Source: Parapedobacter indicus (GTDB taxonomy: Bacteria; Bacteroidota; Bacteroidia; Sphingobacteriales; Sphingobacteriaceae). Taken from it: 64,000 bases of DNA. The stretch is from the NCBI RefSeq assembly GCF_900113765.1, contig NZ_FOQO01000004.1:62001-126000 (forward strand), in the 5' to 3' direction. Shown here piece after piece: positions 1 through 64,000 of this stretch. The notes under the pieces were generated by a model. The model was given only the letters and a program-made list of their open reading frames with translations. It did no database searches and had not been told where the DNA came from. Numbering within the stretch: position 1 is the first letter of the stretch; each line of letters begins with the position of its first letter. The position numbers and the translations under genes were made by a program.

Positions 1-349
1 CGGTTGCGCTATTTTGCTCGGAATAGGTTTTGGTGGTACGGATCTGATTTTCTCCGTTTTCGTCGGTATAGATCTCCAGCAACTCTGGCGATTCATTGCG
101 GGTATCCTTGTAGATCACGAGGTGATCGTCGCCACCGGGAAAACCGACGCGTAAGGCTTCGATTTTGTCGTCAGATTCTGAGTATAGGCTGTTATCGGCT
201 CCCAAATAGTATACGATGGTGCGGTTTGGTGGGGCAGGTTCGGGTTTGATGGGATTTTCTTTGCTGCAAGCCAATACGGAAAGCAACGACCAAATCATCA
301 AAGTAAGTTTTAATGCCGCCGTAGTTCTATTTGGGAGAAGATTGAACAT
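1..349 (-). CDS. Clostripain-like cysteine peptidase lipoprotein, N-terminal part only
   Basis: This frame runs off the left edge of the window, so only the first 116 residues are present. It begins at an ATG 10 bp after the stop of the accessory fimbrillin, which places it last in the fimbrial operon. The N-terminus has a hydrophobic stretch ending in a lipobox-like SVLAC (Cys near residue 27), so an outer-membrane or periplasmic lipoprotein is expected. RTIVYYLGADNSL near residue 43 resembles the first strand of clostripain (C11-type) peptidases, which often read like YMAADNNL. The catalytic His and Cys would lie outside the window and cannot be checked. Bacteroidota fimbrial loci often carry such a peptidase. 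Family call is moderate; substrate unknown. Confidence 0.6.
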   Translation of the reverse strand, partial: MFNLLPNRTTAALKLTLMIWSLLSVLACSKENPIKPEPAPPNRTIVYYLGADNSLYSESDDKIEALRVGFPGGDDHLVIYKDTRNESPELLEIYTDENGENQIRTTKTYSEQNSAT

Positions 350-359
350 GATTAGCTAT

Positions 360-1571
360 CTAATGAGTTTCATCAATCGCGGTAATAGTGTAATTTATTC
401 CTCTGCCACCAGTAGAGACGATTTCTGTTCGCCTTTGGGATGGGGGTTTGATTAAGCGGCGTTCAAAAAAATAGTTTGGTCGTGTCCCACTCCCTCCCCA
501 GTATAAAAACAAATTCGGTAATGATGGCTGTTCAAATGCATCATCTTCATGGTCCTCTGGTGATCCTGAATTATCTGCGCCCGTAATATTTATAACATAA
601 TGATGGTTGCGAAGTAAAGGTATTAAATTATTAGCCGCATCCTTAAAATCTATACGATAGAAACATGGCGTAGATACATCTGCATTATAATAGCCCCCTA
701 TTACTAATGCTGTGGCTGTAGGATCTGGATTTGCGGTTCCTGCAGTTGCTTCAAAAAGATAAATTTCTCTTTCTAATTTATTCCCGCTTACTTCATATTT
801 GAGCGTACTGTTATTAGGTAGACCTAAACTTACAGGCAGACTCGGCTCATTATTTTCAAACTTATTCTTGTCTGGCATAATCAGTCCACTGCTTTTACTA
901 TTATAAACATGTACCTCTGTAAGCGTAAAAATTCCGATCAATTGATCGGCTACTACATCTACACGTACAATACTACGCAATAAATCGATTTCTTCCGTGT
1001 GGATCATTGGAACATTCATGCCTGAAATAAGATCTGTCTCACCCCACATGGGCAGTGGAGTAAAAGGTCCTCCTTCTATTTTGGCCTGCCATTTATCGGA
1101 ATGCTCATAGATTAGATGCTTCTGCAGGCTTTCTTTAGTTTCTCCTAGATTAATACCATAAGTATCCAATTGCTGACGTGCATTAACCAGGATAACGAGC
1201 CTATATTCATTGCCTGTGTCTTCATCTCGGCGTAAGCTTGCTGTCAACTCTGCTTTGTCATTGTTAGGCGGTGGTAAAGGAACTACAATACCTGTGGCAC
1301 GATAACTAAATCGTTCTTTACCATCTATATCTTTTTTAAATACTAATACGTCCACTTCCTCTATCAAATTCTCATCTACTTCATTAATAGTATACGTTTT
1401 TAGCCCACTTGGAAGCGTGGGTAATTTCAACGAAAGGGTTACAGACACTTCTTCCTTCTTAGGAACAATATCTTCATCATCCGATTTTTGGCAGGAGCCA
1501 AAGCAAATGAACATCGCTAGCATACACACCAAAAATGGTTTTAGGTTAACGTACTTGCTATTACATTTCAT
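360..1571 (-). CDS. Accessory fimbrillin (FimA/Mfa-like) lipoprotein, minor or tip subunit
   Basis: A 403-residue lipoprotein precursor. A signal peptide ends in FICFGSC with the lipobox Cys near residue 27. A first beta domain (about 40-190) reads like fimbrillins, with an EVDVLVFKKD strand and a later LLRSIVRVDVVADQ segment. A second beta domain (about 195-350) ends in LLRNHHYVINITGAD, the layout seen in P. gingivalis-type type V pilins. The last 50 residues are polar and proline-rich. It follows the Mfa2-like gene by 11 bp and precedes the clostripain-like gene by 10 bp, so one transcript is likely. By position it is a minor subunit comparable to Mfa3-Mfa5 or FimC-FimE. Fimbrillin family is well supported; exact role is inferred. 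Confidence 0.65.
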   Translation of the reverse strand: MKCNSKYVNLKPFLVCMLAMFICFGSCQKSDDEDIVPKKEEVSVTLSLKLPTLPSGLKTYTINEVDENLIEEVDVLVFKKDIDGKERFSYRATGIVVPLPPPNNDKAELTASLRRDEDTGNEYRLVILVNARQQLDTYGINLGETKESLQKHLIYEHSDKWQAKIEGGPFTPLPMWGETDLISGMNVPMIHTEEIDLLRSIVRVDVVADQLIGIFTLTEVHVYNSKSSGLIMPDKNKFENNEPSLPVSLGLPNNSTLKYEVSGNKLEREIYLFEATAGTANPDPTATALVIGGYYNADVSTPCFYRIDFKDAANNLIPLLRNHHYVINITGADNSGSPEDHEDDAFEQPSLPNLFLYWGGSGTRPNYFFERRLIKPPSQRRTEIVSTGGRGINYTITAIDETH

Positions 1572-1582
1572 CGTGGTAGAAG

Positions 1583-2503
1583 TTACTGTAATTCGTAGTC
1601 ATTCTCGGTTACCAACCATTCATTGATATATATCCTGATTTTCAGGTCAACAGTGTAAAGAAATCCGATATCAAAACTATTGGCGCATTCTAAATTTAAT
1701 CCGGGCACGCGGTTAAGCAATTCGTAGAGGTTTTCATCCACCAGCTTATAACCTGTCTCGGGATTAATAACCTGTAATCTAGTAAAAGAGCCATCTTGTT
1801 TTAACGGCCAGTTAACCAGCGATCTTCCAAACAAAAATTTATCTTCGTTTTCTTCCAGTGGCACGTAAATTAACGGGTTTCCTGTTAAAAAAAATTGTTG
1901 ATCATTAAATGTATAATATCCAGCGTTACCTGCCAAGGCTACTTGGTATAACTCGCTTCCGTCTAAACCGTCCACAGAAACGTTCAATACCTTCGTGTGT
2001 TGAATCATGGTAATGGTAAGCTCCTGTCCAGGTGTTTCTGGCGTTACGGTAAGTGTATCGCTGCCTTTATGCAAAATATATTCGGCGGATAACAGCGAAC
2101 CATTTTGTTCTTCTATATATGTCGCTATTGATGCATCTGCCAAATGCGTTACACCGGGTATCAAAGGTTTCCCTTGCAGTTGATCATCAGTATAACCTGC
2201 AATTGCTACAAATTGATAATGTGCTGGGATTAGCGATAACTCCATTTGGTAATTATTTCCTATAGATATTGTATCAATACTTTGTACAAATAGTCCATTT
2301 TCGTCAAAAACAAAGATTGTCAACCTATTGACTTCTTGCGAAGAAATAGACTCTTCGGTACAATCTGCTGAACGGATAAAAGTAAAAGCGATTCGTACTG
2401 TTTGCGGCAGACATATTTCCAAATCTTCTTTAATGCACCCTGTAAAAACCAACATTAAAAAAAACGCAAACCTGTATGACCTAAACTTAGGGACAACCTT
2501 CAT
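1583..2503 (-). CDS. FimB/Mfa2-family fimbrial anchor lipoprotein
   Basis: 306 residues starting with a lipoprotein signal (FTGCIKEDLEIC, Cys near residue 23). The body carries the FimB/Mfa2 signature: a paired Cys region (ICLPQTVRIAF...DC), then NRLTIFVFDENGLFV, then a strand with YQFVAIAGY. In P. gingivalis Mfa2 is the outer-membrane anchor that ends the pilus and limits its length. Here the gene sits directly after the major fimbrillin, as mfa2 follows mfa1, and is separated from it by a 92-bp spacer that holds a strong hairpin. Assignment to the family is firm; the anchor role is from the family. Confidence 0.8.
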   Translation of the reverse strand: MKVVPKFRSYRFAFFLMLVFTGCIKEDLEICLPQTVRIAFTFIRSADCTEESISSQEVNRLTIFVFDENGLFVQSIDTISIGNNYQMELSLIPAHYQFVAIAGYTDDQLQGKPLIPGVTHLADASIATYIEEQNGSLLSAEYILHKGSDTLTVTPETPGQELTITMIQHTKVLNVSVDGLDGSELYQVALAGNAGYYTFNDQQFFLTGNPLIYVPLEENEDKFLFGRSLVNWPLKQDGSFTRLQVINPETGYKLVDENLYELLNRVPGLNLECANSFDIGFLYTVDLKIRIYINEWLVTENDYELQ

Positions 2504-2530
2504 ATAACTAGGTATCGCTTAGATGTTTCA

Positions 2531-2571
2531 TTTCAGCAGGCTACCAAATCTTTCTTGGTAGCCTGTTGAAA
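2531..2571 (-). terminator. Intercistronic hairpin between major fimbrillin and anchor gene
   Basis: An 11-bp perfect stem (arms 2537-2547 and 2555-2565, loop of 7) extended by a 5-bp outer stem (2531-2535 with 2567-2571) across one mismatch. There is no U-run on either strand, so it is not a full intrinsic terminator. It lies in the spacer of a single operon, so partial termination or an RNA 3-prime stability element for the upstream pilin message is the likely role. Confidence 0.6.
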
Positions 2572-2595
2572 AAGCTAAAAGAATTCTACCGACAA

Positions 2596-4071
2596 TTAAT
2601 ACAATTCAAATTCCGTGTCGTCATCTGTTGTCCAAACAACCATATTTACCGTAGTAGTTAGAGGTGATCTTACAACAGACACGATGTCATCATTCTCTTG
2701 TACAGCGGGATTAACTACGGGCACGTTTCCTCCCGGGTAAGTCGGAGTAAATTCCGATCCTGGCAAATCATCGGGATTTTCAGTACCTATTACGTTAATG
2801 GTTGTTATTGTTGCATCATAAATTGTATTCCTAAGAATATGGTAATTGTCGTTTGGATTGAGATAAATTCGATAATAACAATAACCTTGATCATAGGTAT
2901 GCACTTGGTTTCCAACAATGTTGGCATTATCGGGATCAATAAGAAACGCATCTGCAGCCGCTTGTGTAGTAAAATAGCGTTGACCGATACCATCTTCATC
3001 ATTGTTGCCGGTAAATACCGCATAGAACGTTCCATTCGCTGCTGGCGGATCAGCAACAATGTCATTATCCCATTCAATTGGTTCAAACTTTGCCCTTACG
3101 CTTACATAGGTCGCGTCCCTATACTGTGCATTAGGTTCCACCGTGTTCTCGGGAGCATAAACTTTATTTGCAGCGTTAACCGTCACGGCGGTAGTATTGA
3201 CTGGCTGATAGGTATAGATAGAAGTTAGGGGGTCGCCAGGATCCGAGCGAAATGTTGGATTCGCTAATATACTTGCGACTGTCTGCAACGCGAATGCTCC
3301 AACGGCACTACCGTTACTATAGTTTGGATCAGCGGGGGCATCGCCTGCATCGTGAATCAACGGCAAAATATGTGCTACACTATTCCTTTGACCTATTGAA
3401 AAGTCGAGGCTTGTAATGTTTCCACCTGATACCGGTGTGGAAAGGAGGCCCGCTTGTTGCCTTACAATAATTTTCGCTACAAGACGCTCCACATCAATGC
3501 TTATCGTATTAGGTCCTGCTTCAGTGATGGTATAAATGTGCTTGCTTTCGCCTGTGCCGTCATCATCAATATCACTATTGAAAAACGCGACATTGCCGTT
3601 AAGAGCATTTACAAATTCATCACTAGAAAATACCTCATTTACATAGTGTCCTTCTTTAAGTCTATCAGCAATTGCTGTAGGCAAGTTGATACCAACATAG
3701 ATTTGCTTCCGCCCCGTTCTAACGTCTATTGTTGAATTTGATTGATAGGCATTGGGAGTTCCAGGCCCCAAAGAACTAAAGTTACTGGCACCTGCACCTA
3801 CACCAAAAGATGCATGTGTCAAACCAAAACCATCTCCGTCATCATAAACGAACACATCGATTCGATCGACAGCAACTTCCGCTGCAGTTGCGTTTGGGTC
3901 TGTTTCACCAGCATACGTTTGAATGATATCTGGCAATGTGAATGAAATTTTTAATTCAGCCATTTTCCCTTCCGGCCCTGCCACGTCAGGGTCTTCCCCT
4001 CCATCCGGCTTGTTACAAGCCACCAGCGCCGATCCGATTAGCGCTAAGGCAATAAATTGTCTAATTTTCAT
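2596..4071 (-). CDS. Mfa1-like major fimbrillin (shaft subunit) lipoprotein
   Basis: 491 residues from the ATG at 4071; a longer frame from a TTG at 4077 adds only two residues and is less likely. The signal peptide ends in GSALVAC (Cys near residue 19). The N-terminal domain has the fimbrillin pattern: VDRIDVFVYDDGDG, a KQIYVGINLP strand, then SIDVERLVAKIIVRQ where Mfa1/FimA proteins have their conserved turn. The C-terminus (TVNMVVWTTDDDTEFELY) resembles the donor-strand tail of Mfa1-type subunits. The export route in the family is lipoprotein transport followed by gingipain-like cleavage and strand-exchange polymerisation. It is the largest fimbrillin of the operon and precedes the anchor gene, as in mfa1-mfa2. 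Confidence 0.75.
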   Translation of the reverse strand: MKIRQFIALALIGSALVACNKPDGGEDPDVAGPEGKMAELKISFTLPDIIQTYAGETDPNATAAEVAVDRIDVFVYDDGDGFGLTHASFGVGAGASNFSSLGPGTPNAYQSNSTIDVRTGRKQIYVGINLPTAIADRLKEGHYVNEVFSSDEFVNALNGNVAFFNSDIDDDGTGESKHIYTITEAGPNTISIDVERLVAKIIVRQQAGLLSTPVSGGNITSLDFSIGQRNSVAHILPLIHDAGDAPADPNYSNGSAVGAFALQTVASILANPTFRSDPGDPLTSIYTYQPVNTTAVTVNAANKVYAPENTVEPNAQYRDATYVSVRAKFEPIEWDNDIVADPPAANGTFYAVFTGNNDEDGIGQRYFTTQAAADAFLIDPDNANIVGNQVHTYDQGYCYYRIYLNPNDNYHILRNTIYDATITTINVIGTENPDDLPGSEFTPTYPGGNVPVVNPAVQENDDIVSVVRSPLTTTVNMVVWTTDDDTEFELY

Positions 4072-4134
4072 AAGCAAAAAGATTAATGTTTAAAATTTGA
4101 TTGTTTGATTTAGTGAATAATAAATATACATAGA

Positions 4135-4938
4135 TTAGTAAAGTGCATAAATTGCAGTTAGGTAAACAATAGATAAAGATGACTTGCCCGGCCCGAGATA
4201 CCGTCTTGTACCCGACCCTTTAAAGGCGCCACAGGTCCTACATTCGTAGCTGTCATACCATAAGTACGAAAAAACAAGCGTGGTACCGATTTCGCCACGC
4301 CACCTACCCCCTAGCCCAAACTGATTGGCATAGGTAACCCCTCCGCCGGCACCTTGACCTTGATAGCGGGTATTCTTAAGATCAGGGAACATACCGAACG
4401 GGATATTAATGCCTCCCGCATTATAATATAGGTAGTGTAGTTGAAGGCCAATAAACGATTGTACATTGATAAACGAGCCACGGAAGGTTTCGCCAAACCA
4501 AATGCGGAATTCAGGCTGAAAAGCTAAGTGCTTGATTTTTTTGTTGTCGTTAAATGTCCAAGGATTGTAGCTGACCGGAAGACTGACGCTGTACCGGCCT
4601 TCCGAAAAAAACTCGACACCTACATTTAACGTAGTAGTAGCCAGCTCGGTTACATTGGTTTTGATTGTCACCATCGGGTCTACCCACCGGCTTCCGCCGA
4701 TTTGGGTCGGCGACCCCGTCGTCAGGAAAGTGGGCGAAGGCATCATACCGCGGTGCTCCCGGAAGAGCGGCGAACGATAGTTAAATGCTCCCTGCGCTTG
4801 GACGTTGTGGCCAAAAATCGTAAATCCAACGGACGCGAAAACCCCTAAAAACCACCACTGAGCACCCGTATTCGTTATTGGAGACAACACCAGTTTTGCC
4901 AATCTTGAAAACGCTTTTTTATACCGAAATTTAAACAC
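4135..4938 (-). CDS. DUF3575 outer-membrane beta-barrel-like protein, head of fimbrial operon
   Basis: 267 residues read from a GTG at 4938; no ATG lies nearby in frame. A hydrophobic export segment (WWFLGVFASVGFTIFG) is preceded by an unusually long 25-residue N-region. The mature part shows the DUF3575 pattern: MVTIKTNVTELATTTLNVGVEF, then SLPVSYNPWTF and LAFQPEFRIWFGETFRGSF, consistent with short amphipathic strands of an outer-membrane barrel. DUF3575 genes commonly open Bacteroidota fimbrial operons, where they are thought to be outer-membrane components. A 63-bp gap separates it from the major fimbrillin. The start is uncertain and the true N-terminus may differ. Confidence 0.7.
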   Translation of the reverse strand: MFKFRYKKAFSRLAKLVLSPITNTGAQWWFLGVFASVGFTIFGHNVQAQGAFNYRSPLFREHRGMMPSPTFLTTGSPTQIGGSRWVDPMVTIKTNVTELATTTLNVGVEFFSEGRYSVSLPVSYNPWTFNDNKKIKHLAFQPEFRIWFGETFRGSFINVQSFIGLQLHYLYYNAGGINIPFGMFPDLKNTRYQGQGAGGGVTYANQFGLGGRWRGEIGTTLVFSYLWYDSYECRTCGAFKGSGTRRYLGPGKSSLSIVYLTAIYALY

Positions 4939-5336
4939 GTGAGTAAAATGAACAAACTGAACAAAATAATTATGAGCAACAAGCTGCGTTAGCCTTGTCT
5001 GCTTCTATATTACCTAGTGATTGTTAAATTGAAAACCAAGATTTAAAGTTGAAAGGCAAATAGGTTAATAGTGATCAGCAATTTGCATCAATTAAAGCTT
5101 CCTTCCGATGATTAACTTGTCTCCTATCAATTGTCTTCAGATTTAATTTTCCAGGGTTAGACGAATTATATATCTATTTTTGGCACTATTTATGGTTATA
5201 GGTATATAAATTTTTCATAAGTTATAATTTGTTTTTTCATAAGTAAAAATTGTCAGTAGTGAAGAATAAGGTTGCTAATTTATAGAATATATTCTAGATA
5301 TTCAATCTTATGGGAAATTTTTCATAATTAATACAA
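4939..5336. promoter_or_regulatory. AT-rich divergent regulatory region with repeated operator-like motifs
   Basis: 398 bp without a gene, between the fimbrial operon (leftward) and the HTH regulator (rightward). It holds three direct copies of TTTTTCATAA (5211-5220, 5233-5242, 5318-5327) and a perfect 14-bp palindrome TAGAATATATTCTA (5283-5296). The third direct copy ends 9 bp before the regulator start codon. The layout looks like an operator set for the adjacent HTH protein (inference). I could not assign a clean -33/-7 promoter pair to either gene. Confidence 0.5.
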
Positions 5337-5717
5337 ATGTCAAATCCACTAAAACGAATTAAGTGTTATCTTGACCACAAAGAGATTAAAATAAGTGCAT
5401 TCGAGAAGTCTGTCGGTTTTTCAAATGGCTCTTTCAGCGGCCAGCTAAAAAGAAATCGAACCATTGGCCTCGATAAGTTAGAAAATATACTAAAGATATA
5501 TCCCGATCTCAACGCCAATTGGGTGCTGACGGGCAGGGGCGAGATGCTGGCGGACAAACAGGAAGACACGCAGGGGGACCAACAGACAATCCTTCCAAAG
5601 CTGCCATCCGTACAATTCAGTTATGAGCGTACCATTGAATCCTTGAACCACGTAATTGCGGCGCAACAAAAAACAATCGCTGCATTGGAAAAGCTGATTG
5701 ATTATCAAATTGTATAG
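5337..5717 (+). CDS. HTH (phage-repressor-like) transcriptional regulator
   Basis: 126 residues. The first 65 form an XRE/CI-type helix-turn-helix domain: IKCYLDHKEIKISAFEKSVG, then GSFSGQLKRNRTIGLDKLENIL and the WVLTGRGEML end typical of small Bacteroidota repressors of this group. A polar linker follows, then a C-terminal helix (about 95-125, LNHVIAAQQKTIAALEKLI) that looks like a coiled-coil dimerisation segment. There is no peptidase domain, so it is not a LexA/CI self-cleaving type. It faces away from the fimbrial operon across a 398-bp region with operator-like repeats, which suggests autoregulation and possibly control of the fimbriae. It ends 4 bp from the convergent kdsA stop. Confidence 0.75.
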   Translation: MSNPLKRIKCYLDHKEIKISAFEKSVGFSNGSFSGQLKRNRTIGLDKLENILKIYPDLNANWVLTGRGEMLADKQEDTQGDQQTILPKLPSVQFSYERTIESLNHVIAAQQKTIAALEKLIDYQIV

Positions 5718-5721
5718 TCGC

Positions 5722-6531
5722 CTACAAGGCGGCGCGAAGCCGTACCAATTTGACCAACAATTCTTCCAGCAGGTCTAAATGCAGCATATTAGCTCCGTCA
5801 GACTTGGCATTGGCCGGATCAGGATGTGTCTCAATAAACAAGCCGTCCGCCCCAACGGCTATTGCTGCTTTGGCGATGGTTTCAATGAGTGCTGGCTTCC
5901 CTCCGGTCACTCCCGAAGGCTGATTAGGCTGTTGTAAAGAGTGCGTGCAATCCATAATCACCGGCACCCCAAACGCTCGCATTTCCGGTATGCCTCTGAA
6001 ATCAACGATCAGATCCTGATAACCGAACGTATTTCCCCGATCGGTTAGCAACACGCGTTCATTACCGCTATCTTTTACTTTATCAACGGCAAAACGCATC
6101 GCACTTGCTGACAGAAATTGGCCTTTTTTTATATTGACCGCTTTACCGGTCTTTGCCGCAGCTAAAAGCAATTCCGTTTGCCGACACAAAAAAGCCGGTA
6201 TTTGGAGTACATCCACGTATTCGGCAGCCATAGCCGCCTCGTGGCTTTCGTGTATATCCGTAACGGTAGGTACGCCGAACGTACGGCCTACCTTCTGCAA
6301 AATTTTCAAGGCCTTTTCGTCGCCGATGCCCGTAAACGAGTCTGCACGCGATCGGTTGGCTTTACGGTAAGACCCCTTATAGATGTAAGGTATGTCCAGT
6401 CGGTCGGTAATGGAGACAATACGCTCGGCAATCCGCATTGCTATGTCTTCCCCTTCAATGGCACAAGGGCCAGCCATCAAGAAAAAATTTGCGGAATCCG
6501 CATGCTTGATGCCAGGTACGATTTGTTGCAT
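5722..6531 (-). CDS. kdsA: 3-deoxy-D-manno-octulosonate 8-phosphate synthase (KDO8P synthase)
   Basis: 269 residues, full length for the family. It condenses phosphoenolpyruvate with D-arabinose 5-phosphate to give KDO8P for the lipid A-core. The N-terminus reads MAGPCAIEGED with Cys23, followed by GSYRKANRSR and, near the C-terminus, MDCTHSLQQP and FIETHPDPANAKSDG. Cys in the first motif, with the later His, Glu and Asp, marks the metal-dependent class; the metal-free E. coli type has Asn there. It starts 3 bp after the recQ stop, so the two are probably co-transcribed. kdsD, which makes the arabinose 5-phosphate substrate, lies 2.3 kb away on the other strand. Confidence 0.93.
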   Translation of the reverse strand: MQQIVPGIKHADSANFFLMAGPCAIEGEDIAMRIAERIVSITDRLDIPYIYKGSYRKANRSRADSFTGIGDEKALKILQKVGRTFGVPTVTDIHESHEAAMAAEYVDVLQIPAFLCRQTELLLAAAKTGKAVNIKKGQFLSASAMRFAVDKVKDSGNERVLLTDRGNTFGYQDLIVDFRGIPEMRAFGVPVIMDCTHSLQQPNQPSGVTGGKPALIETIAKAAIAVGADGLFIETHPDPANAKSDGANMLHLDLLEELLVKLVRLRAAL

Positions 6532-6534
6532 AAA

Positions 6535-8727
6535 TCAATTCCCTAATTCAGACATAAATTTGATACGCATCAGTTGGATCTCTTCATATGTGTAGTCATC
6601 CGTTCCCAGATCGCGGAGTGCTTGATCTATGGAGTCGATCTCAGCAGCACGGAAATAATCAAATACTTCGTCTTGACGGTCTTCGTCGATGATTTCGTCC
6701 ACAAAATACCCCAAGTTAAGCTTCGTTCCCGAATTAACAATGGATTCAACTTCTTTCAACAGGTCTTCGTAGGTGATACCCTTCGAGTGAGCAATGTCTT
6801 CCAAGCCTATCTTGCGGTCGATATTCTGGATGATGGACACTTTCAACGCCGATTTGTTGGCCGTGCCTTTGATGATCAGGTCCTGCGGCCGGTCAATCTC
6901 ATTTTCTTCTACGTATCGCTTAATAAGTTCGACAAACTGACTACCGAACTTCAATGCCTTACCTGCACCCACTCCGTGTATCTGCTTCAACTCGTCGATG
7001 GTCACCGGATAATGCGTACACATTTCGTCCAGCGAAGGATCCTGAAATACGACGAAAGGCGGTAACCCCTTTTGTTTCGCGATCTTCTTACGCAGGTCTT
7101 TCAGCATCTTCAGCAACTGGGTATCTACGGCCCCTCCTCCCTGCTGCACAGGCTCATCGCCGCCATCTTCGGTAGCGGCTTCCATCGGCTTGTTCAGGAT
7201 AAACCGGATACCATATGGATTTTCAATATACCGCCTGCCGGATTCTGTCAGCATCAGCAATCCATATTGGTCAATATCCTTTGCCAGAAAATTGTTCAGC
7301 ACGGCCTGCCGAATCAAAGACTTCCAATAGAGGACCCCGTGTTCCTTGCCACTGCCAAACATCGGATGGGTATCGTGCTTATAAGACGATATAGGCTGGT
7401 TGTTTTGACCGATAAACACATTGATGATGTGGTGATCATCGAACTTCTCACCCTGCTCCTTAATAAATTTCAGCACATTCAGCAGCGAATCTTCTGCATC
7501 AAAGTGGGTCTGCTGGCTGCTGCAATTGTCGCACATGCTATTGCAGCCCGTCTCGTCGAAATTTTCCCCGAAATAATGAAGGATCTGCTTACGCCTGCAA
7601 ACGGAAGACTCCGAATAATCGATCACCTCCTTGAGAATCTGGGTGCCGATCTCACGTTCGGAAACCGGCTTGTCTTTCATGAACTTCGTCAGCTTCTCGA
7701 TATCTTTTTCCGAATAGAACGCCAAGCAATACCCTTCGCCTCCATCGCGGCCTGCGCGACCAGTTTCCTGGTAATACCCCTCCATACTTTTGGGAATATC
7801 GTGGTGGATGACGTAACGCACGTCGGGTTTATCAATTCCCATACCGAAGGCAATTGTTGCGACAATCACTTCCACATCCTCCATCAGGAACTTGTCCTGC
7901 GTCTCGGCCCTGGTCTTGGCATCCAGCCCCGCATGGTATGGTTTAGCCTTGATGCCGTTAATATTGAGTACTTCCGCAATTTCTTCTACCTTCTTACGGC
8001 TCAGGCAGTAAATAATCCCTGATTTCCCCGCATTGTTTTTGATGAACCGCACAATTTCCTTTACAACGTTCCGCTTCGGCCGCACCTCATAGTAAAGATT
8101 GGGGCGGTTGAAAGAAGATTTAAACAGCGTTGCATCATTCATCTGCAGGTTTTTGCGAATGTCTGATTGTACTTTAGGTGTAGCAGTAGCAGTAAGGGCA
8201 ATCACCGGTATATTGCTGCCGATGGAATTGATGACAGATCGGATCTTGCGGTATTCCGGCCGGAAGTCATGTCCCCATTCAGAAATACAATGGGCTTCAT
8301 CAACGGCCACAAAAGACACCGTAATCAGCTTCAAAAATTCCACGTTTTCTGTCTTGGCGAGCGACTCGGGCGCCACATAGAGCAATTTTGTCTTTCCCGA
8401 CATTACATCTTGCCTGACACGGGTAATATCGCTTTTGTTTAATGAAGAGTTTAAAAAGTGGGCGATGCTATCGTCACCGCCAAACGAACGGAGTTGGTCG
8501 ACCTGATTTTTCATCAATGCAATAAGCGGCGAAATGACAATCGCCGTACCTTCACTCATCAATGCAGGCAGCTGGTAGCAAATAGACTTCCCTCCACCGG
8601 TAGGCATAATGACAAACGTATCCTTCTTTTGCAGAATATTAGTGATGATCGCTTCTTGATCACCCTTGAAAGTGTCAAACCCAAAAAATTCCTGTAAATT
8701 ATCAAATAATCTTTTCTCTATTTCCAT
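6535..8727 (-). CDS. recQ: ATP-dependent DNA helicase RecQ
   Basis: 730 residues from the ATG at 8727; the open frame extends 12 codons further but MEIEKRLFDNL is the usual RecQ start. Walker A is TGGGKS (43-48), motif II is DEAH in VDEAHCISEWGHDFRP, and motif VI is seen in YYQETGRAGRDG. The RQC zinc cluster has Cys residues at CRRKQ and CNSMCDNC. An HRDC domain follows (MCTHYPVTIDELKQIHGVGAGKALKFG). About 120 further residues form a helical tail found in Bacteroidota RecQ proteins. It unwinds recombination and stalled-fork intermediates 3-prime to 5-prime. kdsD diverges from it, with the start codons under 100 bp apart. Confidence 0.93.
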   Translation of the reverse strand: MEIEKRLFDNLQEFFGFDTFKGDQEAIITNILQKKDTFVIMPTGGGKSICYQLPALMSEGTAIVISPLIALMKNQVDQLRSFGGDDSIAHFLNSSLNKSDITRVRQDVMSGKTKLLYVAPESLAKTENVEFLKLITVSFVAVDEAHCISEWGHDFRPEYRKIRSVINSIGSNIPVIALTATATPKVQSDIRKNLQMNDATLFKSSFNRPNLYYEVRPKRNVVKEIVRFIKNNAGKSGIIYCLSRKKVEEIAEVLNINGIKAKPYHAGLDAKTRAETQDKFLMEDVEVIVATIAFGMGIDKPDVRYVIHHDIPKSMEGYYQETGRAGRDGGEGYCLAFYSEKDIEKLTKFMKDKPVSEREIGTQILKEVIDYSESSVCRRKQILHYFGENFDETGCNSMCDNCSSQQTHFDAEDSLLNVLKFIKEQGEKFDDHHIINVFIGQNNQPISSYKHDTHPMFGSGKEHGVLYWKSLIRQAVLNNFLAKDIDQYGLLMLTESGRRYIENPYGIRFILNKPMEAATEDGGDEPVQQGGGAVDTQLLKMLKDLRKKIAKQKGLPPFVVFQDPSLDEMCTHYPVTIDELKQIHGVGAGKALKFGSQFVELIKRYVEENEIDRPQDLIIKGTANKSALKVSIIQNIDRKIGLEDIAHSKGITYEDLLKEVESIVNSGTKLNLGYFVDEIIDEDRQDEVFDYFRAAEIDSIDQALRDLGTDDYTYEEIQLMRIKFMSELGN

Positions 8728-8823
8728 TGCGCCTTTCGCAAAATTTAGATAGACTCGTACCAAAGAATGCCCAAAATAACATATTTTTGCGCATATCAGT
8801 ATCTAAAATTAAAAAATATATTT

Positions 8824-9789
8824 GTGAAAAGCAATTCCGAAATCAAAAATATCGCAACAAATGTATTGAAGCAGGAGTCGGACGCTTTAAACAATTTGAT
8901 CAAACGGATTGATAGTGATTTCATTGCTGTGGTACACGATATCCTAACCCTTCGGGGAAGGGTTATCGTAACAGGAGTTGGCAAAAGCGCAATCATCGCC
9001 CAAAAGATTGTGGCCACGCTGAATTCCACAGGTACACCCGCCATTTTTATGCACGCCGCCGATGCCATACATGGCGATCTTGGCATCATCCAGCAGGATG
9101 ATCTGGTGATTGCAGTTTCCAAAAGCGGCAATACCCCCGAAATAAAGGTATTGGTACCGCTACTGCGGCAAACATCCAGCCGGCTGGTGGCATTGGTGGG
9201 AAATACGCAATCTTATTTAGCCGACCACGCCGACTACATCCTGGATACGACGGTGGAAAAAGAAGCCTGCCCGCATAATCTCGCTCCTACCACCAGCACA
9301 ACGGCTCAACTGGCCATGGGCGATGCCCTTGCCATCTGCTTGTTGGAGTGCCGACAATTCAGCGACCGTGATTTTGCGCGCTATCATCCAGGTGGCGCTT
9401 TAGGCAAACGTCTGTATCTGAAAGTTTCCGACCTTGCCGCACAAAACAGTAAACCGTCCGTACAACCGGAAGCTCCGGTACAGGAGGTCATTGTATCCAT
9501 TACCAAACACCGATTGGGTGCCGTTGCCGTAGTGGATGGCACGCAACTTGCTGGCATTATCACCGACGGAGACATCCGACGTATGCTGGAAAACCATACA
9601 CAGATTGGGCAGCTCACCGCCAAAGATATCATGGGTCGTACGCCCAAAACAATCGACCGGAATGAACTGGCTGTACAGGCCTTTGACATGATGCGGAAAC
9701 ATAACATTACGCAACTTTTGGTGCTACATAATCAATCATACGATGGGATAATACATTTGCATGACTTGTTAAAAGAAGGGATTATTTGA
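8824..9789 (+). CDS. kdsD: D-arabinose 5-phosphate isomerase (KpsF/GutQ type)
   Basis: 321 residues from the GTG at 8824, where homology with other KdsD proteins begins (SEIKNIATNVLKQE). An in-frame ATG at 8767 would add 19 residues without family resemblance. The SIS domain (about 30-175) has GRVIVTGVGKSAIIAQKIVATLNSTGTP, the DAIHGDLG segment and VISKSGNTPE-like AVSKSGNTPEIK. Two CBS domains follow (about 205-320), with GAVAVVDGTQLAGIITDGDIRR in the first. It interconverts ribulose 5-phosphate and arabinose 5-phosphate, the first step to KDO, and so feeds the KdsA enzyme encoded nearby. Confidence 0.9.
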   Translation: MKSNSEIKNIATNVLKQESDALNNLIKRIDSDFIAVVHDILTLRGRVIVTGVGKSAIIAQKIVATLNSTGTPAIFMHAADAIHGDLGIIQQDDLVIAVSKSGNTPEIKVLVPLLRQTSSRLVALVGNTQSYLADHADYILDTTVEKEACPHNLAPTTSTTAQLAMGDALAICLLECRQFSDRDFARYHPGGALGKRLYLKVSDLAAQNSKPSVQPEAPVQEVIVSITKHRLGAVAVVDGTQLAGIITDGDIRRMLENHTQIGQLTAKDIMGRTPKTIDRNELAVQAFDMMRKHNITQLLVLHNQSYDGIIHLHDLLKEGII

Positions 9790-9843
9790 CAGAACACTGA
9801 TGATACAGATTGAACGATTATCGCAGATTAACGCAATTTTAGT

Positions 9844-9851
9844 TAAGTTTG
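9844..9851 (+). promoter_or_regulatory. Putative -7 element upstream of manC
   Basis: TAAGTTTG matches the Bacteroidota -7 consensus TAnnTTTG and lies about 100 bp before the manC ATG. No good -33 TTTG is seen at 19-21 bp upstream. The surrounding word CGCAATTTTAnnTAAGTTTGC recurs almost unchanged in front of purH (48903-48922), which supports a shared promoter. Confidence 0.45.
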
Positions 9852-9948
9852 CCTACAGGAACTAACGAAAAAAATTTAAAACCCATAAGCAGATACACAT
9901 GGCAGACAGCCAAAAGCCGATAGCTGATAGCCGAAAAAAGAAACATAC

Positions 9949-11031
9949 ATGAAGAATTACTATGCCGTAATTATGGCCGGTGGAATCGGAAGCCGGTTTT
10001 GGCCCGTGAGCCGCACCAAGCTGCCTAAACAGTTTATCGACATGATGGGTACCGGAAAAACACTTATCCAGGCAACTTATGATCGTTTCCGGAAAATTGT
10101 ACCAAAGGAAAACATTTTCGTGGCTACCAATGAATCCTATGCCAGCTTGGTACGGGAGCAGTTGCCAGAATTAACCGAGCACCAGTTAATATTGGAGCCT
10201 ATCATGCGCAATACAGCGCCTTGCATTGCTTATGCCAGCCATAAGATCCAACAACTGAACCCCGAAGCAACCATGGTCATCGCCCCGGCAGATCACCTGA
10301 TTCTGGAAACCGATGTGTTTGCAGAAGATGTAGTCAAGGGGCTTAAGTGCGCAGAAAAAAATGACTGGCTGATCACGTTGGGTATCAAGCCTTCCCGGCC
10401 CGACACGGGCTACGGTTACATCCAATACGGCAAAAGCGCAACCGTGCCGGGGTTAAAAAAAGTAAAGACATTTACTGAAAAGCCCAACCTCGAGCTTGCT
10501 AAAACATTTCTCCAAAGCGGCGATTTTCTATGGAATGCCGGCATATTTATTTGGTCTGCCAAATCGATTATCCAGGCATTCGATAAATATCAGACCGAAA
10601 TGAATGAGGTGTTTAAAGAAGGAACCGAGATATACAATTCCCACCGCGAGGCGAAATTCATTTCCGGAGCTTTTGTTCGCTGTGTGAACATCTCCATTGA
10701 CTTCGCCATCATGGAAAAGGCCGACAACGTTTATGTGCTGCCTACCGATTTTAGCTGGTCGGACCTCGGTACGTGGTCTTCCGTTTACGAATTAGCCGAA
10801 AAGGATTACCTGGGCAATGTATCTGCTTCGTCGGAACATGTTATCGTATACGATTCATCCAATTGCATGATCCATGCACCGAAGAATAAATTAGTGATTG
10901 TCAAGGGACTGCACAACTTCATTGTTGTTCAGTCGGATGATACCCTCATGATTTGTCCAAAAGACCAGGAGCAGGGAGTGAAACAGATTGTTGCCGATGT
11001 AAAGGAGAAATTCGGGAATACGTATGTTTGA
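9949..11031 (+). CDS. manC: Mannose-1-phosphate guanylyltransferase
   Basis: 360 residues. It makes GDP-mannose from GTP and mannose 1-phosphate for capsule, O-antigen or protein glycosylation. The nucleotidyltransferase signature VIMAGGIGSRFWPVSRTKLPKQ lies at residues 7-28 (shown here in part: AGGIGSRFWPVSRTKLPKQ). Other conserved blocks are EPIMRNTAPCIAYA, APADHLI, GYGYIQYG, TFTEKP, FLWNAGIF and FSWSDLGTW. The length fits the short form with no C-terminal isomerase cupin, so it is the monofunctional enzyme. The enoyl-CoA hydratase gene starts 2 bp after its stop. Confidence 0.92.
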   Translation: MKNYYAVIMAGGIGSRFWPVSRTKLPKQFIDMMGTGKTLIQATYDRFRKIVPKENIFVATNESYASLVREQLPELTEHQLILEPIMRNTAPCIAYASHKIQQLNPEATMVIAPADHLILETDVFAEDVVKGLKCAEKNDWLITLGIKPSRPDTGYGYIQYGKSATVPGLKKVKTFTEKPNLELAKTFLQSGDFLWNAGIFIWSAKSIIQAFDKYQTEMNEVFKEGTEIYNSHREAKFISGAFVRCVNISIDFAIMEKADNVYVLPTDFSWSDLGTWSSVYELAEKDYLGNVSASSEHVIVYDSSNCMIHAPKNKLVIVKGLHNFIVVQSDDTLMICPKDQEQGVKQIVADVKEKFGNTYV

Positions 11032-11033
11032 CG

Positions 11034-11795
11034 ATGGATCAAGGATTCGTAAAAGCGGAAATCAACGACAATGGCCTGGCAGTAATCACTTTTGGGCATC
11101 CGGCTCATAATTCGCTGCCGTCGGGCTTGCTCAACGAACTGAGCAAACAAATTCACGCTGCAGGCAAGCATCGTAATACACGTCTTATCCTGCTGCAAAG
11201 CAGTGGTGACCGCACATTTTGCGCGGGTGCTAGTTTTGATGAATTACTCGCCATAACCGACGAAGGAGCGGGAACTGCTTTTTTTTCGGGATTTGCCGAT
11301 GTTATCAACGCGATCCGTATCTCGCCGAAACTTGTCATTGGACGGACACAGGGAAAGGCCGTAGGCGGCGGTGTGGGGTTAATGGCAGCATGTGACTACT
11401 GCTTCGCTACGAAACAGGCTGCCGTTAAACTCAGCGAAGTCAGTCTTAACATCGGTCCGTTTGTCATTGCTCCGGCTTTGGAGCGAAAAATTGGTATATC
11501 GGCATTTACCCAGCTTTCATTGAACCCTACGCGCTTTTTCGACCCACAATGGGCGCTGCAAGTAGGCCTTATCCATTCCATACAACCAACGATTCCCGAA
11601 ATGGATCGCGCCATCCAGCAATTTTGTGAACCGTTGCTTACCAAAAACCTGGAAGCACTTGTAGCACTCAAACAGACCCTGTGGCAAGGTACCGCGCATT
11701 GGGAGCAACTGCTTTACGAACAAGCGGCTATCAGCGGTCGGTTGGCACTCAGTGCGGAGACGAAACAATTGCTCACGGAGTTTAAAGGGAATTGA
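11034..11795 (+). CDS. Enoyl-CoA hydratase/isomerase family protein
   Basis: 253 residues from the ATG at 11034, which sits 2 bp after the manC stop. The crotonase fold is clear: the oxyanion-hole strand DRTFCAGASFDEL (about 62-74) and GKAVGGGVGLMAACDYCFA (about 106-124), then LSEVSLNIGPFVIAPAL. The Glu in SEVSLN matches the first catalytic Glu of hydratases. The position of the second Glu is not obviously conserved (FTQLSLNP). The SEVxLxxxPxxIxP pattern resembles methylglutaconyl-CoA hydratases of leucine breakdown. Substrate cannot be fixed from sequence. The pairing with manC probably reflects shared transcription only. Confidence 0.8.
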   Translation: MDQGFVKAEINDNGLAVITFGHPAHNSLPSGLLNELSKQIHAAGKHRNTRLILLQSSGDRTFCAGASFDELLAITDEGAGTAFFSGFADVINAIRISPKLVIGRTQGKAVGGGVGLMAACDYCFATKQAAVKLSEVSLNIGPFVIAPALERKIGISAFTQLSLNPTRFFDPQWALQVGLIHSIQPTIPEMDRAIQQFCEPLLTKNLEALVALKQTLWQGTAHWEQLLYEQAAISGRLALSAETKQLLTEFKGN

Positions 11796-11804
11796 TCGCA
11801 TACC

Positions 11805-13709
11805 ATGCAAAGATCTTTATATCTTTTATTGCTGTACAACGTATTGTTTTGCTTTTCGGGATATGGCCAGATGCGGTCGGACAACAGGCGGGCACAAGCA
11901 GCTTTTGAAAAGGCTGGGAACCAATTGAGAAACCATCAATACGATCTGGCCATTGCTTCGCTGGAATCTGCGGTTGCCTTGGATACCGGATTTGCAGCGG
12001 CTTACCAACAACTGGGTGACATTTACCGCAGGCAGCAAAACTATGAAAAAGCGACATTGCAATATGGCCGTGTGGTTCAGCTGGATCCGGCATTGACAGC
12101 GCTCACCTGGTTTGGCTTGGGAGAAAGCCTTCTGCATACAGGCCGGTATCAGGAAGCCTTGCCCCCATTGCGACGGTACCTGGCCACACCCGGACTGGAT
12201 GCAGCGGGTAAGCGGCTTACTTCGAAATACATCGCCGATTGCGAATTTAGCCTCGCGGCACTCAAGCGCCCCCAGACCTTCCATCCGCGTAATCCCGGAC
12301 CGGCTATCAACAGCCAATACGACGAATATTTTCCCCGACTTACAGCGGATTACCGAAACATTATTTTCACCCGCAAGGAAAACAACCAAGAGAATTTCTA
12401 CGAAAGCACGCAGGATAGCAGCGGAGAATGGCTGACGGCGTCACTTTTACAGGGAGATATCAATTCTGAACTGTATAACGAGGGTGCCCACTGTATTTCT
12501 CCCGATGGAAAATACCTGTTTTTTACGGGCTGTAACCGCCCGGATGGATTGGGGAGTTGTGATATCTACGTATCCCGCCGGGAGGGTGGTTTTTGGGGCG
12601 CTCCTTATAATATTGGAGCTCCCGTCAACAGCGGCGGCTGGGAAGCGCAACCCGCACTGGCAGCAGATGGACGCACGCTCTATTTCGTGAGCAACCGGCG
12701 CGGCGGACAGGGTGGCTACGACATTTGGAAATCACAGCTTCAAGGGGATGGCCAATGGGGAGCGCCGGTAAACCTTGGCCCCGCGGTCAATACAAGCTAC
12801 GACGAGAGTTCACCCTATATCCATGCGGACAACCGCACCCTGTACTTTGCATCAGATGGATGGCCCGGATTCGGGGAGAAAGACATTTTCCGAAGCCAGC
12901 TGGATAGTGCCGGTAAGTGGCAGGAGCCGACCAACCTCGGGTACCCCATCAACGACCACCACGAGCAGAGTGCCCTCACGGTGAGCATGAACGGTAAACA
13001 GGCTTTCTTTTCGACACGCAGGGACGATGCGGTCGGTGGACTGGATATTTATTGGTTTGATCTGCCGCAGGCCGTGCGTCCCCACCCAGTGGCGTACCTG
13101 AAGGGAACCATCGTGGATGCAGAAACTGAGTCGCCGGTTCAGGCCAACGTAATCGTCACCGACATCGTGGCGAATCAGGTACTGTATAACGAACAGGCCG
13201 ATTACGAAGATGGCACCTTCCTGGCTCCCCTACCCTTTGGCAAAACGTATGCGCTGCACATTAAACAGCCCGGGTACCTGTTTTTCTCAGAAAATTATCC
13301 GCTTGACGATAGCGCCAAAATCAACGATGCTTATGAAGTCCGTATTGCGTTATCCCGCATCAAAGTGGGCAGCACCGGTACGCTCAACAACGTTTTCTTC
13401 GACATCGATCGCTACGAATTGCTTCCGAAATCCAAGATTGACCTCGATAATCTCGTAGAATTCCTAAACCTGAATAAAACGGTACGGGTGGAAATCGGCG
13501 GGCATACCGATAATACAGGTAGCGAAGCCCATAATCAAACGCTATCGGAAAACCGGGCCAAAGCCGTGCACGATTACCTGCTTCATGCCGGCGTTATAGC
13601 ATCCCGCCTAACCTACAAAGGATACGGCCAATCTCAGCCCGTTGCGACCAATGAAACGGATGAAGGCAGGCAACTCAACCGTCGCACGGATTTTAAGATT
13701 ATGGAATGA
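11805..13709 (+). CDS. PorE-like OmpA family protein (TPR, beta-propeller, CRD, OmpA domain)
   Basis: 634 residues with a signal peptide (cleavage near SGYGQ). Domains in order: TPR repeats (about 25-150, with YDLAIASLESAVALD and YEKATLQYGRVVQLDP), a PD40-type propeller (about 165-420, repeated blades with YLFFTGCNRP, LYFVSNRRGG and LYFASDGWPG), a carboxypeptidase-regulatory-like beta domain (about 430-510) and a peptidoglycan-binding OmpA_C domain (about 525-634, IGGHTDNTG and NRAKAVHDYL). This is the four-domain order of P. gingivalis PorE, a periplasmic type IX secretion protein. Bacteroidota genomes have several paralogues with this order, so a direct PorE role is inference. It starts 9 bp after the hydratase gene. 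Confidence 0.75.
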   Translation: MQRSLYLLLLYNVLFCFSGYGQMRSDNRRAQAAFEKAGNQLRNHQYDLAIASLESAVALDTGFAAAYQQLGDIYRRQQNYEKATLQYGRVVQLDPALTALTWFGLGESLLHTGRYQEALPPLRRYLATPGLDAAGKRLTSKYIADCEFSLAALKRPQTFHPRNPGPAINSQYDEYFPRLTADYRNIIFTRKENNQENFYESTQDSSGEWLTASLLQGDINSELYNEGAHCISPDGKYLFFTGCNRPDGLGSCDIYVSRREGGFWGAPYNIGAPVNSGGWEAQPALAADGRTLYFVSNRRGGQGGYDIWKSQLQGDGQWGAPVNLGPAVNTSYDESSPYIHADNRTLYFASDGWPGFGEKDIFRSQLDSAGKWQEPTNLGYPINDHHEQSALTVSMNGKQAFFSTRRDDAVGGLDIYWFDLPQAVRPHPVAYLKGTIVDAETESPVQANVIVTDIVANQVLYNEQADYEDGTFLAPLPFGKTYALHIKQPGYLFFSENYPLDDSAKINDAYEVRIALSRIKVGSTGTLNNVFFDIDRYELLPKSKIDLDNLVEFLNLNKTVRVEIGGHTDNTGSEAHNQTLSENRAKAVHDYLLHAGVIASRLTYKGYGQSQPVATNETDEGRQLNRRTDFKIME

Positions 13710-13757
13710 CGTCTTAACCAGTTAAGACTTCGATAAATTCCTCGGCTGTGACAATAA

Positions 13758-14117
13758 TTATTTTGGGAAATGCCAGTTTTTTGCCACATTGAAATGTTTA
13801 TCATTTGTCACCAAGTAGTCTGCAGAGGAGGCCACGGCAACGTCGAAAAATTTATTGTCGTCACGGTCCTTCTTTATTGCATCCCAGTTATAAGATACAC
13901 GTTGGTACAATACATCGATACTTTCTTCGAAAATATCCATCACTATTTTTGTAGCCCTCGGAGCGTGTTCTTGAAGGATTTCTTCGTATTCGGTTAAGAT
14001 ATCCTGATTGACGGCAATCTTGAAAGCACCATCAAGAAATGAATTCCAAATATATCGCAAGGGGCTATTGGGGCCAATAGCCGATAAACGGACGTTGGAG
14101 TCTAAAACTACGACCAC
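13758..14117 (-). CDS. PIN-domain toxin (COG1569-like), possibly continued by a -1 frameshift
   Basis: 119 residues from a GTG at 14117, 5 bp after the antitoxin stop. The PIN nuclease fold is seen in VVLDSNVRLSAI (catalytic Asp near residue 6), an acidic YEEIL helix, DRDDNKFFDVAVASSADYLVTND (second acidic cluster) and the final HFNVAKNWHFPK. The zero frame then stops. In the -1 frame the next codons read IIIVTAEEFIEVLTG before a TAA at 13714-13716, and that is just how COG1569-type proteins usually end. The switch point is CCCAAAA, a canonical -1 slippery heptamer in the correct phase. The full product would be about 134 residues. A lost base or sequencing error is the alternative. Confidence 0.75.
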   Translation of the reverse strand: MVVVLDSNVRLSAIGPNSPLRYIWNSFLDGAFKIAVNQDILTEYEEILQEHAPRATKIVMDIFEESIDVLYQRVSYNWDAIKKDRDDNKFFDVAVASSADYLVTNDKHFNVAKNWHFPK

Positions 14118-14122
14118 TGAGT

Positions 14123-14353
14123 TTAATTACGTCGCGAACGGAAATGATCATGACTTAATTTGATATAATCTTCTTCGGTGATGTTATTTTCCTTTTCCCA
14201 CTCCCCCATCACTTCATCGAGTTGATTTGCCAATAATCGAACCACATACCGACGGATTTTCTGGAATTCCGAATCTGGAAGCGGGTCTTTAAGCAACCGT
14301 AACATCATCAGTTGTTGTTCATTCAATGAATCAGGGATTTTCAAAGTCGCCAT
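14123..14353 (-). CDS. Antitoxin of the PIN-type toxin-antitoxin pair
   Basis: 76 residues from the ATG at 14353. It is mostly helical and charged, with a short N-terminal beta-like strand (MATLKIPDSL) as in small DNA-binding antitoxins, then EFQKIRRYVVRLLANQLDEVMGEWEKENN and an EEDYIKLSHDHFRSRRN tail. I do not recognise a named antitoxin family. The call rests on size, on the 5-bp spacing to the PIN gene and on an 18-bp inverted repeat just upstream of its start that could be its operator. Confidence 0.6.
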   Translation of the reverse strand: MATLKIPDSLNEQQLMMLRLLKDPLPDSEFQKIRRYVVRLLANQLDEVMGEWEKENNITEEDYIKLSHDHFRSRRN

Positions 14354-14355
14354 AC

Positions 14356-14373
14356 GCAAATATAAATATTTGC
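14356..14373. promoter_or_regulatory. Inverted repeat at the antitoxin start (candidate autoregulatory operator)
   Basis: GCAAATATAAATATTTGC reads as an 8-bp inverted repeat around a 2-bp centre and begins 3 bp upstream of the antitoxin ATG. Toxin-antitoxin operons of this kind usually repress themselves from such a site. Confidence 0.5.
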
Positions 14374-14399
14374 TTCCTTTCCATCAACTTTTGTTTAAG

Positions 14400-14430
14400 T
14401 TGGGTTATTTCAAAATAACTTTTAACTTTG
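14400..14430 (+). promoter_or_regulatory. Promoter of the secreted gluconolactonase gene
   Basis: TTGG at 14400-14403, a 19-bp spacer and TAACTTTG at 14423-14430, close to the Bacteroidota pattern. Transcription would start near 14437, leaving a leader of about 83 nt before the ATG at 14520. Confidence 0.5.
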
Positions 14431-14519
14431 TTTACATGGCAATGCCTAAACTGTTTATCCCACAAACGGCTTTAAAAAGATGGTTTGATATAATTTTTCA
14501 ACTTGATGATCACTTTAAT

Positions 14520-15401
14520 ATGAACAGCAAAATATATCTTTCTACATTATTATCTATCTCTATCAGCCTGGCATGCACCGCCCAAATTGTCGCACCCGGT
14601 GCCCAGTTGCAACTCGTGTCAGACCAATTCAGTTTTACAGAGGGGCCTGCTGCGGATGCGGCGGGAAACGTGTTCTTTACCGACCAGCCCAATAACCGGA
14701 TATGGAAATACGACACGAACGGCAAGCTGTCCATCTTTATGGAGCCGGCCGGCCGAGCCAACGGTTTGTATTTCGATCAGGAAGGTTACCTAATCGCCTG
14801 CGCGGATGAGCAATATGAGTTGTGGCGCATCGACATGGACAAACAAGTTCAAAAATTGGCGGTCAATTATAAAGATTCGCTCTTCAATGGACCCAATGAC
14901 GTGTGGGTATCCCCGTCATCAGGGGCGATCTATTTTACGGATCCTTACTATCAACGGGATTATTGGGAACGCACGTCTCCGGATATGCAAGACCGAGCGC
15001 TGTATGTATACCGCGATGGGCAGGTGACCCGTTTAGATAGCCAATTCAAGCAACCAAACGGGATCATTGGTACACCAGATGGCAAACTTCTTTATGTCGC
15101 AGATATTGGCGATCGTAAAATCTATCGCTATACGATCCAAGCCGATGGCACGTTAGCTGATAAACAGCTGTTTGCTTCCCAGGGATCCGACGGGATGACC
15201 ATCGATGACAAGGGCAACATCTACCTCACCGGCAAGGGCATAGATGTATATAATCCCGCCGGCCAAAAAATCGAGCATATCGATATCCCGGCAAACTGGA
15301 CCGCAAATGTCTGCTTTGGTGGTACTGACCGTAATCTACTTTTCATTACGGCCAGTGAAAAAGCATTTACCTTGAAAATGGCGGTAAAGGAAGGCCGGTA
15401 G
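14520..15401 (+). CDS. Secreted SMP-30/gluconolactonase-family lactonase
   Basis: 293 residues from the ATG at 14520. The frame is open for 50 codons further upstream, but this start gives a clean signal peptide (MNSKIYLSTLLSISISLACTAQ). The six-bladed propeller carries the expected metal ligands: Glu in SFTEGPAAD, Asn in GPNDVWV, Asn in QPNGIIGTPDG and Asp in GSDGMTIDDKG. It should hydrolyse sugar lactones or related esters in the periplasm, unlike the cytoplasmic SMP-30 protein of the PUL at 24460-25371. It stands alone between a toxin-antitoxin pair and a convergent PfpI gene. Substrate is unknown. Confidence 0.8.
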   Translation: MNSKIYLSTLLSISISLACTAQIVAPGAQLQLVSDQFSFTEGPAADAAGNVFFTDQPNNRIWKYDTNGKLSIFMEPAGRANGLYFDQEGYLIACADEQYELWRIDMDKQVQKLAVNYKDSLFNGPNDVWVSPSSGAIYFTDPYYQRDYWERTSPDMQDRALYVYRDGQVTRLDSQFKQPNGIIGTPDGKLLYVADIGDRKIYRYTIQADGTLADKQLFASQGSDGMTIDDKGNIYLTGKGIDVYNPAGQKIEHIDIPANWTANVCFGGTDRNLLFITASEKAFTLKMAVKEGR

Positions 15402-15420
15402 ATCGCCTTCCATTCTTTTA
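15389..15420 (+). terminator. Possible terminator overlapping the lactonase stop codon
   Basis: A 7-bp perfect stem (GGAAGGC at 15389-15395, GCCTTCC at 15405-15411) holds the lactonase stop codon in its loop and is followed by ATTCTTTTA. It is short, so the call is tentative. It lies between convergent genes. Confidence 0.35.
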
Positions 15421-15446
15421 CTGTTTACCGCCGTGAAACATTTTCG

Positions 15447-16010
15447 CTATGCATGCTGCCCGGCGTGTTCCCCTTCTGCAAACTCTTCGATAACCTTTTC
15501 ATTGAAATCGGGAAGGTCGTCGGGCGTGCGACTGGTTACCAACCCCTGGTCAACAACCACCGCACTATCCTCCCACAGCGCACCCGCATTGATCAGGTCT
15601 TTGCTGATATTTTTTACCGACGTCATCTTCCGGCCCTCCACCACTTCGGCATTGATGAGCACCTGTGGGCCGTGGCATATCGCGGCTACGGGTTTTCCCG
15701 CTTCGAAGAAAGCCCGTACGAAGTCTAACGCTTGTTCATTCACACGGAGTTTATCGGGATTGAAAACTCCGCCCGGTAATAGCAGGGCATTGTAATCATC
15801 GGGATTTGCACGATCCAGCGGGACATCCACATCAAAATCAAGGCTCCAATCATTTCCTTTCTTCGCCCGTACGACGTCCGACTTGGGTGATACAATATGT
15901 GTGATTCCGCCAGCCATCTGAATGGCGTCCCGCGGGCTTGTTAATTCAACTTCCTCAAATCCATCTGCTGTCAAAATCGCTACTTTCCGATCTCTTAATT
16001 CATCTGCCAT
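15447..16010 (-). CDS. DJ-1/PfpI family protein (type 1 glutamine amidotransferase-like)
   Basis: 187 residues, usual length for the PfpI/YhbO branch. Conserved features are KVAILTADGFEEVEL with the acidic elbow residue, LLLPGGVFNPDKLR, and the nucleophile elbow VAAICHGPQVL with the reactive Cys and adjacent His. Family members act as stress-protective chaperones, deglycases or peptidases; the activity here cannot be decided. The gene has an unusually perfect Shine-Dalgarno sequence (AAGGAGG, 7 nt before the ATG). It follows the last PUL gene by 71 bp on the same strand but its strong ribosome site and stress-type function suggest separate control. Confidence 0.85.
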   Translation of the reverse strand: MADELRDRKVAILTADGFEEVELTSPRDAIQMAGGITHIVSPKSDVVRAKKGNDWSLDFDVDVPLDRANPDDYNALLLPGGVFNPDKLRVNEQALDFVRAFFEAGKPVAAICHGPQVLINAEVVEGRKMTSVKNISKDLINAGALWEDSAVVVDQGLVTSRTPDDLPDFNEKVIEEFAEGEHAGQHA

Positions 16011-16017
16011 AATTAAT

Positions 16018-16024
16018 CCTCCTT
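16018..16024 (-). promoter_or_regulatory. Consensus Shine-Dalgarno site of the PfpI gene
   Basis: AAGGAGG, 7 nt upstream of the ATG. Most genes in the window have no such motif, as usual in Bacteroidota. The same spacing is seen at hsp20. Confidence 0.7.
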
Positions 16025-16081
16025 TTTAACTACTTTCTCTAGTTTACAGGAGAACGGCGAAAATTGTTTTGAGAAAGCTGC

Positions 16082-19000
16082 TCAAAATGTAACAAGTGTT
16101 CCCAATTTCATCGTAACGGCTTTCCCGTCAACAGTGACAATATATTCTTCGGCATTCGCCTCGATGGTCAGTTCTCTGCCGCGAATCTTCAATCCCTCCA
16201 ACCGGATCTCCGGTGAAAAAGAAGGGATCGTCGGATTGACCGTAATGCGGCCATCCAATTCCACCTTCACGCCGAACAATCCGAAAATAACGGTTTGTGC
16301 AGCCGTGCACGCATCAAAGTCACTCTGCAACGGGGTATCTTCACGGTAGCCTAAGTAGTTGGCTACCTTCGAGTCTCCCCAGTAAGGCAGCCGTTCGCCC
16401 CACCACAGGTGCCGCTCTAGCAGGTCATCAGCTTCCGAATGGAATCCCGCATTGTAAAACCGTTGGCAGATCAACGGGGGAAAGGCTACATAGCTTCCAC
16501 CCCCACCGTGATCGATGTCGTTTTGATCGTAGGCCGGATCCAGCTTGGAAATGCTGTGAATGCCATAGTCGCCCAGAAACTCCTGCTCATTCAGGTGTGA
16601 AAGCAACCCCTGTTCGACCTCTTCGTCGAATATACCGGTGCCGATCAGGGTATACATAAAATTCGTGTACCGGATACCCCGTTTACCGTTATTTTCAAAA
16701 TAAAACCATTTATCCCGCGCACTCCATAATTCCTTTTTCAACAATGTTTTCAATGCTTCGGCACGTTCAGGCAATGCCGCTATCGGTTTGCCTGCCAGCT
16801 CGGTCAGTTCGTAGGCCCGCATGTAGCTGAGGTACCGCAGGGCATTCACATCGGGCATCACACCCCGATACGGATAACCCCGCTGTAGTTCGAGGTGGTT
16901 CTCCCCTTCATCGCCATAGTCTACCAATACGACATCTTTTTTCAGGTCGTCTCCGAAAAGTGCATTCTTCATGACGTGGTCGTATACCGATAGTCCATCG
17001 ACGACCTCATTTAGAAAGTCCACGTCGCCCGTATGGACCACGTAATAATAAATCAGCTCGATAATCTTATCCTGATTTACCTGATACCACGAACCGGCTC
17101 CCTCTCCGGTCATGGGTTCGAAACGGGAGCGCTTGGTGATGTCTACCTTGAGGAATTGCTTAATGTGCGCCCTTGCGATATTGGCGTCGTATAGCGGGAA
17201 AATCTGCGCGGGCAGGCCAAATTCCCAAAGGTGCAGGGTCACGCTTCCGCCGATCACCGCACCGCTCCCGTAATAAGGCTGCAAGGCGAACTCGGGCACC
17301 TCCCACTTATTGGTCAGTAAGGTCACCAACGAGCGGTAGTAATAATCTTCCAGCCGTTTGTCGCTGGCATGGAACCGGGGCAAGCGGTCCAGCAACTGAT
17401 TGACCTCTTCGATATGGTGCTGCCGCGCGGCAGCTACTTCATTGTCAGCGTTGGTTAGTAACGACCGGACAGTATCCTGCGATAACGCTGTGCCACCCAA
17501 TTCCAAACCGATGTGGTATTCCCGTGCTTCGCCCGGTGCCAGCCTAATGCGGGTATCCCAGCGTGATCCCAATTCAAACCATTCGATATGGGGAAAGTCA
17601 GTAGCGATAATCAGGCGTCCATCCTTATTTTCCCTCACCATCACCCCATTTTCTGCGTGATTACTGGTTTTATCGCGGGCATCCGGTCGCTGGAAATCCC
17701 ACCGTTTCACGTAGTTGAACCCGCCTTGGAGATGCAATTGCACCGGTACGACCAGCGAATCGTTGGTCTGGTTTTTCAGGTGGATTACCATCAACCCAGC
17801 CTTTTTGCCCGCCGGCAAGGTGGTAACGCTAGACACTGCGAGGCCATTGATTTCACCGGTCCGTTGGACTTCAAAAGGATACCACTTATAATCACGGGTA
17901 CGGACTTTTTCGCCGAAGAGCCGCAATTCCATCAGAAAATCGGAGCTTGCATAAGGGGGCGCAAAGAAACTGCTGATGGTTCCCACATCCTGGTAATTGA
18001 CCCGGCAGGTGGCATGCCCGTTAATGATGCCGAAGTTTTGCTCCTTCATGATGTTCCGCGATCCGTCAAGCGCGAACGTTTCCAAGGGGCTTTTCTGGGG
18101 CGGGTTAAGAGCGGCCTTGATCTTGGCATGATACGCCATGGCCTTATCCGCGTCGGCCCGCCAGTTCCATTCGCCCCTGGGCACATTACCTTCGTAAGCG
18201 CTGATCAACTGGCTGTACTTTTCGGTTTCCACTAAGCCCTTGTTCAGTGTCTCCATTACAAATGGAGTACGGAAGGCTGCTCCCCTTGCATAAATCCGGT
18301 GGGCGAAATACAGGCCCGATACCGCTCGGTGCAGCGAAGCCGTTAGCCAGGTCCGTTCGAAATAGGCATACAGTTCTTGATAATCTTTAGCTTTCAGGCT
18401 TGCCCTGGCCATCCGGACCTGCTCCAGCGATTCACTAGCCAAAGCAACGCCATAGTCCTTTTCGGTAAGGATATCTTTCAAGTATCGCTCATTCATGCAT
18501 TCCCGGGGATGCAGCCATCCCGCCGCCAGCACCTTGGGGATTTCCTCAAACTGTTCGTCTCCGGCTTTTACCCACACCGGTGCCAAGTGGTTTACCACGT
18601 CTTTCCAGTAATGGTACTCCTTGTTTACGTTATGCCTTACGGAAGCTATCGGAGGATCAAGCCATTTGCCCGAAACATGGCGGATGTAACTGGATACGTA
18701 ATCGTGGTACACCAGTGAAGAATGGCTGGCCGTATTGATACCCAAGGTGTATAGCGTGGAAGTCACAATATCAAAAGCATTCGCAAACGCCTTCTCCAAA
18801 TAAGGAACAGCACGTGCACCGTAGCGATCGGTAATGAATTCCCGATAAACTTCGTCGACAGAGATATCCGGTTGCTCACCCATGCGTTTCAGGGCATAGA
18901 GGTTTATTTCGCCCGGCTGACCAATGATGCCCGTATCGCCATACCGATCTGTACGGGCTGTATATCCTATGACATGCGGCCGTTTGCTGAAATTTCCCCA

Positions 19001-19840
19001 CCTGCGCATCACCAATTGGGGCCATGTGTTGGCGATGACCCCCTGCCCGTTGAATTCGCCGGTTGCATCAAATTCGATGATGGTAGGTCGCGCCAGGGTG
19101 CCCGCATAGTAGTCGTCCGGATGCGTCAATAGAAAATCATGAGGTACTTCTTTCATCATCAACCGGATGTTGGGGTTGTCAAACAGGTCAATGGCACCAA
19201 TGATCTGATCGTATTCGGCATCGGAATACGAGAAGGTGCGTGCATAGAGGTTGAGTTTTCGCTCGTCGATGACCACGGAAGCGATGGCATTTACCACTGC
19301 GGCCAATTTTTGCTGACTGGTGGTTAGCTTCGTGGAATACTGGTCTTCCACCCTTGCACCGGTTTCGATGAACGTGAGCACCAGTCCTTGTATATCCGGT
19401 ACGAGATCCAGCATCTCCCGGTAATCGTTTTTCAACCATTCCCAGAAGGCCGGGTTGTCCAGATCGATCTTTCCATCCCGGGCTGTGCGAAAGGCAACCG
19501 GATAATAATTTAAGTCGTATAATGCGCGATCCCAAAGCACGACCTCCTGAATTCCCTTTTTATGAGCATAATCCGTTAGTTTTTGTGCCAATTCCCGTCG
19601 GCGCCCATCGCGCACATGCCGGAGGTCATGGATGATGTCGTGCGACAATTGCAGGTGGTTGATGTGGTAATCTTTGGCGCGGTCAACGGTGGATTTACCC
19701 TGCGCCAGGTTATCGGATAACAGGGTCCATCCCCTGATGGGTTCACCGGATAACAGCGGACCAACGGCAACGTTGGCAAACAGCGGTAATACAACTTGAA
19801 AAAGTGCAATAAGGCAGATAACTAGTTTTTTTGCGGTCAT
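16082..19840 (-). CDS. Two-domain secreted glycoside hydrolase-like protein (GH67-like plus six-hairpin glycosidase)
   Basis: 1252 residues with a signal peptide (cleavage near residue 22). The N-terminal part (about 35-600) resembles alpha-glucuronidase-like TIM barrels: RGWTLLSDNLAQGKS, YAHKKGIQEVVLWDRALYDLNYYP, GLVLTFIETGARVEDQYST and TWPQLVMRRWGN. The C-terminal part (about 605-1250) has a beta-sandwich, then an alpha-barrel of the six-hairpin type with EDYYYRSLVTLLTNKWEVPEF, GSGAVIGGSVTLHLWEFGLP, VNQDKIIELIYYYV, DYGDEGENHLEL and DIDHGGGGSYVAFPPL. This C-terminal part is closely paralogous to the whole neighbouring 701-residue protein. It is the last gene of the PUL operon, 14 bp after its paralogue. 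The acidic groups are candidate catalytic residues; no CAZy family is assigned. Confidence 0.6.
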   Translation of the reverse strand: MTAKKLVICLIALFQVVLPLFANVAVGPLLSGEPIRGWTLLSDNLAQGKSTVDRAKDYHINHLQLSHDIIHDLRHVRDGRRRELAQKLTDYAHKKGIQEVVLWDRALYDLNYYPVAFRTARDGKIDLDNPAFWEWLKNDYREMLDLVPDIQGLVLTFIETGARVEDQYSTKLTTSQQKLAAVVNAIASVVIDERKLNLYARTFSYSDAEYDQIIGAIDLFDNPNIRLMMKEVPHDFLLTHPDDYYAGTLARPTIIEFDATGEFNGQGVIANTWPQLVMRRWGNFSKRPHVIGYTARTDRYGDTGIIGQPGEINLYALKRMGEQPDISVDEVYREFITDRYGARAVPYLEKAFANAFDIVTSTLYTLGINTASHSSLVYHDYVSSYIRHVSGKWLDPPIASVRHNVNKEYHYWKDVVNHLAPVWVKAGDEQFEEIPKVLAAGWLHPRECMNERYLKDILTEKDYGVALASESLEQVRMARASLKAKDYQELYAYFERTWLTASLHRAVSGLYFAHRIYARGAAFRTPFVMETLNKGLVETEKYSQLISAYEGNVPRGEWNWRADADKAMAYHAKIKAALNPPQKSPLETFALDGSRNIMKEQNFGIINGHATCRVNYQDVGTISSFFAPPYASSDFLMELRLFGEKVRTRDYKWYPFEVQRTGEINGLAVSSVTTLPAGKKAGLMVIHLKNQTNDSLVVPVQLHLQGGFNYVKRWDFQRPDARDKTSNHAENGVMVRENKDGRLIIATDFPHIEWFELGSRWDTRIRLAPGEAREYHIGLELGGTALSQDTVRSLLTNADNEVAAARQHHIEEVNQLLDRLPRFHASDKRLEDYYYRSLVTLLTNKWEVPEFALQPYYGSGAVIGGSVTLHLWEFGLPAQIFPLYDANIARAHIKQFLKVDITKRSRFEPMTGEGAGSWYQVNQDKIIELIYYYVVHTGDVDFLNEVVDGLSVYDHVMKNALFGDDLKKDVVLVDYGDEGENHLELQRGYPYRGVMPDVNALRYLSYMRAYELTELAGKPIAALPERAEALKTLLKKELWSARDKWFYFENNGKRGIRYTNFMYTLIGTGIFDEEVEQGLLSHLNEQEFLGDYGIHSISKLDPAYDQNDIDHGGGGSYVAFPPLICQRFYNAGFHSEADDLLERHLWWGERLPYWGDSKVANYLGYREDTPLQSDFDACTAAQTVIFGLFGVKVELDGRITVNPTIPSFSPEIRLEGLKIRGRELTIEANAEEYIVTVDGKAVTMKLGTLVTF

Positions 19841-19854
19841 TCGGATGTCTCTTT

Positions 19855-21960
19855 CTATCTAAGGATAATCGGTGTACCAATGGTAGCGTCATAACGTACA
19901 CCATTGGCGGTTACATAATAGGTTTCGGTATTCGCGTCTATCGTAATATTTTTTCCCCGTATCTTCAATCCCTCCAACCGGATTGCGGGAGAAAACGATG
20001 GTATCGTAGGGTTTACCGTAACGCTTCCATCAAATCCGACTTTCACGCCGAACAAGCCGAAAATAAATGTCTGCGCACCTGTAATGGAGTCAAAATCGCT
20101 TTGTAACGGTGTGTCATCCCGGTACCACATAAAATTAGCCACCTTGGAATCGCCCCAATATGGCAACCGCTCACCCCACCACAGGTGGCGCTGCAACAGG
20201 TCATCCGCCTCCCTCGCAAAACCAGCATTGTACAGCCGTTGGCAGATCAATGGTGGGAATGCCATGTAGCTCCCGCCCCCGCCATGGTCGATATCAACCT
20301 GGTCATAAGCCGGATCCAGCTTAGAAATGCTATGAATACCGTAGTCGCCCAAAAATTCCCGCTCGTTCAGATGCGAAAGCAGCCCTTGCTCCACTTCTTC
20401 GTCAAACACACCTGTACCGATGAGTGTATACATGAAATTCGTCCATCGGATGTCCTTTTTCCCGTCGGTTTGGAAGAAAAACCAGTGATCTTTTTCGCTC
20501 CACAACTCGCGTTTCAACAAATCTTTCAGTGTTTCCGCACGCGTCAGCAGTTTATCCATCGGCTTACCGGCCAATTTCGTCAATTCATATGCGCGGATGT
20601 AAGTGAGGTATCGCAGGGCATTTACGTCGGGCATCACCCCCCGGTAGGGATAACCGCGGCGCAATTCCAGGTGGTTTTCACCGGCTTCGCCATAGTCTAC
20701 CAAGGTGACTTTCTTATTGAGGTTGTCACCGAAGAGCGCGTTTTGCAGCATGTGATCGTAGACACTTTTTCCTTCCACCATTTCGTTAAGGAAATCCACC
20801 TCGCCGGTATGCAATACGTAATAATAAATCAGTTCCACGATTTTGTCCTGATTCACTTGGTACCATACGCCGCCCCCAGTGCCCGTCATTGGTTCAAAAA
20901 GGAAGTGTTTGGTCATGTCTACTTTCAGAAATTGCTTGATGTGACTGGCTGATGCCTTGGGATCATACAACGGAAAAATCTGTGCGGGAAGCCCAAACTC
21001 CCACAGGTAGTTGCCCACACAACCGCCAATGACCGCCCCGCTGCCGTAATACGGTTGGAGGACAAATTCCGGAACCTGCCATTTGTTGGTAATCAGCGTC
21101 ACCAGTGATCGGTAGTAATAATCTTCCAGCCGGTTGTCCGAGGCTGAAAAACGGGGCAGTTTATCCAGCATATCCTCCACCTGCTGCTCATGAGCCTCCC
21201 GTGCTTGCCGGACAGCTCCCGTGGGATCTTGCAAGATTGCATCAACGGCTTGACCCGTTATACCCGGCGCGCCCATCTCCACAGCAAGGTGATAGGTCAC
21301 TTCCTTTCCAGCAGGTACCGATACTTTTGTATCCCAGCGGGAACCCAGATCAAACCATTCCAATCCCGGTATATCAGAACCGATGACGATGCTTCCTTCG
21401 GGGTTCGACTTGATCAGGCGACTTCCGTTACTGGCAGTTGTGGTCTTATCCGTGGCATTAGGCCGCATAAACTCCCATCGATTCACATAATTCAATCCTC
21501 CTTGGATATGGAATTGGATAGGCACCAGGGTGTCCGCTCCGGTTTGATTGCGAAATGTCAGGATCATCAATCCAGCACGCTTTTCATGGGCCAATACAGT
21601 GGATGTTTTTACGGCTATGCCGTTGATTTCGCCTTCCCGCTGTACCTCAAATGGGTACCAACGATAGTTAGACGTCGGTACTTTCTCGCCAAATAGGCGG
21701 GTTTCCAACAGAAAATCGGAACTGGCAAAGGGCGGTGCAAAAAGCCCGCTGACTGTACCAATATCCCGGTAATGGACCCGGGTGGTAATTTTTCCATTGA
21801 TGATACCAAAATTCTCCTCGGCCATGATGTTCCGTTCGCCGGCGAGGGCAAACAACTCCAAGGGATGAGACTGTGCATAAAGACGCTGCAAATTCGGCAT
21901 CGCTGACACCACGAATAGCACCAGGATACATACTAAAAATCGGTTATCAGAAATGTTCAT
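19855..21960 (-). CDS. Secreted six-hairpin glycosidase-like protein, paralogue of the adjacent C-terminal domain
   Basis: 701 residues from the ATG at 21960, which gives a signal peptide ending near RLYAQ; the longer open frame has no export signal. An N-terminal beta-sandwich (about 30-290, SHPLELFALAGERNIMAEENFG, FASSDFLLETRLFG, RWDTKVSVPAG) is followed by an (alpha/alpha)6-like barrel with EDYYYRSLVTLITNKWQVPEF, GAVIGGCVGNYLWEFGLP, DYGEAGENHLELRRGYP and DIDHGGGGSYMAFPP. It aligns along its full length with residues about 600-1250 of the next gene. It lies 17 bp after the MFS gene. Probably an exo-acting glycoside hydrolase or uronidase; substrate unknown. Confidence 0.6.
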   Translation of the reverse strand: MNISDNRFLVCILVLFVVSAMPNLQRLYAQSHPLELFALAGERNIMAEENFGIINGKITTRVHYRDIGTVSGLFAPPFASSDFLLETRLFGEKVPTSNYRWYPFEVQREGEINGIAVKTSTVLAHEKRAGLMILTFRNQTGADTLVPIQFHIQGGLNYVNRWEFMRPNATDKTTTASNGSRLIKSNPEGSIVIGSDIPGLEWFDLGSRWDTKVSVPAGKEVTYHLAVEMGAPGITGQAVDAILQDPTGAVRQAREAHEQQVEDMLDKLPRFSASDNRLEDYYYRSLVTLITNKWQVPEFVLQPYYGSGAVIGGCVGNYLWEFGLPAQIFPLYDPKASASHIKQFLKVDMTKHFLFEPMTGTGGGVWYQVNQDKIVELIYYYVLHTGEVDFLNEMVEGKSVYDHMLQNALFGDNLNKKVTLVDYGEAGENHLELRRGYPYRGVMPDVNALRYLTYIRAYELTKLAGKPMDKLLTRAETLKDLLKRELWSEKDHWFFFQTDGKKDIRWTNFMYTLIGTGVFDEEVEQGLLSHLNEREFLGDYGIHSISKLDPAYDQVDIDHGGGGSYMAFPPLICQRLYNAGFAREADDLLQRHLWWGERLPYWGDSKVANFMWYRDDTPLQSDFDSITGAQTFIFGLFGVKVGFDGSVTVNPTIPSFSPAIRLEGLKIRGKNITIDANTETYYVTANGVRYDATIGTPIILR

Positions 21961-21977
21961 ACGTTCGTTATTAAAAT

Positions 21978-23264
21978 TTATGGATGATTGGTCGGTTCTT
22001 CCTCCAGTGCTTTTCCTTTGGTTTCCGGTAGGTATTTCCAGACGAAGAAAAACGTTGGGAGCGTAATCAATGCAAGCAACCAAAAAGTAAGCGATTCACC
22101 AAGGTGTTCCATGCTGATGGGAAACAACTGGGCGATGATCCAATTGGCGCCGAACAACGAAAATGTGGCCAATGCCATCGCTTGGCCCCTTACTTTGGTG
22201 GGAAACATTTCGGCCATCACGATCCAAGGGATGGGTCCCATGGAAAACGCGAAACAGGCAACAAAGCAGGATATCGCGATCAGCAGCCCCGTTTCTGAAA
22301 AGGCTGCATCGGTGAAGAAATATCCGATCAGGAACAGTGTGCAACAAATACCGGCATTGCCGATGAACAGCAAGGGCCTACGGCCCAGGGTATCCACCTT
22401 CCACATCGCCAATAGGGTAAACAGCACCAATACCACCCCGAACACCAGTTGCCCACCCAGCGAATCCACAAATGAAAACCCTGCACGTTCTAAAATAAGT
22501 GGCCCATAATGCAGCACGAGATCGATGCCGCTCAACTGCGAAACGATCGCCAAATAAAGGACGATCAGCGTAGTTCTCCGCATTGGGGTTTTGACTAAAT
22601 CAGCGAAGGAAGTGACAGATCGTGCTTCATCTGCCAGCATGCGGAAACGGGGACTTTCCGGCACGAAAACGAGCAGCAGCAGGAAAAGCAACGACGGAAC
22701 CGCTGCCGTGCCTAACATAATCCGCCATATCTCGACACCCGCAAATAGGGATCCCGCCGCATTTGCCTGGCTTGAAAGCAGGTTGCCAATATAATGATTG
22801 GATAGGTACGCGATGAGGATTCCGATGGTCAGAGCAAACTGATTGAGTGCTACCATCCGACCGCGGATTTCCATCGGGGCCACCTCTGCAATGTAAAGCG
22901 GAGAAACCATCGCGGCGATACCTACGGCTATCCCAGCCATCAGCCGGAAGCAGACGAACAGGAAGAACGTACCCGAAGCGGCGGCCCCTATGGAAGATAT
23001 CAAAAACAAGATACCTACCCAAACCAACGTGGGCTTCCTGCCCAACCGATCGGACAAATAGCCGGATAGCAGTGCCCCCACCACACTGCCCAATACCACA
23101 GAGCTGACCAGCCAGCCCTGGAGGGCCGGTTGGGACGCCAGGTCGAAATACCGGATGAGCGGGCTGAGCGCACCGGAAATAACCGCCGTATCAAAGCCGA
23201 ATAAAAAGCCGCCCAGGGCCGCTACACATGCCAAAAAAGATACATATATCAACCGTCCCATCAA
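21978..23264 (-). CDS. MFS sugar porter
   Basis: 428 residues with twelve predicted membrane segments. Sugar-porter signatures are present: GFLFGFDTAVISGAL near the start, LSDRLGRKPTL after helix 2, RLMAGIAVGIAAMVSPLYIAE in helix 4, VPESPRF after helix 6, DTLGRRPLL after helix 8 and MAEMFPTKVRGQ after helix 10. The loop after PESPRF is shorter than in XylE/GLUT proteins. The helix-7 motif reads QLSGIDLVLHYGP where the family usually has QQxxGxNxxxYY, so the substrate may be unusual. It overlaps the dehydratase gene by 4 bp, which implies translational coupling. It would import the sugar or sugar acid freed by the PUL enzymes. Confidence 0.85.
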   Translation of the reverse strand: MMGRLIYVSFLACVAALGGFLFGFDTAVISGALSPLIRYFDLASQPALQGWLVSSVVLGSVVGALLSGYLSDRLGRKPTLVWVGILFLISSIGAAASGTFFLFVCFRLMAGIAVGIAAMVSPLYIAEVAPMEIRGRMVALNQFALTIGILIAYLSNHYIGNLLSSQANAAGSLFAGVEIWRIMLGTAAVPSLLFLLLLVFVPESPRFRMLADEARSVTSFADLVKTPMRRTTLIVLYLAIVSQLSGIDLVLHYGPLILERAGFSFVDSLGGQLVFGVVLVLFTLLAMWKVDTLGRRPLLFIGNAGICCTLFLIGYFFTDAAFSETGLLIAISCFVACFAFSMGPIPWIVMAEMFPTKVRGQAMALATFSLFGANWIIAQLFPISMEHLGESLTFWLLALITLPTFFFVWKYLPETKGKALEEEPTNHP

Positions 23265-24430
23265 TCCACCTCATATTTGGTTACGGCATCCATATTCAGC
23301 GAAATCCCTAAGCCGGGCTTGTCCGGCAATGTGATCACGCCGTTTACCATGCTGATCGGATCATCGACCAATTCGATGCGCAGGGCCGAATCGCACATTT
23401 CTGCCGGGAGGAACTCAATCATGGGGCAATTCGGCGTGGCAAAGGCTAGATGGGCCGTGGCCGCGATGCCGATGCCCGATTTCCAACAATGCGGCACAAT
23501 CAAGCGACCACGATCTTGTGCCATGTGGCATACGCGCGTGGCTTCGGTAAGGCCACCTACCCTGCCCACGTCGGGCTGTGCGACATCCACCCGCCCCCTG
23601 TCAAGCAGGTCAATAAATTCAAACCGGGTGTTCTGCCATTCGCCAGCGGCAATCCGCATGGGTGCTTCTTTTGCCAGCAACGCATACCCTTCCAGGTTAT
23701 CGATTTGCAGAGGCGTTTCCAGAAAATAGATATCCAGATCCTCCCACTTCTGTATGGTACGCAACGCCGAACGGGCATCGTACCACAGGTACTGCACATC
23801 CACCATGATCCGCATATCCGGCCCTACGGCGCGGCGGCAGGAGCGGATGATGTCTGTCATGTCTTCATCGCTGCCCCGCAGGCCCGTATGATTATACGGA
23901 CCGGCTAAGGTACATTCAATCTTAGCCGCCGTGTATCCGTAGTCCTTTGCCCGCTTGATCCAAGCGATCAACGAATCGCCATAAGCCGTTACGGAATCGC
24001 CATAGGGTTGCAGCGAGGCGTAGGGGGTGATGATTTCCTTGCTTGCACCGCCCAGTAGTTTGTATACGGGCAACCCCAGCGCTTTGCCCTTGATGTCCCA
24101 CAATGCCATGTCAATGGCACCCATGGCACAAATCACCGCCCCGCGGCGACCGCTCATGCATGTGTAGGTATATAATTTATCCCAAATGGCCCCCGTATCG
24201 AAGGGGTCCATACCAATCAGCAGATCGCGCATGCCCATGGCCATCGAATGACTGCCAGGGGCTTCAATGGCCGCTTTGGCAAGCCACGGTCCGGTATCGG
24301 TTTCTCCTACGCCGAAAATGCCCTCGTCTGTATGAACGATGACGACCAAGTCGTCTTGCGACGAGGATGTGGCGTCTTCCTTCAAACCTGGAATCTTCAA
24401 AACCTTGCATTCAATATTCGTAATCTTCAT
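23261..24430 (-). CDS. Enolase-superfamily (mandelate racemase/muconate lactonizing type) sugar-acid dehydratase
   Basis: 389 residues. The N-terminal capping domain has ITNIECKVLKIPG and MGAIDMALWDIKGKALGLPVYKLLGG. The barrel shows the metal ligands in order: Asp in RIMVDVQYLW, Glu in YFLETPL and Glu in RIAAGEWQN, then VAQPDVGRVGGLTEA and the catalytic His in IVPHCWKSG. The KIE at AAKIECT replaces the usual KxK lysine pair. This is the pattern of acid-sugar dehydratases such as galactonate- or mannonate-type enzymes. In the PUL it follows a dehydrogenase and a lactonase, so its substrate is likely an aldonate or uronate made by them. It ends in a 4-bp overlap with the porter gene. Confidence 0.85.
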   Translation of the reverse strand: MKITNIECKVLKIPGLKEDATSSSQDDLVVIVHTDEGIFGVGETDTGPWLAKAAIEAPGSHSMAMGMRDLLIGMDPFDTGAIWDKLYTYTCMSGRRGAVICAMGAIDMALWDIKGKALGLPVYKLLGGASKEIITPYASLQPYGDSVTAYGDSLIAWIKRAKDYGYTAAKIECTLAGPYNHTGLRGSDEDMTDIIRSCRRAVGPDMRIMVDVQYLWYDARSALRTIQKWEDLDIYFLETPLQIDNLEGYALLAKEAPMRIAAGEWQNTRFEFIDLLDRGRVDVAQPDVGRVGGLTEATRVCHMAQDRGRLIVPHCWKSGIGIAATAHLAFATPNCPMIEFLPAEMCDSALRIELVDDPISMVNGVITLPDKPGLGISLNMDAVTKYEVD

Positions 24431-24459
24431 TTAAAATAAGTATTCGTTAGTTGCTGTTT

Positions 24460-25371
24460 TCAAATCTTTGCTTTATACTCGGGCTTGCCTACGATATCCT
24501 GGGAAATGCGGTAAACACCACCACCTCGGCTGGACGAAAAATCGTGGCCAGCTGGCGCAAGTGGTGTTTCCCAATACTGGGCAGCGGAAGTCACAAAAAT
24601 ATCCCGGGCATGCGGACCGCCGAATGTTAGCGAGCTGGTTTGCGCAGCAGGGATAATAATAGTTCGTTCAAGCTTTCCATCTGGATCATACCGTGATATA
24701 CCACCACCAAACCACCGTGCCACCCACAGAAATCCTTCACTGTCCACGGTCATCCCATCCGGTAACCCGTCATTCTTCGTCAGCTGTATGAGTATGCGCC
24801 GATTTTTTATTGATCCGGTATGTCCTTCATAGTCATAAGCGTATACGGCCCGTTGGATGCTGTCTACTAGATAGAAAGATCCACAGTCAGGGCTGAACCC
24901 CATTCCGTTAGCGAGGTGCAGGCCCTCTTCGACCACCGTGCAGCTGCCATCGGTATCGATGCGGAAAAGAAATCCGGTATCATAAGGTTCTCCTTCACGG
25001 AAGGCCTCCTGGCCACCAAAAACACGACCATAGGGATCTGCGGTGATGTCGTTTATATTTACTACGTCGGTCGCTCCGCAACGGTTGCAGATCAATCGAG
25101 GAGCGGCGCCCGCTTTCCAATGGAAAAAGCCATCCCGCCCGCTAAATACAAGTCCACCCAATTCGTGCATAACTAACGAGGCGGCATGGTGACCGGCGAG
25201 CACCAAACGGGCGGTTCCGTCGTGTTTCCCTTTGCCATAAATGGCCTCGCCGCCACAGTCTGTCCAATACAGTTGCCCACTGTCTGCATCCCATACCGGA
25301 CCTTCTCCGCAAAGCAGGCTTTGATCCGCAAACAGTTTTACGGCGTATGGGGTTGTCTTTTGATTGTTCAT
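24460..25371 (-). CDS. Cytoplasmic SMP-30/gluconolactonase-family lactonase
   Basis: 303 residues from the ATG at 25371, 4 bp after the SDR stop. No signal peptide. The propeller keeps the metal ligands of SMP-30: Glu in LLCGEGPVWD, Asn in LANGMGFSPD and Asp in LPDGMTVDSEG, and the VVNINDITADPYG segment. The enzyme should open the lactone formed by the SDR dehydrogenase and hand an aldonic acid to the dehydratase encoded 29 bp downstream. Function is from the family and the gene order; exact sugar unknown. Confidence 0.85.
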   Translation of the reverse strand: MNNQKTTPYAVKLFADQSLLCGEGPVWDADSGQLYWTDCGGEAIYGKGKHDGTARLVLAGHHAASLVMHELGGLVFSGRDGFFHWKAGAAPRLICNRCGATDVVNINDITADPYGRVFGGQEAFREGEPYDTGFLFRIDTDGSCTVVEEGLHLANGMGFSPDCGSFYLVDSIQRAVYAYDYEGHTGSIKNRRILIQLTKNDGLPDGMTVDSEGFLWVARWFGGGISRYDPDGKLERTIIIPAAQTSSLTFGGPHARDIFVTSAAQYWETPLAPAGHDFSSSRGGGVYRISQDIVGKPEYKAKI

Positions 25372-25375
25372 AATG

Positions 25376-26143
25376 CTAGGTACCTTCAATGTTAAGCCCT
25401 ATTCCGCCATCCACCCGGTAGGTGTGTCCGGTGGCGAAACTTGCTTTATCACTGGCCAGAAAGGTAATGAAGTTGGCCACTTCCTCCGCTGTTGCGATCC
25501 GCTTCAGCAAGTGGATATTCCGTGTTTCTTCAATCACAGCCTCTTGATCTGTAAAACTCTCGATATCCTTTTCCAGCATCGGCGTCCACACTGCACCCGG
25601 GCATACGGCCACGCACCGGATTTTAGGAGCGAAATCGATGGCAATCGAACGTGTTAATCCATGAAGGGCTTCCTTGCTTGCAGCATAGGCAGCCACATTT
25701 CGCTGGGATACAAACCCTTGTACACTGCCTACGTTGACAATGGCAGGGTGGGATGCTTTTTCCATCAAGGGGATCGCGTATTTGGCGCATAGGTAAACTG
25801 CCTTCAAATTGATATCCATTGTGAAATCCCATACATCTTCTCCGGTATTCACCGCATTCCCGTAGGTCTGCACACCCGCATTGTTAACCAACACGTCGAT
25901 CGTACCAAACTGATCTCCGATTTTGGCAAATGTATTTTTGATCGACGGGTGATTGGCCAGCTCACAGTGGAAAAAGAAGAGTTGATCGGAGAATTCAGCA
26001 AGTTCGTCGGCGAGTTTTGCACCGTCCCTGCCCAGCACGGCTACCTTGGCTCCGGCTGCAATCAGCTGCAAAGCGGCCGCTTTTCCGATCCCGGATGTTC
26101 CTCCGGTTACAACCGCCGTTTTGCCTGTAAATGATAGGATCAT
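25376..26143 (-). CDS. SDR-family oxidoreductase, probable sugar dehydrogenase
   Basis: 255 residues, classical short-chain dehydrogenase. NAD(P)-binding TGGTSGIGKAAA (residues 14-25), NNAG in VLVNNAGVQTYG, catalytic Ser in NVGSVQGFV and Tyr-Lys in YAASKEALHG, then VCPGAVWTPM. Arg after the first glycine motif region (LGRDGAKL) allows NADP. It lies 4 bp after the GH2 gene and 4 bp before the lactonase gene, so oxidation of a released aldose at C1 is the simplest role, similar to fucose, rhamnose or galactose dehydrogenases of non-phosphorylative routes. Specificity is inferred from context only. Confidence 0.85.
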   Translation of the reverse strand: MILSFTGKTAVVTGGTSGIGKAAALQLIAAGAKVAVLGRDGAKLADELAEFSDQLFFFHCELANHPSIKNTFAKIGDQFGTIDVLVNNAGVQTYGNAVNTGEDVWDFTMDINLKAVYLCAKYAIPLMEKASHPAIVNVGSVQGFVSQRNVAAYAASKEALHGLTRSIAIDFAPKIRCVAVCPGAVWTPMLEKDIESFTDQEAVIEETRNIHLLKRIATAEEVANFITFLASDKASFATGHTYRVDGGIGLNIEGT

Positions 26144-26147
26144 ACTA

Positions 26148-28904
26148 TTAATTGAAATTAAATGTCAAGTGGATAAAAAGCCGATGGTGTTCGTAGCGAG
26201 AATCCTTAAATGTAGCCGGATGGGCTTGCGGCCCGAGTTCCTTTGCTTCCATAAACTTATCGCCGATACCATTGATGGTATGTAAAAAAGAGAGGTCGCC
26301 CTCGGGATATACCATCTTTGCGTTTTCCGGCTTTTGGGGCTCCTGCGGCGTCAGCATCCGCAGGAAGATGTCGTCGCTATGTACATATACGGTAAAATCC
26401 GGAGTGCCTTTGCCTTCAATGCGTGCCCAATAGGTATTGGCGTGGTAACCTTTGAATTCCGGATAAACATAACCGGATTCACCCGTCACCGTATTATTGT
26501 ATGCCTTTTCCCATAGACCGAAGCGGGCACCTTTCATCCGGTTTTTATACACCCGGTATGGACCATTGCCCAACCAGGTCATGCCAGCAACCTGCTGTTC
26601 GGGGTAGCTAAATGTGATGCCCGCAAAGTCACTGCTATATGCTGGCTCATATTTCACTACTAAATCCAAAAGTCCATCGCCGTTTATTGTCCACCTGAAT
26701 CCATCATCCCCTTCGAATTGCGTTTCGATGACCAGATCGTTGGCGTCATAGCGTTGCGTGACCGCTTCAACTTCTTTTTTGTTGTTGACCCATATCGGCC
26801 CGTTGGAAAGCGGTATCCGTTGTCCCGCCTTGTCTACTTGTGTAAGTAGTCCATTTTTTTTGCTGAAAGCAAAAGTGACAGCCCCGGTCTGCACCTGCCA
26901 CGTATCCTGCGTTTCCGCCACCACAGGCCTACTGCCCGACTTTACAGGTATCAATTCATTCGTTTTGTCTGAAGCTGTCTTCAACGGCCAGCTCCACGTA
27001 TTGATAAGCCGTCCGTGGGGGTCGACGGCATGGATACGGAGGATATCCATGCTTTGCCACCCTGTCGGAAGATCTAATTGCAGCAGTCCTGATTGTCCCG
27101 GATGTACGTTGACGGATAAATCCGCGGTTGCATTCACCTGCTCCTGCAGCTTTTTACCCGGCGCGGATACAGTAATCCATTCCGCTGTAAAGCGACAGGC
27201 ACTGAAATTGGTAAAATGGAACCTGTTTTCCACATGAAAACTACCGTCAAAAGCCGGCGTGATGTAACGCTTTTCAAAATAGATAGGCGACCATACGTCT
27301 TTGATGGTGTAAAAACTCCCCTCCTTCTCATTATACGGTCCTACAATGCCATCGGGTGCCTCATTTCCGTATGTATCCAATTGATTATCCCGATCCGTAC
27401 GTTCCACCGCTTCATCCGCAAACACCCAGAGGAAGCCTCCTGTACAGAGCGGGTCATTCGACATGCGATGCCAGTAATCCTCCAATCCGGCACCATGTCC
27501 ACCGTCATATAGGCCGTGTAAAAATTCCGTGGGCATAAATAGTTTGCGTCTGCTGTATCCATCGTTGGCCAGGTAATTGTAGCCCATGTAATGGTAGGTA
27601 TTGAACAAACCGAAGTCCTGCCAAGGATGCAATACCTGCCGTTGCTGGATATCCAGTTTCGCAAAATCGTCGTCTAGGCTGGTGTTCCACCCTCCTTCGT
27701 TGCCATTGTCCCACAGGATGATGCTGGGATGATTTACGTCTCTTGCGATCATCTCCGTGAGGAGTTTCTTGCCCACCGTATCATCATAAGGCGGATGTTG
27801 CCATCCGGACAGTTCATCCAATACAAAAAGGCCCAGCGAATCACACACCTCCAAAAAATGCTTATCCGGTGGGTAGTGCGACATCCGCACGGCATTCATG
27901 TTCATGTCTTTCATCAGGTTTAGCGCTGTAATGCTCAATGCTTTCGACGAAGTCCTTCCGTATTTAGGGTGAAAGGTGTGGCGGTTCACACCTTTCAATT
28001 TGACCCTAACCCCATTGATATAAATTCCATCGCTTTCCCGGACTTCGACCGTACGGAAGCCAATCCGTTCTGTGTATACGTGCAGGGGCCTCCCATTTTT
28101 ATCCAGCAAGCTGAATGTTGCTTGATAAAGGTTAGGGAATTCGGGCGACCAGGTTTCAGGATGATGCAACTGCCCGGTTATCCGTGTGGTCTCTTGCACA
28201 GTGCGTGCTTCAAAAACCGCATTTTCTGTCCCTTTATTGGATTGGATACTCACCTGCACCTGATGGACAAGTTCCGGGTTTGCGATATAAACATCGGCAT
28301 TAAATGTCCCATCAGCACGAGCGTCTATAGCAACCCGCTCAATGTGGGTCTTCGGTTTCACCTCCAAGTACACCGGGCGGAAAATGCCGCCGAATACCCA
28401 ATAGTCTGCATGTCGTTCCGCTTGGTTCACGCTCTTATTGTCCGAGTGCTTCTTCACCCCCACTTCCAGTTTATTAGACGTTCCATATTTCAGCAGAGAT
28501 GAAATATCGTAGCTGAACTGATAAAAGGCTCCTTGATGAACCGGGCCGGCCAGTTTTCCGTTGATTTTCACTTCGGCATCGGTCATCACCCCTTCAAATA
28601 CAATATGGATGACTTTTCCCTGCCAATCGAAAGGGACATCAAAGGTGTGGCGGTAACGACCGGTTTCGTAAAACCGGTCGCCCGAACCATAACCGTAATA
28701 ATATCCCCCGAATCCCTCCTGTTCCCAGCAGGAGGGTACGGGGATGGTCGTCCATTTTCCGCTATTTCTGCCTTTGGAACAATAAAACTCCCAATCCACC
28801 CGGTTATCGGCGCCTGTTCCAGAGAGGTAGACCACCTTATTGGTCCATTGCGCAACCGCCAAAACGGGTAGTACAAGGAGAACGATGGAAAACAACCGCT
28901 TCAT
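26148..28904 (-). CDS. Glycoside hydrolase family 2 (beta-galactosidase-like), secreted
   Basis: 918 residues from the ATG at 28904, which starts a signal peptide (MKRLFSIVLLVLPVLAVAQ). Sugar-binding jelly roll (about 35-190, PVPSCWEQEGFGGYYYG), immunoglobulin-like domain (about 190-290), TIM barrel (about 290-590) and C-terminal beta domains, the last resembling the small-chain domain of beta-galactosidase. Acid/base Glu is near residue 403 in LWDNGNEGGW and the nucleophile Glu near 460 in MPTEFLHG. The sequence DNGNEGGW differs from the usual LGNESG of LacZ, so a substrate other than lactose is plausible. It sits 22 bp after susD and 4 bp before the SDR gene. Confidence 0.88.
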   Translation of the reverse strand: MKRLFSIVLLVLPVLAVAQWTNKVVYLSGTGADNRVDWEFYCSKGRNSGKWTTIPVPSCWEQEGFGGYYYGYGSGDRFYETGRYRHTFDVPFDWQGKVIHIVFEGVMTDAEVKINGKLAGPVHQGAFYQFSYDISSLLKYGTSNKLEVGVKKHSDNKSVNQAERHADYWVFGGIFRPVYLEVKPKTHIERVAIDARADGTFNADVYIANPELVHQVQVSIQSNKGTENAVFEARTVQETTRITGQLHHPETWSPEFPNLYQATFSLLDKNGRPLHVYTERIGFRTVEVRESDGIYINGVRVKLKGVNRHTFHPKYGRTSSKALSITALNLMKDMNMNAVRMSHYPPDKHFLEVCDSLGLFVLDELSGWQHPPYDDTVGKKLLTEMIARDVNHPSIILWDNGNEGGWNTSLDDDFAKLDIQQRQVLHPWQDFGLFNTYHYMGYNYLANDGYSRRKLFMPTEFLHGLYDGGHGAGLEDYWHRMSNDPLCTGGFLWVFADEAVERTDRDNQLDTYGNEAPDGIVGPYNEKEGSFYTIKDVWSPIYFEKRYITPAFDGSFHVENRFHFTNFSACRFTAEWITVSAPGKKLQEQVNATADLSVNVHPGQSGLLQLDLPTGWQSMDILRIHAVDPHGRLINTWSWPLKTASDKTNELIPVKSGSRPVVAETQDTWQVQTGAVTFAFSKKNGLLTQVDKAGQRIPLSNGPIWVNNKKEVEAVTQRYDANDLVIETQFEGDDGFRWTINGDGLLDLVVKYEPAYSSDFAGITFSYPEQQVAGMTWLGNGPYRVYKNRMKGARFGLWEKAYNNTVTGESGYVYPEFKGYHANTYWARIEGKGTPDFTVYVHSDDIFLRMLTPQEPQKPENAKMVYPEGDLSFLHTINGIGDKFMEAKELGPQAHPATFKDSRYEHHRLFIHLTFNFN

Positions 28905-28926
28905 ATTCAAAAATACCACGATGGGC

Positions 28927-30387
28927 TTAATAACCTGCATTTTGCTTCAAGACCGGTTTAATCAGCAGTTGTTCTTCCGGCAGCGGGAACAGGATATGGG
29001 CGTCTCGCACCTGAAGTTCCTGATTTTGTGACTGGTGTGCATGGGGCATAAAGGCATTCATTTCACGCTTCAAGTAATCGATACCCCTGAACCGAAGGTC
29101 AAACCAGCGATCGCCTTCCAGTAGGAACTCCTTTTGCCGTTCATTTGCCAGCGCCTCAAACATTTCCGGTTTGGAAAGGCCTTCCGGCAAATCGCCTACG
29201 TTAGCTCGTTGTCTCACTTGGTTGACATAGGGATACGCCTGCTCGGTTTTTCCATTTTCATTTAATGCTTCGGCATACATCAGCAATACATCTGCATATC
29301 GCAAAATAATGGTATTGGCTCCGGATAGGCTGTTAAATGTTGTATTCGGGTCGATGTATTTAAGTGAGAAAATATTGTTCTCAACAGATCCCAAAATATC
29401 GTAGGTTACTTCTTGCAATAATTCACCCCGTTTATCTGCTGGTGCGAATTTTTCAGCGACATAAGGCTCAATCATGTAAATGCCGCTGCCTGCCTGGCCC
29501 TGAACATTGGGGTACACAAGACCCTGCGGCGAATTATAAGGCACCGTGGTATTCACAAACGGACTTCCGAAGCCGGAGGCTCTGTCATAGTTTATGCTGA
29601 ATATAATTTCATTGTTGAAAGGCTGATCCGGATGATACAATACATCGAGGTCAACCAGCGTTTTGCCACTGGTTAGCACTTCGGAAAGTACATTTTCAGC
29701 CGCGGGGAAATCGTGCTTCCATAGGTGTACTTTTCCCAGCAGCGTTTTCGCGGCAACTGTTGTTGCCCTTCCGCCGGCCTTCTGATTTTCATCCGTTGAG
29801 CGATACGAATCAATATTAGCTGCTTCCTGCAAATCAGCAATGATTAGTGCGAATACCTCTTCCTCACTCGCCCTTGGAATGTCATAGATCTTACTTAAGT
29901 CGAGGTATTCGGGATATAAGGGTACGCCGCCGAATACCCGTACCAGATTGAAATAAGCATATGCACGGAGGAACCGTGCTTCGGCGACGATTTTCTGCTG
30001 GGCCGTTTGATTAACGTTTGAAGCCTGCAACTTATCAATCAACAGGTTAACCCGCTGAATGGTGGTAAAGTTGCCGGACCAGTAGCTATCGAAAATACCC
30101 GTCTGTGCGGTAAAGCCCAATCGATCGAGATCAACATGCGAACCTGACGTTTGAAACCTGGATACATACGCGTTGTCACTCGGTAATTCGCCGATCTGGA
30201 TGGTGTTTGTAGAAATATCCGTGATGGATTGATAGCAACCGGCCAATGCTGCCCAGAAATCCGATTCGGTGATATATAATTTATCGTACCCCAGGTCTCC
30301 CGGATAATTTCGGTCCAGAAATTCCTCGCTGCACGATGAAAGCAGCACGAGACTGCAAGTGATGATATGAAGAATAGAACGTTTCAT
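28927..30387 (-). CDS. SusD/RagB-family glycan-binding lipoprotein
   Basis: 486 residues. Lipoprotein signal with LVLLSSCSEEFLD (Cys near residue 19), placing it on the cell surface. TPR-type helices and the RagB/SusD patterns are seen in EARFLRAYAYFNLVRVFGGVPLYPE (here split: ARFLRAYAYFNLVRVFG and GVPLYPEYL), RYADVLLMYAEALNENG and NERQKEFLLEGDRWFDLRFRG. The tail HILFPLPEEQLLIKPVLKQN AGY-type end (LPEEQLLIKPVLKQN) is typical. It forms a bed-lid complex with the SusC-type barrel encoded 18 bp upstream and binds the PUL glycan. Confidence 0.95.
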   Translation of the reverse strand: MKRSILHIITCSLVLLSSCSEEFLDRNYPGDLGYDKLYITESDFWAALAGCYQSITDISTNTIQIGELPSDNAYVSRFQTSGSHVDLDRLGFTAQTGIFDSYWSGNFTTIQRVNLLIDKLQASNVNQTAQQKIVAEARFLRAYAYFNLVRVFGGVPLYPEYLDLSKIYDIPRASEEEVFALIIADLQEAANIDSYRSTDENQKAGGRATTVAAKTLLGKVHLWKHDFPAAENVLSEVLTSGKTLVDLDVLYHPDQPFNNEIIFSINYDRASGFGSPFVNTTVPYNSPQGLVYPNVQGQAGSGIYMIEPYVAEKFAPADKRGELLQEVTYDILGSVENNIFSLKYIDPNTTFNSLSGANTIILRYADVLLMYAEALNENGKTEQAYPYVNQVRQRANVGDLPEGLSKPEMFEALANERQKEFLLEGDRWFDLRFRGIDYLKREMNAFMPHAHQSQNQELQVRDAHILFPLPEEQLLIKPVLKQNAGY

Positions 30388-30405
30388 AACAATGATTTTA
30401 CATGG

Positions 30406-33400
30406 TTAAAAGGTTAGGTTAATTCCAAAAGCATAGGTGCGCGACAACGGAGCACCGCCAAAGTCTACGCCAAACTGTGCGGATCCGGCACTGCCGCTGA
30501 AGTAATTGGCCTGTGGATTATACCATGGATAATCGGTAAAGGTATAGAGGTTTTGGACGTTGAACGAAAGCCTCAAGTCACTTATAGCCAATCTACTTAG
30601 CAGATTTGCGGGCAGGCGGTATCCAATGGTAGCACTTTTTATCCGTACATACGAGGCATCAAAAAAGTGGTAGTCATTTTGCGTCAACCGGTTCCCGGTG
30701 TAGTCGAGATTTGCCGCGCCGTACACGGTGCCGGCCTTGTCATAGATCAGCTTTGAAATATTACCTTCCGTTGGCGATATCCAGCTTTGATTTCGAAGCA
30801 AAGGCAAGTATTTCATTGCTCCCTGGCTCCCATCAACAATCACGTTGAAATCGAAGTTTTTATAGGTAAACGTGTTGTTAAAACCGAATGTGAAGTCGGG
30901 CAATGCACTACCGAGCCGCTGCAGGTCATTGGAATTGATTTCGTTATCACCATCAACGTCTTCTTGGATCGGATCACCTATTTTGGCGTTGCGCGGCCGC
31001 GGATACTGTTGTAATTGCTCTTCGGTTTGGAATACGCCGAGTGTTTTATACCCATACAATTGGAACATCTCCTGGCCTTCTAGAATCCATACCACGTCAA
31101 ACTCCCCGCTTCCCATACGCAACACACCGTCTGTGGTATGTATGGCTGTAGCTTTATTCCATACCTTGTTGAAAATCCAGTTGGTGGTCCATGTAAAATT
31201 GGGCTTCCTGATATTGGTAGTGGTCAATGCCAGTTCGATTCCTTTATTCGTCATATCGCCGATGTTGTCCATAATACTGCCGGATATACCATTTTCAGAC
31301 GGTAAGGGTCGCCAAAGGAGCATGTCCCTGGTGTTTCTTATATAGTAATCGGCCACGAGTCCAACCCGATTATCCAGGATACTGAAGTCCAATCCTACAT
31401 TGTATTGTTCGTTTGTCTCCCATTTCAGGTTCGGATTCTCAATCGAAGCAGGATATGCGGTCATCGTGATGCCACTCGACCCATCACTCGGTCCAAATAG
31501 ATATTGGCCACCATAGCTTACTGCACCTTGCCAGAGGTAGTTGCTGATCTGTTCGTTGCCAGAAATGCCATAGCTCAACCTTAGTTTCAGGTCGTCGAAA
31601 AACCGTTGCCCCTGCATAAAGGACTCTTCGGAAACACGCCATGCCGCAGAGGCCGCAGGGAAAATCCCGTACCGGCTTCCCGGAGCAAATTTCGAGGAAC
31701 CATCCCTGCGTAAGGAAGCCATGAAGATGTACTTGTCATCGTAGTCATAATTCACCCTGCCGAAAACCGAGGTAAACGTAGTCTCGGAAAACGCGCCCCC
31801 GCCGCCAACGTCGTTTGCACCGAAAATAGAGGGCCTGAAATAATTGTCGAATGCGGGCAGCGGGTCTTCAGCGTTTGCTCCCCGATCGTTTTCCCGTGCA
31901 TCGGCGCTGGTTCCCCGTTGGCCGGAATATTGTATGCTCGTACCAGCGATAACCGACAGATTATGTAGATCAAACGCCTTCTTGTATTCGGCAAACCCTT
32001 CGATGATATACTGACCGGTGAACTGGTTGTATTGGCCTGCTGACATGCTTTCAAAAAAGGGATTGGAAAAATTGGCTTCGCGGCTATGGCCATTGGCAGA
32101 CAAATACGGACTTTCCATGTACGTGCGCATATTGGTTGTAAACCTCCCCATGAAACTGGCATTCAAGTTGAGTCCGGCGATTGGTTCATAGTTGATAAAG
32201 CCTTTTCCAAGTCCCGAGAATTTATGGTAGCGGTCGTCAATTTCCAGCAGGGCCGCCACGGGGTTACCGTAGCCGCCATAGACAACGGGTGTGCCCCAAT
32301 TTTCGGAATTAACCTGCCCGTAATCGCCATTTTCCATGTAGACCGGTATAATCGGATATTGAACAATCGCATCTTCCAAGATACCGCCGTTTCCATGCGC
32401 CGCGCCTCCCAGCTTCGAATTGGTTCTTGTTTTAACGATCGCCGCGCTGTAATTCAAACCCACATTCAGTTTGTTGTTCAGCTTGATATCAAACATTCCG
32501 TTTGAAGCGTACTGATCCTCGTTGAGCGTAAGAATGGTGCCCTTGTTACCCATGTAGTTGAATGAAAGGTTATAACGGATCGACTCCGAACTGCCATTTG
32601 CCGTAATCTGATGATTCTGGAACAATCCGGTCCGGAAAATCTCGTCCTGCCAGTTGGTATTGGCTACGTTGCTACTAAATACGGGAGCTTCCTGACCCGA
32701 GGCTGCATACGCTTTTTTGGCATACTCGATATATTCCGGGCCACTTAAGACCGGGATTTTCTTTTCTACATAATTCAGTCCGACCGTCGAGTTATAGGAG
32801 AACTTCGGTTTGCCTTTCCCCGATTTGGTGGTTACGATAATCACGCCATTACCGGCCCTCGAGCCGTATATTGCTCCGGCGGCGGCGTCCTTCAGGATAC
32901 TGATGCTCTCCACCGACTTCGGATTCAAAAACCTGAAATCCTCGATGGGTACAATCATCCCATCAATGATATATAAAGGTTCGCTTCCCGCATTTATGGA
33001 ACCATACCCCCGGATCCGGACAACGGGAACATCTCCGGGTCGGCCAGAACTTTGTTCAACGAGGACACCTGAAACATTTCCCGTGAAGGCATCTGCAATG
33101 TTTGCAATGGGTTGATCGTTGATTTGTGCCGCCTTAACGGTAGAAACAGACGTGGCTAATTTTTTAACACTTTCGCTTCCGTATCCCACGACCACCACTT
33201 CATCCAACGCCGTCGCTGTTCTGAGCGAAACGTTGATAACGGCCCGATTACCGACTTCCGCTTCCTCGGTAGCATACCCTACGTAGGAGAATACCAATAT
33301 CGCCTGATCATTCGGCACGACGATGTTATACGAGCCATCATTGCTTGTAGATGTGCCCATTGTGGTGCCTTTTACCATGACGTTTACGCCCGACAGGCTT

Positions 33401-33582
33401 TCCCCCTGCTGGTTCGTGACTTTACCGGAAATTTCCCGATCAATCGTGGCAACGTGTCCATACCCATCTATCGCAGCGGTACAAAGGATCACGATGAGCA
33501 TCCAGGTCCACCAACCTGTGTTCCAAAATGTGCCGCTTGAGCACGTACCGGAACTAATTGTTTTAGGTCTTTTCGTTTTCAT
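30406..33582 (-). CDS. SusC/RagA-family TonB-dependent outer-membrane transporter
   Basis: 1058 residues. A long N-region and signal sequence (MLIVILCTAAIDGYGH) precede a CarboxypepD-regulatory-like domain (about 48-125, ISGKVTNQQGESLSGVNVMVKG). The TonB box is in LDEVVVVGYGS (about 127). The plug has VRIRGYGSINAGSEPLYIIDG and the AGAIYGSRAGNGVIIVTTKSG signature (given in part). About 800 residues of barrel follow, ending in an aromatic residue (GINLTF). It imports oligosaccharides with the SusD partner. It is the first gene of the nine-gene PUL operon, and the divergent AraC gene lies 305 bp away. Confidence 0.95.
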   Translation of the reverse strand: MKTKRPKTISSGTCSSGTFWNTGWWTWMLIVILCTAAIDGYGHVATIDREISGKVTNQQGESLSGVNVMVKGTTMGTSTSNDGSYNIVVPNDQAILVFSYVGYATEEAEVGNRAVINVSLRTATALDEVVVVGYGSESVKKLATSVSTVKAAQINDQPIANIADAFTGNVSGVLVEQSSGRPGDVPVVRIRGYGSINAGSEPLYIIDGMIVPIEDFRFLNPKSVESISILKDAAAGAIYGSRAGNGVIIVTTKSGKGKPKFSYNSTVGLNYVEKKIPVLSGPEYIEYAKKAYAASGQEAPVFSSNVANTNWQDEIFRTGLFQNHQITANGSSESIRYNLSFNYMGNKGTILTLNEDQYASNGMFDIKLNNKLNVGLNYSAAIVKTRTNSKLGGAAHGNGGILEDAIVQYPIIPVYMENGDYGQVNSENWGTPVVYGGYGNPVAALLEIDDRYHKFSGLGKGFINYEPIAGLNLNASFMGRFTTNMRTYMESPYLSANGHSREANFSNPFFESMSAGQYNQFTGQYIIEGFAEYKKAFDLHNLSVIAGTSIQYSGQRGTSADARENDRGANAEDPLPAFDNYFRPSIFGANDVGGGGAFSETTFTSVFGRVNYDYDDKYIFMASLRRDGSSKFAPGSRYGIFPAASAAWRVSEESFMQGQRFFDDLKLRLSYGISGNEQISNYLWQGAVSYGGQYLFGPSDGSSGITMTAYPASIENPNLKWETNEQYNVGLDFSILDNRVGLVADYYIRNTRDMLLWRPLPSENGISGSIMDNIGDMTNKGIELALTTTNIRKPNFTWTTNWIFNKVWNKATAIHTTDGVLRMGSGEFDVVWILEGQEMFQLYGYKTLGVFQTEEQLQQYPRPRNAKIGDPIQEDVDGDNEINSNDLQRLGSALPDFTFGFNNTFTYKNFDFNVIVDGSQGAMKYLPLLRNQSWISPTEGNISKLIYDKAGTVYGAANLDYTGNRLTQNDYHFFDASYVRIKSATIGYRLPANLLSRLAISDLRLSFNVQNLYTFTDYPWYNPQANYFSGSAGSAQFGVDFGGAPLSRTYAFGINLTF

Positions 33583-33887
33583 AATTCATATATGTAAATA
33601 ACTGATAATTTGGTTAGTGCAATATTAGAGCGAATTGCTGCGGAAAAAAAAATCGAAGTTTGCAGCTTTTGATACTATATTTCCCTTCAGGCGTAACCTG
33701 CTTAATATTGGCACATTTGGCTATTTAGGCTTCATTCTTGGTGGTAATAGGGTTTATAATGGTCTATAAACATACACAATTCGTTTCTAAGTTTGCCATG
33801 TTTAATACTATGTTAGCCTTCGAAGGTGGCATTAGTGGGATTTGCAAATAATATTACCGATATTCGAATAGCGTAAAAACCTTTAGT
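33583..33887. promoter_or_regulatory. Divergent control region between susC and the AraC regulator
   Basis: 305 bp without a gene. For the AraC gene a -7-like TAAGTTTG lies at 33788-33795, about 92 bp before its ATG, without a clear -33. For susC only a weak TAATATTG resembles a -7 box on the minus strand. The regulator presumably binds here, but I see no convincing direct or inverted repeat to name as its site. Confidence 0.4.
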
Positions 33888-34769
33888 ATGTTACCGGTAT
33901 ACCGAAAAATCACCTATTCACAGCTATTCTCTTTCTCCACGGTACTGGAAAGCCCTCCGGAGTTTGACACGGCCTGGCACCACCATCCCGAATATGAGCT
34001 TATTCTCATCACGGGGAGCATCGGCACGCGGTTTATGGGCGATAGCATCCAAAAGTTCAACGAGACCGAACTGGTGTTGGTGGGACCCAATCTTCCCCAT
34101 TGCTGGAAGGAAGACCTCGGCAACAAGAACCCGCAGGCGAAAGCATATGTTATCCACTTTTCTGCAGATTTCCTGGGAAAGGACTTTTTTAACATCCCTG
34201 AGGGCCGGCACATTAAGCAACTGCTGGAACAATCGCAACTCGGTATACGGTTTTCACCTGAAATCGAACAGCTTGCTGTATGGAAAATTTCGCAAATATT
34301 CGAAACAACCGATTTTGACCGTATCTTGAATTTGCTGGGCCTGTTGAATCTTCTTGCCAAGTCGGATAAGTTCGAACAAATATCCAGTCCCGGTTTCACG
34401 AGTTCATTCATCGAAAACCAATCAGACCGGATCAATAAGGTGTTTGAATACACCCTGGAAAATTTCAAGAAGCCCGTTGATCTGGATACGGTGGCCGAAT
34501 TGGCGCATATGAGCAAAACAGCCTTCTGCCGCTTTTTCAGAAAGAGTACCGGAAAAACCTATTTTGACTTCTTGAAAGAAATACGCTTAGGCCATGCCTG
34601 TAAATTATTACAGGAAAGCGACTTGAGTGTACATCAGGTTGGCTACCACTGCGGCTATGAAAGCATGTCAAACTTCAACAAACAATTCAAGGAAATATTC
34701 GCTACCACTCCGCTTAAATATCGACAAAGTCTGCTGCATCAAGGCACAGAGATGTACAAACTAAATTAA
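33888..34769 (+). CDS. AraC-family transcriptional regulator with cupin sensor
   Basis: 293 residues. The N-terminal cupin (about 20-100) has the FDTAWHHHPEYELILITGS histidine strand and LVGPNLPHCW. The C-terminal AraC domain (about 190-290) has two helix-turn-helix units: DLDTVAELAHMSKTAFCRFFRK and DLSVHQVGYHCGYESMSNFNKQFK, ending in TTPLKYRQS. It is transcribed away from the PUL operon and is the obvious candidate for its sugar-responsive activator. Most Bacteroidota PULs use SusR, hybrid two-component or sigma/anti-sigma control, so AraC control is the less common arrangement. Its last 9 bp overlap the convergent VapC gene. Confidence 0.9.
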   Translation: MLPVYRKITYSQLFSFSTVLESPPEFDTAWHHHPEYELILITGSIGTRFMGDSIQKFNETELVLVGPNLPHCWKEDLGNKNPQAKAYVIHFSADFLGKDFFNIPEGRHIKQLLEQSQLGIRFSPEIEQLAVWKISQIFETTDFDRILNLLGLLNLLAKSDKFEQISSPGFTSSFIENQSDRINKVFEYTLENFKKPVDLDTVAELAHMSKTAFCRFFRKSTGKTYFDFLKEIRLGHACKLLQESDLSVHQVGYHCGYESMSNFNKQFKEIFATTPLKYRQSLLHQGTEMYKLN

Positions 34770-35147
34770 TTCAAGGTCGTTTAATCGTCCGAAATGTTTA
34801 TGATTAAGTGATGCACAAGGTATGGTGAGGTAGATCGCAGTAGATGCAATAAAGAGATCCGCTATTGCAATCTGTTTTCTGGACGCCTTCAATTGATTAT
34901 TTAGCCTCACAGCTGTTTCTACTACCATTGAATCGATAGGAATCACGGGTATCTCGTTTAGAAGTTGTTTCCAAAACAACAGCTGTTCGTTTTTAGCCCC
35001 CGAATAAATTTCAAATTCCGTAATTGCGGATATGACAAATCCGTCATACAGATCCGACAATTCATATAATCGGGTTTTGGCCTTGTCTTTCTTTCGAAAA
35101 TAATCAATGAGAATCGAGGTATCCAATAACACTAGGGTGTTCGCCAT
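34761..35147 (-). CDS. vapC: VapC-type PIN-domain ribonuclease toxin
   Basis: 128 residues. PIN motifs in order: LLDTSILIDYF with Asp near residue 9, the ITEFEIYSGAK Glu (about 43), then AIADLFIASTAI with the third acidic residue (about 96) and CASLNHKHFGRLNDLEL. These match VapC proteins, which cleave tRNA or rRNA. It overlaps the upstream antitoxin frame by 16 bp, which implies translational coupling, and its stop overlaps the AraC gene tail to tail. Confidence 0.85.
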   Translation of the reverse strand: MANTLVLLDTSILIDYFRKKDKAKTRLYELSDLYDGFVISAITEFEIYSGAKNEQLLFWKQLLNEIPVIPIDSMVVETAVRLNNQLKASRKQIAIADLFIASTAIYLTIPCASLNHKHFGRLNDLELI

Positions 35148-35365
35148 TGATTGATGGATTTTCGGATTTCGGCTATCGCCATAAGCTGATCCTTTTCAAA
35201 GATAGGTCCCTTAAGCAATAATTCTTTAAGTGGCTTATTTCTGGTAGTCGCTGGTTTTATTGTTTTTTTGTCCAACTCCTTTTTCAGGATAGCCAATTGA
35301 CTATCTGGCAGCCCTTTAATTGCCGCCAACAACTCGTTAAACCCTATTTTAACGTTTAACTCCAT
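35132..35365 (-). CDS. Antitoxin paired with VapC-type toxin
   Basis: 77 residues from the ATG at 35365. A helical N-terminus (ELNVKIGFNELLAAIKGLP) and charged middle (LKKELDKKTIKPATTRNK) lead to a C-terminal segment (LLLKGPIFEKDQLMAIAEIRKSINQWRTP, given in part as GPIFEKDQLMAIAEIRKSIN) that would bind the toxin groove. I do not recognise a named DNA-binding family. The call rests on the 16-bp overlap with the PIN toxin, size and composition. Confidence 0.6.
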   Translation of the reverse strand: MELNVKIGFNELLAAIKGLPDSQLAILKKELDKKTIKPATTRNKPLKELLLKGPIFEKDQLMAIAEIRKSINQWRTP

Positions 35366-35442
35366 ACGGACAAACTTACATGTTTTGTCTTGAATATACA
35401 ACAGCGGCTTCCTAATTTGAGACTGAAAAGAAATTTGACAAA

Positions 35443-36090
35443 TTACACCCATTCCATCACCTTATCTCCCGCTATCGGATAAATACGCGCATTACGTACA
35501 GGCTGAACAAGGTGTAGTCCGGTCAATGAACCGAAAGCCGGTAACAACAACGTTTGCTCCCGGTAGTAAAAACAGGGCAAACGGTACGTTTGTCTTCCCT
35601 TTGCGGGAATAAGACAGCCTGGATGTACATGGCCCGCGATGTTAAGCCGTCCGGAACATCCATTCCCTTCGGGATGATGTGTGCAATGAATATGCGGCGC
35701 AATGGAATAAGACGGTACGACATCAACCGTTGCCTTTTCCAATAAATCGCTTGGCAGGATATCGTGGTTGCCACGCGTAAGAATAAATCGTATGGAAGGA
35801 TTGACTGCCCTGAACCGCTCGAATACCAGCCATTCGCTATTCAGATCACTGTGAAACAGATCGCCCAGAAAAATCACGGTTTCGACGCGATGGTTGTCCA
35901 ATAATGACTGCAAGCGTCCCCTATCTTTGTCGACCGGTAGTACCGGCATAAAGATCCCGGCTTTACGGAAATGGGCTCCTTTTCCCAAATGCCAGTCGGC
36001 CACCACTAGCGTATTATATTCGGGAAGCAACAGCGCTCTTTCGGGCAGTAAGGTGAGTCGTGTACCCATCAGTTGAATCGCTTTTCCCAT
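35443..36090 (-). CDS. pdeM: Ligase-associated DNA damage response endonuclease PdeM
   Basis: 215 residues, metallophosphoesterase fold. Metal-site motifs in order: VADWHLGKG (Asp32, His34), FLGDLFHSDLN, LTRGNHDIL and NIAGHVHPG. This small enzyme is the partner nuclease of the ligase-associated repair operon. It is the last gene of that operon and begins 4 bp after the helicase stop. It is probably cytoplasmic and trims damaged ends before ligation; the biochemical role is known only from the family. Confidence 0.92.
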   Translation of the reverse strand: MGKAIQLMGTRLTLLPERALLLPEYNTLVVADWHLGKGAHFRKAGIFMPVLPVDKDRGRLQSLLDNHRVETVIFLGDLFHSDLNSEWLVFERFRAVNPSIRFILTRGNHDILPSDLLEKATVDVVPSYSIAPHIHCTHHPEGNGCSGRLNIAGHVHPGCLIPAKGRQTYRLPCFYYREQTLLLPAFGSLTGLHLVQPVRNARIYPIAGDKVMEWV

Positions 36091-36094
36091 ACCG

Positions 36095-38512
36095 CTATGC
36101 CTCTAATTGAGTTTTCAATTTCTCTAACCGAGCCTGCCAATCTTCGTTGCTGTACCGCTCGCGGAAAGACTCAGCAAACACCGGAAAGGCAAATGGGGTA
36201 AGCTGTTCCGGCCGTTGTACCACAATGCGGTGTGTGCTGATCCGCTCAAATGCTTTATGCATACGCGATGCCTCCAATTGGAAATCATATACTTCGTCGT
36301 AAGCCTGCCGGAGCAGCAGGTTATTGGAGTCATATTCTTCAAATACCGAAAAAAACAAGCCTGAGTTGGCCTGCAAATGTTTCGTCTTCATCGGTTTGCC
36401 CGGATAGCCTTGGAATACCAGGCCCGCGATTCCGGCGATGTCTCTGAACTTGCGACGCGCCATTTCCCGGATATTGATGCCGCTGCGGATGTCGTCGAAT
36501 AGCTTTTCCGTAGCGAACAATCCCATCTGCAACGCTTCATCCAACGGCAGCGGATCATCACAAAGCAGCTCGAACCCATATTCGTTACTAGCAATACTGA
36601 ACGTAGCTTTCCGGATACTGCTCAGCCGGTAAGCCACCACTGCGGCCATGCCCTCATGCACCAGCTTTCCTTCAAACGGGTAGACAAACAGGTGATAGCC
36701 ATGGCGGGTGCGGATGTATTCCACCAACAGCTCGTACTCTCCCGGTAGGGTCGACACCCGGCGCTGTTCGGAAAAAAGCGGCTCCAGAAATCGTAGTTCC
36801 ATCGGAAGGTTACGGCCTTTCCTGTGAATCTCGGTAAACGTATGCCGGAGCGCCGCCCCAAAATTATCGGATATGGGAAACCTGCCTCCCATCCACGATG
36901 GAACAGCACCTTTTTTGCCGGCTGTCGGTCGAACAATGGCCTGAATGTCCTTTACCCGCACAAGTTCAAGCAGTCGCCCCGAAAACCAGAATGTATCGCC
37001 GGGTTGAAGCCGCGAGATAAACCATTCCTCGATGGTCCCCAGGTATTTACCGCTCAGGAATTTTACGCGCATCATCGCATCCGACACGATGGCGCCGATG
37101 CTTAGCCGGTGTCGCATCGCTACGCGTTTGCTGGCAACCTGGTATAGACCATTAACCACCACCACTTTATGAAATTCTTCGTAGGTATCCAGCGTACGGC
37201 CTCCTTGGGTCACCATGAGCAGACATTCGTCAAATTCTTCGCGGCTTATCGAAGCATAGCAATGTGTGCGTTTGATCTCCGCATACAATTCATCCGCACG
37301 AAAGCCATCGGATACCGCCAACGTGACCATGTATTGCAACAGTACATCAAACGACCGGACATAGGGTAGCCGTTGCTCCAACAACTGATGATGTACCGCA
37401 TATCGGATGGCTGCCCCCTCCATGATCTCCAGCGAATGTGTGGGAAGGAAATAGATCTTACTCGTTTCGCCAGGCCGATGGCCGCTTCTTCCAGCACGCT
37501 GCACAAAGCGCGCCACGCCTTTTGGCGATCCAATCTGGATCACGCAGTCTACGGGCCGGAAGTCGACACCCAAATCCAGGCTGCTCGTGCACACGACAGC
37601 TTTCAGTATACCCTGGTGCAAGGCATCTTCCACCCACAGACGCAATTCGTCGCTCAAGGAGCCGTGATGGATGGCCAGTGCACCCGCAAGCTGCGGGGCC
37701 GCATCCAGCAGCCGGTGATACCAAATCTCTGCCTGCGAGCGGGTATTGGTAAACAGGAGGGTCGACTGATGGGCATCAATGATAGGCAGTACTTTTTCGA
37801 TCATGCTGGTGCCGAGGTGACCCGCCCACGGAAAGCGCTCCAATACGTCAGGAAGCAACGTTTCCATGTGGATATCCTTTTTCAGGTCTGCACGCACCAG
37901 GGTACCCTTACCTTCTCCGCCAAGTAAGATTTCCTTTGCCTGTTTGAGGTTGCCAATCGTAGCAGAAATCCCCCACACTTGAAGATGCGGACAGATGGTA
38001 CGGAGACGGCTAAGCGCCAATTCCACCAGCACTCCCCGTTTGCTACCCATCAATTCGTGCCATTCGTCGATGACTACAAATTCCAGCCCGCTGAAATAAT
38101 CGTGATAGCCCTTGGAAGCCATTAGCAGATGAACGCTTTCCGGTGTGGTAATAAGGGCTTCGGGTGCCGCAGTCCGTTGCCGCTGCCGTTCGGCGGTATT
38201 CGTATCTCCGGTGCGTAAGCCGATGCGGTAATCAAGTTCCAAATCATCGCTTACCGTGCGGGTGGCTTGCAGGATTTCGGCAGAGAGGGCACGCAACGGT
38301 GTAATCCACAGACAGTGTACGCCCTTTTTCTTACGCTGACGGCGGTAATAACGCTGCAGTACGCCAAACCAAATAGCAAAGGTTTTTCCGTATCCCGTAG
38401 GCGCGTTGAGCAGTCCCGATCTGCCTTTGGCTATAGCCGACCATGCTTCCTGCTGGAAACGGTGGGGCCGCCATCCCTTATTAAAAAACCAAGCTTCGGC
38501 AAATGTGTTCAA
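36095..38512 (-). CDS. Ligase-associated DNA damage response DEXH-box helicase (Lhr-like)
   Basis: 805 residues read from a TTG at 38512; no ATG or GTG lies near the family's usual start (FNKGWRPHRFQQEAW). Walker A is APTGYGKT (37-44) and motif II is DEWH (149-152), the variant typical of Lhr-type helicases. Motif VI is QRAGRSGHRPG. The C-terminal half (about 430-800) is the Lhr-core winged-helix and beta-barrel region. It lies between the ligase and pdeM genes. A -7-like TAACTTTG is found 21 bp upstream of the TTG, so it may also have an internal promoter. Confidence 0.9.
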   Translation of the reverse strand: MNTFAEAWFFNKGWRPHRFQQEAWSAIAKGRSGLLNAPTGYGKTFAIWFGVLQRYYRRQRKKKGVHCLWITPLRALSAEILQATRTVSDDLELDYRIGLRTGDTNTAERQRQRTAAPEALITTPESVHLLMASKGYHDYFSGLEFVVIDEWHELMGSKRGVLVELALSRLRTICPHLQVWGISATIGNLKQAKEILLGGEGKGTLVRADLKKDIHMETLLPDVLERFPWAGHLGTSMIEKVLPIIDAHQSTLLFTNTRSQAEIWYHRLLDAAPQLAGALAIHHGSLSDELRLWVEDALHQGILKAVVCTSSLDLGVDFRPVDCVIQIGSPKGVARFVQRAGRSGHRPGETSKIYFLPTHSLEIMEGAAIRYAVHHQLLEQRLPYVRSFDVLLQYMVTLAVSDGFRADELYAEIKRTHCYASISREEFDECLLMVTQGGRTLDTYEEFHKVVVVNGLYQVASKRVAMRHRLSIGAIVSDAMMRVKFLSGKYLGTIEEWFISRLQPGDTFWFSGRLLELVRVKDIQAIVRPTAGKKGAVPSWMGGRFPISDNFGAALRHTFTEIHRKGRNLPMELRFLEPLFSEQRRVSTLPGEYELLVEYIRTRHGYHLFVYPFEGKLVHEGMAAVVAYRLSSIRKATFSIASNEYGFELLCDDPLPLDEALQMGLFATEKLFDDIRSGINIREMARRKFRDIAGIAGLVFQGYPGKPMKTKHLQANSGLFFSVFEEYDSNNLLLRQAYDEVYDFQLEASRMHKAFERISTHRIVVQRPEQLTPFAFPVFAESFRERYSNEDWQARLEKLKTQLEA

Positions 38513-38532
38513 TGGTATGGAGTCCTCTTTTG

Positions 38533-38540
38533 CAAAGTTA
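38533..38540 (-). promoter_or_regulatory. Candidate internal -7 element in front of the helicase gene
   Basis: TAACTTTG on the minus strand in the 45-bp gap between ligase stop and helicase start. No convincing -33 is seen at 19-21 bp, so it is a weak candidate. Confidence 0.3.
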
Positions 38541-38557
38541 CGGTTTTTATGAATTCT

Positions 38558-40159
38558 TCATTTAGTTACCGCAGCAATCAACTGCAGCAAATCCGCTTTG
38601 GTATTGGCGGCCTCGGCCGATTTGTCCCGTCGCCAGCGCAGAATACGCGGAAAACGAAGTGCCACGCCCGATTTATGCCGACTACTTTGTTGAATGCCCT
38701 CAAAGGCAATCTCAAAAACATGATGGGGTGTCACACTGCGCACGGGGCCAAAGCGTTCCAGGGTATTCCGCTTGATCCAAGTATCCAGCTCCGCAATTTC
38801 CTTATCGGTAAGGCCGGAATAGGCTTTCGCAAACGGCACAAGCGAGCCGTCTTCATCCCACACGGCAAACGTATAATCGGTGTACAGGTTTGCCCGACGC
38901 CCATGACCACTCTGGGCGTAGATCAATACACCGTCGGCCGTCAGCGGATCGGTTTTCCACTTCCACCAATGTCCTCGCCTGCGACCGCTGCCATACGCAC
39001 TGTCCTTGCGCTTAAGCATTACCCCTTCGCAATGGAAATCCCGCGCCTGCTGGCGGAAAACCGCAACCTCACCCCAGTGGTTGAACGGCATCACTTCCGA
39101 AAGCAACAACGCAGGAGGCAGCGTAGGTGAGGATAACAGCGTTTCCAACAGGTTACGCCGATAGTGCATGGGCATATCCCGGATATCTTCGCCCTTCCAT
39201 TCCAGCAGGTCATAACACACCATCACCAACGGCGCCTCCCGAAGCGATTTTTGCGACAGGTTCTTTCTTCCAATACGTGTTTGCATCACCTGAAAGGTCA
39301 ATGGACGCCCATCTTGCCAAGGGATAATCTCCCCATCGATGACGGTACCGTCTGGCAACGCATTTGCCAATGGTCCAAATTCCGGAAATTTATCGGTGAG
39401 CAGGTCTTCTCCTCTACTCCATACGAAAAGTTGGCTACTACGTACGATGATCTGTCCACGTATGCCGTCTAATTTTTTTTCGATATACCAATCCTCGATC
39501 GCGCCAAGCGACGCTATGGGAGCATCCAATTGGTAGGCGAGGTAAAAAGGATAGGGTTGAAAAACACGGTCGCTCTGCACCGATTCAGAAAACAACGACG
39601 CCATAGTCTCTGCTGCCGGAATCCATTTGCCCATCAATCGGTGCGCTACCGCAGCCTCATCCATTCCCAAATGGATGGAAAGTGCTTTGATAACCAACTG
39701 GCGGGACACACCCATACGGAAATTTCCGGTAATAAGCTTCGTGAATACAAAGCGTTCATCCGGGTTGAGATGTCGCCAATAGCCCGTAATAACTTCCTTT
39801 TTTTGTTCATCCGTTTGTTCGGGCAGCCTAGCGAGCTCATCGATCACTTCCGGCAACTGGTAATCGCTTCTAGAAGGTGAATCCGAAGGAAGCACCCGTG
39901 CAATGGCCTCGGCCAGGTCGCCCACAATGTGATAGGACTCTTCGAACAGCCAATCCGGTATTCCGGCTGCCGTGGCGGCCCACTCCTTGAGATCCGAAGT
40001 CTTCACCGGGCGCCTCGGACGATTACCGATCAGCAGCGCAATGGCGTACAAGCTATTCCGATCATCGCTTTCAGACAAGTAACGGACGATAGCCGCTACT
40101 TTTTCGTTCGTCTTTGTCGTTTGGTCGATAGCGGTGAATAACTCGGTAAACCTTCTCAT
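38558..40159 (-). CDS. ATP-dependent DNA ligase of the ligase-associated DNA damage response operon
   Basis: 533 residues. N-terminal helical DNA-binding domain (about 1-200), adenylation domain with the nucleotidyl-lysine motif EKKLDGIRG (Lys229), motif III in DGTVIDGEII, motif IV region GVMLKRKDSAYG, motif V RGHWWKWK, and an OB-fold C-terminus (about 400-530) ending in TPHHVFEIAFEGIQQSSRHKSG (given in part). This is the accessory ligase that joins ends processed by the operon's nucleases, separate from the NAD-dependent replicative LigA. Its start overlaps the exonuclease stop by 4 bp (ATGA), so translation is coupled. Confidence 0.93.
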   Translation of the reverse strand: MRRFTELFTAIDQTTKTNEKVAAIVRYLSESDDRNSLYAIALLIGNRPRRPVKTSDLKEWAATAAGIPDWLFEESYHIVGDLAEAIARVLPSDSPSRSDYQLPEVIDELARLPEQTDEQKKEVITGYWRHLNPDERFVFTKLITGNFRMGVSRQLVIKALSIHLGMDEAAVAHRLMGKWIPAAETMASLFSESVQSDRVFQPYPFYLAYQLDAPIASLGAIEDWYIEKKLDGIRGQIIVRSSQLFVWSRGEDLLTDKFPEFGPLANALPDGTVIDGEIIPWQDGRPLTFQVMQTRIGRKNLSQKSLREAPLVMVCYDLLEWKGEDIRDMPMHYRRNLLETLLSSPTLPPALLLSEVMPFNHWGEVAVFRQQARDFHCEGVMLKRKDSAYGSGRRRGHWWKWKTDPLTADGVLIYAQSGHGRRANLYTDYTFAVWDEDGSLVPFAKAYSGLTDKEIAELDTWIKRNTLERFGPVRSVTPHHVFEIAFEGIQQSSRHKSGVALRFPRILRWRRDKSAEAANTKADLLQLIAAVTK

Positions 40160-41148
40160 AGGTCGGCCTCCGTTGCTTCGCCCCCGTGCAGGTGCACTTC
40201 ATGTGCCTGAATTTTCTTTTGTTCGCGCAACCATCGGGCAAACGGTCCTTCATAACCATGTGTTACGTATACCGTTTCGGCCTCCGTGGCTGCTACCGCC
40301 CGGTTCAGCTGGTCCCAGTCGCAATGGTCGGATAATACAAAGCCACGGTCGACACCTCTGCGCCTACGAGCACCCCGAAGCTGCATCCAACCGCTGCATA
40401 CCGCAATCCGATAAGGTGATAATTTTTTCAACCACGGCGAACCAAGCGCGGAGGGAGGAGCCACAATGATTGCACCTTTGAGGGCAGTGCGATCGGTTTC
40501 GGCCGTAATGCGTTCGCCGACGAACCGATAGCCGACCTCTCCCAGCGCAGCATTAACGTTGGCTACCGCACCGTGCAGAAAAACTGAACGGCTTCCCGGC
40601 TGCAACTGTCGAAGAATGCTCTGCGACTTGCCCAACGCATAAGCCAGTAATACGGTATTGACCCCTTCTGCAGCATTCAGATGACACCAACTGTTGATAT
40701 CCTGGAATACGAGATCCGGTTCCGGGAACTGATAAACCGGCAAACCGAATGTCGATTCAGTGACGAAATGGTGACAGCGTATCGGCTCATAGGGTACACT
40801 CAAACCATCGTACGAGAGCTTATAGTCACCGGAAACCGCCCAAATTTCCCCCTCATATTCCAACCTTACTTGGGCCGAACCAATGATATGTCCCGCAGGG
40901 TGCAAACTGATTCGTACACCATTTACTGTAATCACTTCCCCGTATTCCACTTCCTGGATTGCAATCGCTGCGCCTAACCTCAACCGCAAGATAGGAGCAG
41001 TATGCACATGGCAGAGGTACCGCCCCATCCCCCACCGGGCATGGTCGCTATGACCGTGGGTCACTACGGCCTTCTCCACCGGCTCCCACGGATCGATATA
41101 TAGATCGGCTTGCGGACAGTACACGCCGCGTTCGGTAAATTTCAACAT
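40156..41148 (-). CDS. Ligase-associated DNA damage response exonuclease (MBL fold)
   Basis: 330 residues, first gene of the repair operon. The metallo-beta-lactamase motif HGHSDHARWG lies at 31-40 (His31, His33, Asp35, His36), with later ligands in HPAGHIIGSAQV and YKLSYDG. The C-terminal beta-CASP-like part has VLSDHCDWDQLNRAV and VYVTHGYEGPFARWL. This matches the SNM1/Artemis-like exonucleases of the ligase-associated system. It is divergent from the thioesterase gene, whose ATG is 62 bp away. Confidence 0.92.
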   Translation of the reverse strand: MLKFTERGVYCPQADLYIDPWEPVEKAVVTHGHSDHARWGMGRYLCHVHTAPILRLRLGAAIAIQEVEYGEVITVNGVRISLHPAGHIIGSAQVRLEYEGEIWAVSGDYKLSYDGLSVPYEPIRCHHFVTESTFGLPVYQFPEPDLVFQDINSWCHLNAAEGVNTVLLAYALGKSQSILRQLQPGSRSVFLHGAVANVNAALGEVGYRFVGERITAETDRTALKGAIIVAPPSALGSPWLKKLSPYRIAVCSGWMQLRGARRRRGVDRGFVLSDHCDWDQLNRAVAATEAETVYVTHGYEGPFARWLREQKKIQAHEVHLHGGEATEADL

Positions 41149-41177
41149 CGTTCCCTCTTAAACAAAAAACGCTCATC

Positions 41178-41206
41178 TTGGTTTCCGTATTTTATTGTTA
41201 TGTTTG
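41178..41206 (+). promoter_or_regulatory. Promoter of the thioesterase gene, probably leaderless transcript
   Basis: TTG at 41178-41180, an 18-bp spacer and TATGTTTG at 41199-41206. Transcription would start about at the ATG (41211), so the message may lack a leader. Confidence 0.45.
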
Positions 41207-41210
41207 AATC

Positions 41211-41651
41211 ATGGAAAATGTTTTTTACGAGGGGCAGATCATTTGGGCACAGATAGACGCCAATCGGCATCTTCGGCATTCAGCTTATGCCGACTTGTGT
41301 GCACAGGCGAGAAGCAATATGTTGAAGGAAATGGGCCTGTCGCTCGACAAAATAGCGGAAATGAATATCGGGCCGGTACTTTTCCGTGAAGAACTGGTCT
41401 ACCTCCGGGAAATCCATCTCAACGATTTGGTAAAAGTGACCGTTGTAATGAGCCAGTATAACATCGCAAATTCACGCTTTTCTTTTCGGCATGAAGTATA
41501 TCGGGCGGACGGCACCAAATGTGCCGTCGTAACGGTGGATGGTGCATGGATGGACATCGTGAAACGCAAGCTAACCGTATTGCCGGCTGAGTGGCAATCC
41601 ATCGTTTCCCATCTACCCAAAAGTGAAGATTTTCAGGAAATATCGACCTAA
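41211..41651 (+). CDS. Hotdog-fold acyl-CoA thioesterase (4HBT-like)
   Basis: 146 residues. The conserved opening IIWAQIDANRHLRHSAYADLCAQAR (in part QIDANRHLRHSAY) is where 4-hydroxybenzoyl-CoA thioesterases have their catalytic Asp; here it reads DANRHLRHSAY. Later strands VKVTVVMSQYNIANSRFSF and KCAVVTVDGAWMD complete the hotdog. It hydrolyses an acyl-CoA; substrate cannot be predicted. The gene is single, divergent from the repair operon and closed by a strong terminator. Confidence 0.8.
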   Translation: MENVFYEGQIIWAQIDANRHLRHSAYADLCAQARSNMLKEMGLSLDKIAEMNIGPVLFREELVYLREIHLNDLVKVTVVMSQYNIANSRFSFRHEVYRADGTKCAVVTVDGAWMDIVKRKLTVLPAEWQSIVSHLPKSEDFQEIST

Positions 41652-41682
41652 TCGCCGCTGCCGGCCGAATGGTAACGACAAA

Positions 41683-41715
41683 GCCCGCGGATTTAAGAAT
41701 CCGCGGGCCTTTTTT
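41683..41715 (+). terminator. Rho-independent terminator after the thioesterase gene
   Basis: Perfect 11-bp stem (GCCCGCGGATT at 41683-41693 and its complement at 41698-41708), 4-nt loop, then six T after CC. It stands between convergent thioesterase and hsp20 genes and may also stop leftward transcription, though the minus strand has only a short U-run. Confidence 0.85.
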
Positions 41716-41741
41716 AGATAATCAACCTAATCCTATGAACG

Positions 41742-42179
41742 TTATTTTACTTCTATCAACCGCGAAGCCACCTTTGCTTCTTCCTTCTTCGTGATGTCTA
41801 CTTTCAACACACCATCTTGATAGTTCGCATCGATTTTGCCATGGTCAATGCTGTCTGGCAACGTAAAAGAACGGGTAAACGACGTGTAGCTGTATTCCCG
41901 TTTGCTATACTTTTTACCTTCGTCCGTACTTTCAACCTTCTTCTCTGCGGAAATGGTTAATACATCGCCGTCTACATTGATTTTGAAATCCCCTTTCTCT
42001 AATCCCGGAGCAGCGAGCTCGATGTGATACGCATCGCTCGTTTCGGCAACGTTCACTGCAGGAACACGGGAAATAAAGCGATCAGACAAAAACGAATCGT
42101 TAAAAATGGGGTTGAAGAAATCATTTACCCAGTTATCTACCCCTCTGTTTTTGTTTCCAGAAAATTTTACAAGTGTCAT
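41742..42179 (-). CDS. Hsp20/alpha-crystallin small heat-shock protein
   Basis: 145 residues. A short N-arm (NDFFNPIFNDSF) precedes the alpha-crystallin domain (about 40-135): VNVAETSDAYHIELAAPGLEKGDFKINVDGDVLTISAEK, in part AAPGLEKGDFKI, and ANYQDGVLKVDITKKE with the GVL motif. The C-terminal tail has SRLIEVK with the I-x-V-like anchor. It is an ATP-independent holdase in the cytoplasm. It carries a perfect AGGAGGA Shine-Dalgarno site 7 nt before the ATG, rare in this window. Monocistronic by context. Confidence 0.93.
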   Translation of the reverse strand: MTLVKFSGNKNRGVDNWVNDFFNPIFNDSFLSDRFISRVPAVNVAETSDAYHIELAAPGLEKGDFKINVDGDVLTISAEKKVESTDEGKKYSKREYSYTSFTRSFTLPDSIDHGKIDANYQDGVLKVDITKKEEAKVASRLIEVK

Positions 42180-42186
42180 TTTATAA

Positions 42187-42193
42187 TCCTCCT
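42187..42193 (-). promoter_or_regulatory. Consensus Shine-Dalgarno site of hsp20
   Basis: AGGAGGA, 7 nt upstream of the hsp20 ATG, in an otherwise AT-rich leader. Confidence 0.7.
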
Positions 42194-42331
42194 ATAATTT
42201 TTTATTAAATCGTTGATAGGTGGTTTTCAAATTATATACCAACGGGAGAAAAATTTGTTTTAATGACTTTTTGACATGAATACTTGTTGACTAGATGACT
42301 TTTTGTCTTACACTGTTTGAAGTATTGACAA

Positions 42332-42712
42332 TTACATCTCTTTCGGATGACGATTCCAGCTTAAGGTTACCGCGGCCTTGGCGCGATCGCCTCCAAAAGG
42401 AGGCTGGTTTTTACAGATGGTCACCTCGATTTCGTCTACAAACGGAAATTCCTCCTGTACCCGTGTGAGCATCGTTTCGGCGACGGTTTCCAGCAGTTTC
42501 CGGGCTACCTGCATTTCAGTTTTCGCGATGTTGTATAAGGTTTCATAATTTACGGTACGATTGAGTTCATCGCCACCCGTCTCTCGTCTGAGAAATCCCG
42601 TCCGGACCGCTACCGTAAATTCGTTACCAAGCACCTGTTCTTCTGGATAATAGCCATGAAATGCATAAAATCGCAGATCGGTGAGTGCTACATATTGGCG
42701 GGTCGTTTCCAT
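42332..42712 (-). CDS. folB: Dihydroneopterin aldolase
   Basis: 126 residues. LTDLRFYAFHGYYPEEQVLGNEF at the start holds the active-site FHG-Y-EE pattern (in part FYAFHGYYPEEQVLGN). The NRTVNYETLYNI block and the LLETVAETML helix follow, and the catalytic Lys lies in VTICKNQPPFGGD. It makes 6-hydroxymethyl-dihydropterin for folate synthesis. Single gene, 56 bp upstream of the first LuxR gene on the same strand. Confidence 0.9.
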   Translation of the reverse strand: METTRQYVALTDLRFYAFHGYYPEEQVLGNEFTVAVRTGFLRRETGGDELNRTVNYETLYNIAKTEMQVARKLLETVAETMLTRVQEEFPFVDEIEVTICKNQPPFGGDRAKAAVTLSWNRHPKEM

Positions 42713-42768
42713 TGGGCAAACCTACAGGAAATTAGCTGTCTTTGCAACTGCGTAGCCGACGGCGTTAT

Positions 42769-43470
42769 TCAAACCAAATTGAAAGCCTGTGCGAATTTAA
42801 TGATGTCGTACTGAGATTTGGCACCCAATTTCCGCTTGATGTTACGCCGATGTGTATGCAGCGTCTTTTCAGAGATAAATACCCTACTGCTTGTTTCGAC
42901 GGCGGTTTCTCCGGAGGCAATGTATTGCAACAACTCCCTTTCGCGCGTTGTCAGCGATGCATAACGCTGGTAGTTATCCTTAAGCAGCAAGTTTTCCTCC
43001 ATGAGTCGTTCGGCCTTCTCGGCCAGGTGGTGGTTCGGGTCCAATTGCAGCGCAAAGGTGAGCGAAAGCAGCGGTTTTCCTTTTTCATCATAAATAAACG
43101 GTCTTGCCGCACTCAGGTACCACTCAAAACCCCGTTCTTCACCGGTGGCTACCTGTTGAAAAAAAGAAAACCATTTGGTGTTCTTATCCGCTTTTAGCAA
43201 TTCCATAAATTTCGGAAGGTAAAATGCTACGTCATTTGAATTGAAGAACTTGGTAAAATACCCCTGTCCCAATTGCCTCACTTCTTCCAACGTAGCCCCC
43301 AACATCTTCAGTCCATTCGACGATAAATATACCACCGAAAAATCCCTTACATCATGGACGATGAAAACAGGTAGTTCATCCGCAATCGCTTCAAATGCAG
43401 TTAGTTTTTGTGTGATGTTGCGACGTATCAAATCGCTACAATCAAAATCAGCAGGTATAAAGTGATTCAT
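42769..43470 (-). CDS. PAS-like/LuxR-type transcriptional regulator, copy 1
   Basis: 233 residues. An N-terminal PAS-like sensor (about 30-150, ADELPVFIVHDVRDFSVVYLSSNG, GFEWYLSAARPFIYDEKG) is joined by a helical linker (LAEKAERLMEENLLLKDNYQ) to a LuxR/GerE HTH (about 170-233, LTTRERELLQYIASGE and SEKTLHTHRRNIKRKLG). There is no phospho-acceptor receiver domain. It is a full-length paralogue of the next gene upstream (43581-44285), and the DNA-binding tails are nearly identical. Ligand and targets unknown. A -7-like TATTTTTG lies at 43499-43506 on the minus strand. Confidence 0.82.
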   Translation of the reverse strand: MNHFIPADFDCSDLIRRNITQKLTAFEAIADELPVFIVHDVRDFSVVYLSSNGLKMLGATLEEVRQLGQGYFTKFFNSNDVAFYLPKFMELLKADKNTKWFSFFQQVATGEERGFEWYLSAARPFIYDEKGKPLLSLTFALQLDPNHHLAEKAERLMEENLLLKDNYQRYASLTTRERELLQYIASGETAVETSSRVFISEKTLHTHRRNIKRKLGAKSQYDIIKFAQAFNLV

Positions 43471-43580
43471 TAATTAATTAGTGGTAGATGTCCGATCGCA
43501 AAAATACAAAAAATACTCAAAAGTAACCCTATTATACAATGTGCACCGACAGACAATGCAGTGGACGACCAAGGTATATA

Positions 43581-44285
43581 CTAAACGATGTTAAACGCTT
43601 GTGCAAATTTGATGATATCATACTGGGTTTTAGCTCCCAATTTCCGTTTGATATTGCGCCGGTGTGTATTAATGGTCTTTTCGGAGATAAATGTCCGGCT
43701 GCTGGTCTCGCCGGCGGTTTCACCAGCGGCAATGTATCGTAGCAATTCCTTTTCGCGCTTGGTTAGCGAAGCGAAACGTTGGTAGTTATCCTTAAGCATC
43801 AAATTCTCCTCCATGAGCCGTTCTGCTTTTTCGGCCAGATGATGATTCGGATCCAACGGTAGCGCGAAAGTCAATGACAGCAACGGATCGCCCGCTTCGT
43901 CATACGCAAATATCCGTGACGCACTCAAATACCATTCAAACACCTTATTTTCTCCGGTGGTCACCTGCTGGAAAAAAGAAAACCAACGGGAAGACGACAT
44001 CGTGCCTAACAACGCCTCTTTAGATTTGGGCAGGTAAAACGACACATCATCGGCATTGAAGAATTTCGTATGATAGGCTAACCCCAGTTGGCGTATTTCT
44101 TCCAATGTAATACCCAGCAGTTCAAGCCCTTTGAACGACATGTAAGCAACAGACATTTTACGTAAATCGAGAACGATGTACACGGGCAATTCATCGGCAA
44201 TCGTTTCAAAAGCGGTTAGTTTCTGTATGATTTCCTGGCGTATCGAATCGCTACAATCAAAATCAGCTGGTAGAATGTGATTCAT
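43581..44285 (-). CDS. PAS-like/LuxR-type transcriptional regulator, copy 2
   Basis: 234 residues, same architecture as the neighbour: PAS-like domain (ADELPVYIVLDLRKMSVAYMS, FEWYLSASRIFAYDEAG), linker helix and LuxR HTH (LTKREKELLRYIAAGE, SEKTINTHRRNIKRKLGAKTQYDIIKFAQAF in part). Differences gather in the sensor (about 85-105 and 45-65), conserved blocks in the linker and HTH. Tandem duplication followed by sensor divergence is the simple reading. A perfect 8-bp inverted repeat AATACTCA-N4-TGAGTATT lies 44 bp upstream. Confidence 0.82.
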   Translation of the reverse strand: MNHILPADFDCSDSIRQEIIQKLTAFETIADELPVYIVLDLRKMSVAYMSFKGLELLGITLEEIRQLGLAYHTKFFNADDVSFYLPKSKEALLGTMSSSRWFSFFQQVTTGENKVFEWYLSASRIFAYDEAGDPLLSLTFALPLDPNHHLAEKAERLMEENLMLKDNYQRFASLTKREKELLRYIAAGETAGETSSRTFISEKTINTHRRNIKRKLGAKTQYDIIKFAQAFNIV

Positions 44286-44628
44286 TCGGTTTTTGTTTGT
44301 TTAGATATATGGGCAATAATAATAAAAAAATACTCACTTCTGAGTATTCTTTGCATAAATCTTACTTCCTACATTTGTGATAAACTTAAAACATCCCGAC
44401 AGTTCCTTACTGATTTTACCGCCGCATACCTCCGCCTTGCAAGTGGGCAAAGACTGCTGGATATGCGTCTGCCTGGAAGCGCACGAGGGTTATATTAATT
44501 GGAGATGCTATACTTCAAGAAAAAAAGCAGTCAATTATAATGCGTATTTCAAGGAAAGAGCGGTGAAATAAGCCAACGGAAAGGAAACTATTAAGGAATA
44601 TCAGAAAATCAGCGGTATATTTAACCGC
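44286..44628. other. AT-rich intergenic region with an inverted repeat
   Basis: 343 bp between the divergent LuxR copy 2 and the hypothetical gene at 44629. It contains the inverted repeat at 44329-44348. A TACATTTG (44370-44377) resembles a rightward -7 box with TTTG 16 bp upstream, shorter than usual spacing. A 64-codon frame at 44377-44571 is open but resembles nothing I know. Confidence 0.4.
44329..44348. promoter_or_regulatory. Inverted repeat upstream of LuxR copy 2, half-site shared with copy 1
   Basis: AATACTCA, 4-nt centre, TGAGTATT. The half-site AATACTCA recurs at 43512-43519, 42 bp upstream of LuxR copy 1, in the same orientation and preceded by an A-run in both. LuxR-type dimers bind sites of this size. 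Confidence 0.5.
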
Positions 44629-45246
44629 ATGAAGATGAAAGCAAACATCGTTCGTTTCAAACAGCCGATCAACATCATCCAGATTTTCCGCAATATTCAT
44701 ATATATGGAAAAGAAGAGAAATCGCATGCAGACCGGGCAGCGAGGCTGCGATGGAAAGAAATCTCCTCACAAACAGGCTACGTACGGAACGGACAGCTCT
44801 TCCTTCCTGAGTCCATCGTTGGCTACAACGATTTCAATAGCTGTGATCTGATCATCCTAGAAGACGAGAACAACGGGCGCGCTGCTGCTACAAACCGCTG
44901 CTTCCACCAAGGCAGACGGAATAGGCTCGACATCTTTGAAATCAAATATGGCTCAGTACTCGAACTTCACCTCCGATACGATCTCTTCGAGGTAGGCCTG
45001 CCAAAAAGAAACGACTTTAAACTGTGCGAATTGAAGACGGGTGAACCCGCTGAAATCAAAATCAACGGCAAACTTGACCATACGCTTACCGCTGGTATGG
45101 CAAGGACCTTCAAGGAACAGCATTACATTTTTGAATACCTGGGTAACTTCAACCAGTGCCAATTGCTGCGAGAACCTTACCCGTCCGTCATCAAAACAGT
45201 TCCTTCACACCGAAAAACCATCGATCTGATCAAACCGCTTTGGTGA
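44629..45246 (+). CDS. Hypothetical protein, no family recognised
   Basis: 205 residues from the ATG at 44629 (a second ATG two codons later is possible). I see no signal peptide, membrane segment or known motif. The protein is basic and rich in Asn, Leu and Arg, with an acidic LIILEDENNGRAAA stretch near the middle and alternating hydrophobic strands (SVLELHLRYDLFEVGLP) that suggest a mixed alpha/beta soluble protein. There is one long open frame and no overlap with a better candidate. Nothing in the neighbourhood (LuxR regulators, DUF1080 protein) fixes a role. It may be lineage-specific. Confidence 0.45.
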   Translation: MKMKANIVRFKQPINIIQIFRNIHIYGKEEKSHADRAARLRWKEISSQTGYVRNGQLFLPESIVGYNDFNSCDLIILEDENNGRAAATNRCFHQGRRNRLDIFEIKYGSVLELHLRYDLFEVGLPKRNDFKLCELKTGEPAEIKINGKLDHTLTAGMARTFKEQHYIFEYLGNFNQCQLLREPYPSVIKTVPSHRKTIDLIKPLW

Positions 45247-45417
45247 GTTACCGTTCATATAAATAACCGGAATTATTTACTATAATTGTACGGCGAAAGG
45301 ATGACATGAACCCATATTACGCTGGCACCCGCGACATTCATTTGCTAGTCACCGGAATGGATATCAAAGGCATCAATGCATTCGGCTGAAAGCTCTATTA
45401 GTAAGTCTAACACTAAA

Positions 45418-46170
45418 ATGATCAATATGAATATCAAATCGTTTATTTCCGCTGGGGTGGTCACATTGTTGGCAATTCCGGCCCTGGCACAACAGAACAA
45501 AATGAAACCCGAAGAAACAGAAGTTTGGGAACCGGAACCACGAATGGTTACGACATCCCCCGATAAAGCACCTTCCGATGCTATCGTACTGTTTGATGGT
45601 ACATCGCTCGACCAATGGGTAAGTGAAAATGATGGTTCCTCTCCTGTCGAATGGGAAGTGGCCGACGGTGCTTTTACCGTTGTAAAAGGTAAGGGAGGGA
45701 TACGTACCAAGCAGGAATTTTCGGACTATCAACTGCACGTAGAATGGAAAAGTCCCACGGAGATCGTCGGCGAAGGACAAGGCAGGGGTAATAGCGGTAT
45801 TTTCATGCAGGGATTGTACGAAGTACAGGTGCTGGATAGCTACAACAACCGCACCTATTCCAATGGCCAGGCAGCCAGTCTTTATAAACAACGTATTCCT
45901 TTGGTAAACGCTACAAAAGCTCCGGGCGAGTGGCAAACCTATGATATCATCTGGACGGCACCGCGCTTCAATGCAGATGGCATCCTGATCAGCAAAGCCA
46001 GGGTGACTATTTTGCACAATGGCGTATTGGTGCAGAACAATGTGGAATTGGATGGCCCCACAGAGTACATCGGCATTCCGAAATACAAAGCCCATGGTCC
46101 CGGGCCCATCGCCCTGCAAGACCACGGAAATCCGGTAAGTTTCCGAAACATCTGGATTAGACCTTTGTAA
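45418..46170 (+). CDS. DUF1080 (3-keto-disaccharide hydrolase-type) secreted protein
   Basis: 250 residues from the ATG at 45418; an ATG at 45427 is equally possible. Signal peptide ends at IPALAQQ. The concanavalin-like DUF1080 domain (about 55-250) shows the family signature AIVLFDGTSLDQWVS, then FSDYQLHVEWKSP, GNSGIFMQGLYEVQVLDSY and IALQDHGNPVSFRNIWIRPL (in part LQDHGNPVSFRNIWIR). Family members bind or hydrolyse sugars such as 3-keto-glucosides, and many are periplasmic or surface-exposed. It stands alone before a strong hairpin and is not linked to the PUL. Confidence 0.85.
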   Translation: MINMNIKSFISAGVVTLLAIPALAQQNKMKPEETEVWEPEPRMVTTSPDKAPSDAIVLFDGTSLDQWVSENDGSSPVEWEVADGAFTVVKGKGGIRTKQEFSDYQLHVEWKSPTEIVGEGQGRGNSGIFMQGLYEVQVLDSYNNRTYSNGQAASLYKQRIPLVNATKAPGEWQTYDIIWTAPRFNADGILISKARVTILHNGVLVQNNVELDGPTEYIGIPKYKAHGPGPIALQDHGNPVSFRNIWIRPL

Positions 46171-46264
46171 TTAATGGTTAATGGTCAATGGTTAATTGTA
46201 GAAAGGCCGGAAAGCATTGAGCTTTCCGGCCTTTCTACCATAATTGACAATTAACAATTAAAAA
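46171..46264. terminator. Strong bidirectional hairpin flanked by short AT-rich repeats
   Basis: A perfect 18-bp stem (46198-46215 with 46221-46238, loop ATTGA) lies between the convergent DUF1080 and asnB genes. Neither side has a clean U-run. The flanks hold repeated words (TTAATGG and CAATGG on the left; AATTGAC, AATTAAC and AAAATT on the right) that partly mirror each other. It probably stops transcription from both sides. Confidence 0.65.
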
Positions 46265-47950
46265 TTAAAAATTGACCATTGTCTTTTCGTAACTTTCGTT
46301 GTGCACACTCGCTACAGCACGTCCGGATGGATCGTTTACATTCTGGAACGAAGCATCCCATGCCAAAGCTTCCGGGGTGCTGCACGCTACCGACTTAACA
46401 GATGGCACCGTAAGTGCGGCTGTAGTAGAAGGAAAATGTTCCGTAAATATCGAGCGATACAAGTATTCTTCTTTATTCTGAGGTGGGTTTACCGGAAAAC
46501 GCTCCGCAGCGGCGGCAAGTTCGGCATCGCTTACGCGCAATGCTGCCTGCTCCTTCAACGTGTCAATCCAACTGTAGCCCACACCGTCTGAAAACTGCTC
46601 TTTCTGGCGCCAAGCGATACTTTCTGGCAAATAATCTTCAAACGCTTTACGTACTACCCACTTCTCCATCCGACCTTCCCGGATCATCTTATCTTCGGGG
46701 TTTAACCGCATAGCGACGTCGATGAATTCTTTATCCAAAAACGGAACGCGGCCCTCTACACCCCAAGCAGCCAGCGATTTATTAGCGCGCAAACAGTCAT
46801 ACAGATACAACTTGCCTAGCTTGCGCACCGTTTCCTCGTGAAATTCCTTTGCGTTCGGTGCCTTGTGGAAATAAAGATATCCGCCGAATAATTCGTCGGA
46901 ACCCTCACCGGAAAGAACCATTTTGATGCCCATCGATTTAATGACACGGGCAAGAAGGTACATCGGCGTAGAAGCGCGGATCGTGGTCACATCATAAGTC
47001 TCCAGGTGATAGATAACATCCCGGATGGCATCGAGCCCTTCTTGAATGGTAAAATTAATCTCGTGATGAATCGTACCGATATGATCAGCAGCCTTTTTCG
47101 CAGCGATCAGATCCGGCGACCCTTTCAGCCCCACGGCAAACGAATGTAACCGCGGATACCATGCCTTTTCCTGATCATTGGATTCGATACGACGAGAGGC
47201 GAATTTCTTCGTGACTGCAGCGATGACCGACGAGTCCAATCCTCCCGAAAGCAACACGCCGTAAGGAACATCCGACATGAGCTGCCGATGCACCGCATCT
47301 TCCAATGCTTTGCGCAAGACCGCTATATCGGTGACGTTATCTTTTACATGTTCATATTGCTCCCAATCTCTTGTATACCACTTACGAGGCGTAGAGCCTT
47401 CCTTACTATATAGATAATGTCCCGGAGGAAAGGTTTCGATCCGGCTGCAATATCCTTCCAGCGCTTTCAATTCAGAAGCTACGAAAAACGTTCCTTGATC
47501 ATCCCAACCCATATACAAGGGAATGATCCCGATGTGATCCCGGGCAATCAGGTAAGCATCCCGCTCAGCGTCATACAGTGCAAATGCAAAGATACCATTC
47601 AGATCTTCAATAAAACCTGGACCTTTTTGTTCGTATAATGCCAGAATCACTTCGCTGTCGCATTGTGTGGAAAACGCATAATTGGACAATTCGTTTCTCA
47701 ATTGCTGGTGATTATAAATCTCCCCGTTTACAGCCAGCACGATATTTCGATTCGGGCTGTACAACGGCTGCTGGCCAGATTTTGGATCAACAATTGCTAA
47801 ACGTTCATGCGCTAATATCGCTCTCTCCGAGCTATATATCCCCGACCAATCCGGTCCGCGATGACGAATTTTTTTCGACATCTTCAACACCTGGGGGCGC
47901 AATTCTTCCGACTTTGTTTTCAAGTCAAAAGCACCAATGATTCCACACAT
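46265..47950 (-). CDS. asnB: Asparagine synthetase B (glutamine-hydrolysing)
   Basis: 561 residues. The N-terminal Ntn-type glutaminase begins MCGIIGAFD with catalytic Cys2, followed by RHRGPDWSGIY and AVNGEIYNHQQLR. The synthetase domain has the PP-loop LLSGGLDSSVIAA near residue 235, VLSGEGSDELFGGYLYF and GVEGRVPFLDKEF. It turns aspartate, glutamine and ATP into asparagine. The last 40 residues are a family-variable tail. A plausible promoter lies 40-70 bp upstream. Confidence 0.95.
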   Translation of the reverse strand: MCGIIGAFDLKTKSEELRPQVLKMSKKIRHRGPDWSGIYSSERAILAHERLAIVDPKSGQQPLYSPNRNIVLAVNGEIYNHQQLRNELSNYAFSTQCDSEVILALYEQKGPGFIEDLNGIFAFALYDAERDAYLIARDHIGIIPLYMGWDDQGTFFVASELKALEGYCSRIETFPPGHYLYSKEGSTPRKWYTRDWEQYEHVKDNVTDIAVLRKALEDAVHRQLMSDVPYGVLLSGGLDSSVIAAVTKKFASRRIESNDQEKAWYPRLHSFAVGLKGSPDLIAAKKAADHIGTIHHEINFTIQEGLDAIRDVIYHLETYDVTTIRASTPMYLLARVIKSMGIKMVLSGEGSDELFGGYLYFHKAPNAKEFHEETVRKLGKLYLYDCLRANKSLAAWGVEGRVPFLDKEFIDVAMRLNPEDKMIREGRMEKWVVRKAFEDYLPESIAWRQKEQFSDGVGYSWIDTLKEQAALRVSDAELAAAAERFPVNPPQNKEEYLYRSIFTEHFPSTTAALTVPSVKSVACSTPEALAWDASFQNVNDPSGRAVASVHNESYEKTMVNF

Positions 47951-47988
47951 AAATTAAACAGTTAATGTTCGTTATAACTATAAGAATG

Positions 47989-48020
47989 CAAAGTAACGAA
48001 TAAAATATTGATATTCGCAA
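47989..48020 (-). promoter_or_regulatory. Probable asnB promoter
   Basis: On the minus strand, TTG at 48018-48020, a 21-bp spacer and TTACTTTG at 47989-47996, one base off the TAnnTTTG consensus. The leader would be about 30 nt. Confidence 0.4.
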
Positions 48021-48153
48021 CAATATATATGATTCTCAATCATTTTTTCAATAAAATTGCTTTTTTTAAGAAATTGTATCAATAAAAGCAAAAATACACT
48101 GTCACAATTCCAATATACAGACCGCCAACGACGATCTCTTTGGAGATGGCGTT
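48021..48153. other. AT-rich upstream part of the asnB-purN intergenic region
   Basis: The whole gap between the divergent asnB and purN genes is 372 bp. Apart from the two promoter candidates and the purN leader, this middle part is AT-rich and I see no coding sequence, repeat or riboswitch. Confidence 0.4.
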
Positions 48154-48185
48154 TTTGGACCGGTCTGGCGGAAAGCCTATTTTTG
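48154..48185 (+). promoter_or_regulatory. purN promoter, perfect Bacteroidota consensus
   Basis: TTTG at 48154-48157, 20-bp spacer and TATTTTTG at 48178-48185. The start near 48192 leaves a leader of about 130 nt. The leader has a second -7-like TAAATTTG (48271-48278) and a 6-bp inverted repeat GATGCA/TGCATC. Confidence 0.6.
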
Positions 48186-48322
48186 CCGCCGCAAACTTAC
48201 GGATTGGCACGTTTCGTGTGCTATAATACGACAATTTAAATGCACATACGGGTTTATTCAACTATTTCATTAAATTTGGATGCAATCAACAAAAAGTGCA
48301 TCTACAAGCATATTAAAAGAAC

Positions 48323-48895
48323 GTGAAGAAACGAATCGCTATAGTTGCGTCTGGCTCGGGGTCAAACGCTCAAAAGATCATGGAATACTTCAAATATCAC
48401 GATCAGATTGAAGTGGCGCTTGTATTAAGTAATAATCCGGATGCATACGTGTTACAACGTGCTGACAATTTTGAAGTTCCCACCCATGTATTTGATCGAC
48501 ATGATTTTTACGAGACCGATGAGATTATCAAGCTACTGGAAAAACTTGAAATAGACTTAATTGTGCTAGCTGGTTTTCTTTGGTTGGTCCCTGCAAATCT
48601 GTTGCAGAAATTCCCCAACAAAATCGTCAATATTCACCCTGCCTTATTGCCTGCCTACGGAGGCAAAGGAATGTACGGAGATCGGGTGCATCGGGCGATA
48701 CTAGCCGCAAAAGACGAAGAATCCGGCATTACAATTCATTTTGCCAACGAACACTTTGACGAGGGTGAAATCATCTATCAGGCGCGGTTCAGGATCGACC
48801 CCGACGACACACTGGAAATCATCAAATTCAAGGGGCAGCAATTGGAGCACTTGCACTATCCAAAAATAATTGAGAATCTGCTCAAGAAAATGTGA
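48323..48895 (+). CDS. purN: Phosphoribosylglycinamide formyltransferase
   Basis: 190 residues from a GTG at 48323. Conserved parts are RIAIVASGSGSNAQKIMEYF at the start, LVLSNNPDAYVLQRA, LIVLAGFLWLVPANLL, and the catalytic block NIHPALLPAYGGKGMYG with the Asn-His pair, then SGITIHFANEHFDEG ending in the catalytic Asp. It transfers a formyl group from 10-formyl-THF to GAR in purine synthesis. purH follows 55 bp downstream, with its own promoter starting inside the end of purN. Confidence 0.93.
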   Translation: MKKRIAIVASGSGSNAQKIMEYFKYHDQIEVALVLSNNPDAYVLQRADNFEVPTHVFDRHDFYETDEIIKLLEKLEIDLIVLAGFLWLVPANLLQKFPNKIVNIHPALLPAYGGKGMYGDRVHRAILAAKDEESGITIHFANEHFDEGEIIYQARFRIDPDDTLEIIKFKGQQLEHLHYPKIIENLLKKM

Positions 48896-48921
48896 AGGTA
48901 CCGCAATTTTATCTAAGTTTG
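48891..48921 (+). promoter_or_regulatory. purH promoter
   Basis: TGTG (48891-48894) at the purN stop, a 19-bp spacer and TAAGTTTG (48914-48921). The block around the -7 box is nearly the same as upstream of manC. Confidence 0.5.
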
Positions 48922-48950
48922 CGGCTCATAAACTAAATAGCTGATAGCGA

Positions 48951-50477
48951 ATGAGCCATCCCGTAAAAATTAAAAATGCGTTGGTTTCCGTTTATTATAA
49001 AGACGGCCTTGCTCCATTAATCGATTTATTAAATAAACAGGGTGTTACTTTCTACTCCACGGGCGGTACTGAGTCGTTTATCCGTGAGCTGGGACACGAT
49101 GTCGTTCCCGTAGAAGATCTTACCGGTTATCCATCTATTCTTGGCGGCCGCGTAAAAACCCTGCATCCCAAGGTGTTCGGTGGCATCCTATCGCGCCGGC
49201 CTCTTGAATCTGACAGGCAGCAATTGGAAGAATATGAGATACCGGAGATCGACCTGGTCATTGTAGACCTTTATCCTTTTGAGGAAACAGTTGCTTCCGG
49301 TGCTTCGGAACAAGAGATTATCGAAAAAATCGATATCGGTGGGATATCGTTGATACGCGCAGCTGCCAAAAATTACAACGATGTGGTTATCGTCGCCTCG
49401 AAAGACGACTACAGTCGGCTGGCTGATGTGCTCACTGAAAACGAAGGCTATACATTTCTGGAACACCGCCGCGACTTTGCTAAACGAGCGTTCAACGTAT
49501 CCTCGCATTACGATTCAGCCATATTTAATTACTTCAACCGGCAAGAGCCGCTACAGGTATTCAAACAAAGCGAGCAACACGCACAGGTATTGCGATACGG
49601 TGAAAACCCACATCAAAACGGCGTTTTTTACGGCAATCTGGAAGCATTGTTCGACAAACTGAATGGCAAGGAGCTTTCCTATAATAATCTCGTTGACGTG
49701 GACGCCGCAGTAGCACTGATCGACGAGTTCGAAGATCCTACATTTGCGATCCTCAAACATACCAACGCTTGTGGCATTGCTACGCGCAGCGATTTATTAA
49801 CGGCGTGGATAGACGCGCTCGCCTGCGACCCTGTTTCCGCTTTCGGCGGAGTGCTCATCTGCAATGGGCAAATCGATGACGCTACAGCAGCTGAAATTAA
49901 CAAGCTTTTCTTTGAGGTGCTTATCGCTCCGGATTATACCGAGGAAGCATTGCGCTTGCTGACATCCAAGAAAAACCGCATTCTGCTTCAACGAAAGCAC
50001 GTTAGCTTGCCAACCAAACAGTTCAAAACATTGTTGAATGGCGTAATCGAGCAGGATAAAGATGCCGTGATTGAGGGGCCCGAGGTGATGAGCCCGGTGA
50101 CCGACAAACAGCCCACTGAACGGGAATTGGACGATTTGTTTTTTGCGAATAAAATTGTAAAGCATACGAAATCCAACGCCATTGTATTGGCTAAAGACGG
50201 CCAGTTATCCGCCAGCGGTGTTGGCCAGACTTCACGGGTGGATGCCCTGAAACAGGCCATCGAAAAGGCAAAAACCTTTGGCTTTAACCTGCATGGAGCC
50301 GTCATGGCATCGGACGCCTTTTTCCCGTTTCCGGATTGCGTGGAAATAGCGGCAGAAGCTGGCATTACAGCCATCAGTCAGCCCGGCGGTTCCATCCGCG
50401 ATCCCGAGTCTGTGGAAATGGCGAACAAAAAAGGTGTGGCCATGGTTATTACGGGAGTACGGCACTTTAAGCATTAA
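48951..50477 (+). CDS. purH: Bifunctional AICAR formyltransferase/IMP cyclohydrolase
   Basis: 508 residues, full length. The IMP cyclohydrolase domain (about 1-195) has the MGS-like fold with FYSTGGTESFIRELG and GGRVKTLHPKVFGGIL. The AICAR transformylase domain (about 200-508) has YGENPHQNGVFYG, the catalytic ILKHTNACGIA (Lys-His), DPVSAFGGVL and the end AITAISQPGGSIRD with TGVRHFKH. It carries out the last two steps to IMP, after PurN acts earlier in the same pathway. Confidence 0.96.
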   Translation: MSHPVKIKNALVSVYYKDGLAPLIDLLNKQGVTFYSTGGTESFIRELGHDVVPVEDLTGYPSILGGRVKTLHPKVFGGILSRRPLESDRQQLEEYEIPEIDLVIVDLYPFEETVASGASEQEIIEKIDIGGISLIRAAAKNYNDVVIVASKDDYSRLADVLTENEGYTFLEHRRDFAKRAFNVSSHYDSAIFNYFNRQEPLQVFKQSEQHAQVLRYGENPHQNGVFYGNLEALFDKLNGKELSYNNLVDVDAAVALIDEFEDPTFAILKHTNACGIATRSDLLTAWIDALACDPVSAFGGVLICNGQIDDATAAEINKLFFEVLIAPDYTEEALRLLTSKKNRILLQRKHVSLPTKQFKTLLNGVIEQDKDAVIEGPEVMSPVTDKQPTERELDDLFFANKIVKHTKSNAIVLAKDGQLSASGVGQTSRVDALKQAIEKAKTFGFNLHGAVMASDAFFPFPDCVEIAAEAGITAISQPGGSIRDPESVEMANKKGVAMVITGVRHFKH

Positions 50478-50484
50478 CAATTAT

Positions 50485-50564
50485 GCGGATTCGCTGAATC
50501 GCAAATTTGCAGATTCGCGGTTTCGCAAAAAAGCAGATTCGCGAAAAGGCGGTTTCGCAAAAAA
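50485..50564. repeat. Cluster of short TTCGC repeats between purH and the DUF72 gene
   Basis: About 80 bp built from near-copies of GCAGATTCGCGGTTTCGC, with TTCGC or its variants at roughly 10-20 bp intervals and A-runs between. It runs almost up to the DUF72 start codon. The repeat may be the result of slippage; no function is known to me. Confidence 0.6.
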
Positions 50565-50572
50565 GAAAAAAA

Positions 50573-51451
50573 ATGAAATTTGGAAGCGTAGAAAACCCGG
50601 AAGCCATTGACTTCACCCTGCCTCCTACCCACCCGGATACCCTGGCGTTGCTGGATAAGCACCGGAAACAAAAAGGCGATCTGGCGGTATACGTAGGCTG
50701 TGCCAAGTGGAATAAACAGGACCTCAAAGGTTTTTACCCGCGCGGCACCAAAGATGAGCTCACCTACTATGCGACCCAATTCAACAGCATCGAACTTAAC
50801 GGTACGTTCTACAATTCGCCCGATAAAGCGCAGGTAGAAACATGGAAAGCTAAGACGCCGGCCGACTTCAAATTTTTCCCTAAAGTGCCGCAATCCATCA
50901 GCCATTATGGAAGGTTATTGAATGTGGATGATAAGATGACGGCTTTTTGCGATGCCATTGCGCTATTTGAAGAAAAGCTCGGTGTAAGTTTCCTGCAGCT
51001 TCATGACAATTTCAAACCCAAAGACTTCGACCGGCTGGCCGGCTTTCTCAAGAAATTTGCCAAGTCGGTACCGTTAGCACTTGAAGTACGCAATGCCGAC
51101 TGGTTTGCGGATGAGCAAATACGGGAGAAACTTTGGACATTGCTTCAAAACGAGGACATAGCCAATGTAATTGTGGACACCGCCGGCCGGCGCGATATGC
51201 TGCACATGCGGCTCACCACGCCGACCGCCTTCATCCGGTATGTAGGCGCCAATCATCCAACCGATAAAAACCGGTTGGATGATTGGGTAGCCCGGATTAA
51301 AGAATGGCGTGATGCGGGACTGCAATCGTTGTATTTCTTTGTTCATCAGAACATTGAGGTGGAGTCTCCGCTCCTATCCACTTATTTCATCGCTCAACTC
51401 AATGACGCACTCGGACTCCATGTAAGAGGACCGAATGGAAAATTGCTTTAA
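50573..51451 (+). CDS. DUF72 family protein
   Basis: 292 residues from the ATG at 50573. TIM-barrel DUF72 pattern: VYVGCAKWNKQDLKGFYPRG, YATQFNSIELNGTFYNSP, FKFFPKVPQSISHYGRL (all typical), then VPLALEVRNADWF and YFFVHQNIEVESP. Biochemical function of DUF72 is not established; members are widespread and probably metal- or nuclease-like (weak). It follows the repeat cluster and ends sharing the four bases TTAA with the convergent efflux adaptor gene. Confidence 0.85.
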   Translation: MKFGSVENPEAIDFTLPPTHPDTLALLDKHRKQKGDLAVYVGCAKWNKQDLKGFYPRGTKDELTYYATQFNSIELNGTFYNSPDKAQVETWKAKTPADFKFFPKVPQSISHYGRLLNVDDKMTAFCDAIALFEEKLGVSFLQLHDNFKPKDFDRLAGFLKKFAKSVPLALEVRNADWFADEQIREKLWTLLQNEDIANVIVDTAGRRDMLHMRLTTPTAFIRYVGANHPTDKNRLDDWVARIKEWRDAGLQSLYFFVHQNIEVESPLLSTYFIAQLNDALGLHVRGPNGKLL

Positions 51452-52632
51452 TGCGAATGTCCGGCCGTACCCGAAAGAATGGCGTTGATAAAAAACGCAC
51501 CTTTTACGGCAATCTGATTAGCTTCATCAAGCGTACGCACCGGTGTAATCGCCGTATAACCCATATCAGCCGTACCTTTGACCACTTCGATACGCTCAAA
51601 GTGAGTGACGCTCGCTTGTTGTTCCGTCGATGTGTCCGTGACGACAAAAATGTAGCTTTTGCCCTGTGCATCGACAATCGCTTCATCGGGCACGGCCATA
51701 CTCATCACATTGTCCAGACTGATCAACGCGGAAACGTTCATCCCATCAATTAACCCCGTCTTATCACCACTCACCGTGCAATGGACGGGAATAGACTTGC
51801 TATCGTTCTCAAATGCTGCTCCGATGGCATAAATTTCTGCATCGTAGTTTTTTGTGGGGTTATTCGTTTGCACGAAATGAATTTGCTGCCCAACCTTCAA
51901 ATTTGGCAGATCTTTTTCAAAGACGTTCAAATCCACATGCAATCGACTATTTTCGATCACTTCTGCCAAAGGCGCCGAAACGTCCACAAAACTTCCCTGC
52001 TTGGCAAACACATCACCCACCACTCCGTTCACCGGACTTTTAATGGGAAGGGTACTCCACAACCGCGACGAATTGATTGAATTTACATCCACCCCCATCA
52101 ATTGCAGTTGCGCCCGTAGCGAGGTTTGCCGAATTTTCAATTTGTTGTATTCGACCTCAGCCTGCTGCAGATCTTTTTGGGCACCAACCTTTCCTTCCGC
52201 CAGCAATTGCTGCCGGTTCCACTCTTGTTCTGCCAACAATAATTGATCGGCCAAATTCAGGTATTCCTCCTGCAACTGAATAAATTGGGGATGTACCAGT
52301 GTAGCAATCACTTCGTCTTTTTTCACGGCATCGCCCACGTCCACGTTCAGCTTTTTGATTACGCCTCCATAGAGCGAGGTAATTACGGCTCTATTCGCGT
52401 TCGGTACATTTACCGTACCGTTCACACGCAAGGTTGCCGTCAGCGCCTTCTGCTCGATGTTCCCAAGCTGAAGACCGATGCTTTTTGATTGTTCTTCTGT
52501 TACCGAAGCCTGCGTATTTTCGGATTCATGCTCGCTATGCCCGTGTTCGTGTTCCTCGCTTTCACCGCGTGGTCCTCCGCATGCGGTTAGTAATGTAAGC
52601 AATCCGGTAAATAGGATCAATTGTGTCTTCAT
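51448..52632 (-). CDS. Periplasmic adaptor of a heavy-metal RND efflux pump (CusB/CzcB-like)
   Basis: 394 residues, lipoprotein precursor (LLTLLTACGG, Cys near residue 18). A His/Glu-rich stretch follows (EEHEHGHSEHESEN, about 26-39), typical of metal-binding adaptors. Then come a barrel-sandwich/lipoyl domain (VITSLYGGVIKKLNVDVGDAVKKDEVIATL in part GVIKKLNVDVGDAVKK), a helical hairpin (about 105-160) and a beta-barrel. It bridges the inner-membrane pump to the outer-membrane channel. It is last in the operon, 2 bp after the fused pump gene. Confidence 0.9.
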   Translation of the reverse strand: MKTQLILFTGLLTLLTACGGPRGESEEHEHGHSEHESENTQASVTEEQSKSIGLQLGNIEQKALTATLRVNGTVNVPNANRAVITSLYGGVIKKLNVDVGDAVKKDEVIATLVHPQFIQLQEEYLNLADQLLLAEQEWNRQQLLAEGKVGAQKDLQQAEVEYNKLKIRQTSLRAQLQLMGVDVNSINSSRLWSTLPIKSPVNGVVGDVFAKQGSFVDVSAPLAEVIENSRLHVDLNVFEKDLPNLKVGQQIHFVQTNNPTKNYDAEIYAIGAAFENDSKSIPVHCTVSGDKTGLIDGMNVSALISLDNVMSMAVPDEAIVDAQGKSYIFVVTDTSTEQQASVTHFERIEVVKGTADMGYTAITPVRTLDEANQIAVKGAFFINAILSGTAGHSH

Positions 52633-52634
52633 GG

Positions 52635-55600
52635 TTATAATGAGTGATTAAGATAATATTGAATGCGAATAACCGATTGATTTACGGCATCAATGGCTTG
52701 CAGGTGGGATAATTCGGTATCGGTTACCATTTGCAACGCATTGAGGTATTCGATATACGAAAGCTCGCCAATACGGTATCCCAATTCGCCTCCCTGAAGC
52801 AGCTTCTCCGCATTGGGAAGTGCTTCTTCGTGGAGATACCGGTATCGCTCTCTGGCAAGGTCATAATTCGCAAATTCCTGTTCGATACGGGCCTCCAGTA
52901 GTTGAGCCTGGTTCCTCGCTTCCGCTTTTGCAGCTTTCGCTTCATAATCAAGACCGCGGATGCGGGCGCTACTGGCTCCGAAGGTCAAGGGGATGTTAAT
53001 TCCTACGTTCAGGTAGCTAAACCGCATATCGCGCCCGTATTGCTGGGTCAGACCATTCCGGTCATACGTGCCCACGAGCGACTGATTGCCGTATCCCACT
53101 GAAAAATCCGGCAACGTATTCGCTATTTCCTGTCGCTTACTGCTCCATGCAATTGCCGCTGCCTGGGTGTACTGGCGGATAAGTGGATGCTGACTGATCA
53201 CCGACGTATCCGGCATTTCCAGTAGCGACAACGGTGTGAACAGAACATCGTCCGGCACGGTCCACTCCCTTCCATCGTTCACAAGGGTGAACAACAGTTT
53301 CCGGACATTCCGAAGTAGCGTTTCATTTTCGCGGACCAGCAATTGGACCTCACCCCGTTTCGTTTCGGCAACAGGGATCGCCAGCTGACCGCGCTCGCCC
53401 GCCCGGTACCGGAGCTGTGCGGCAGCAACGAACTGCGCATACAAACTGTCGAGGCGCAGCAGCCGTTTCTGCCGCTGTTGCAGATACCTGACTTCGTGGT
53501 AGGCCGATCGCACCTCTTTCTGTAAACCGGCCGCCGAAATATCGCGCTCGATTTCAGCCCCCTTCCGTTCGGCCTCGTAACTTTTCGCCCGGGCAGCAAA
53601 CACCGTAGGAAACGGAATGGATTGGGAAATCTCCAGTGCATTGTCTTTTTCAGGACTGTTGAAATTCCCATATTGGCCGGTCACTTGGGTCTTCGGTAGT
53701 TCAAAAGCGCTTCCCTTACGCGCATTAGCCGCATGAAGCCGAAGCTCCGACGCCAATAACTGATTATTATTTTCCGCCGCCAATTTCACGGCCATTGCTT
53801 CAGTCAGCAGCGTATCTTGGCTATTTTTTGCTTCGAGCGTTTCCGGCCAGGTTGCCATCGGAAGCGCGAATACCAAAAACCAAACGCCCATCCGCAAGCC
53901 TTTCATTTTCCGAATAGACCGGGTATTGAAAATCACGTACAGAAGTGGCAACACAAACAGGGTCAGGAAGGTGGCGGTTACCAACCCACCAATGACAACC
54001 GTTGCCAGCGGCCGCTGTACTTCCGCACCGGCTGAAGTACTGAGCGCCATGGGAAGGAATCCCAAACTGGCTACGGTTGCGGTCATCAATACCGGTCGCA
54101 GCCGGATCCGGGTCCCTTCCATAACCCGTTGGAGGACATCTGCCATCCCCTCTTTGCGCAATTGGTTGAAGGTGCCGATCAACACGATACCATTCAATAC
54201 CGCCACGCCGAATAGGGCAATAAACCCGATACCAGCGGAAATACTGAAAGGCATATCACGAAGTAACAACGCAAATACCCCGCCGATGGCGCTCATCGGA
54301 ATCGCCGTAAAAATGAGAATCGCCTGCGAAAAGGAATGAAACGTGAGGTATAGCAACATAAAAATCAACAACAGGGAAACCGGAACCGCGAATAGCAGGC
54401 GCTGTGACGCTTCCTGCAGGTTTTCGAACATTCCGCCGTACGTATAGTAGTATCCCGCAGGAAGCATCACCTGCTGGTCCAGCTTCCCCTGGATTTCGGA
54501 CACGACGCTGGCGACATCCCGGCCATCCAGGTTGAAACCGATGACAATCCGCCGCTTTCCATCTTCACGGCTGATTTGCGCCGGACCTACCTTCACCGAA
54601 ATATCCGCCAGTTGGGAAAGCGGCACCTGGCCTCCATCCGGCAGCGGTACCCAAAGGTTGTCCACGTCATCGATTGAGGTACGATGGCTACTGTCCAGCC
54701 GAACGACCAAATCAAACCGTCGTTCGTTTTCAAACACCATCCCCGCCTTTTTTCCCGCAAAAGCCGTACTCAGTATATCATTCAGATCCGATATATTCAG
54801 CCCATAATTGGCAATGCGCATCCGATTGTACACCACATTGATTTGGGGCAATCCGGCAATACGCTCCACTTGCGGAGCCGTAGTTCCCGGCACCTGCTGG
54901 ATAACAGCCGCCACGCGGTCGGCATAGGCAGCCAGCGTATCCAAGTCTTCACCGAAAATCTTTACCGCCACATCCTGACGGATCCCTGTCATTAACTCGT
55001 TAAACCGCATCTGGATCGGCTGATTCGCTTCGAAGAACACACCGGGTATCACTTCCAGAGCTTCCATCATTTCGTCGGCCAGCGCTTTGTAGCTTTTTAC
55101 GGATGGCCACTCGTCCCGGGGTTTCAGGATAATCATCATGTCGGTAGCTTCAGGTGGCATGGGGTCGGTGGGCACCTCAGCCGCTCCCGTTTTACCGACG
55201 ACCATTTTTACCTCGTCAAATTCCTTGATAATCCGCGAAGCCTGCGTGGATGTTTCGATACTTTGGCTTAAGGAGGTGCCTTGTGGCAAAATACAATGAA
55301 ACGCAAAATCTCCTTCCTCAAGCGTCGGGATAAACTCACTTCCCATACGGGAAAACGCGAAAACCGCAACGGTAAATAGGGCAATCGTCCCTCCTACCAG
55401 CACATATTTGAAGCGGATGGCTTTGACAAGCAGCGGCTCATACATCCGGTGGAGATAGGCCATCATGCGGTCCGAAAATGTTTCCTTGGTGTTCCATTTT
55501 TTGGGTAATAGTAAGGCGCACATCATGGGGATATAGGTGAGCGATAAAATCAGGGCCCCCAATATCGCAAAACCCACCGTCATCGCCATGGGGCGGAACA

Positions 55601-57017
55601 TTTTTCCTTCGATGCCAACCAATGTCAATATGGGAATGTAGACAATGAGAATAATGATTTCCCCGAACGCGGCCGTGGTCCGGATCTTCGAAGCCGATTC
55701 ATAAACTTCCCCATCCATTTCGGGTTGAGTCAGTCTTTCAGTCGACTTGCGGAGCCCCAAATGATGCAGGGTGGCCTCTACTACGATCACCGAGCCATCC
55801 ACAATCAAGCCGAAATCGATCGCACCCAGGCTCATCAGGTTGGCACTGACTCCAAATACGCGCATCATTCCCAATGCAAACAGCATCGCCAACGGAATCG
55901 CAGAAGCAACAATAAGTCCCGCACGGAGATTCCCCAAGAAGATGACCAACACGAAAATAACGATGAGTGCTCCTTCTATCAGGTTTTTCTCCACCGTGGA
56001 TATCGCCCGCCCTACCAGTTCCGTGCGGTCCAGATAGGGCTCGATAATCACATCGTCGGGCAATGACTGCTGAATGGTCGGAATTTTTTGTTTGATCCGG
56101 TTGACGACTTCGTTGCTATTTTCTCCTTTCAGCATCATGACCACTCCGCCCACAGCATCTACTTCACCGTTGTAGGTAAGTGCGCCATAGCGGATGGCAC
56201 TGCCAAACCGCACATCAGCCACGTCTTTGACAAATACCGGCACACTGTTGGCCGGTCGTTTGACCATGATGTTGCCGATATCCGCCAACGATCCCACCAA
56301 GCCGATTCCCCGGATAAAATACGCATTGGGCTTCTTATCGATGTATGCACCGCCCGTATTCTGGTTGTTGTCTTCGAGCGCATCGAAAATATCGGGAATA
56401 CTTACCCCCATGGCTTTCAACCGGTCGGGATTGACTGCCACTTCATATTGCTTGAGTAATCCGCCGAAACTGTTTATTTCGGCAATTCCGGGTGTACCTC
56501 GCAGCTGCCGGGCGACGATCCAATCCTGCATACTCCGAAGATCGGCAGCCGTATAGCTACCTTCGCTTCCGGCTTTGGGATGCAAAATATACTGATATAC
56601 TTCACCTAGCCCCGTACTCACAGGCGCGAGTTCCGGTCTGCCAACGCCAGCGGGGATCTGATCCGCTGCTTCCTGCAACCGTTCGTTAATAACCTGCCGC
56701 GCAAAATAGATGTCGACATCCGCCGCAAATACGACGGTAATTACCGATAGCCCGAATCGGGAAATACTCCGGATTTCTTCCAAATCGGGCACATTGGCAA
56801 TACGTTGCTCGATCGGAAACGTGACCAACTGCTCTACCTCCTGTCCGGCCAGTGTCGGACAGATGGTCATGATCTGCACCTGGTTATTCGTGATATCGGG
56901 TACGGCATCAATCGGCAGCTTGGATGCGCTCCAAACGCCCCAGATAATCAACACCAGGGTCAACATACCAACGATGATTTTATTGGTAATGCTGAACTTG
57001 ATAATTTTTTCTAACAT
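52635..57017 (-). CDS. CusA/CzcA-family heavy-metal RND pump fused to a TolC-type outer-membrane channel
   Basis: 1460 residues. Residues 1 to about 1030 are a full HME-RND pump: KIIKFSITNKIIVGMLTLVL at TM1, the proton-relay signature in GAIDFGLIVDGSVIVVEAT, and twelve membrane segments. After a bridging segment (about 1040-1065, MGVWFLVFALPMATWPETLEA) the rest (about 1065-1460) is an outer-membrane efflux domain (NNNQLLASELRLHAANARKG, AYHEVRYLQQRQKRLLRLDSLYAQF in part, SYIEYLNALQMV). In most bacteria these are two proteins; the fusion is known in Bacteroidota. Likely substrate is a divalent or monovalent transition metal. A CsoR-like palindrome lies 39 bp upstream. Confidence 0.93.
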   Translation of the reverse strand: MLEKIIKFSITNKIIVGMLTLVLIIWGVWSASKLPIDAVPDITNNQVQIMTICPTLAGQEVEQLVTFPIEQRIANVPDLEEIRSISRFGLSVITVVFAADVDIYFARQVINERLQEAADQIPAGVGRPELAPVSTGLGEVYQYILHPKAGSEGSYTAADLRSMQDWIVARQLRGTPGIAEINSFGGLLKQYEVAVNPDRLKAMGVSIPDIFDALEDNNQNTGGAYIDKKPNAYFIRGIGLVGSLADIGNIMVKRPANSVPVFVKDVADVRFGSAIRYGALTYNGEVDAVGGVVMMLKGENSNEVVNRIKQKIPTIQQSLPDDVIIEPYLDRTELVGRAISTVEKNLIEGALIVIFVLVIFLGNLRAGLIVASAIPLAMLFALGMMRVFGVSANLMSLGAIDFGLIVDGSVIVVEATLHHLGLRKSTERLTQPEMDGEVYESASKIRTTAAFGEIIILIVYIPILTLVGIEGKMFRPMAMTVGFAILGALILSLTYIPMMCALLLPKKWNTKETFSDRMMAYLHRMYEPLLVKAIRFKYVLVGGTIALFTVAVFAFSRMGSEFIPTLEEGDFAFHCILPQGTSLSQSIETSTQASRIIKEFDEVKMVVGKTGAAEVPTDPMPPEATDMMIILKPRDEWPSVKSYKALADEMMEALEVIPGVFFEANQPIQMRFNELMTGIRQDVAVKIFGEDLDTLAAYADRVAAVIQQVPGTTAPQVERIAGLPQINVVYNRMRIANYGLNISDLNDILSTAFAGKKAGMVFENERRFDLVVRLDSSHRTSIDDVDNLWVPLPDGGQVPLSQLADISVKVGPAQISREDGKRRIVIGFNLDGRDVASVVSEIQGKLDQQVMLPAGYYYTYGGMFENLQEASQRLLFAVPVSLLLIFMLLYLTFHSFSQAILIFTAIPMSAIGGVFALLLRDMPFSISAGIGFIALFGVAVLNGIVLIGTFNQLRKEGMADVLQRVMEGTRIRLRPVLMTATVASLGFLPMALSTSAGAEVQRPLATVVIGGLVTATFLTLFVLPLLYVIFNTRSIRKMKGLRMGVWFLVFALPMATWPETLEAKNSQDTLLTEAMAVKLAAENNNQLLASELRLHAANARKGSAFELPKTQVTGQYGNFNSPEKDNALEISQSIPFPTVFAARAKSYEAERKGAEIERDISAAGLQKEVRSAYHEVRYLQQRQKRLLRLDSLYAQFVAAAQLRYRAGERGQLAIPVAETKRGEVQLLVRENETLLRNVRKLLFTLVNDGREWTVPDDVLFTPLSLLEMPDTSVISQHPLIRQYTQAAAIAWSSKRQEIANTLPDFSVGYGNQSLVGTYDRNGLTQQYGRDMRFSYLNVGINIPLTFGASSARIRGLDYEAKAAKAEARNQAQLLEARIEQEFANYDLARERYRYLHEEALPNAEKLLQGGELGYRIGELSYIEYLNALQMVTDTELSHLQAIDAVNQSVIRIQYYLNHSL

Positions 57018-57055
57018 GTTTGTCGTTTATCAACTCGTTCTTTTAATCAACTACT

Positions 57056-57074
57056 TTATACCCCAGGGGTATAA
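57056..57074. promoter_or_regulatory. CsoR-like palindromic operator upstream of the metal pump
   Basis: TTATACCCCAGGGGTATAA is a perfect 9-1-9 palindrome. Its GC-tract with flanking TA is like the known sites of CsoR/RcnR-type repressors (TACCCC...GGGGTA). It lies 39 bp before the pump start codon. No csoR-like gene is in the window, so the repressor would be elsewhere. Confidence 0.6.
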
Positions 57075-57136
57075 GCTGTGCTTCAGATCATTCCATTAAC
57101 GGATGAAAAGCAGCAGCAATCATTTTTAGAAATGAA

Positions 57137-57454
57137 TCAAGCGATAAACTTCGGCGGTTGCCAGATGGTATGTAAGAAAGAATCAGGGATGGAAAAGGCG
57201 TAGGCGACGATTTCATCGGTTAAGGAAGGAAAGTCGATCGGTTTATAGGGTGACCCCCAATCGTAGTGCACCGCTACAATCACTCCGCAGCAGCCACATG
57301 TGCAAAAGGGGCTACATAGTCCGTGCTCATGTACATGATCCAACGGCTTGACGACGGTTGTTCCTGCTATATATTCTTCAGGATGTCTGTCTGCACAGGG
57401 CCACCAGGACAATATAGCTACATACAGAAACAAAATGACGCGAAACCAACGCAT
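57137..57454 (-). CDS. Small Cys/His-rich exported protein (DUF6660-like)
   Basis: 105 residues from the ATG at 57454. An N-terminal hydrophobic stretch (RVILFLYVAILSWWPC) is followed by HVHEHGLCSPFCTCGCCG (about 43-60), a dense Cys/His cluster that should bind metal. The C-terminal half is plain (SLTDEIVAYAFSIPDSFLHTIWQPPKF). Such small proteins often sit next to CusA-type pumps in Bacteroidota, and I believe this matches DUF6660. A periplasmic metal carrier or sensor is a reasonable guess. It is on the pump's strand, 119 bp upstream of it, with the CsoR-like site between. Confidence 0.65.
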   Translation of the reverse strand: MRWFRVILFLYVAILSWWPCADRHPEEYIAGTTVVKPLDHVHEHGLCSPFCTCGCCGVIVAVHYDWGSPYKPIDFPSLTDEIVAYAFSIPDSFLHTIWQPPKFIA

Positions 57455-57491
57455 GGGACAAAGATAGTGCTTTTTTCTAGCTTCTTGATTC

Positions 57492-58235
57492 TCAGTCGTC
57501 AAACTTTTCCAGATGGCGGAGCAGTGTAGCAAAATCTTTAGGATAAGGCGCTTCAAAATGATAGTCCTTACCGTCGATACTAAAGTCAAGTTGATGGGCA
57601 TGCAATGCGAACCGTTTCATGATTGGCTGTTCCTCCTGCCCTTTTCCAATGGTAAATCCACGTTTTTTGATTTGGGAGAGATAAACCGGCTTACCCCGAT
57701 AAAGTGTATCCCCCACAATAGCCGCATGTTGGGTAGCCAAGTGGATACGGATTTGGTGCATACGCCCGGTTACTGGACGACATTCTACCAATGTGTAGTG
57801 TTTGAAATAGCGCAGGGACTTAAAATAAGTCTCGGCACGCTTGCCATTAGCACGATCAATGGTGACATTTTTGTTGCCCAAATTAAGGATCGGCAGATCG
57901 ACCAAAAGGTCTTCAAATTGATGGGTACCCTCAATAACGGCATGGTATATCTTAGCAACCCGCCTCCGCTCAAACTCGATGGAAACCAACCGATAGGTCT
58001 CCGGGTTCTTTGCGATTAATAACAAACCGGAAGTCTCTTTGTCAAGCCTATGGCATACTTGCGCATCCGCGTGATATCGCTTTGCCAAGCGTAAAACACT
58101 CATCTCCCCTCCTTCACGTTCATCCAATGATGCCAAAAATGGCGGTTTGTTGATCACAATGAGATTGTCATCTTCGTGAACGATCAAGTCGGCAAACTGA
58201 GGAATTTTAGCTACATGGCCATCAAGCACTTTCAT
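57492..58235 (-). CDS. RluA-family pseudouridine synthase
   Basis: 247 residues. The catalytic-Asp motif is CHRLDKETSGLLLIAKN (about 81-97). Other blocks are LIVINKPPFLASL near the start, GRMHQIRIHLATQH and ALHAHQLDF. No S4 domain is present, so it is of the RluA/RluE-like single-domain type rather than RluC/RluD. It modifies uridine in rRNA or tRNA. It is 37 bp upstream of the DUF6660-like gene, on the same strand. Confidence 0.88.
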   Translation of the reverse strand: MKVLDGHVAKIPQFADLIVHEDDNLIVINKPPFLASLDEREGGEMSVLRLAKRYHADAQVCHRLDKETSGLLLIAKNPETYRLVSIEFERRRVAKIYHAVIEGTHQFEDLLVDLPILNLGNKNVTIDRANGKRAETYFKSLRYFKHYTLVECRPVTGRMHQIRIHLATQHAAIVGDTLYRGKPVYLSQIKKRGFTIGKGQEEQPIMKRFALHAHQLDFSIDGKDYHFEAPYPKDFATLLRHLEKFDD

Positions 58236-58276
58236 CTGTTTATTTTTTATTTTTCAGTTGTCAGATGGAGCCTTTG

Positions 58277-58324
58277 ATGATCAAAATAACCATTCAGCAC
58301 ACAGGCAATGGTTATTTTGATCAT
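58277..58324. repeat. Perfect 18-bp inverted repeat
   Basis: Arms at 58277-58294 and 58307-58324 around a 12-nt loop. No U-run follows on either strand, so it is not an ordinary intrinsic terminator. It lies 42 bp upstream of the pseudouridine synthase start and would be in or near its leader. Confidence 0.6.
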
Positions 58325-58480
58325 GTCGGGTTCATGGGTACAAACTACGATAAAAATGTGCTCATATACAAGTTTTCCGCAATACCGGTATCGCCCTATC
58401 CCAAAACCCTATCTAAACTTACACCAAAACTACTATTAATTGTAAAACACGATAGTTATTAATCTCATTTCACTTTTAGT

Positions 58481-58527
58481 TTATTCGGTTAGCTTCCGAA
58501 TAAGATCCGAATAAACTCCGAATGAAA
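58481..58527. repeat. Tandem 11-bp TCCGAATAA repeats with a mirrored half-site
   Basis: Units at 58495-58505, 58506-58516 and 58517-58527 share TCCGAAT and about one helical turn of spacing. The inverted half-site TTATTCGG (58481-58488) is the mirror of CCGAATAA (58496-58503). It looks like a protein-binding array. Confidence 0.6.
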
Positions 58528-58629
58528 CTCGATTTAAATCAAAGTAAACTGTAAATTTAGCACACGTTTAGAGGGAGTGAAAACCAAGTAAAAAGGACAT
58601 GATTTCTTTTAAAGAAAGTTTAAATAGAA

Positions 58630-59475
58630 TTAATATTTATAAAACCCGGCTCCTGTCTTCTTTCCCAGTTTGCCTGCCGTCACCATCTTTACCAACAGCG
58701 GACAAGGCGCATATTTCGGATTGCCAAATCCCTCATACAGCACGCGCAAAATAGACAGACATACATCCAAGCCGATAAAATCCGCCAGCTCCAACGGTCC
58801 CATCGGGTGGGCCATACCCAACTTCATGACCGTATCGATCGCTTCCACATCAGCCACTCCCTCGTATAGCGTATAGATGGCTTCATTAATCATAGGCATT
58901 AAAATGCGGTTGGCAACGAAACCTGGATAGTCATTCACCTCAACTGGAACTTTATCCAACTTCCTGGAAAGTGTTATGATTGTATTTGTTGTCTCAACTG
59001 ATGTAGTATATCCCTTGATTACTTCAACCAATTTCATGACGGGTACCGGATTCATGAAATGCATACCGATTACCCGATCGGCCCGCTGCGTGACCGATGC
59101 TATTTCGGTAATGGAAATCGACGACGTATTACTAGCTAATAAGGTGTGTTCCGGGCACAACCGATCCAGTTCTCTGAATATATCCAACTTAATCGATTCG
59201 TTTTCTGTGGCGGCCTCCACGACGAGATCGGCCTTTTTTACGCCTTCGTTGAGATTGGTGTAGGTCACAATACGTGACAACGTGCTCACTTTATCTGCTG
59301 CCGTCAAAATTTCTTTTTTGACCTGACGGTCCAGGTTGTTGCTTATTGTTTTAATGGCCCGCTGTAAAGCGGTCGATTGGGTATCAATCAGCGCCACATT
59401 AAACCCAAATTGAGCAAATGTATGGGCAATTCCGTTTCCCATGGTGCCCGATCCGACAACGCTGATATGCTGCAT
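58630..59475 (-). CDS. 3-hydroxybutyryl-CoA dehydrogenase
   Basis: 281 residues, usual Hbd/PaaH length. The N-terminal NAD-binding fold starts ISVVGSGTMGNGIAHTFAQFG. Conserved blocks are VVEAATENESIKLDIF, LLASNTSSISITEIAS, RVIGMHFMNPVPVMKLVEVI with the catalytic His (in part GMHFMNPVPVMKLVE), DYPGFVANRILMPMINEA and MKLGMAHPMGPLELADFIGLD (in part). It oxidises 3-hydroxyacyl-CoA in fatty-acid or acetoacetyl-CoA metabolism. No other beta-oxidation gene is near. Its promoter overlaps the terminator of the upstream gene. Confidence 0.93.
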   Translation of the reverse strand: MQHISVVGSGTMGNGIAHTFAQFGFNVALIDTQSTALQRAIKTISNNLDRQVKKEILTAADKVSTLSRIVTYTNLNEGVKKADLVVEAATENESIKLDIFRELDRLCPEHTLLASNTSSISITEIASVTQRADRVIGMHFMNPVPVMKLVEVIKGYTTSVETTNTIITLSRKLDKVPVEVNDYPGFVANRILMPMINEAIYTLYEGVADVEAIDTVMKLGMAHPMGPLELADFIGLDVCLSILRVLYEGFGNPKYAPCPLLVKMVTAGKLGKKTGAGFYKY

Positions 59476-59497
59476 ACTGTATGATATTGATACAAGG

Positions 59498-59529
59498 CAA
59501 ACATAACGAAAAAACGCCCACCCGCCAAG
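59498..59529 (-). promoter_or_regulatory. Promoter of 3-hydroxybutyryl-CoA dehydrogenase nested in a terminator
   Basis: On the minus strand CTTG (59526-59529), 20-bp spacer and TATGTTTG (59498-59505), nearly consensus. The -33 element lies in the loop of the hairpin at 59515-59543, and the spacer includes one stem arm and the T-run. Leader about 16 nt. Confidence 0.6.
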
Positions 59530-59543
59530 AGGCGGCGTGGGCG
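59509..59543 (-). terminator. Rho-independent terminator of the upstream Spy-like gene
   Basis: On the minus strand a GC-rich hairpin (59515-59543, stem of 12 pairs with one bulge) is followed by six T. It lies 50 bp after the stop of the gene at 59593. Confidence 0.8.
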
Positions 59544-59592
59544 CTCATCATCAAACTTAACCAAAAAACTATAGAACAATTAATCGTTAACC

Positions 59593-60009
59593 TTACTTCA
59601 TTCGATTGCGGCTTTTGCCGTCTCTGAACCGACCATCCTTTCGACCTTCCTGCCGCGCTTTGAATTTTGCCGCACGATCGGCCTGCTGTTGTTTCAGCAT
59701 CTCCCGTTGCTCTTCGGTAAGGATGCTATTCAGGCGCTCGCGGTCGGCCTTCATCTCGTCCCGCATCGCTTCCCCTCTGGCCAACCGGTCTTTGCGCGCT
59801 GTTTTTATTTTCTCTGCCCTTTCCAGGTTCAGGGCATAAACTTCTTTTTGCTGTTTTTCATTCAGGCCGAGGCTTTCCGTCAATTGATCCGTACGCGTCT
59901 TGGCAATCTCTTCGGCACTCTTGGACTGCCGGTGAACGCGATGTTCCTGACCAAACGCCGTGAATGTGATGGCTGAAATCAATAGCGTAATCAATGCTGC
60001 ATTTCTCAT
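59593..60009 (-). CDS. Periplasmic Spy/LTxxQ-like charged protein (DUF4890-like)
   Basis: 138 residues. Signal peptide (LITLLISAITFTAFGQ) then an almost wholly helical, highly charged chain: EEIAKTRTDQLTESLGLNEKQQKEVYALNLERAEKIK (in part LTESLGLNEKQQKEVYAL) and the LTEEQREMLKQQQ repeat, an LTxxQ-type motif. The basic tail ends RDGKSRNRMK. Related Spy-like proteins act as periplasmic holdase chaperones or envelope-stress proteins; the role here is inference. It has a clear Shine-Dalgarno site (AAAGGAG, 6 nt before the ATG) and its own terminator, so it is monocistronic. Confidence 0.75.
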   Translation of the reverse strand: MRNAALITLLISAITFTAFGQEHRVHRQSKSAEEIAKTRTDQLTESLGLNEKQQKEVYALNLERAEKIKTARKDRLARGEAMRDEMKADRERLNSILTEEQREMLKQQQADRAAKFKARQEGRKDGRFRDGKSRNRMK

Positions 60010-60015
60010 CGTATG

Positions 60016-60022
60016 CTCCTTT
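60016..60022 (-). promoter_or_regulatory. Shine-Dalgarno site of the Spy-like gene
   Basis: AAAGGAG, 6 nt before the ATG. It is one of only three consensus sites I found at gene starts in the window. Confidence 0.65.
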
Positions 60023-60150
60023 CGTTACTTTTGGAAAACCGTTAACTATTTCCCATTGTTTGTATTTGTAAGAGCGGGTTTGCAGGGAAAAGTTTAACTG
60101 CCCCTCTGTTAAAAAATGTTAAAATCTCTGGAAAAAATATAGGCAGTCCA

Positions 60151-60182
60151 TTTCGCGTCCCGGGGAATATTTCGTATCCTTG
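60151..60182 (+). promoter_or_regulatory. Promoter of the TonB-dependent receptor
   Basis: TTTC at 60151-60154, 20-bp spacer and TATCCTTG at 60175-60182, each one base off consensus. Leader about 19 nt. Confidence 0.45.
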
Positions 60183-60207
60183 TATACGCCCCTTATAATT
60201 TACCATT

Positions 60208-63200
60208 ATGAAAAGACCATTTACCTCAAAGCACATCGGATGGTTTATATGGCTGTTCGCGCTTCAATTCAGTTTTTCTCCGGCTTTCGCCCAGACTATA
60301 CTTTCCGGCACCGTAACCGATGCATCCGCAACTCCCTTGATTGGTGTCAGTATTCAAGTAAAGGGAAAAGTAGTCGGAACTACCACCAACACCGAAGGAA
60401 GGTTTACCTTGCGCATCAACGATTCTCCTCCTTTTACGCTCATCGTATCATCCCTTGGCTTTAACTCACAGGAAATTGTACTAAGCCAAGCGACAGAAGA
60501 TTTAACCATCACGCTGGAAGAACAGTCCATTATGGCTTCTGAAGTCGTCGTTTCGGCATCGCGTGTAGAGGAAAGTGTGATGAAATCACCGGTATCTATT
60601 GAAAAGCTGAATGTATTGGGTATTCGAGAGAGTCCACAGCCTACCTTCTACGACGCCTTACAAAATCTGAAAGGCGTTGAAATGAGTACCCAGTCGCTCA
60701 CCTTTCGTTCTGTTAATACGAGGGGTTTTGGGTCCAATGGCAACATCCGCTTGGTGCAATTGGTTGACGGAATGGATAACCAAGCCCCTGGCCTTAACTT
60801 TCCGGTTGGTAATGTGGTCGGCATGTCTGAACTCGACGTCGAAAGCGTTGAACTTCTTCCCGGAGCGGCATCGGCGCTGTATGGTCCCAATGCGGTCAAC
60901 GGCCTCCTGCTGATGAATAGCAAATCGCCGTTTGTTTACCAAGGCGTAAGTGCCTATGTAAAAACGGGTGTGATGAGTGCATCCAACCGTACCCAACGGA
61001 ATACAGGGTTTTACGATGTGGCGGTTCGATTTGCGAAGGCATTCAACGACCGGTTTGCGATTAAGGCGAATGTCGCTTATCTCACGGCCGACGATTGGCA
61101 GGCAACTGACTACCGCGATCAAAGTTTAACCAACGAAACCAATCTCTCCAACAATACCGGCAACGTACAAGGCAATCCTACTTACGATGGGGTAAACTGG
61201 TATGGTGAGGTGGGTGCCAACCTGTATGATATCCTATATGCCAACGGACAGCCGGGCGATGGGTCCAATGGCAGCTCGGCAGCCATGGGTGCCATCTTTG
61301 CAACACCGATTCCGCAGATCGGCAATCAGACATTGCCGCAGTTTATCGGAGGCTCAGATCCGATCGCCCAGCTCGGCGTCACGCGGTCTATCTTCGAGAA
61401 TATGGTGCCCCAATATTATCAGCCTGCACCGGGCTATTCCGAACAGCGGCTGACCGACTACCCGACAAAGAGCCTCAAGCTGAATGCGTCCCTGCATTAC
61501 CGGATCAACGACGAGATCGAAGCCATCCTCCAAGCCAATTGGGGAAAAGGATCTACGGTCTATACGGCAGCCGACCGATACAACATCCAAAATTTCACTT
61601 TGGGGCAATATAAGACTGAATTGCGGGGCGACAACTTCTTTGTAAGGGGGTATACCACACGTGAAAATTCCGGTGATGCCCACGCACTGGGTGTACTGGC
61701 CAGCCTAATGGGCCAACGCTATCTGCAGACAGCCATCGGTACAGGAGCACCCGCCTTTGTCCAAAATGCATACACCCAATATGCGGGCGCTTTCCTGACA
61801 GCCTATCAACAGGCAATGGGCGGCGGAGCCAGCCACAGCATGGCTGTAGAGGCGGCACGCGGGGCAGCAAACGCCTATGCTGGAGCGAATCGAGAAGAAT
61901 GGATGCGTAACGCCATGACCCCCGCTTTAGCGACCGCAAACGGCATGTACCTCCCCGGCGGCTCCGACTTTGAAACTTCGATAGCCGATATTAAAACACG
62001 CGCGATCCCTACCGGAGCCAATTTCCTCGATCGATCCAACATGTACCACGCCGAAGCGATGTACAATTTCAAGCGGCAGATAGATCCGGCTGTTGTCGAA
62101 CTGATCGCGGGTGCCAATTACCGGGTTTACGACCTCAACTCGGAAGGCACTTTGTTTGCGCTGCAGGACAATGGCGAAGAGTTCAATATCCGCGAATACG
62201 GTGCCTATGTACAAGCAGGACGCAATTTCAACGATATTTTTAAACTTACGGCATCCCTGCGTTACGACAAAAATGAAAACTTTAAAGGACAATTCAGCCC
62301 CCGTGTATCGGGTGTACTTACAGTTGCCGAGCATCATAACTTCCGGGCATCTTTTCAACGCGGATTCCGCATCCCCACCACCCAAAATCAATACATAGAC
62401 CTGGTGACTCCCCAAGCACACCTGGTGGGTGGCCTACCCCTATTCCGCGAACGATATAACATGATCGAAAATCCGGTATATGCCCTGTCTGATGTCCAAA
62501 ATGGAAACCCCACGCCTTACCAATTCAAAGAATGGGAGCCTGAGAAAGTGGAAACTTACGAAGTGGGCTATAAAAGTGCTATTGACAACCGGCTGTTCGT
62601 TGATCTGTTTTATTATTACAACCGGTTCCTTACATTCGAAGGAGCTGCCGTGCTGGTACAACTAAAAGACCCGGGCGGTTCGCTGGCAGACCTGGCGGAT
62701 CCTACTCGCCGCACCGTATATAGCATGCCGTTAAATGCTCCCCAAACTATCAAAAATTCCGGATGGGGCATCGGATTGGATTACCTCATCGGAAATGGGT
62801 TTACACTCACGGGCAATGTCACTCAGAATGTACTGCTCAACGGCGACAAAATCCGTGAACGGGATCCCTCATTTATTACATCGTTCAACTCACCGGAATA
62901 TCGGTTCAATGTAGGACTTTCCAATCGGGATATCAAACGAACCGGATGGGGCTTTGGTCTTACGTTCCGTCATCAAACCGAATTTCTGTGGAATGGAACG
63001 ATTGGTACACCGGCTATCAATGTGGCCAGGCAATCCATCATACCGGCATTTTCCACGTTTGATGCACAAATAAGTAAGAAAATTCCCGGTATCAAATCCA
63101 TTGTGAAATTAGGTGGCACCAATATAGGCAGTAAATTGTATACAACCGGTTGGGGCAATCCGTCCGTTGGAGGATTATATTACGTATCCATTCTGTTTGA

Positions 63201-63216
63201 CGAGTTACTGAATTAA
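60208..63216 (+). CDS. TonB-dependent receptor with carboxypeptidase-like regulatory domain
   Basis: 1002 residues. Signal peptide (cleavage near FSPAFAQ), CarboxypepD-regulatory-like domain (about 30-110, LSGTVTDASATPLIGVSIQVKG in part), a TonB-box-like EVVVSASR (about 112-119), plug (about 125-240, FRSVNTRGFGSNGNIRLVQLVDG in part) and a barrel of about 750 residues ending FDELLN. It is not SusC-like: it has no susD partner and lacks the SusC plug signature. Substrate is open (siderophore, vitamin or peptide). It is followed by a terminator and the ABC gene. Confidence 0.9.
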   Translation: MKRPFTSKHIGWFIWLFALQFSFSPAFAQTILSGTVTDASATPLIGVSIQVKGKVVGTTTNTEGRFTLRINDSPPFTLIVSSLGFNSQEIVLSQATEDLTITLEEQSIMASEVVVSASRVEESVMKSPVSIEKLNVLGIRESPQPTFYDALQNLKGVEMSTQSLTFRSVNTRGFGSNGNIRLVQLVDGMDNQAPGLNFPVGNVVGMSELDVESVELLPGAASALYGPNAVNGLLLMNSKSPFVYQGVSAYVKTGVMSASNRTQRNTGFYDVAVRFAKAFNDRFAIKANVAYLTADDWQATDYRDQSLTNETNLSNNTGNVQGNPTYDGVNWYGEVGANLYDILYANGQPGDGSNGSSAAMGAIFATPIPQIGNQTLPQFIGGSDPIAQLGVTRSIFENMVPQYYQPAPGYSEQRLTDYPTKSLKLNASLHYRINDEIEAILQANWGKGSTVYTAADRYNIQNFTLGQYKTELRGDNFFVRGYTTRENSGDAHALGVLASLMGQRYLQTAIGTGAPAFVQNAYTQYAGAFLTAYQQAMGGGASHSMAVEAARGAANAYAGANREEWMRNAMTPALATANGMYLPGGSDFETSIADIKTRAIPTGANFLDRSNMYHAEAMYNFKRQIDPAVVELIAGANYRVYDLNSEGTLFALQDNGEEFNIREYGAYVQAGRNFNDIFKLTASLRYDKNENFKGQFSPRVSGVLTVAEHHNFRASFQRGFRIPTTQNQYIDLVTPQAHLVGGLPLFRERYNMIENPVYALSDVQNGNPTPYQFKEWEPEKVETYEVGYKSAIDNRLFVDLFYYYNRFLTFEGAAVLVQLKDPGGSLADLADPTRRTVYSMPLNAPQTIKNSGWGIGLDYLIGNGFTLTGNVTQNVLLNGDKIRERDPSFITSFNSPEYRFNVGLSNRDIKRTGWGFGLTFRHQTEFLWNGTIGTPAINVARQSIIPAFSTFDAQISKKIPGIKSIVKLGGTNIGSKLYTTGWGNPSVGGLYYVSILFDELLN

Positions 63217-63255
63217 TCACGAAATAGTGTAAGGTATCGCAATCAATTTTTGAAT

Positions 63256-63300
63256 GATGCCGCGGATCAAGCGGAATCTGCGGCATCTGTTCTTTCTCTT
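63256..63300 (+). terminator. Terminator after the TonB-dependent receptor
   Basis: Stem of 12 pairs with one mismatch (63256-63267 with 63276-63287, loop of 8) followed by TGTTCTTTCTCTT. It would end the receptor message before the ABC gene. Confidence 0.6.
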
Positions 63301-63407
63301 CCAGCCGTTGTTCTTTTCGATGCCGCTAAATTAATATCCGACAACCCTGCTGTAACAAATCCCCCCATTGGCCGTCAAAAAGGACAAATGAACCACAGAA
63401 CACACAT

Positions 63408-64000
63408 ATGCTGGAAATCAGAAACATCGTAAAACAATATGCCAATCACCGCGCGTTGGATGATGTCTCCATCCAGGTAGAAAAAGGCAGCATCTTCGGA
63501 CTGCTCGGTCCTAATGGGGCAGGCAAAACATCACTCATCCGCATCATCAACCAGATCACGGCTCCCGACAGCGGCGAAATTTACTTTGACGGTGAACGGC
63601 TCAATCCATCCCATATTGGCCGCATCGGCTATCTTCCTGAAGAACGGGGACTGTACAAAAAGATGGAAATTGGCGAGCAAATGCTCTATCTGGCCCAACT
63701 AAAGGGCCTTTCCCGGAAAGAGGCCACCGAACGCATCAAGCATTGGTTTGAAAAGATGGAAATGCAAAGCTGGTGGCACAAAAAGGTTGAGGATCTGAGC
63801 AAAGGCATGCAACAGAAAGTGCAATTTGTGGCTACCGTGGTGCACCGGCCGGACCTGATCATACTGGACGAACCCTTTTCGGGCTTTGACCCCGTAAACG
63901 TTAATATCATCAAAGAGGAAATACTTTCGCTCAATCGCAGCGGTGCCACCCTGATTTTTTCGACGCACCGGATGGAATCCGTGGAGGAACTTTGTGATAG
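63408..64000 (+). CDS. ABC transporter ATP-binding protein, N-terminal part (runs off the right edge)
   Basis: 197 residues are visible from the ATG at 63408. Walker A LGPNGAGKTS (about 38-47), a Q-loop region followed by IGYLPEERGLYKKM, signature LSKGMQQK, Walker B LIILDEPFSGFD and H-loop STHRMES are all present. The PEERGLY motif is typical of NatA/ABC-2-type export ATPases (COG4152-like). A membrane permease gene would be expected just beyond the window. The gene is truncated by the window, not by mutation. Confidence 0.9.
   Translation, partial: MLEIRNIVKQYANHRALDDVSIQVEKGSIFGLLGPNGAGKTSLIRIINQITAPDSGEIYFDGERLNPSHIGRIGYLPEERGLYKKMEIGEQMLYLAQLKGLSRKEATERIKHWFEKMEMQSWWHKKVEDLSKGMQQKVQFVATVVHRPDLIILDEPFSGFDPVNVNIIKEEILSLNRSGATLIFSTHRMESVEELCD

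Follow-up and report, generated by a model that had tools for sequence, protein, structure and literature searches.

The catabolism of released sugars has already been placed inside a PUL in several published cases. Catabolic genes lie within an alginate PUL (PMC5334617), PUL 7 of Pseudoalteromonas carrageenovora includes both a sugar lactone lactonase and a D-galactonate dehydratase, with a role proposed in the De Ley–Doudoroff pathway (PMC6262041), and the carrageenan PUL of Zobellia galactanivorans encodes a pathway leading to 2-keto-3-deoxy-D-galactonate, with CgrA as AraC-family activator (PMC5698469). The initial annotation of the locus described here had considered such PUL-borne sugar catabolism unusual, a claim weakened by these publications on carrageenan and alginate. 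Here, we analysed a window of 64,000 nucleotides (the whole stretch of DNA considered) from Parapedobacter indicus. We see about an even chance that it carries a PUL under AraC control, directed at a glycan that contains galactose and probably bears uronic acid, with oxidative catabolism of De Ley–Doudoroff type.

Gene content and boundaries of the locus

The tight nine-gene operon previously proposed at 16082-33582 was recovered there in full. All nine ORFs lie on the minus strand (susC, susD, GH2, SDR, SMP-30, enolase-superfamily dehydratase, MFS porter and two putatively secreted GHs), the gaps are of 29 bp at most and the genes are probably co-transcribed. Adjacent susC and susD, CAZyme genes and a regulator are those of a susCD-type PUL. 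The features, in window coordinates, are the following.

30406..33582, minus strand: SusC/RagA TonB-linked outer-membrane transporter (TIGR04056, 793 bits, cut-off 368)
28927..30387, minus strand: SusD-like glycan-binding lipoprotein (PF07980, PF14322)
26148..28904, minus strand: GH2, exo-beta-galactosidase-like (PF02836/PF02837; longest ORF starts at 28940)
25376..26143, minus strand: SDR, predicted aldose 1-dehydrogenase (PF13561)
24460..25371, minus strand: SMP-30/gluconolactonase-family protein, predicted aldonolactonase (PF08450, 214 bits; longest ORF starts at 25389, TTG)
23261..24430, minus strand: enolase-superfamily (MR/MLE) predicted aldonate dehydratase (PF13378/PF02746)
21978..23261, minus strand: MFS sugar-porter (XylE-like) inner-membrane transporter (TIGR00879, 322 bits, above the cut-off of 238)
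19855..21960, minus strand: GH94-like enzyme of an undescribed family, 742 aa (signal-like N-terminus by eye; longest ORF starts at 22083)
18092..19840, minus strand: GH67-like N-terminal domain of the 1252-aa protein (profile A1 matches alpha-glucuronidase 1k9e, E 4.7e-9)
16082..18091, minus strand: GH94-like C-terminal domain of the 1252-aa protein (68% identity with the 742-aa protein)
33653..33688, minus strand: candidate operator, proximal copy of a 36-nt repeat (70 bp from the susC start)
33786..33821, minus strand: candidate operator, distal copy of the repeat (27/36 identical to the proximal copy)
33888..34769, plus strand: AraC-family regulator, divergent from the operon (PF12833)

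Spacing is 18 bp between susC and susD, 22 bp between susD and GH2 (ATG at 28904; a 14-bp overlap if the longest GH2 ORF is taken), 4 bp between GH2 and SDR, 4 bp between SDR and SMP-30 (ATG at 25371; the TTG start gives a 14-bp overlap), 29 bp between SMP-30 and the dehydratase, 17 bp between the MFS and 742-aa GH genes (ATG at 21960) and 14 bp between the latter and the 1252-aa gene; the dehydratase and MFS genes overlap by 1 bp (ATG at 23261) or 4 bp (TTG). The same strand continues, after 71 bp, with a DJ-1-family gene, so the 3' end of the operon is not fixed. Neither terminator-like sites (20, against 20.7 +/- 4.7 in shuffles) nor promoter-like sites (21, against 24.9 +/- 4.2, with a model of sigma-70 and not Bacteroidota type) were enriched.

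The operon contains the Pfam families SDR, SGL/SMP-30, MR_MLE, Sugar_tr, GH2 and SusC/D, and its last two genes reached no Pfam cut-off. As judged from sequence, their products are GHs not yet described: one is GH94-like, the other a GH67-like/GH94-like fusion. Predicted structures were too poor for a fold search (pLDDT 37 for the GH67-like domain from a single sequence, 43 for the GH94-like pair from two sequences), and sequence profiles were therefore used for both. Profile A3, which includes the 742-aa protein, matches chitobiose phosphorylase 1v7v (E 1.1e-7); PF17167 is matched by 3/8 members of the A3 alignment (best 3.9e-7), the window's 742-aa protein, member 1, not being among them. 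The 1252-aa protein falls short of the GH67 family in Pfam (PF07488, 15.6 bits, cut-off 23.5). In its GH67-like domain Asp235 is aligned with Asp364 of AguA and Glu262 with Glu392; we take these two AguA residues, together with the acid Glu285, to be the catalytic carboxylates of that enzyme. An acid residue of the domain, judged by eye, lies only near the AguA acid position. The fusion was found once in the 395 genomes of the phylum sampled.

The oxidation trio and its predicted substrate

An oxidative SDR–lactonase–dehydratase series beside a porter, as initially proposed, agrees with the families and the gene order. We infer the activities, the localisations and the ligand of the regulator in the following scheme. 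SusC/D would import oligosaccharides, to be trimmed by the putatively exported GH2 and GH94-like/GH67-like enzymes, and the MFS porter would take up the monosaccharide. The SDR would then convert the sugar to a lactone, the SMP-30 protein would open it, and the enolase-superfamily enzyme would dehydrate the aldonate to a 2-keto-3-deoxy acid. The substrate we favour is galacto-configured, D-galactose being the most likely one, with degradation by a route of De Ley–Doudoroff type. With D-galactose as substrate the trio would be the first half of that pathway, whose galactose dehydrogenase, lactonase and galactonate dehydratase find counterparts here at the level of family and order only; a 2-keto-3-deoxygalactonokinase (DGOK) and a KDPG-type aldolase encoded elsewhere would complete it. 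The earlier list of sugars (fucose, galactose, rhamnose or a uronic acid) is narrowed: galactose is favoured and L-fucose unlikely, while uronate and rhamnose remain.

The GH2 enzyme, with a signal-like N-terminus by eye, has as best NCBIfam model the exo-beta-1,4-galactosidase of BT4156 type (NF049891, 1022 bits, under the cut-off of 1700), and its exo-beta-galactosidase-like character argues for D-galactose. The best model for the SDR is an aldose dehydrogenase (NF005007), and the score of 238 bits, under the cut-off of 341, speaks against the D-galactose reading; the best PDB match of the SDR is 3vtz, glucose 1-dehydrogenase. PDB matches of the SMP-30 protein are regucalcins. On the L-fucose dehydrogenase model NF052481 the window SDR reaches 163.4 bits, failing the cut-off of 300. 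The host has a separate L-fucose cluster at C21, with FucP and an L-fucose dehydrogenase over the cut-off (SDR, 420.6 bits on NF052481), and the window dehydratase lacks the second KxK lysine, which together make L-fucose unlikely; given the dedicated cluster, L-fucose was set aside as substrate.

In the dehydratase, His314/Asp287 and the metal ligands are conserved and KxE replaces KxK; the His/Asp dyad is kept and the second lysine missing in 15/15 aligned rows of the subgroup. An enzyme acting on 2R aldonates, D-galactonate among them, should lack this lysine, and the residue pattern is consistent with the D-galactose reading; L-rhamnonate is also a 2R aldonate. The enzyme scores 172.8 bits on the DgoD model NF010624, so far under the cut-off of 311 that membership in DgoD was rejected. 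Among its PDB matches, 4ggb ranks fourth and 5olc fifth. The latter is DauB according to PMC5698469, and the protein might then be a cycloisomerase of anhydrogalactonate, from an agar or carrageenan sugar; a GH129-like gene in the related locus of Flagellimonas pacifica would suit this idea, GH129 including an anhydrogalactosidase (PMC5698469). However, the route published there, in the part of the source available, proceeds without a lactonase step and its first enzyme DauA was originally annotated as lactaldehyde dehydrogenase, not SDR, and the nine PUL genes include no carrageenase or agarase family, all of which makes a cycloisomerase very improbable.

Relatives, candidate operators and host genes

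The comparison covered 19 loci with a dehydratase sharing 53% identity or more with the window enzyme. The SDR–SMP-30–dehydratase order together with an AraC gene is kept in two of them, in F. pacifica (L001) and in a flavobacterial MAG (L002), where the AraC protein beside the SDR is respectively 51% and 48% identical to that of the window, and this conservation supports the D-galactose reading. A third locus (L019) combines the dehydratase with an SDR and a protein of the SGL family. However, 17/19 loci, several of them short contigs, lack homologues of both SDR and SMP-30 by BLAST (16/19 if the SGL-family protein of L019 is counted), which weighs against it. No other genome with a window-type dehydratase appeared at strict cut-offs in three overlapping samples (151, 395 and 400 genomes). 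The subgroup occurs in Bacteroidota, Poribacteria, Planctomycetota, Verrucomicrobiota and Chloroflexota, and its nearest solved structures carry generic names only. In a tree of 29 rows the window dehydratase is unresolved within a 22-row clade of mixed phyla, in which one long-branch paralogue was also placed, and we therefore limit the claim to distribution: to judge from family and order, AraC–SDR–SMP-30–dehydratase is a patchily distributed, regulator-carrying module.

In F. pacifica galM, galK and galT are all no more than about 3 kb away from the module, and the region also has GH129-like, GH27, GH42 and two sulfatase genes, a context pointing to D-galactose. An MFS protein of this locus is 53% identical to that of the window, and SDR and FAH-hydrolase genes are close to it, as they are near the dehydratase in Phaeobacter; these point instead to a diketo-acid route, in which L-rhamnose or L-fucose would be degraded with an FAH-family hydrolase at the end. 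The 2R configuration of L-rhamnonate would fit. Considering the dedicated L-fucose cluster of the host, the score of the dehydratase on the RhamD model (154 bits, cut-off 393) and the galactose genes in F. pacifica, this route is quite unlikely.

Chloroflexota loci have a GH42-cluster protein in 4/4 cases and a DHDPS-family-cluster protein in 3/4 (Pfam names taken from L012 only), which agrees with D-galactose. Relatives of the GH2 enzyme occur in five plasmid records; the three contexts read are mixed and do not settle the glycan, two of them (Catenovulum and Pseudoalteromonas) having altronate or uronate genes nearby, a point against D-galactose. The same genes, the DHDPS-family neighbours, the GH67-like domain and the match to 4ggb, a D-galactaro-1,4-lactone cycloisomerase of A. 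tumefaciens according to the available text of PMC5698469, would favour an oxidative uronate route: the GH67-like enzyme would free a uronic acid, the SDR would form an aldarolactone, the SMP-30 protein would open it and the enolase-superfamily enzyme would dehydrate the aldarate. The porter, however, belongs to a sugar-porter family, the SDR is classical and aldose-dehydrogenase-like, and the context of the relatives is galM/galK/galT/GH42, so that we hold a uronate route to be quite improbable.

The divergent AraC gene, the two-copy repeat in the susC–araC gap and the downstream DJ-1-family gene are absent from the initial annotation. The repeat recurs in F. pacifica at three sites, with 5' ends 94 bp before the start of galM, 66 bp before that of SDR and 99 bp before that of the GH129-like gene. 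With a motif derived from the window alone, 135,330 positions yielded four scores of 19/27 or higher; three of them are these sites, and the fourth falls within a coding region. Among 600 column-permuted motifs run against these three regions, which were chosen after the matches were known, 596 matched none, four matched one and none matched two or three. These sites argue for the D-galactose reading. The F. pacifica susC is preceded by a 17/27 match (L001:5557), tied with others in the locus and not counted as evidence, and a weight-matrix scan was discarded as circular, its matrix being partly built from the sites then found. However, no notable match stands upstream of the host galK/galM and dgo genes, which speaks against D-galactose. 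A 19/27 match in the host (L136:3344) precedes an aldehyde dehydrogenase–UxaA-like–FAH cluster that itself includes two genes judged by eye to be AraC.

The expectation that the next enzyme is encoded elsewhere is supported by candidates at C13 and C23 in the host, where DGOK and KDPG-aldolase-family genes occur. These, the presence of galK and galM and the absence of a PF01087 match for GalT in the host genome are in favour of D-galactose. Against it, the later De Ley–Doudoroff steps have no gene in the nine-gene PUL, nor does one appear by name in the part of the L001 neighbourhood examined. The host also has a true DgoD at C13 (692.5 bits on NF010624), so that another D-galactonate dehydratase, unrelated to it, seems superfluous. 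Moreover, galK and galT in F. pacifica suggest the Leloir pathway for D-galactose there and the module for another sugar. An alternative is that the module serves a different sugar of galacto configuration (sulfofucose, D-fucose, L-arabinose, 6-O-methylgalactose or the like), free D-galactose being handled by other genes. Sulfofucose is degraded in vitro by SfcH/SfcD/SfcF, of the same three families (PMC12421959, available part). However, the nine genes include none for sulfonate processing, the only nameable exo-enzyme is beta-galactosidase-like and, with GalT not found, the host Leloir pathway may be incomplete; we regard this alternative as unlikely.

Comparison with known systems

A biochemical parallel to the favoured D-galactose reading is the sulfofucolytic Entner–Doudoroff pathway (SfcH/SfcD/SfcF/SfcE; PMC12421959, in part), whose SDR, SMP-30 and MR/MLE families are all present in the window, in reaction order, and whose activity in vitro on a galacto-configured sugar supports that reading. 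In contrast to the window, it is described there from Paracoccus and other Proteobacteria, with an ABC importer, a PF03328 aldolase and no PUL. DgoD, as in the host DgoD row, shares with the window dehydratase the superfamily, the His/Asp dyad and the lack of the second KxK lysine; the latter is distinct by its score (173 bits against 311) and its 27% identity to the host DgoD.

According to the available text of PMC6262041, PUL 7 of P. carrageenovora resembles the window in joining an aldonate dehydratase and a lactonase in a PUL, with an SDR listed in the compared clusters, and differs in its carrageenan enzymes, its phylum and the chromosomal position of galactose dehydrogenase and kinase. 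P. carrageenovora is absent among the matches listed, 30 of the 183 plasmid records matching the window dehydratase. The Z. galactanivorans PUL (dauA-D) shares an oxidative pathway, an enolase-superfamily enzyme, sugar transporters and an AraC-family regulator, whereas its substrate is 3,6-anhydro-D-galactose, its kinase and aldolase lie inside the PUL, and the available part of PMC5698469 describes no SDR/SMP-30 pair in that cluster.

It is possible, although rather doubtful, that the window holds a transferable AraC–SDR–SMP-30–dehydratase cassette, with a dehydratase founding a new, non-DgoD subgroup of KxE aldonate dehydratases, and two new GH families, including an exported GH67-like uronidase/GH94-like hydrolase stripping a uronic-acid-capped galactan new to known PULs. 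If the D-galactose reading is right, galactose catabolism would be able to travel with its own regulator and plug into different galactan PULs, and the sugar of uncharacterised PULs would be more predictable. The dehydratase subgroup, present in several phyla, would gain a concrete assay target, and the 742-aa and 1252-aa proteins are two leads toward new glycoside hydrolase families. Were the sugar wrong, the operon would still offer a clear-cut example of oxidative catabolism encoded in a PUL. It should be noted that such catabolism is already known in red-algal galactan loci, and that this locus adds to it two predicted secreted enzymes from poorly described families.

Layout of the operon and its surroundings

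The window is 62001-126000 of contig C8 in the host genome (33 contigs, 6.16 Mb). Within it the operon runs on one strand from susC (33582) to the gene of the 1252-aa protein (16082). The initial annotation had claimed a tightly spaced nine-gene PUL, and this was borne out, as all nine genes share a strand with intergenic spacing of at most 29 bp, given sensible start choices. The operon is genuine and coherent. The gap between susC and the divergent AraC gene measures 305 bp. No tRNA (ARAGORN) and no Rfam family at gathering score (cmscan) was found in the window. The surrounding features are:

13758-14117 (-), PIN-domain gene, about 2 kb past the last PUL gene
14370-15401 (+), second SMP-30/gluconolactonase-family gene, immediately outside the PUL on the opposite strand
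15447-16010 (-), DJ-1/PfpI-family gene, 71 bp past the operon end on the same strand
34761-35147 (-), PIN-domain gene, at the distal end of the AraC gene

The two PIN-domain genes bracket the PUL and are possibly toxin–antitoxin remnants bordering the block. The DJ-1/PfpI-family gene may be co-transcribed with the operon. The second SMP-30-family protein, whose N-terminus appears signal-like by eye, is not the operon's lactonase.

The predicted oxidative enzymes and their relatives

The SDR scores best with the aldose dehydrogenase model of NCBIfam (238 bits, below the cut-off of 341) and, among PDB structures, with a glucose 1-dehydrogenase. The SMP-30 protein has a PF08450 domain and hits regucalcins among solved structures. 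Within the enolase superfamily the dehydratase falls on the MR/MLE side; its top PDB matches, 3sjn, 3mkc and 3mqt, are labelled only as racemase or MR/MLE protein, and are followed by 4ggb, the galactarolactone cycloisomerase of A. tumefaciens, and 5olc, which is DauB (PMC5698469, in excerpt). We aligned 19 sequences: the window's own, 13 drawn from the 19 close loci, one from a Phaeobacter plasmid and four outsiders. Asp287, His314 and the metal ligands Glu238 and Glu264 show no variation, the ligand Asp211 nearly none, and glutamate stands where KxK has its second lysine in 15 of 15 subgroup rows. In the enolase superfamily this lysine serves as the S-specific base, the R-specific one being the His/Asp dyad; D-galactonate, D-gluconate and L-rhamnonate are 2R acids. 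Because the lysine is replaced and the dyad kept, we infer that the dehydratase would suit 2R acids better than L-fuconate or D-arabinonate.

At strict limits the host alone matched the dehydratase in each of three overlapping samples that include it: 151 genomes of the family, searched with E up to 1e-90, and 395 of the phylum and 400 of the order, both searched with E up to 1e-140. The eight same-genus genomes listed gave no match with E up to 1e-90. A contig-level search gave at least 80 loci. Among the matches listed, 19 loci reach 53% identity or more, and span Flagellimonas pacifica (80% identical), a flavobacterial MAG, Balneolaceae, Cytophagales, Poribacteria, Planctomycetota, Verrucomicrobiota, Chloroflexota and others. 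The subgroup is patchy across phyla; we claim patchiness rather than a donor because the dehydratase tree did not resolve the placement of the window row.

AraC, SDR, SMP-30 and dehydratase genes adjoin one another in the F. pacifica locus (L001) and the flavobacterial MAG locus (L002), with identities to the window of 48-51%, 62-66%, 47-51% and 76-80%, respectively; no paper on this cassette was among the matches listed from the open-licence literature. Beside the L001 cassette are genes for aldose 1-epimerase, galactokinase and galactose-1-phosphate uridylyltransferase, and the wider locus (G801 contig C10) includes GH129-like, GH27 and GH42 genes, two sulfatase genes, an SDR, an FAH hydrolase and an MFS gene 53% identical to that of the window. 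A DUF5712 gene near this galactose cluster (L001:16777-17796), with a weak relaxase match, suggests a mobile element. By BLAST, homologues of both the window SDR and SMP-30 protein were absent at 17 of the 19 close loci, several of which are short contigs (16 if one of them, L019, counts through its SGL-family protein). All four Chloroflexota loci (L012-L015) carry a GH42-cluster protein and, by eye, permease-like proteins, and three of them a DHDPS-family-cluster protein (Pfam names were checked for L012). The Phaeobacter plasmid, with a dehydratase 49% identical, encodes SMP-30, dehydratase, two SDRs, FAH and sulfatase. In two relatives the FAH genes are what speaks most against a pathway finished there by kinase and aldolase.

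Candidate operators

The two copies of the 36-nt direct repeat in the susC–araC gap are 27/36 identical and 133 bp apart. With the 27 identical positions, taken from the window alone, we scanned 67.7 kb of F. pacifica. The top site (21/27) has its 5' end 94 bp upstream of galM, and three sites score 19/27, 66 bp upstream of the SDR, 99 bp upstream of the GH129-like gene and within a gene. A maximum of 21 was attained by 4 of 500 column permutations, and four or more positions scoring at least 19 by 2 of 500. Of 600 permuted motifs, none matched two or more of three upstream regions, chosen after the sites were seen, and four matched one. In base shuffles the L001 site was equalled in 4 of 2000 and a 17/27 site in the L002 AraC–SDR gap in 43 of 2000; at L019 no site stood out from chance (972 of 2000).

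Across 15 host stretches (L122-L136) the maximum was 19/27, at one site in L136, with no notable match upstream of galK/galM or the dgo genes. That site precedes aldehyde dehydrogenase, UxaA-like dehydratase and FAH-family genes (L136:3344-7502, contig C24), adjoined by two AraC-like genes, in what looks like another oxidative sugar-acid cluster.

Glycosidase-like proteins, remaining pathway genes and known systems

The GH2 protein matches a BT4156-type exo-beta-1,4-galactosidase model (1022 bits, below the cut-off of 1700). The 742-aa protein is 68% identical to the C-terminal half of the 1252-aa protein. A GH94-like profile, built from both these copies and 6 of the 14 fetched C-domain loci, hits chitobiose phosphorylase at E 1.1e-7, and three of its eight members match Pfam GH94. 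A GH67-like profile, in which all five fetched N-domain loci join the N-terminal half of the 1252-aa protein, hits alpha-glucuronidases of GH67 at E 4.7e-9; Asp235 and Glu262 align with AguA Asp364 and Glu392, which we take to be catalytic. As far as sequence comparison outside CAZy goes, both are best regarded as putative families not yet described, with kinship to GH67 and GH94. The 1252-aa query matched 15 of 395 phylum genomes, host included; beyond the host, three match the N-domain, 11 the C-domain and none both. In F. pacifica and six other genomes or records neither domain was matched, in a search run without positive control. Stand-alone GH67-like relatives of about 575-590 aa occur paired in two other Bacteroidota genomes (L085, L086, L103, L104), the two closest with GH28-like neighbours by eye.

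The next enzymes had been expected outside the PUL, and candidates are indeed present: host contig C13 carries a KDPG-aldolase-family gene, a DGOK kinase and an authentic DgoD, well over its model cut-off (692.5 bits against 311); C23 carries a second aldolase-family/DGOK pair. galK and galM lie on C26. GalT (PF01087) had no match in the host, which is not unusual because only 6 of 14 control genomes match, Bacteroides ihuae not among them. Contig C21 encodes FucP, an SDR, an FAH hydrolase, an L-fucose dehydrogenase (420.6, over a cut-off of 300) and a fuconolactonase-like protein below its model cut-off. D-galactose, or a sugar close to it, is the most likely substrate of the PUL; for D-galactose itself the chances are about even.

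A PUL with its own sugar-acid pathway had been presented as rare: the three families are present, and the claim of rarity is weakened, since oxidative catabolism in PULs is already known from Zobellia and P. carrageenovora. In the excerpts of the sources, the Zobellia carrageenan PUL carries dauA-D and an AraC-family activator (PMC5698469), sharing with the window PUL, as predicted for the latter, oxidative sugar catabolism genes and an AraC-family regulator; for P. carrageenovora PUL 7, a De Ley–Doudoroff role is proposed for its lactonase and D-galactonate dehydratase (PMC6262041); and the trio reconstituted for sulfofucose (PMC12421959) belongs to the same SDR, SMP-30 and MR/MLE families.
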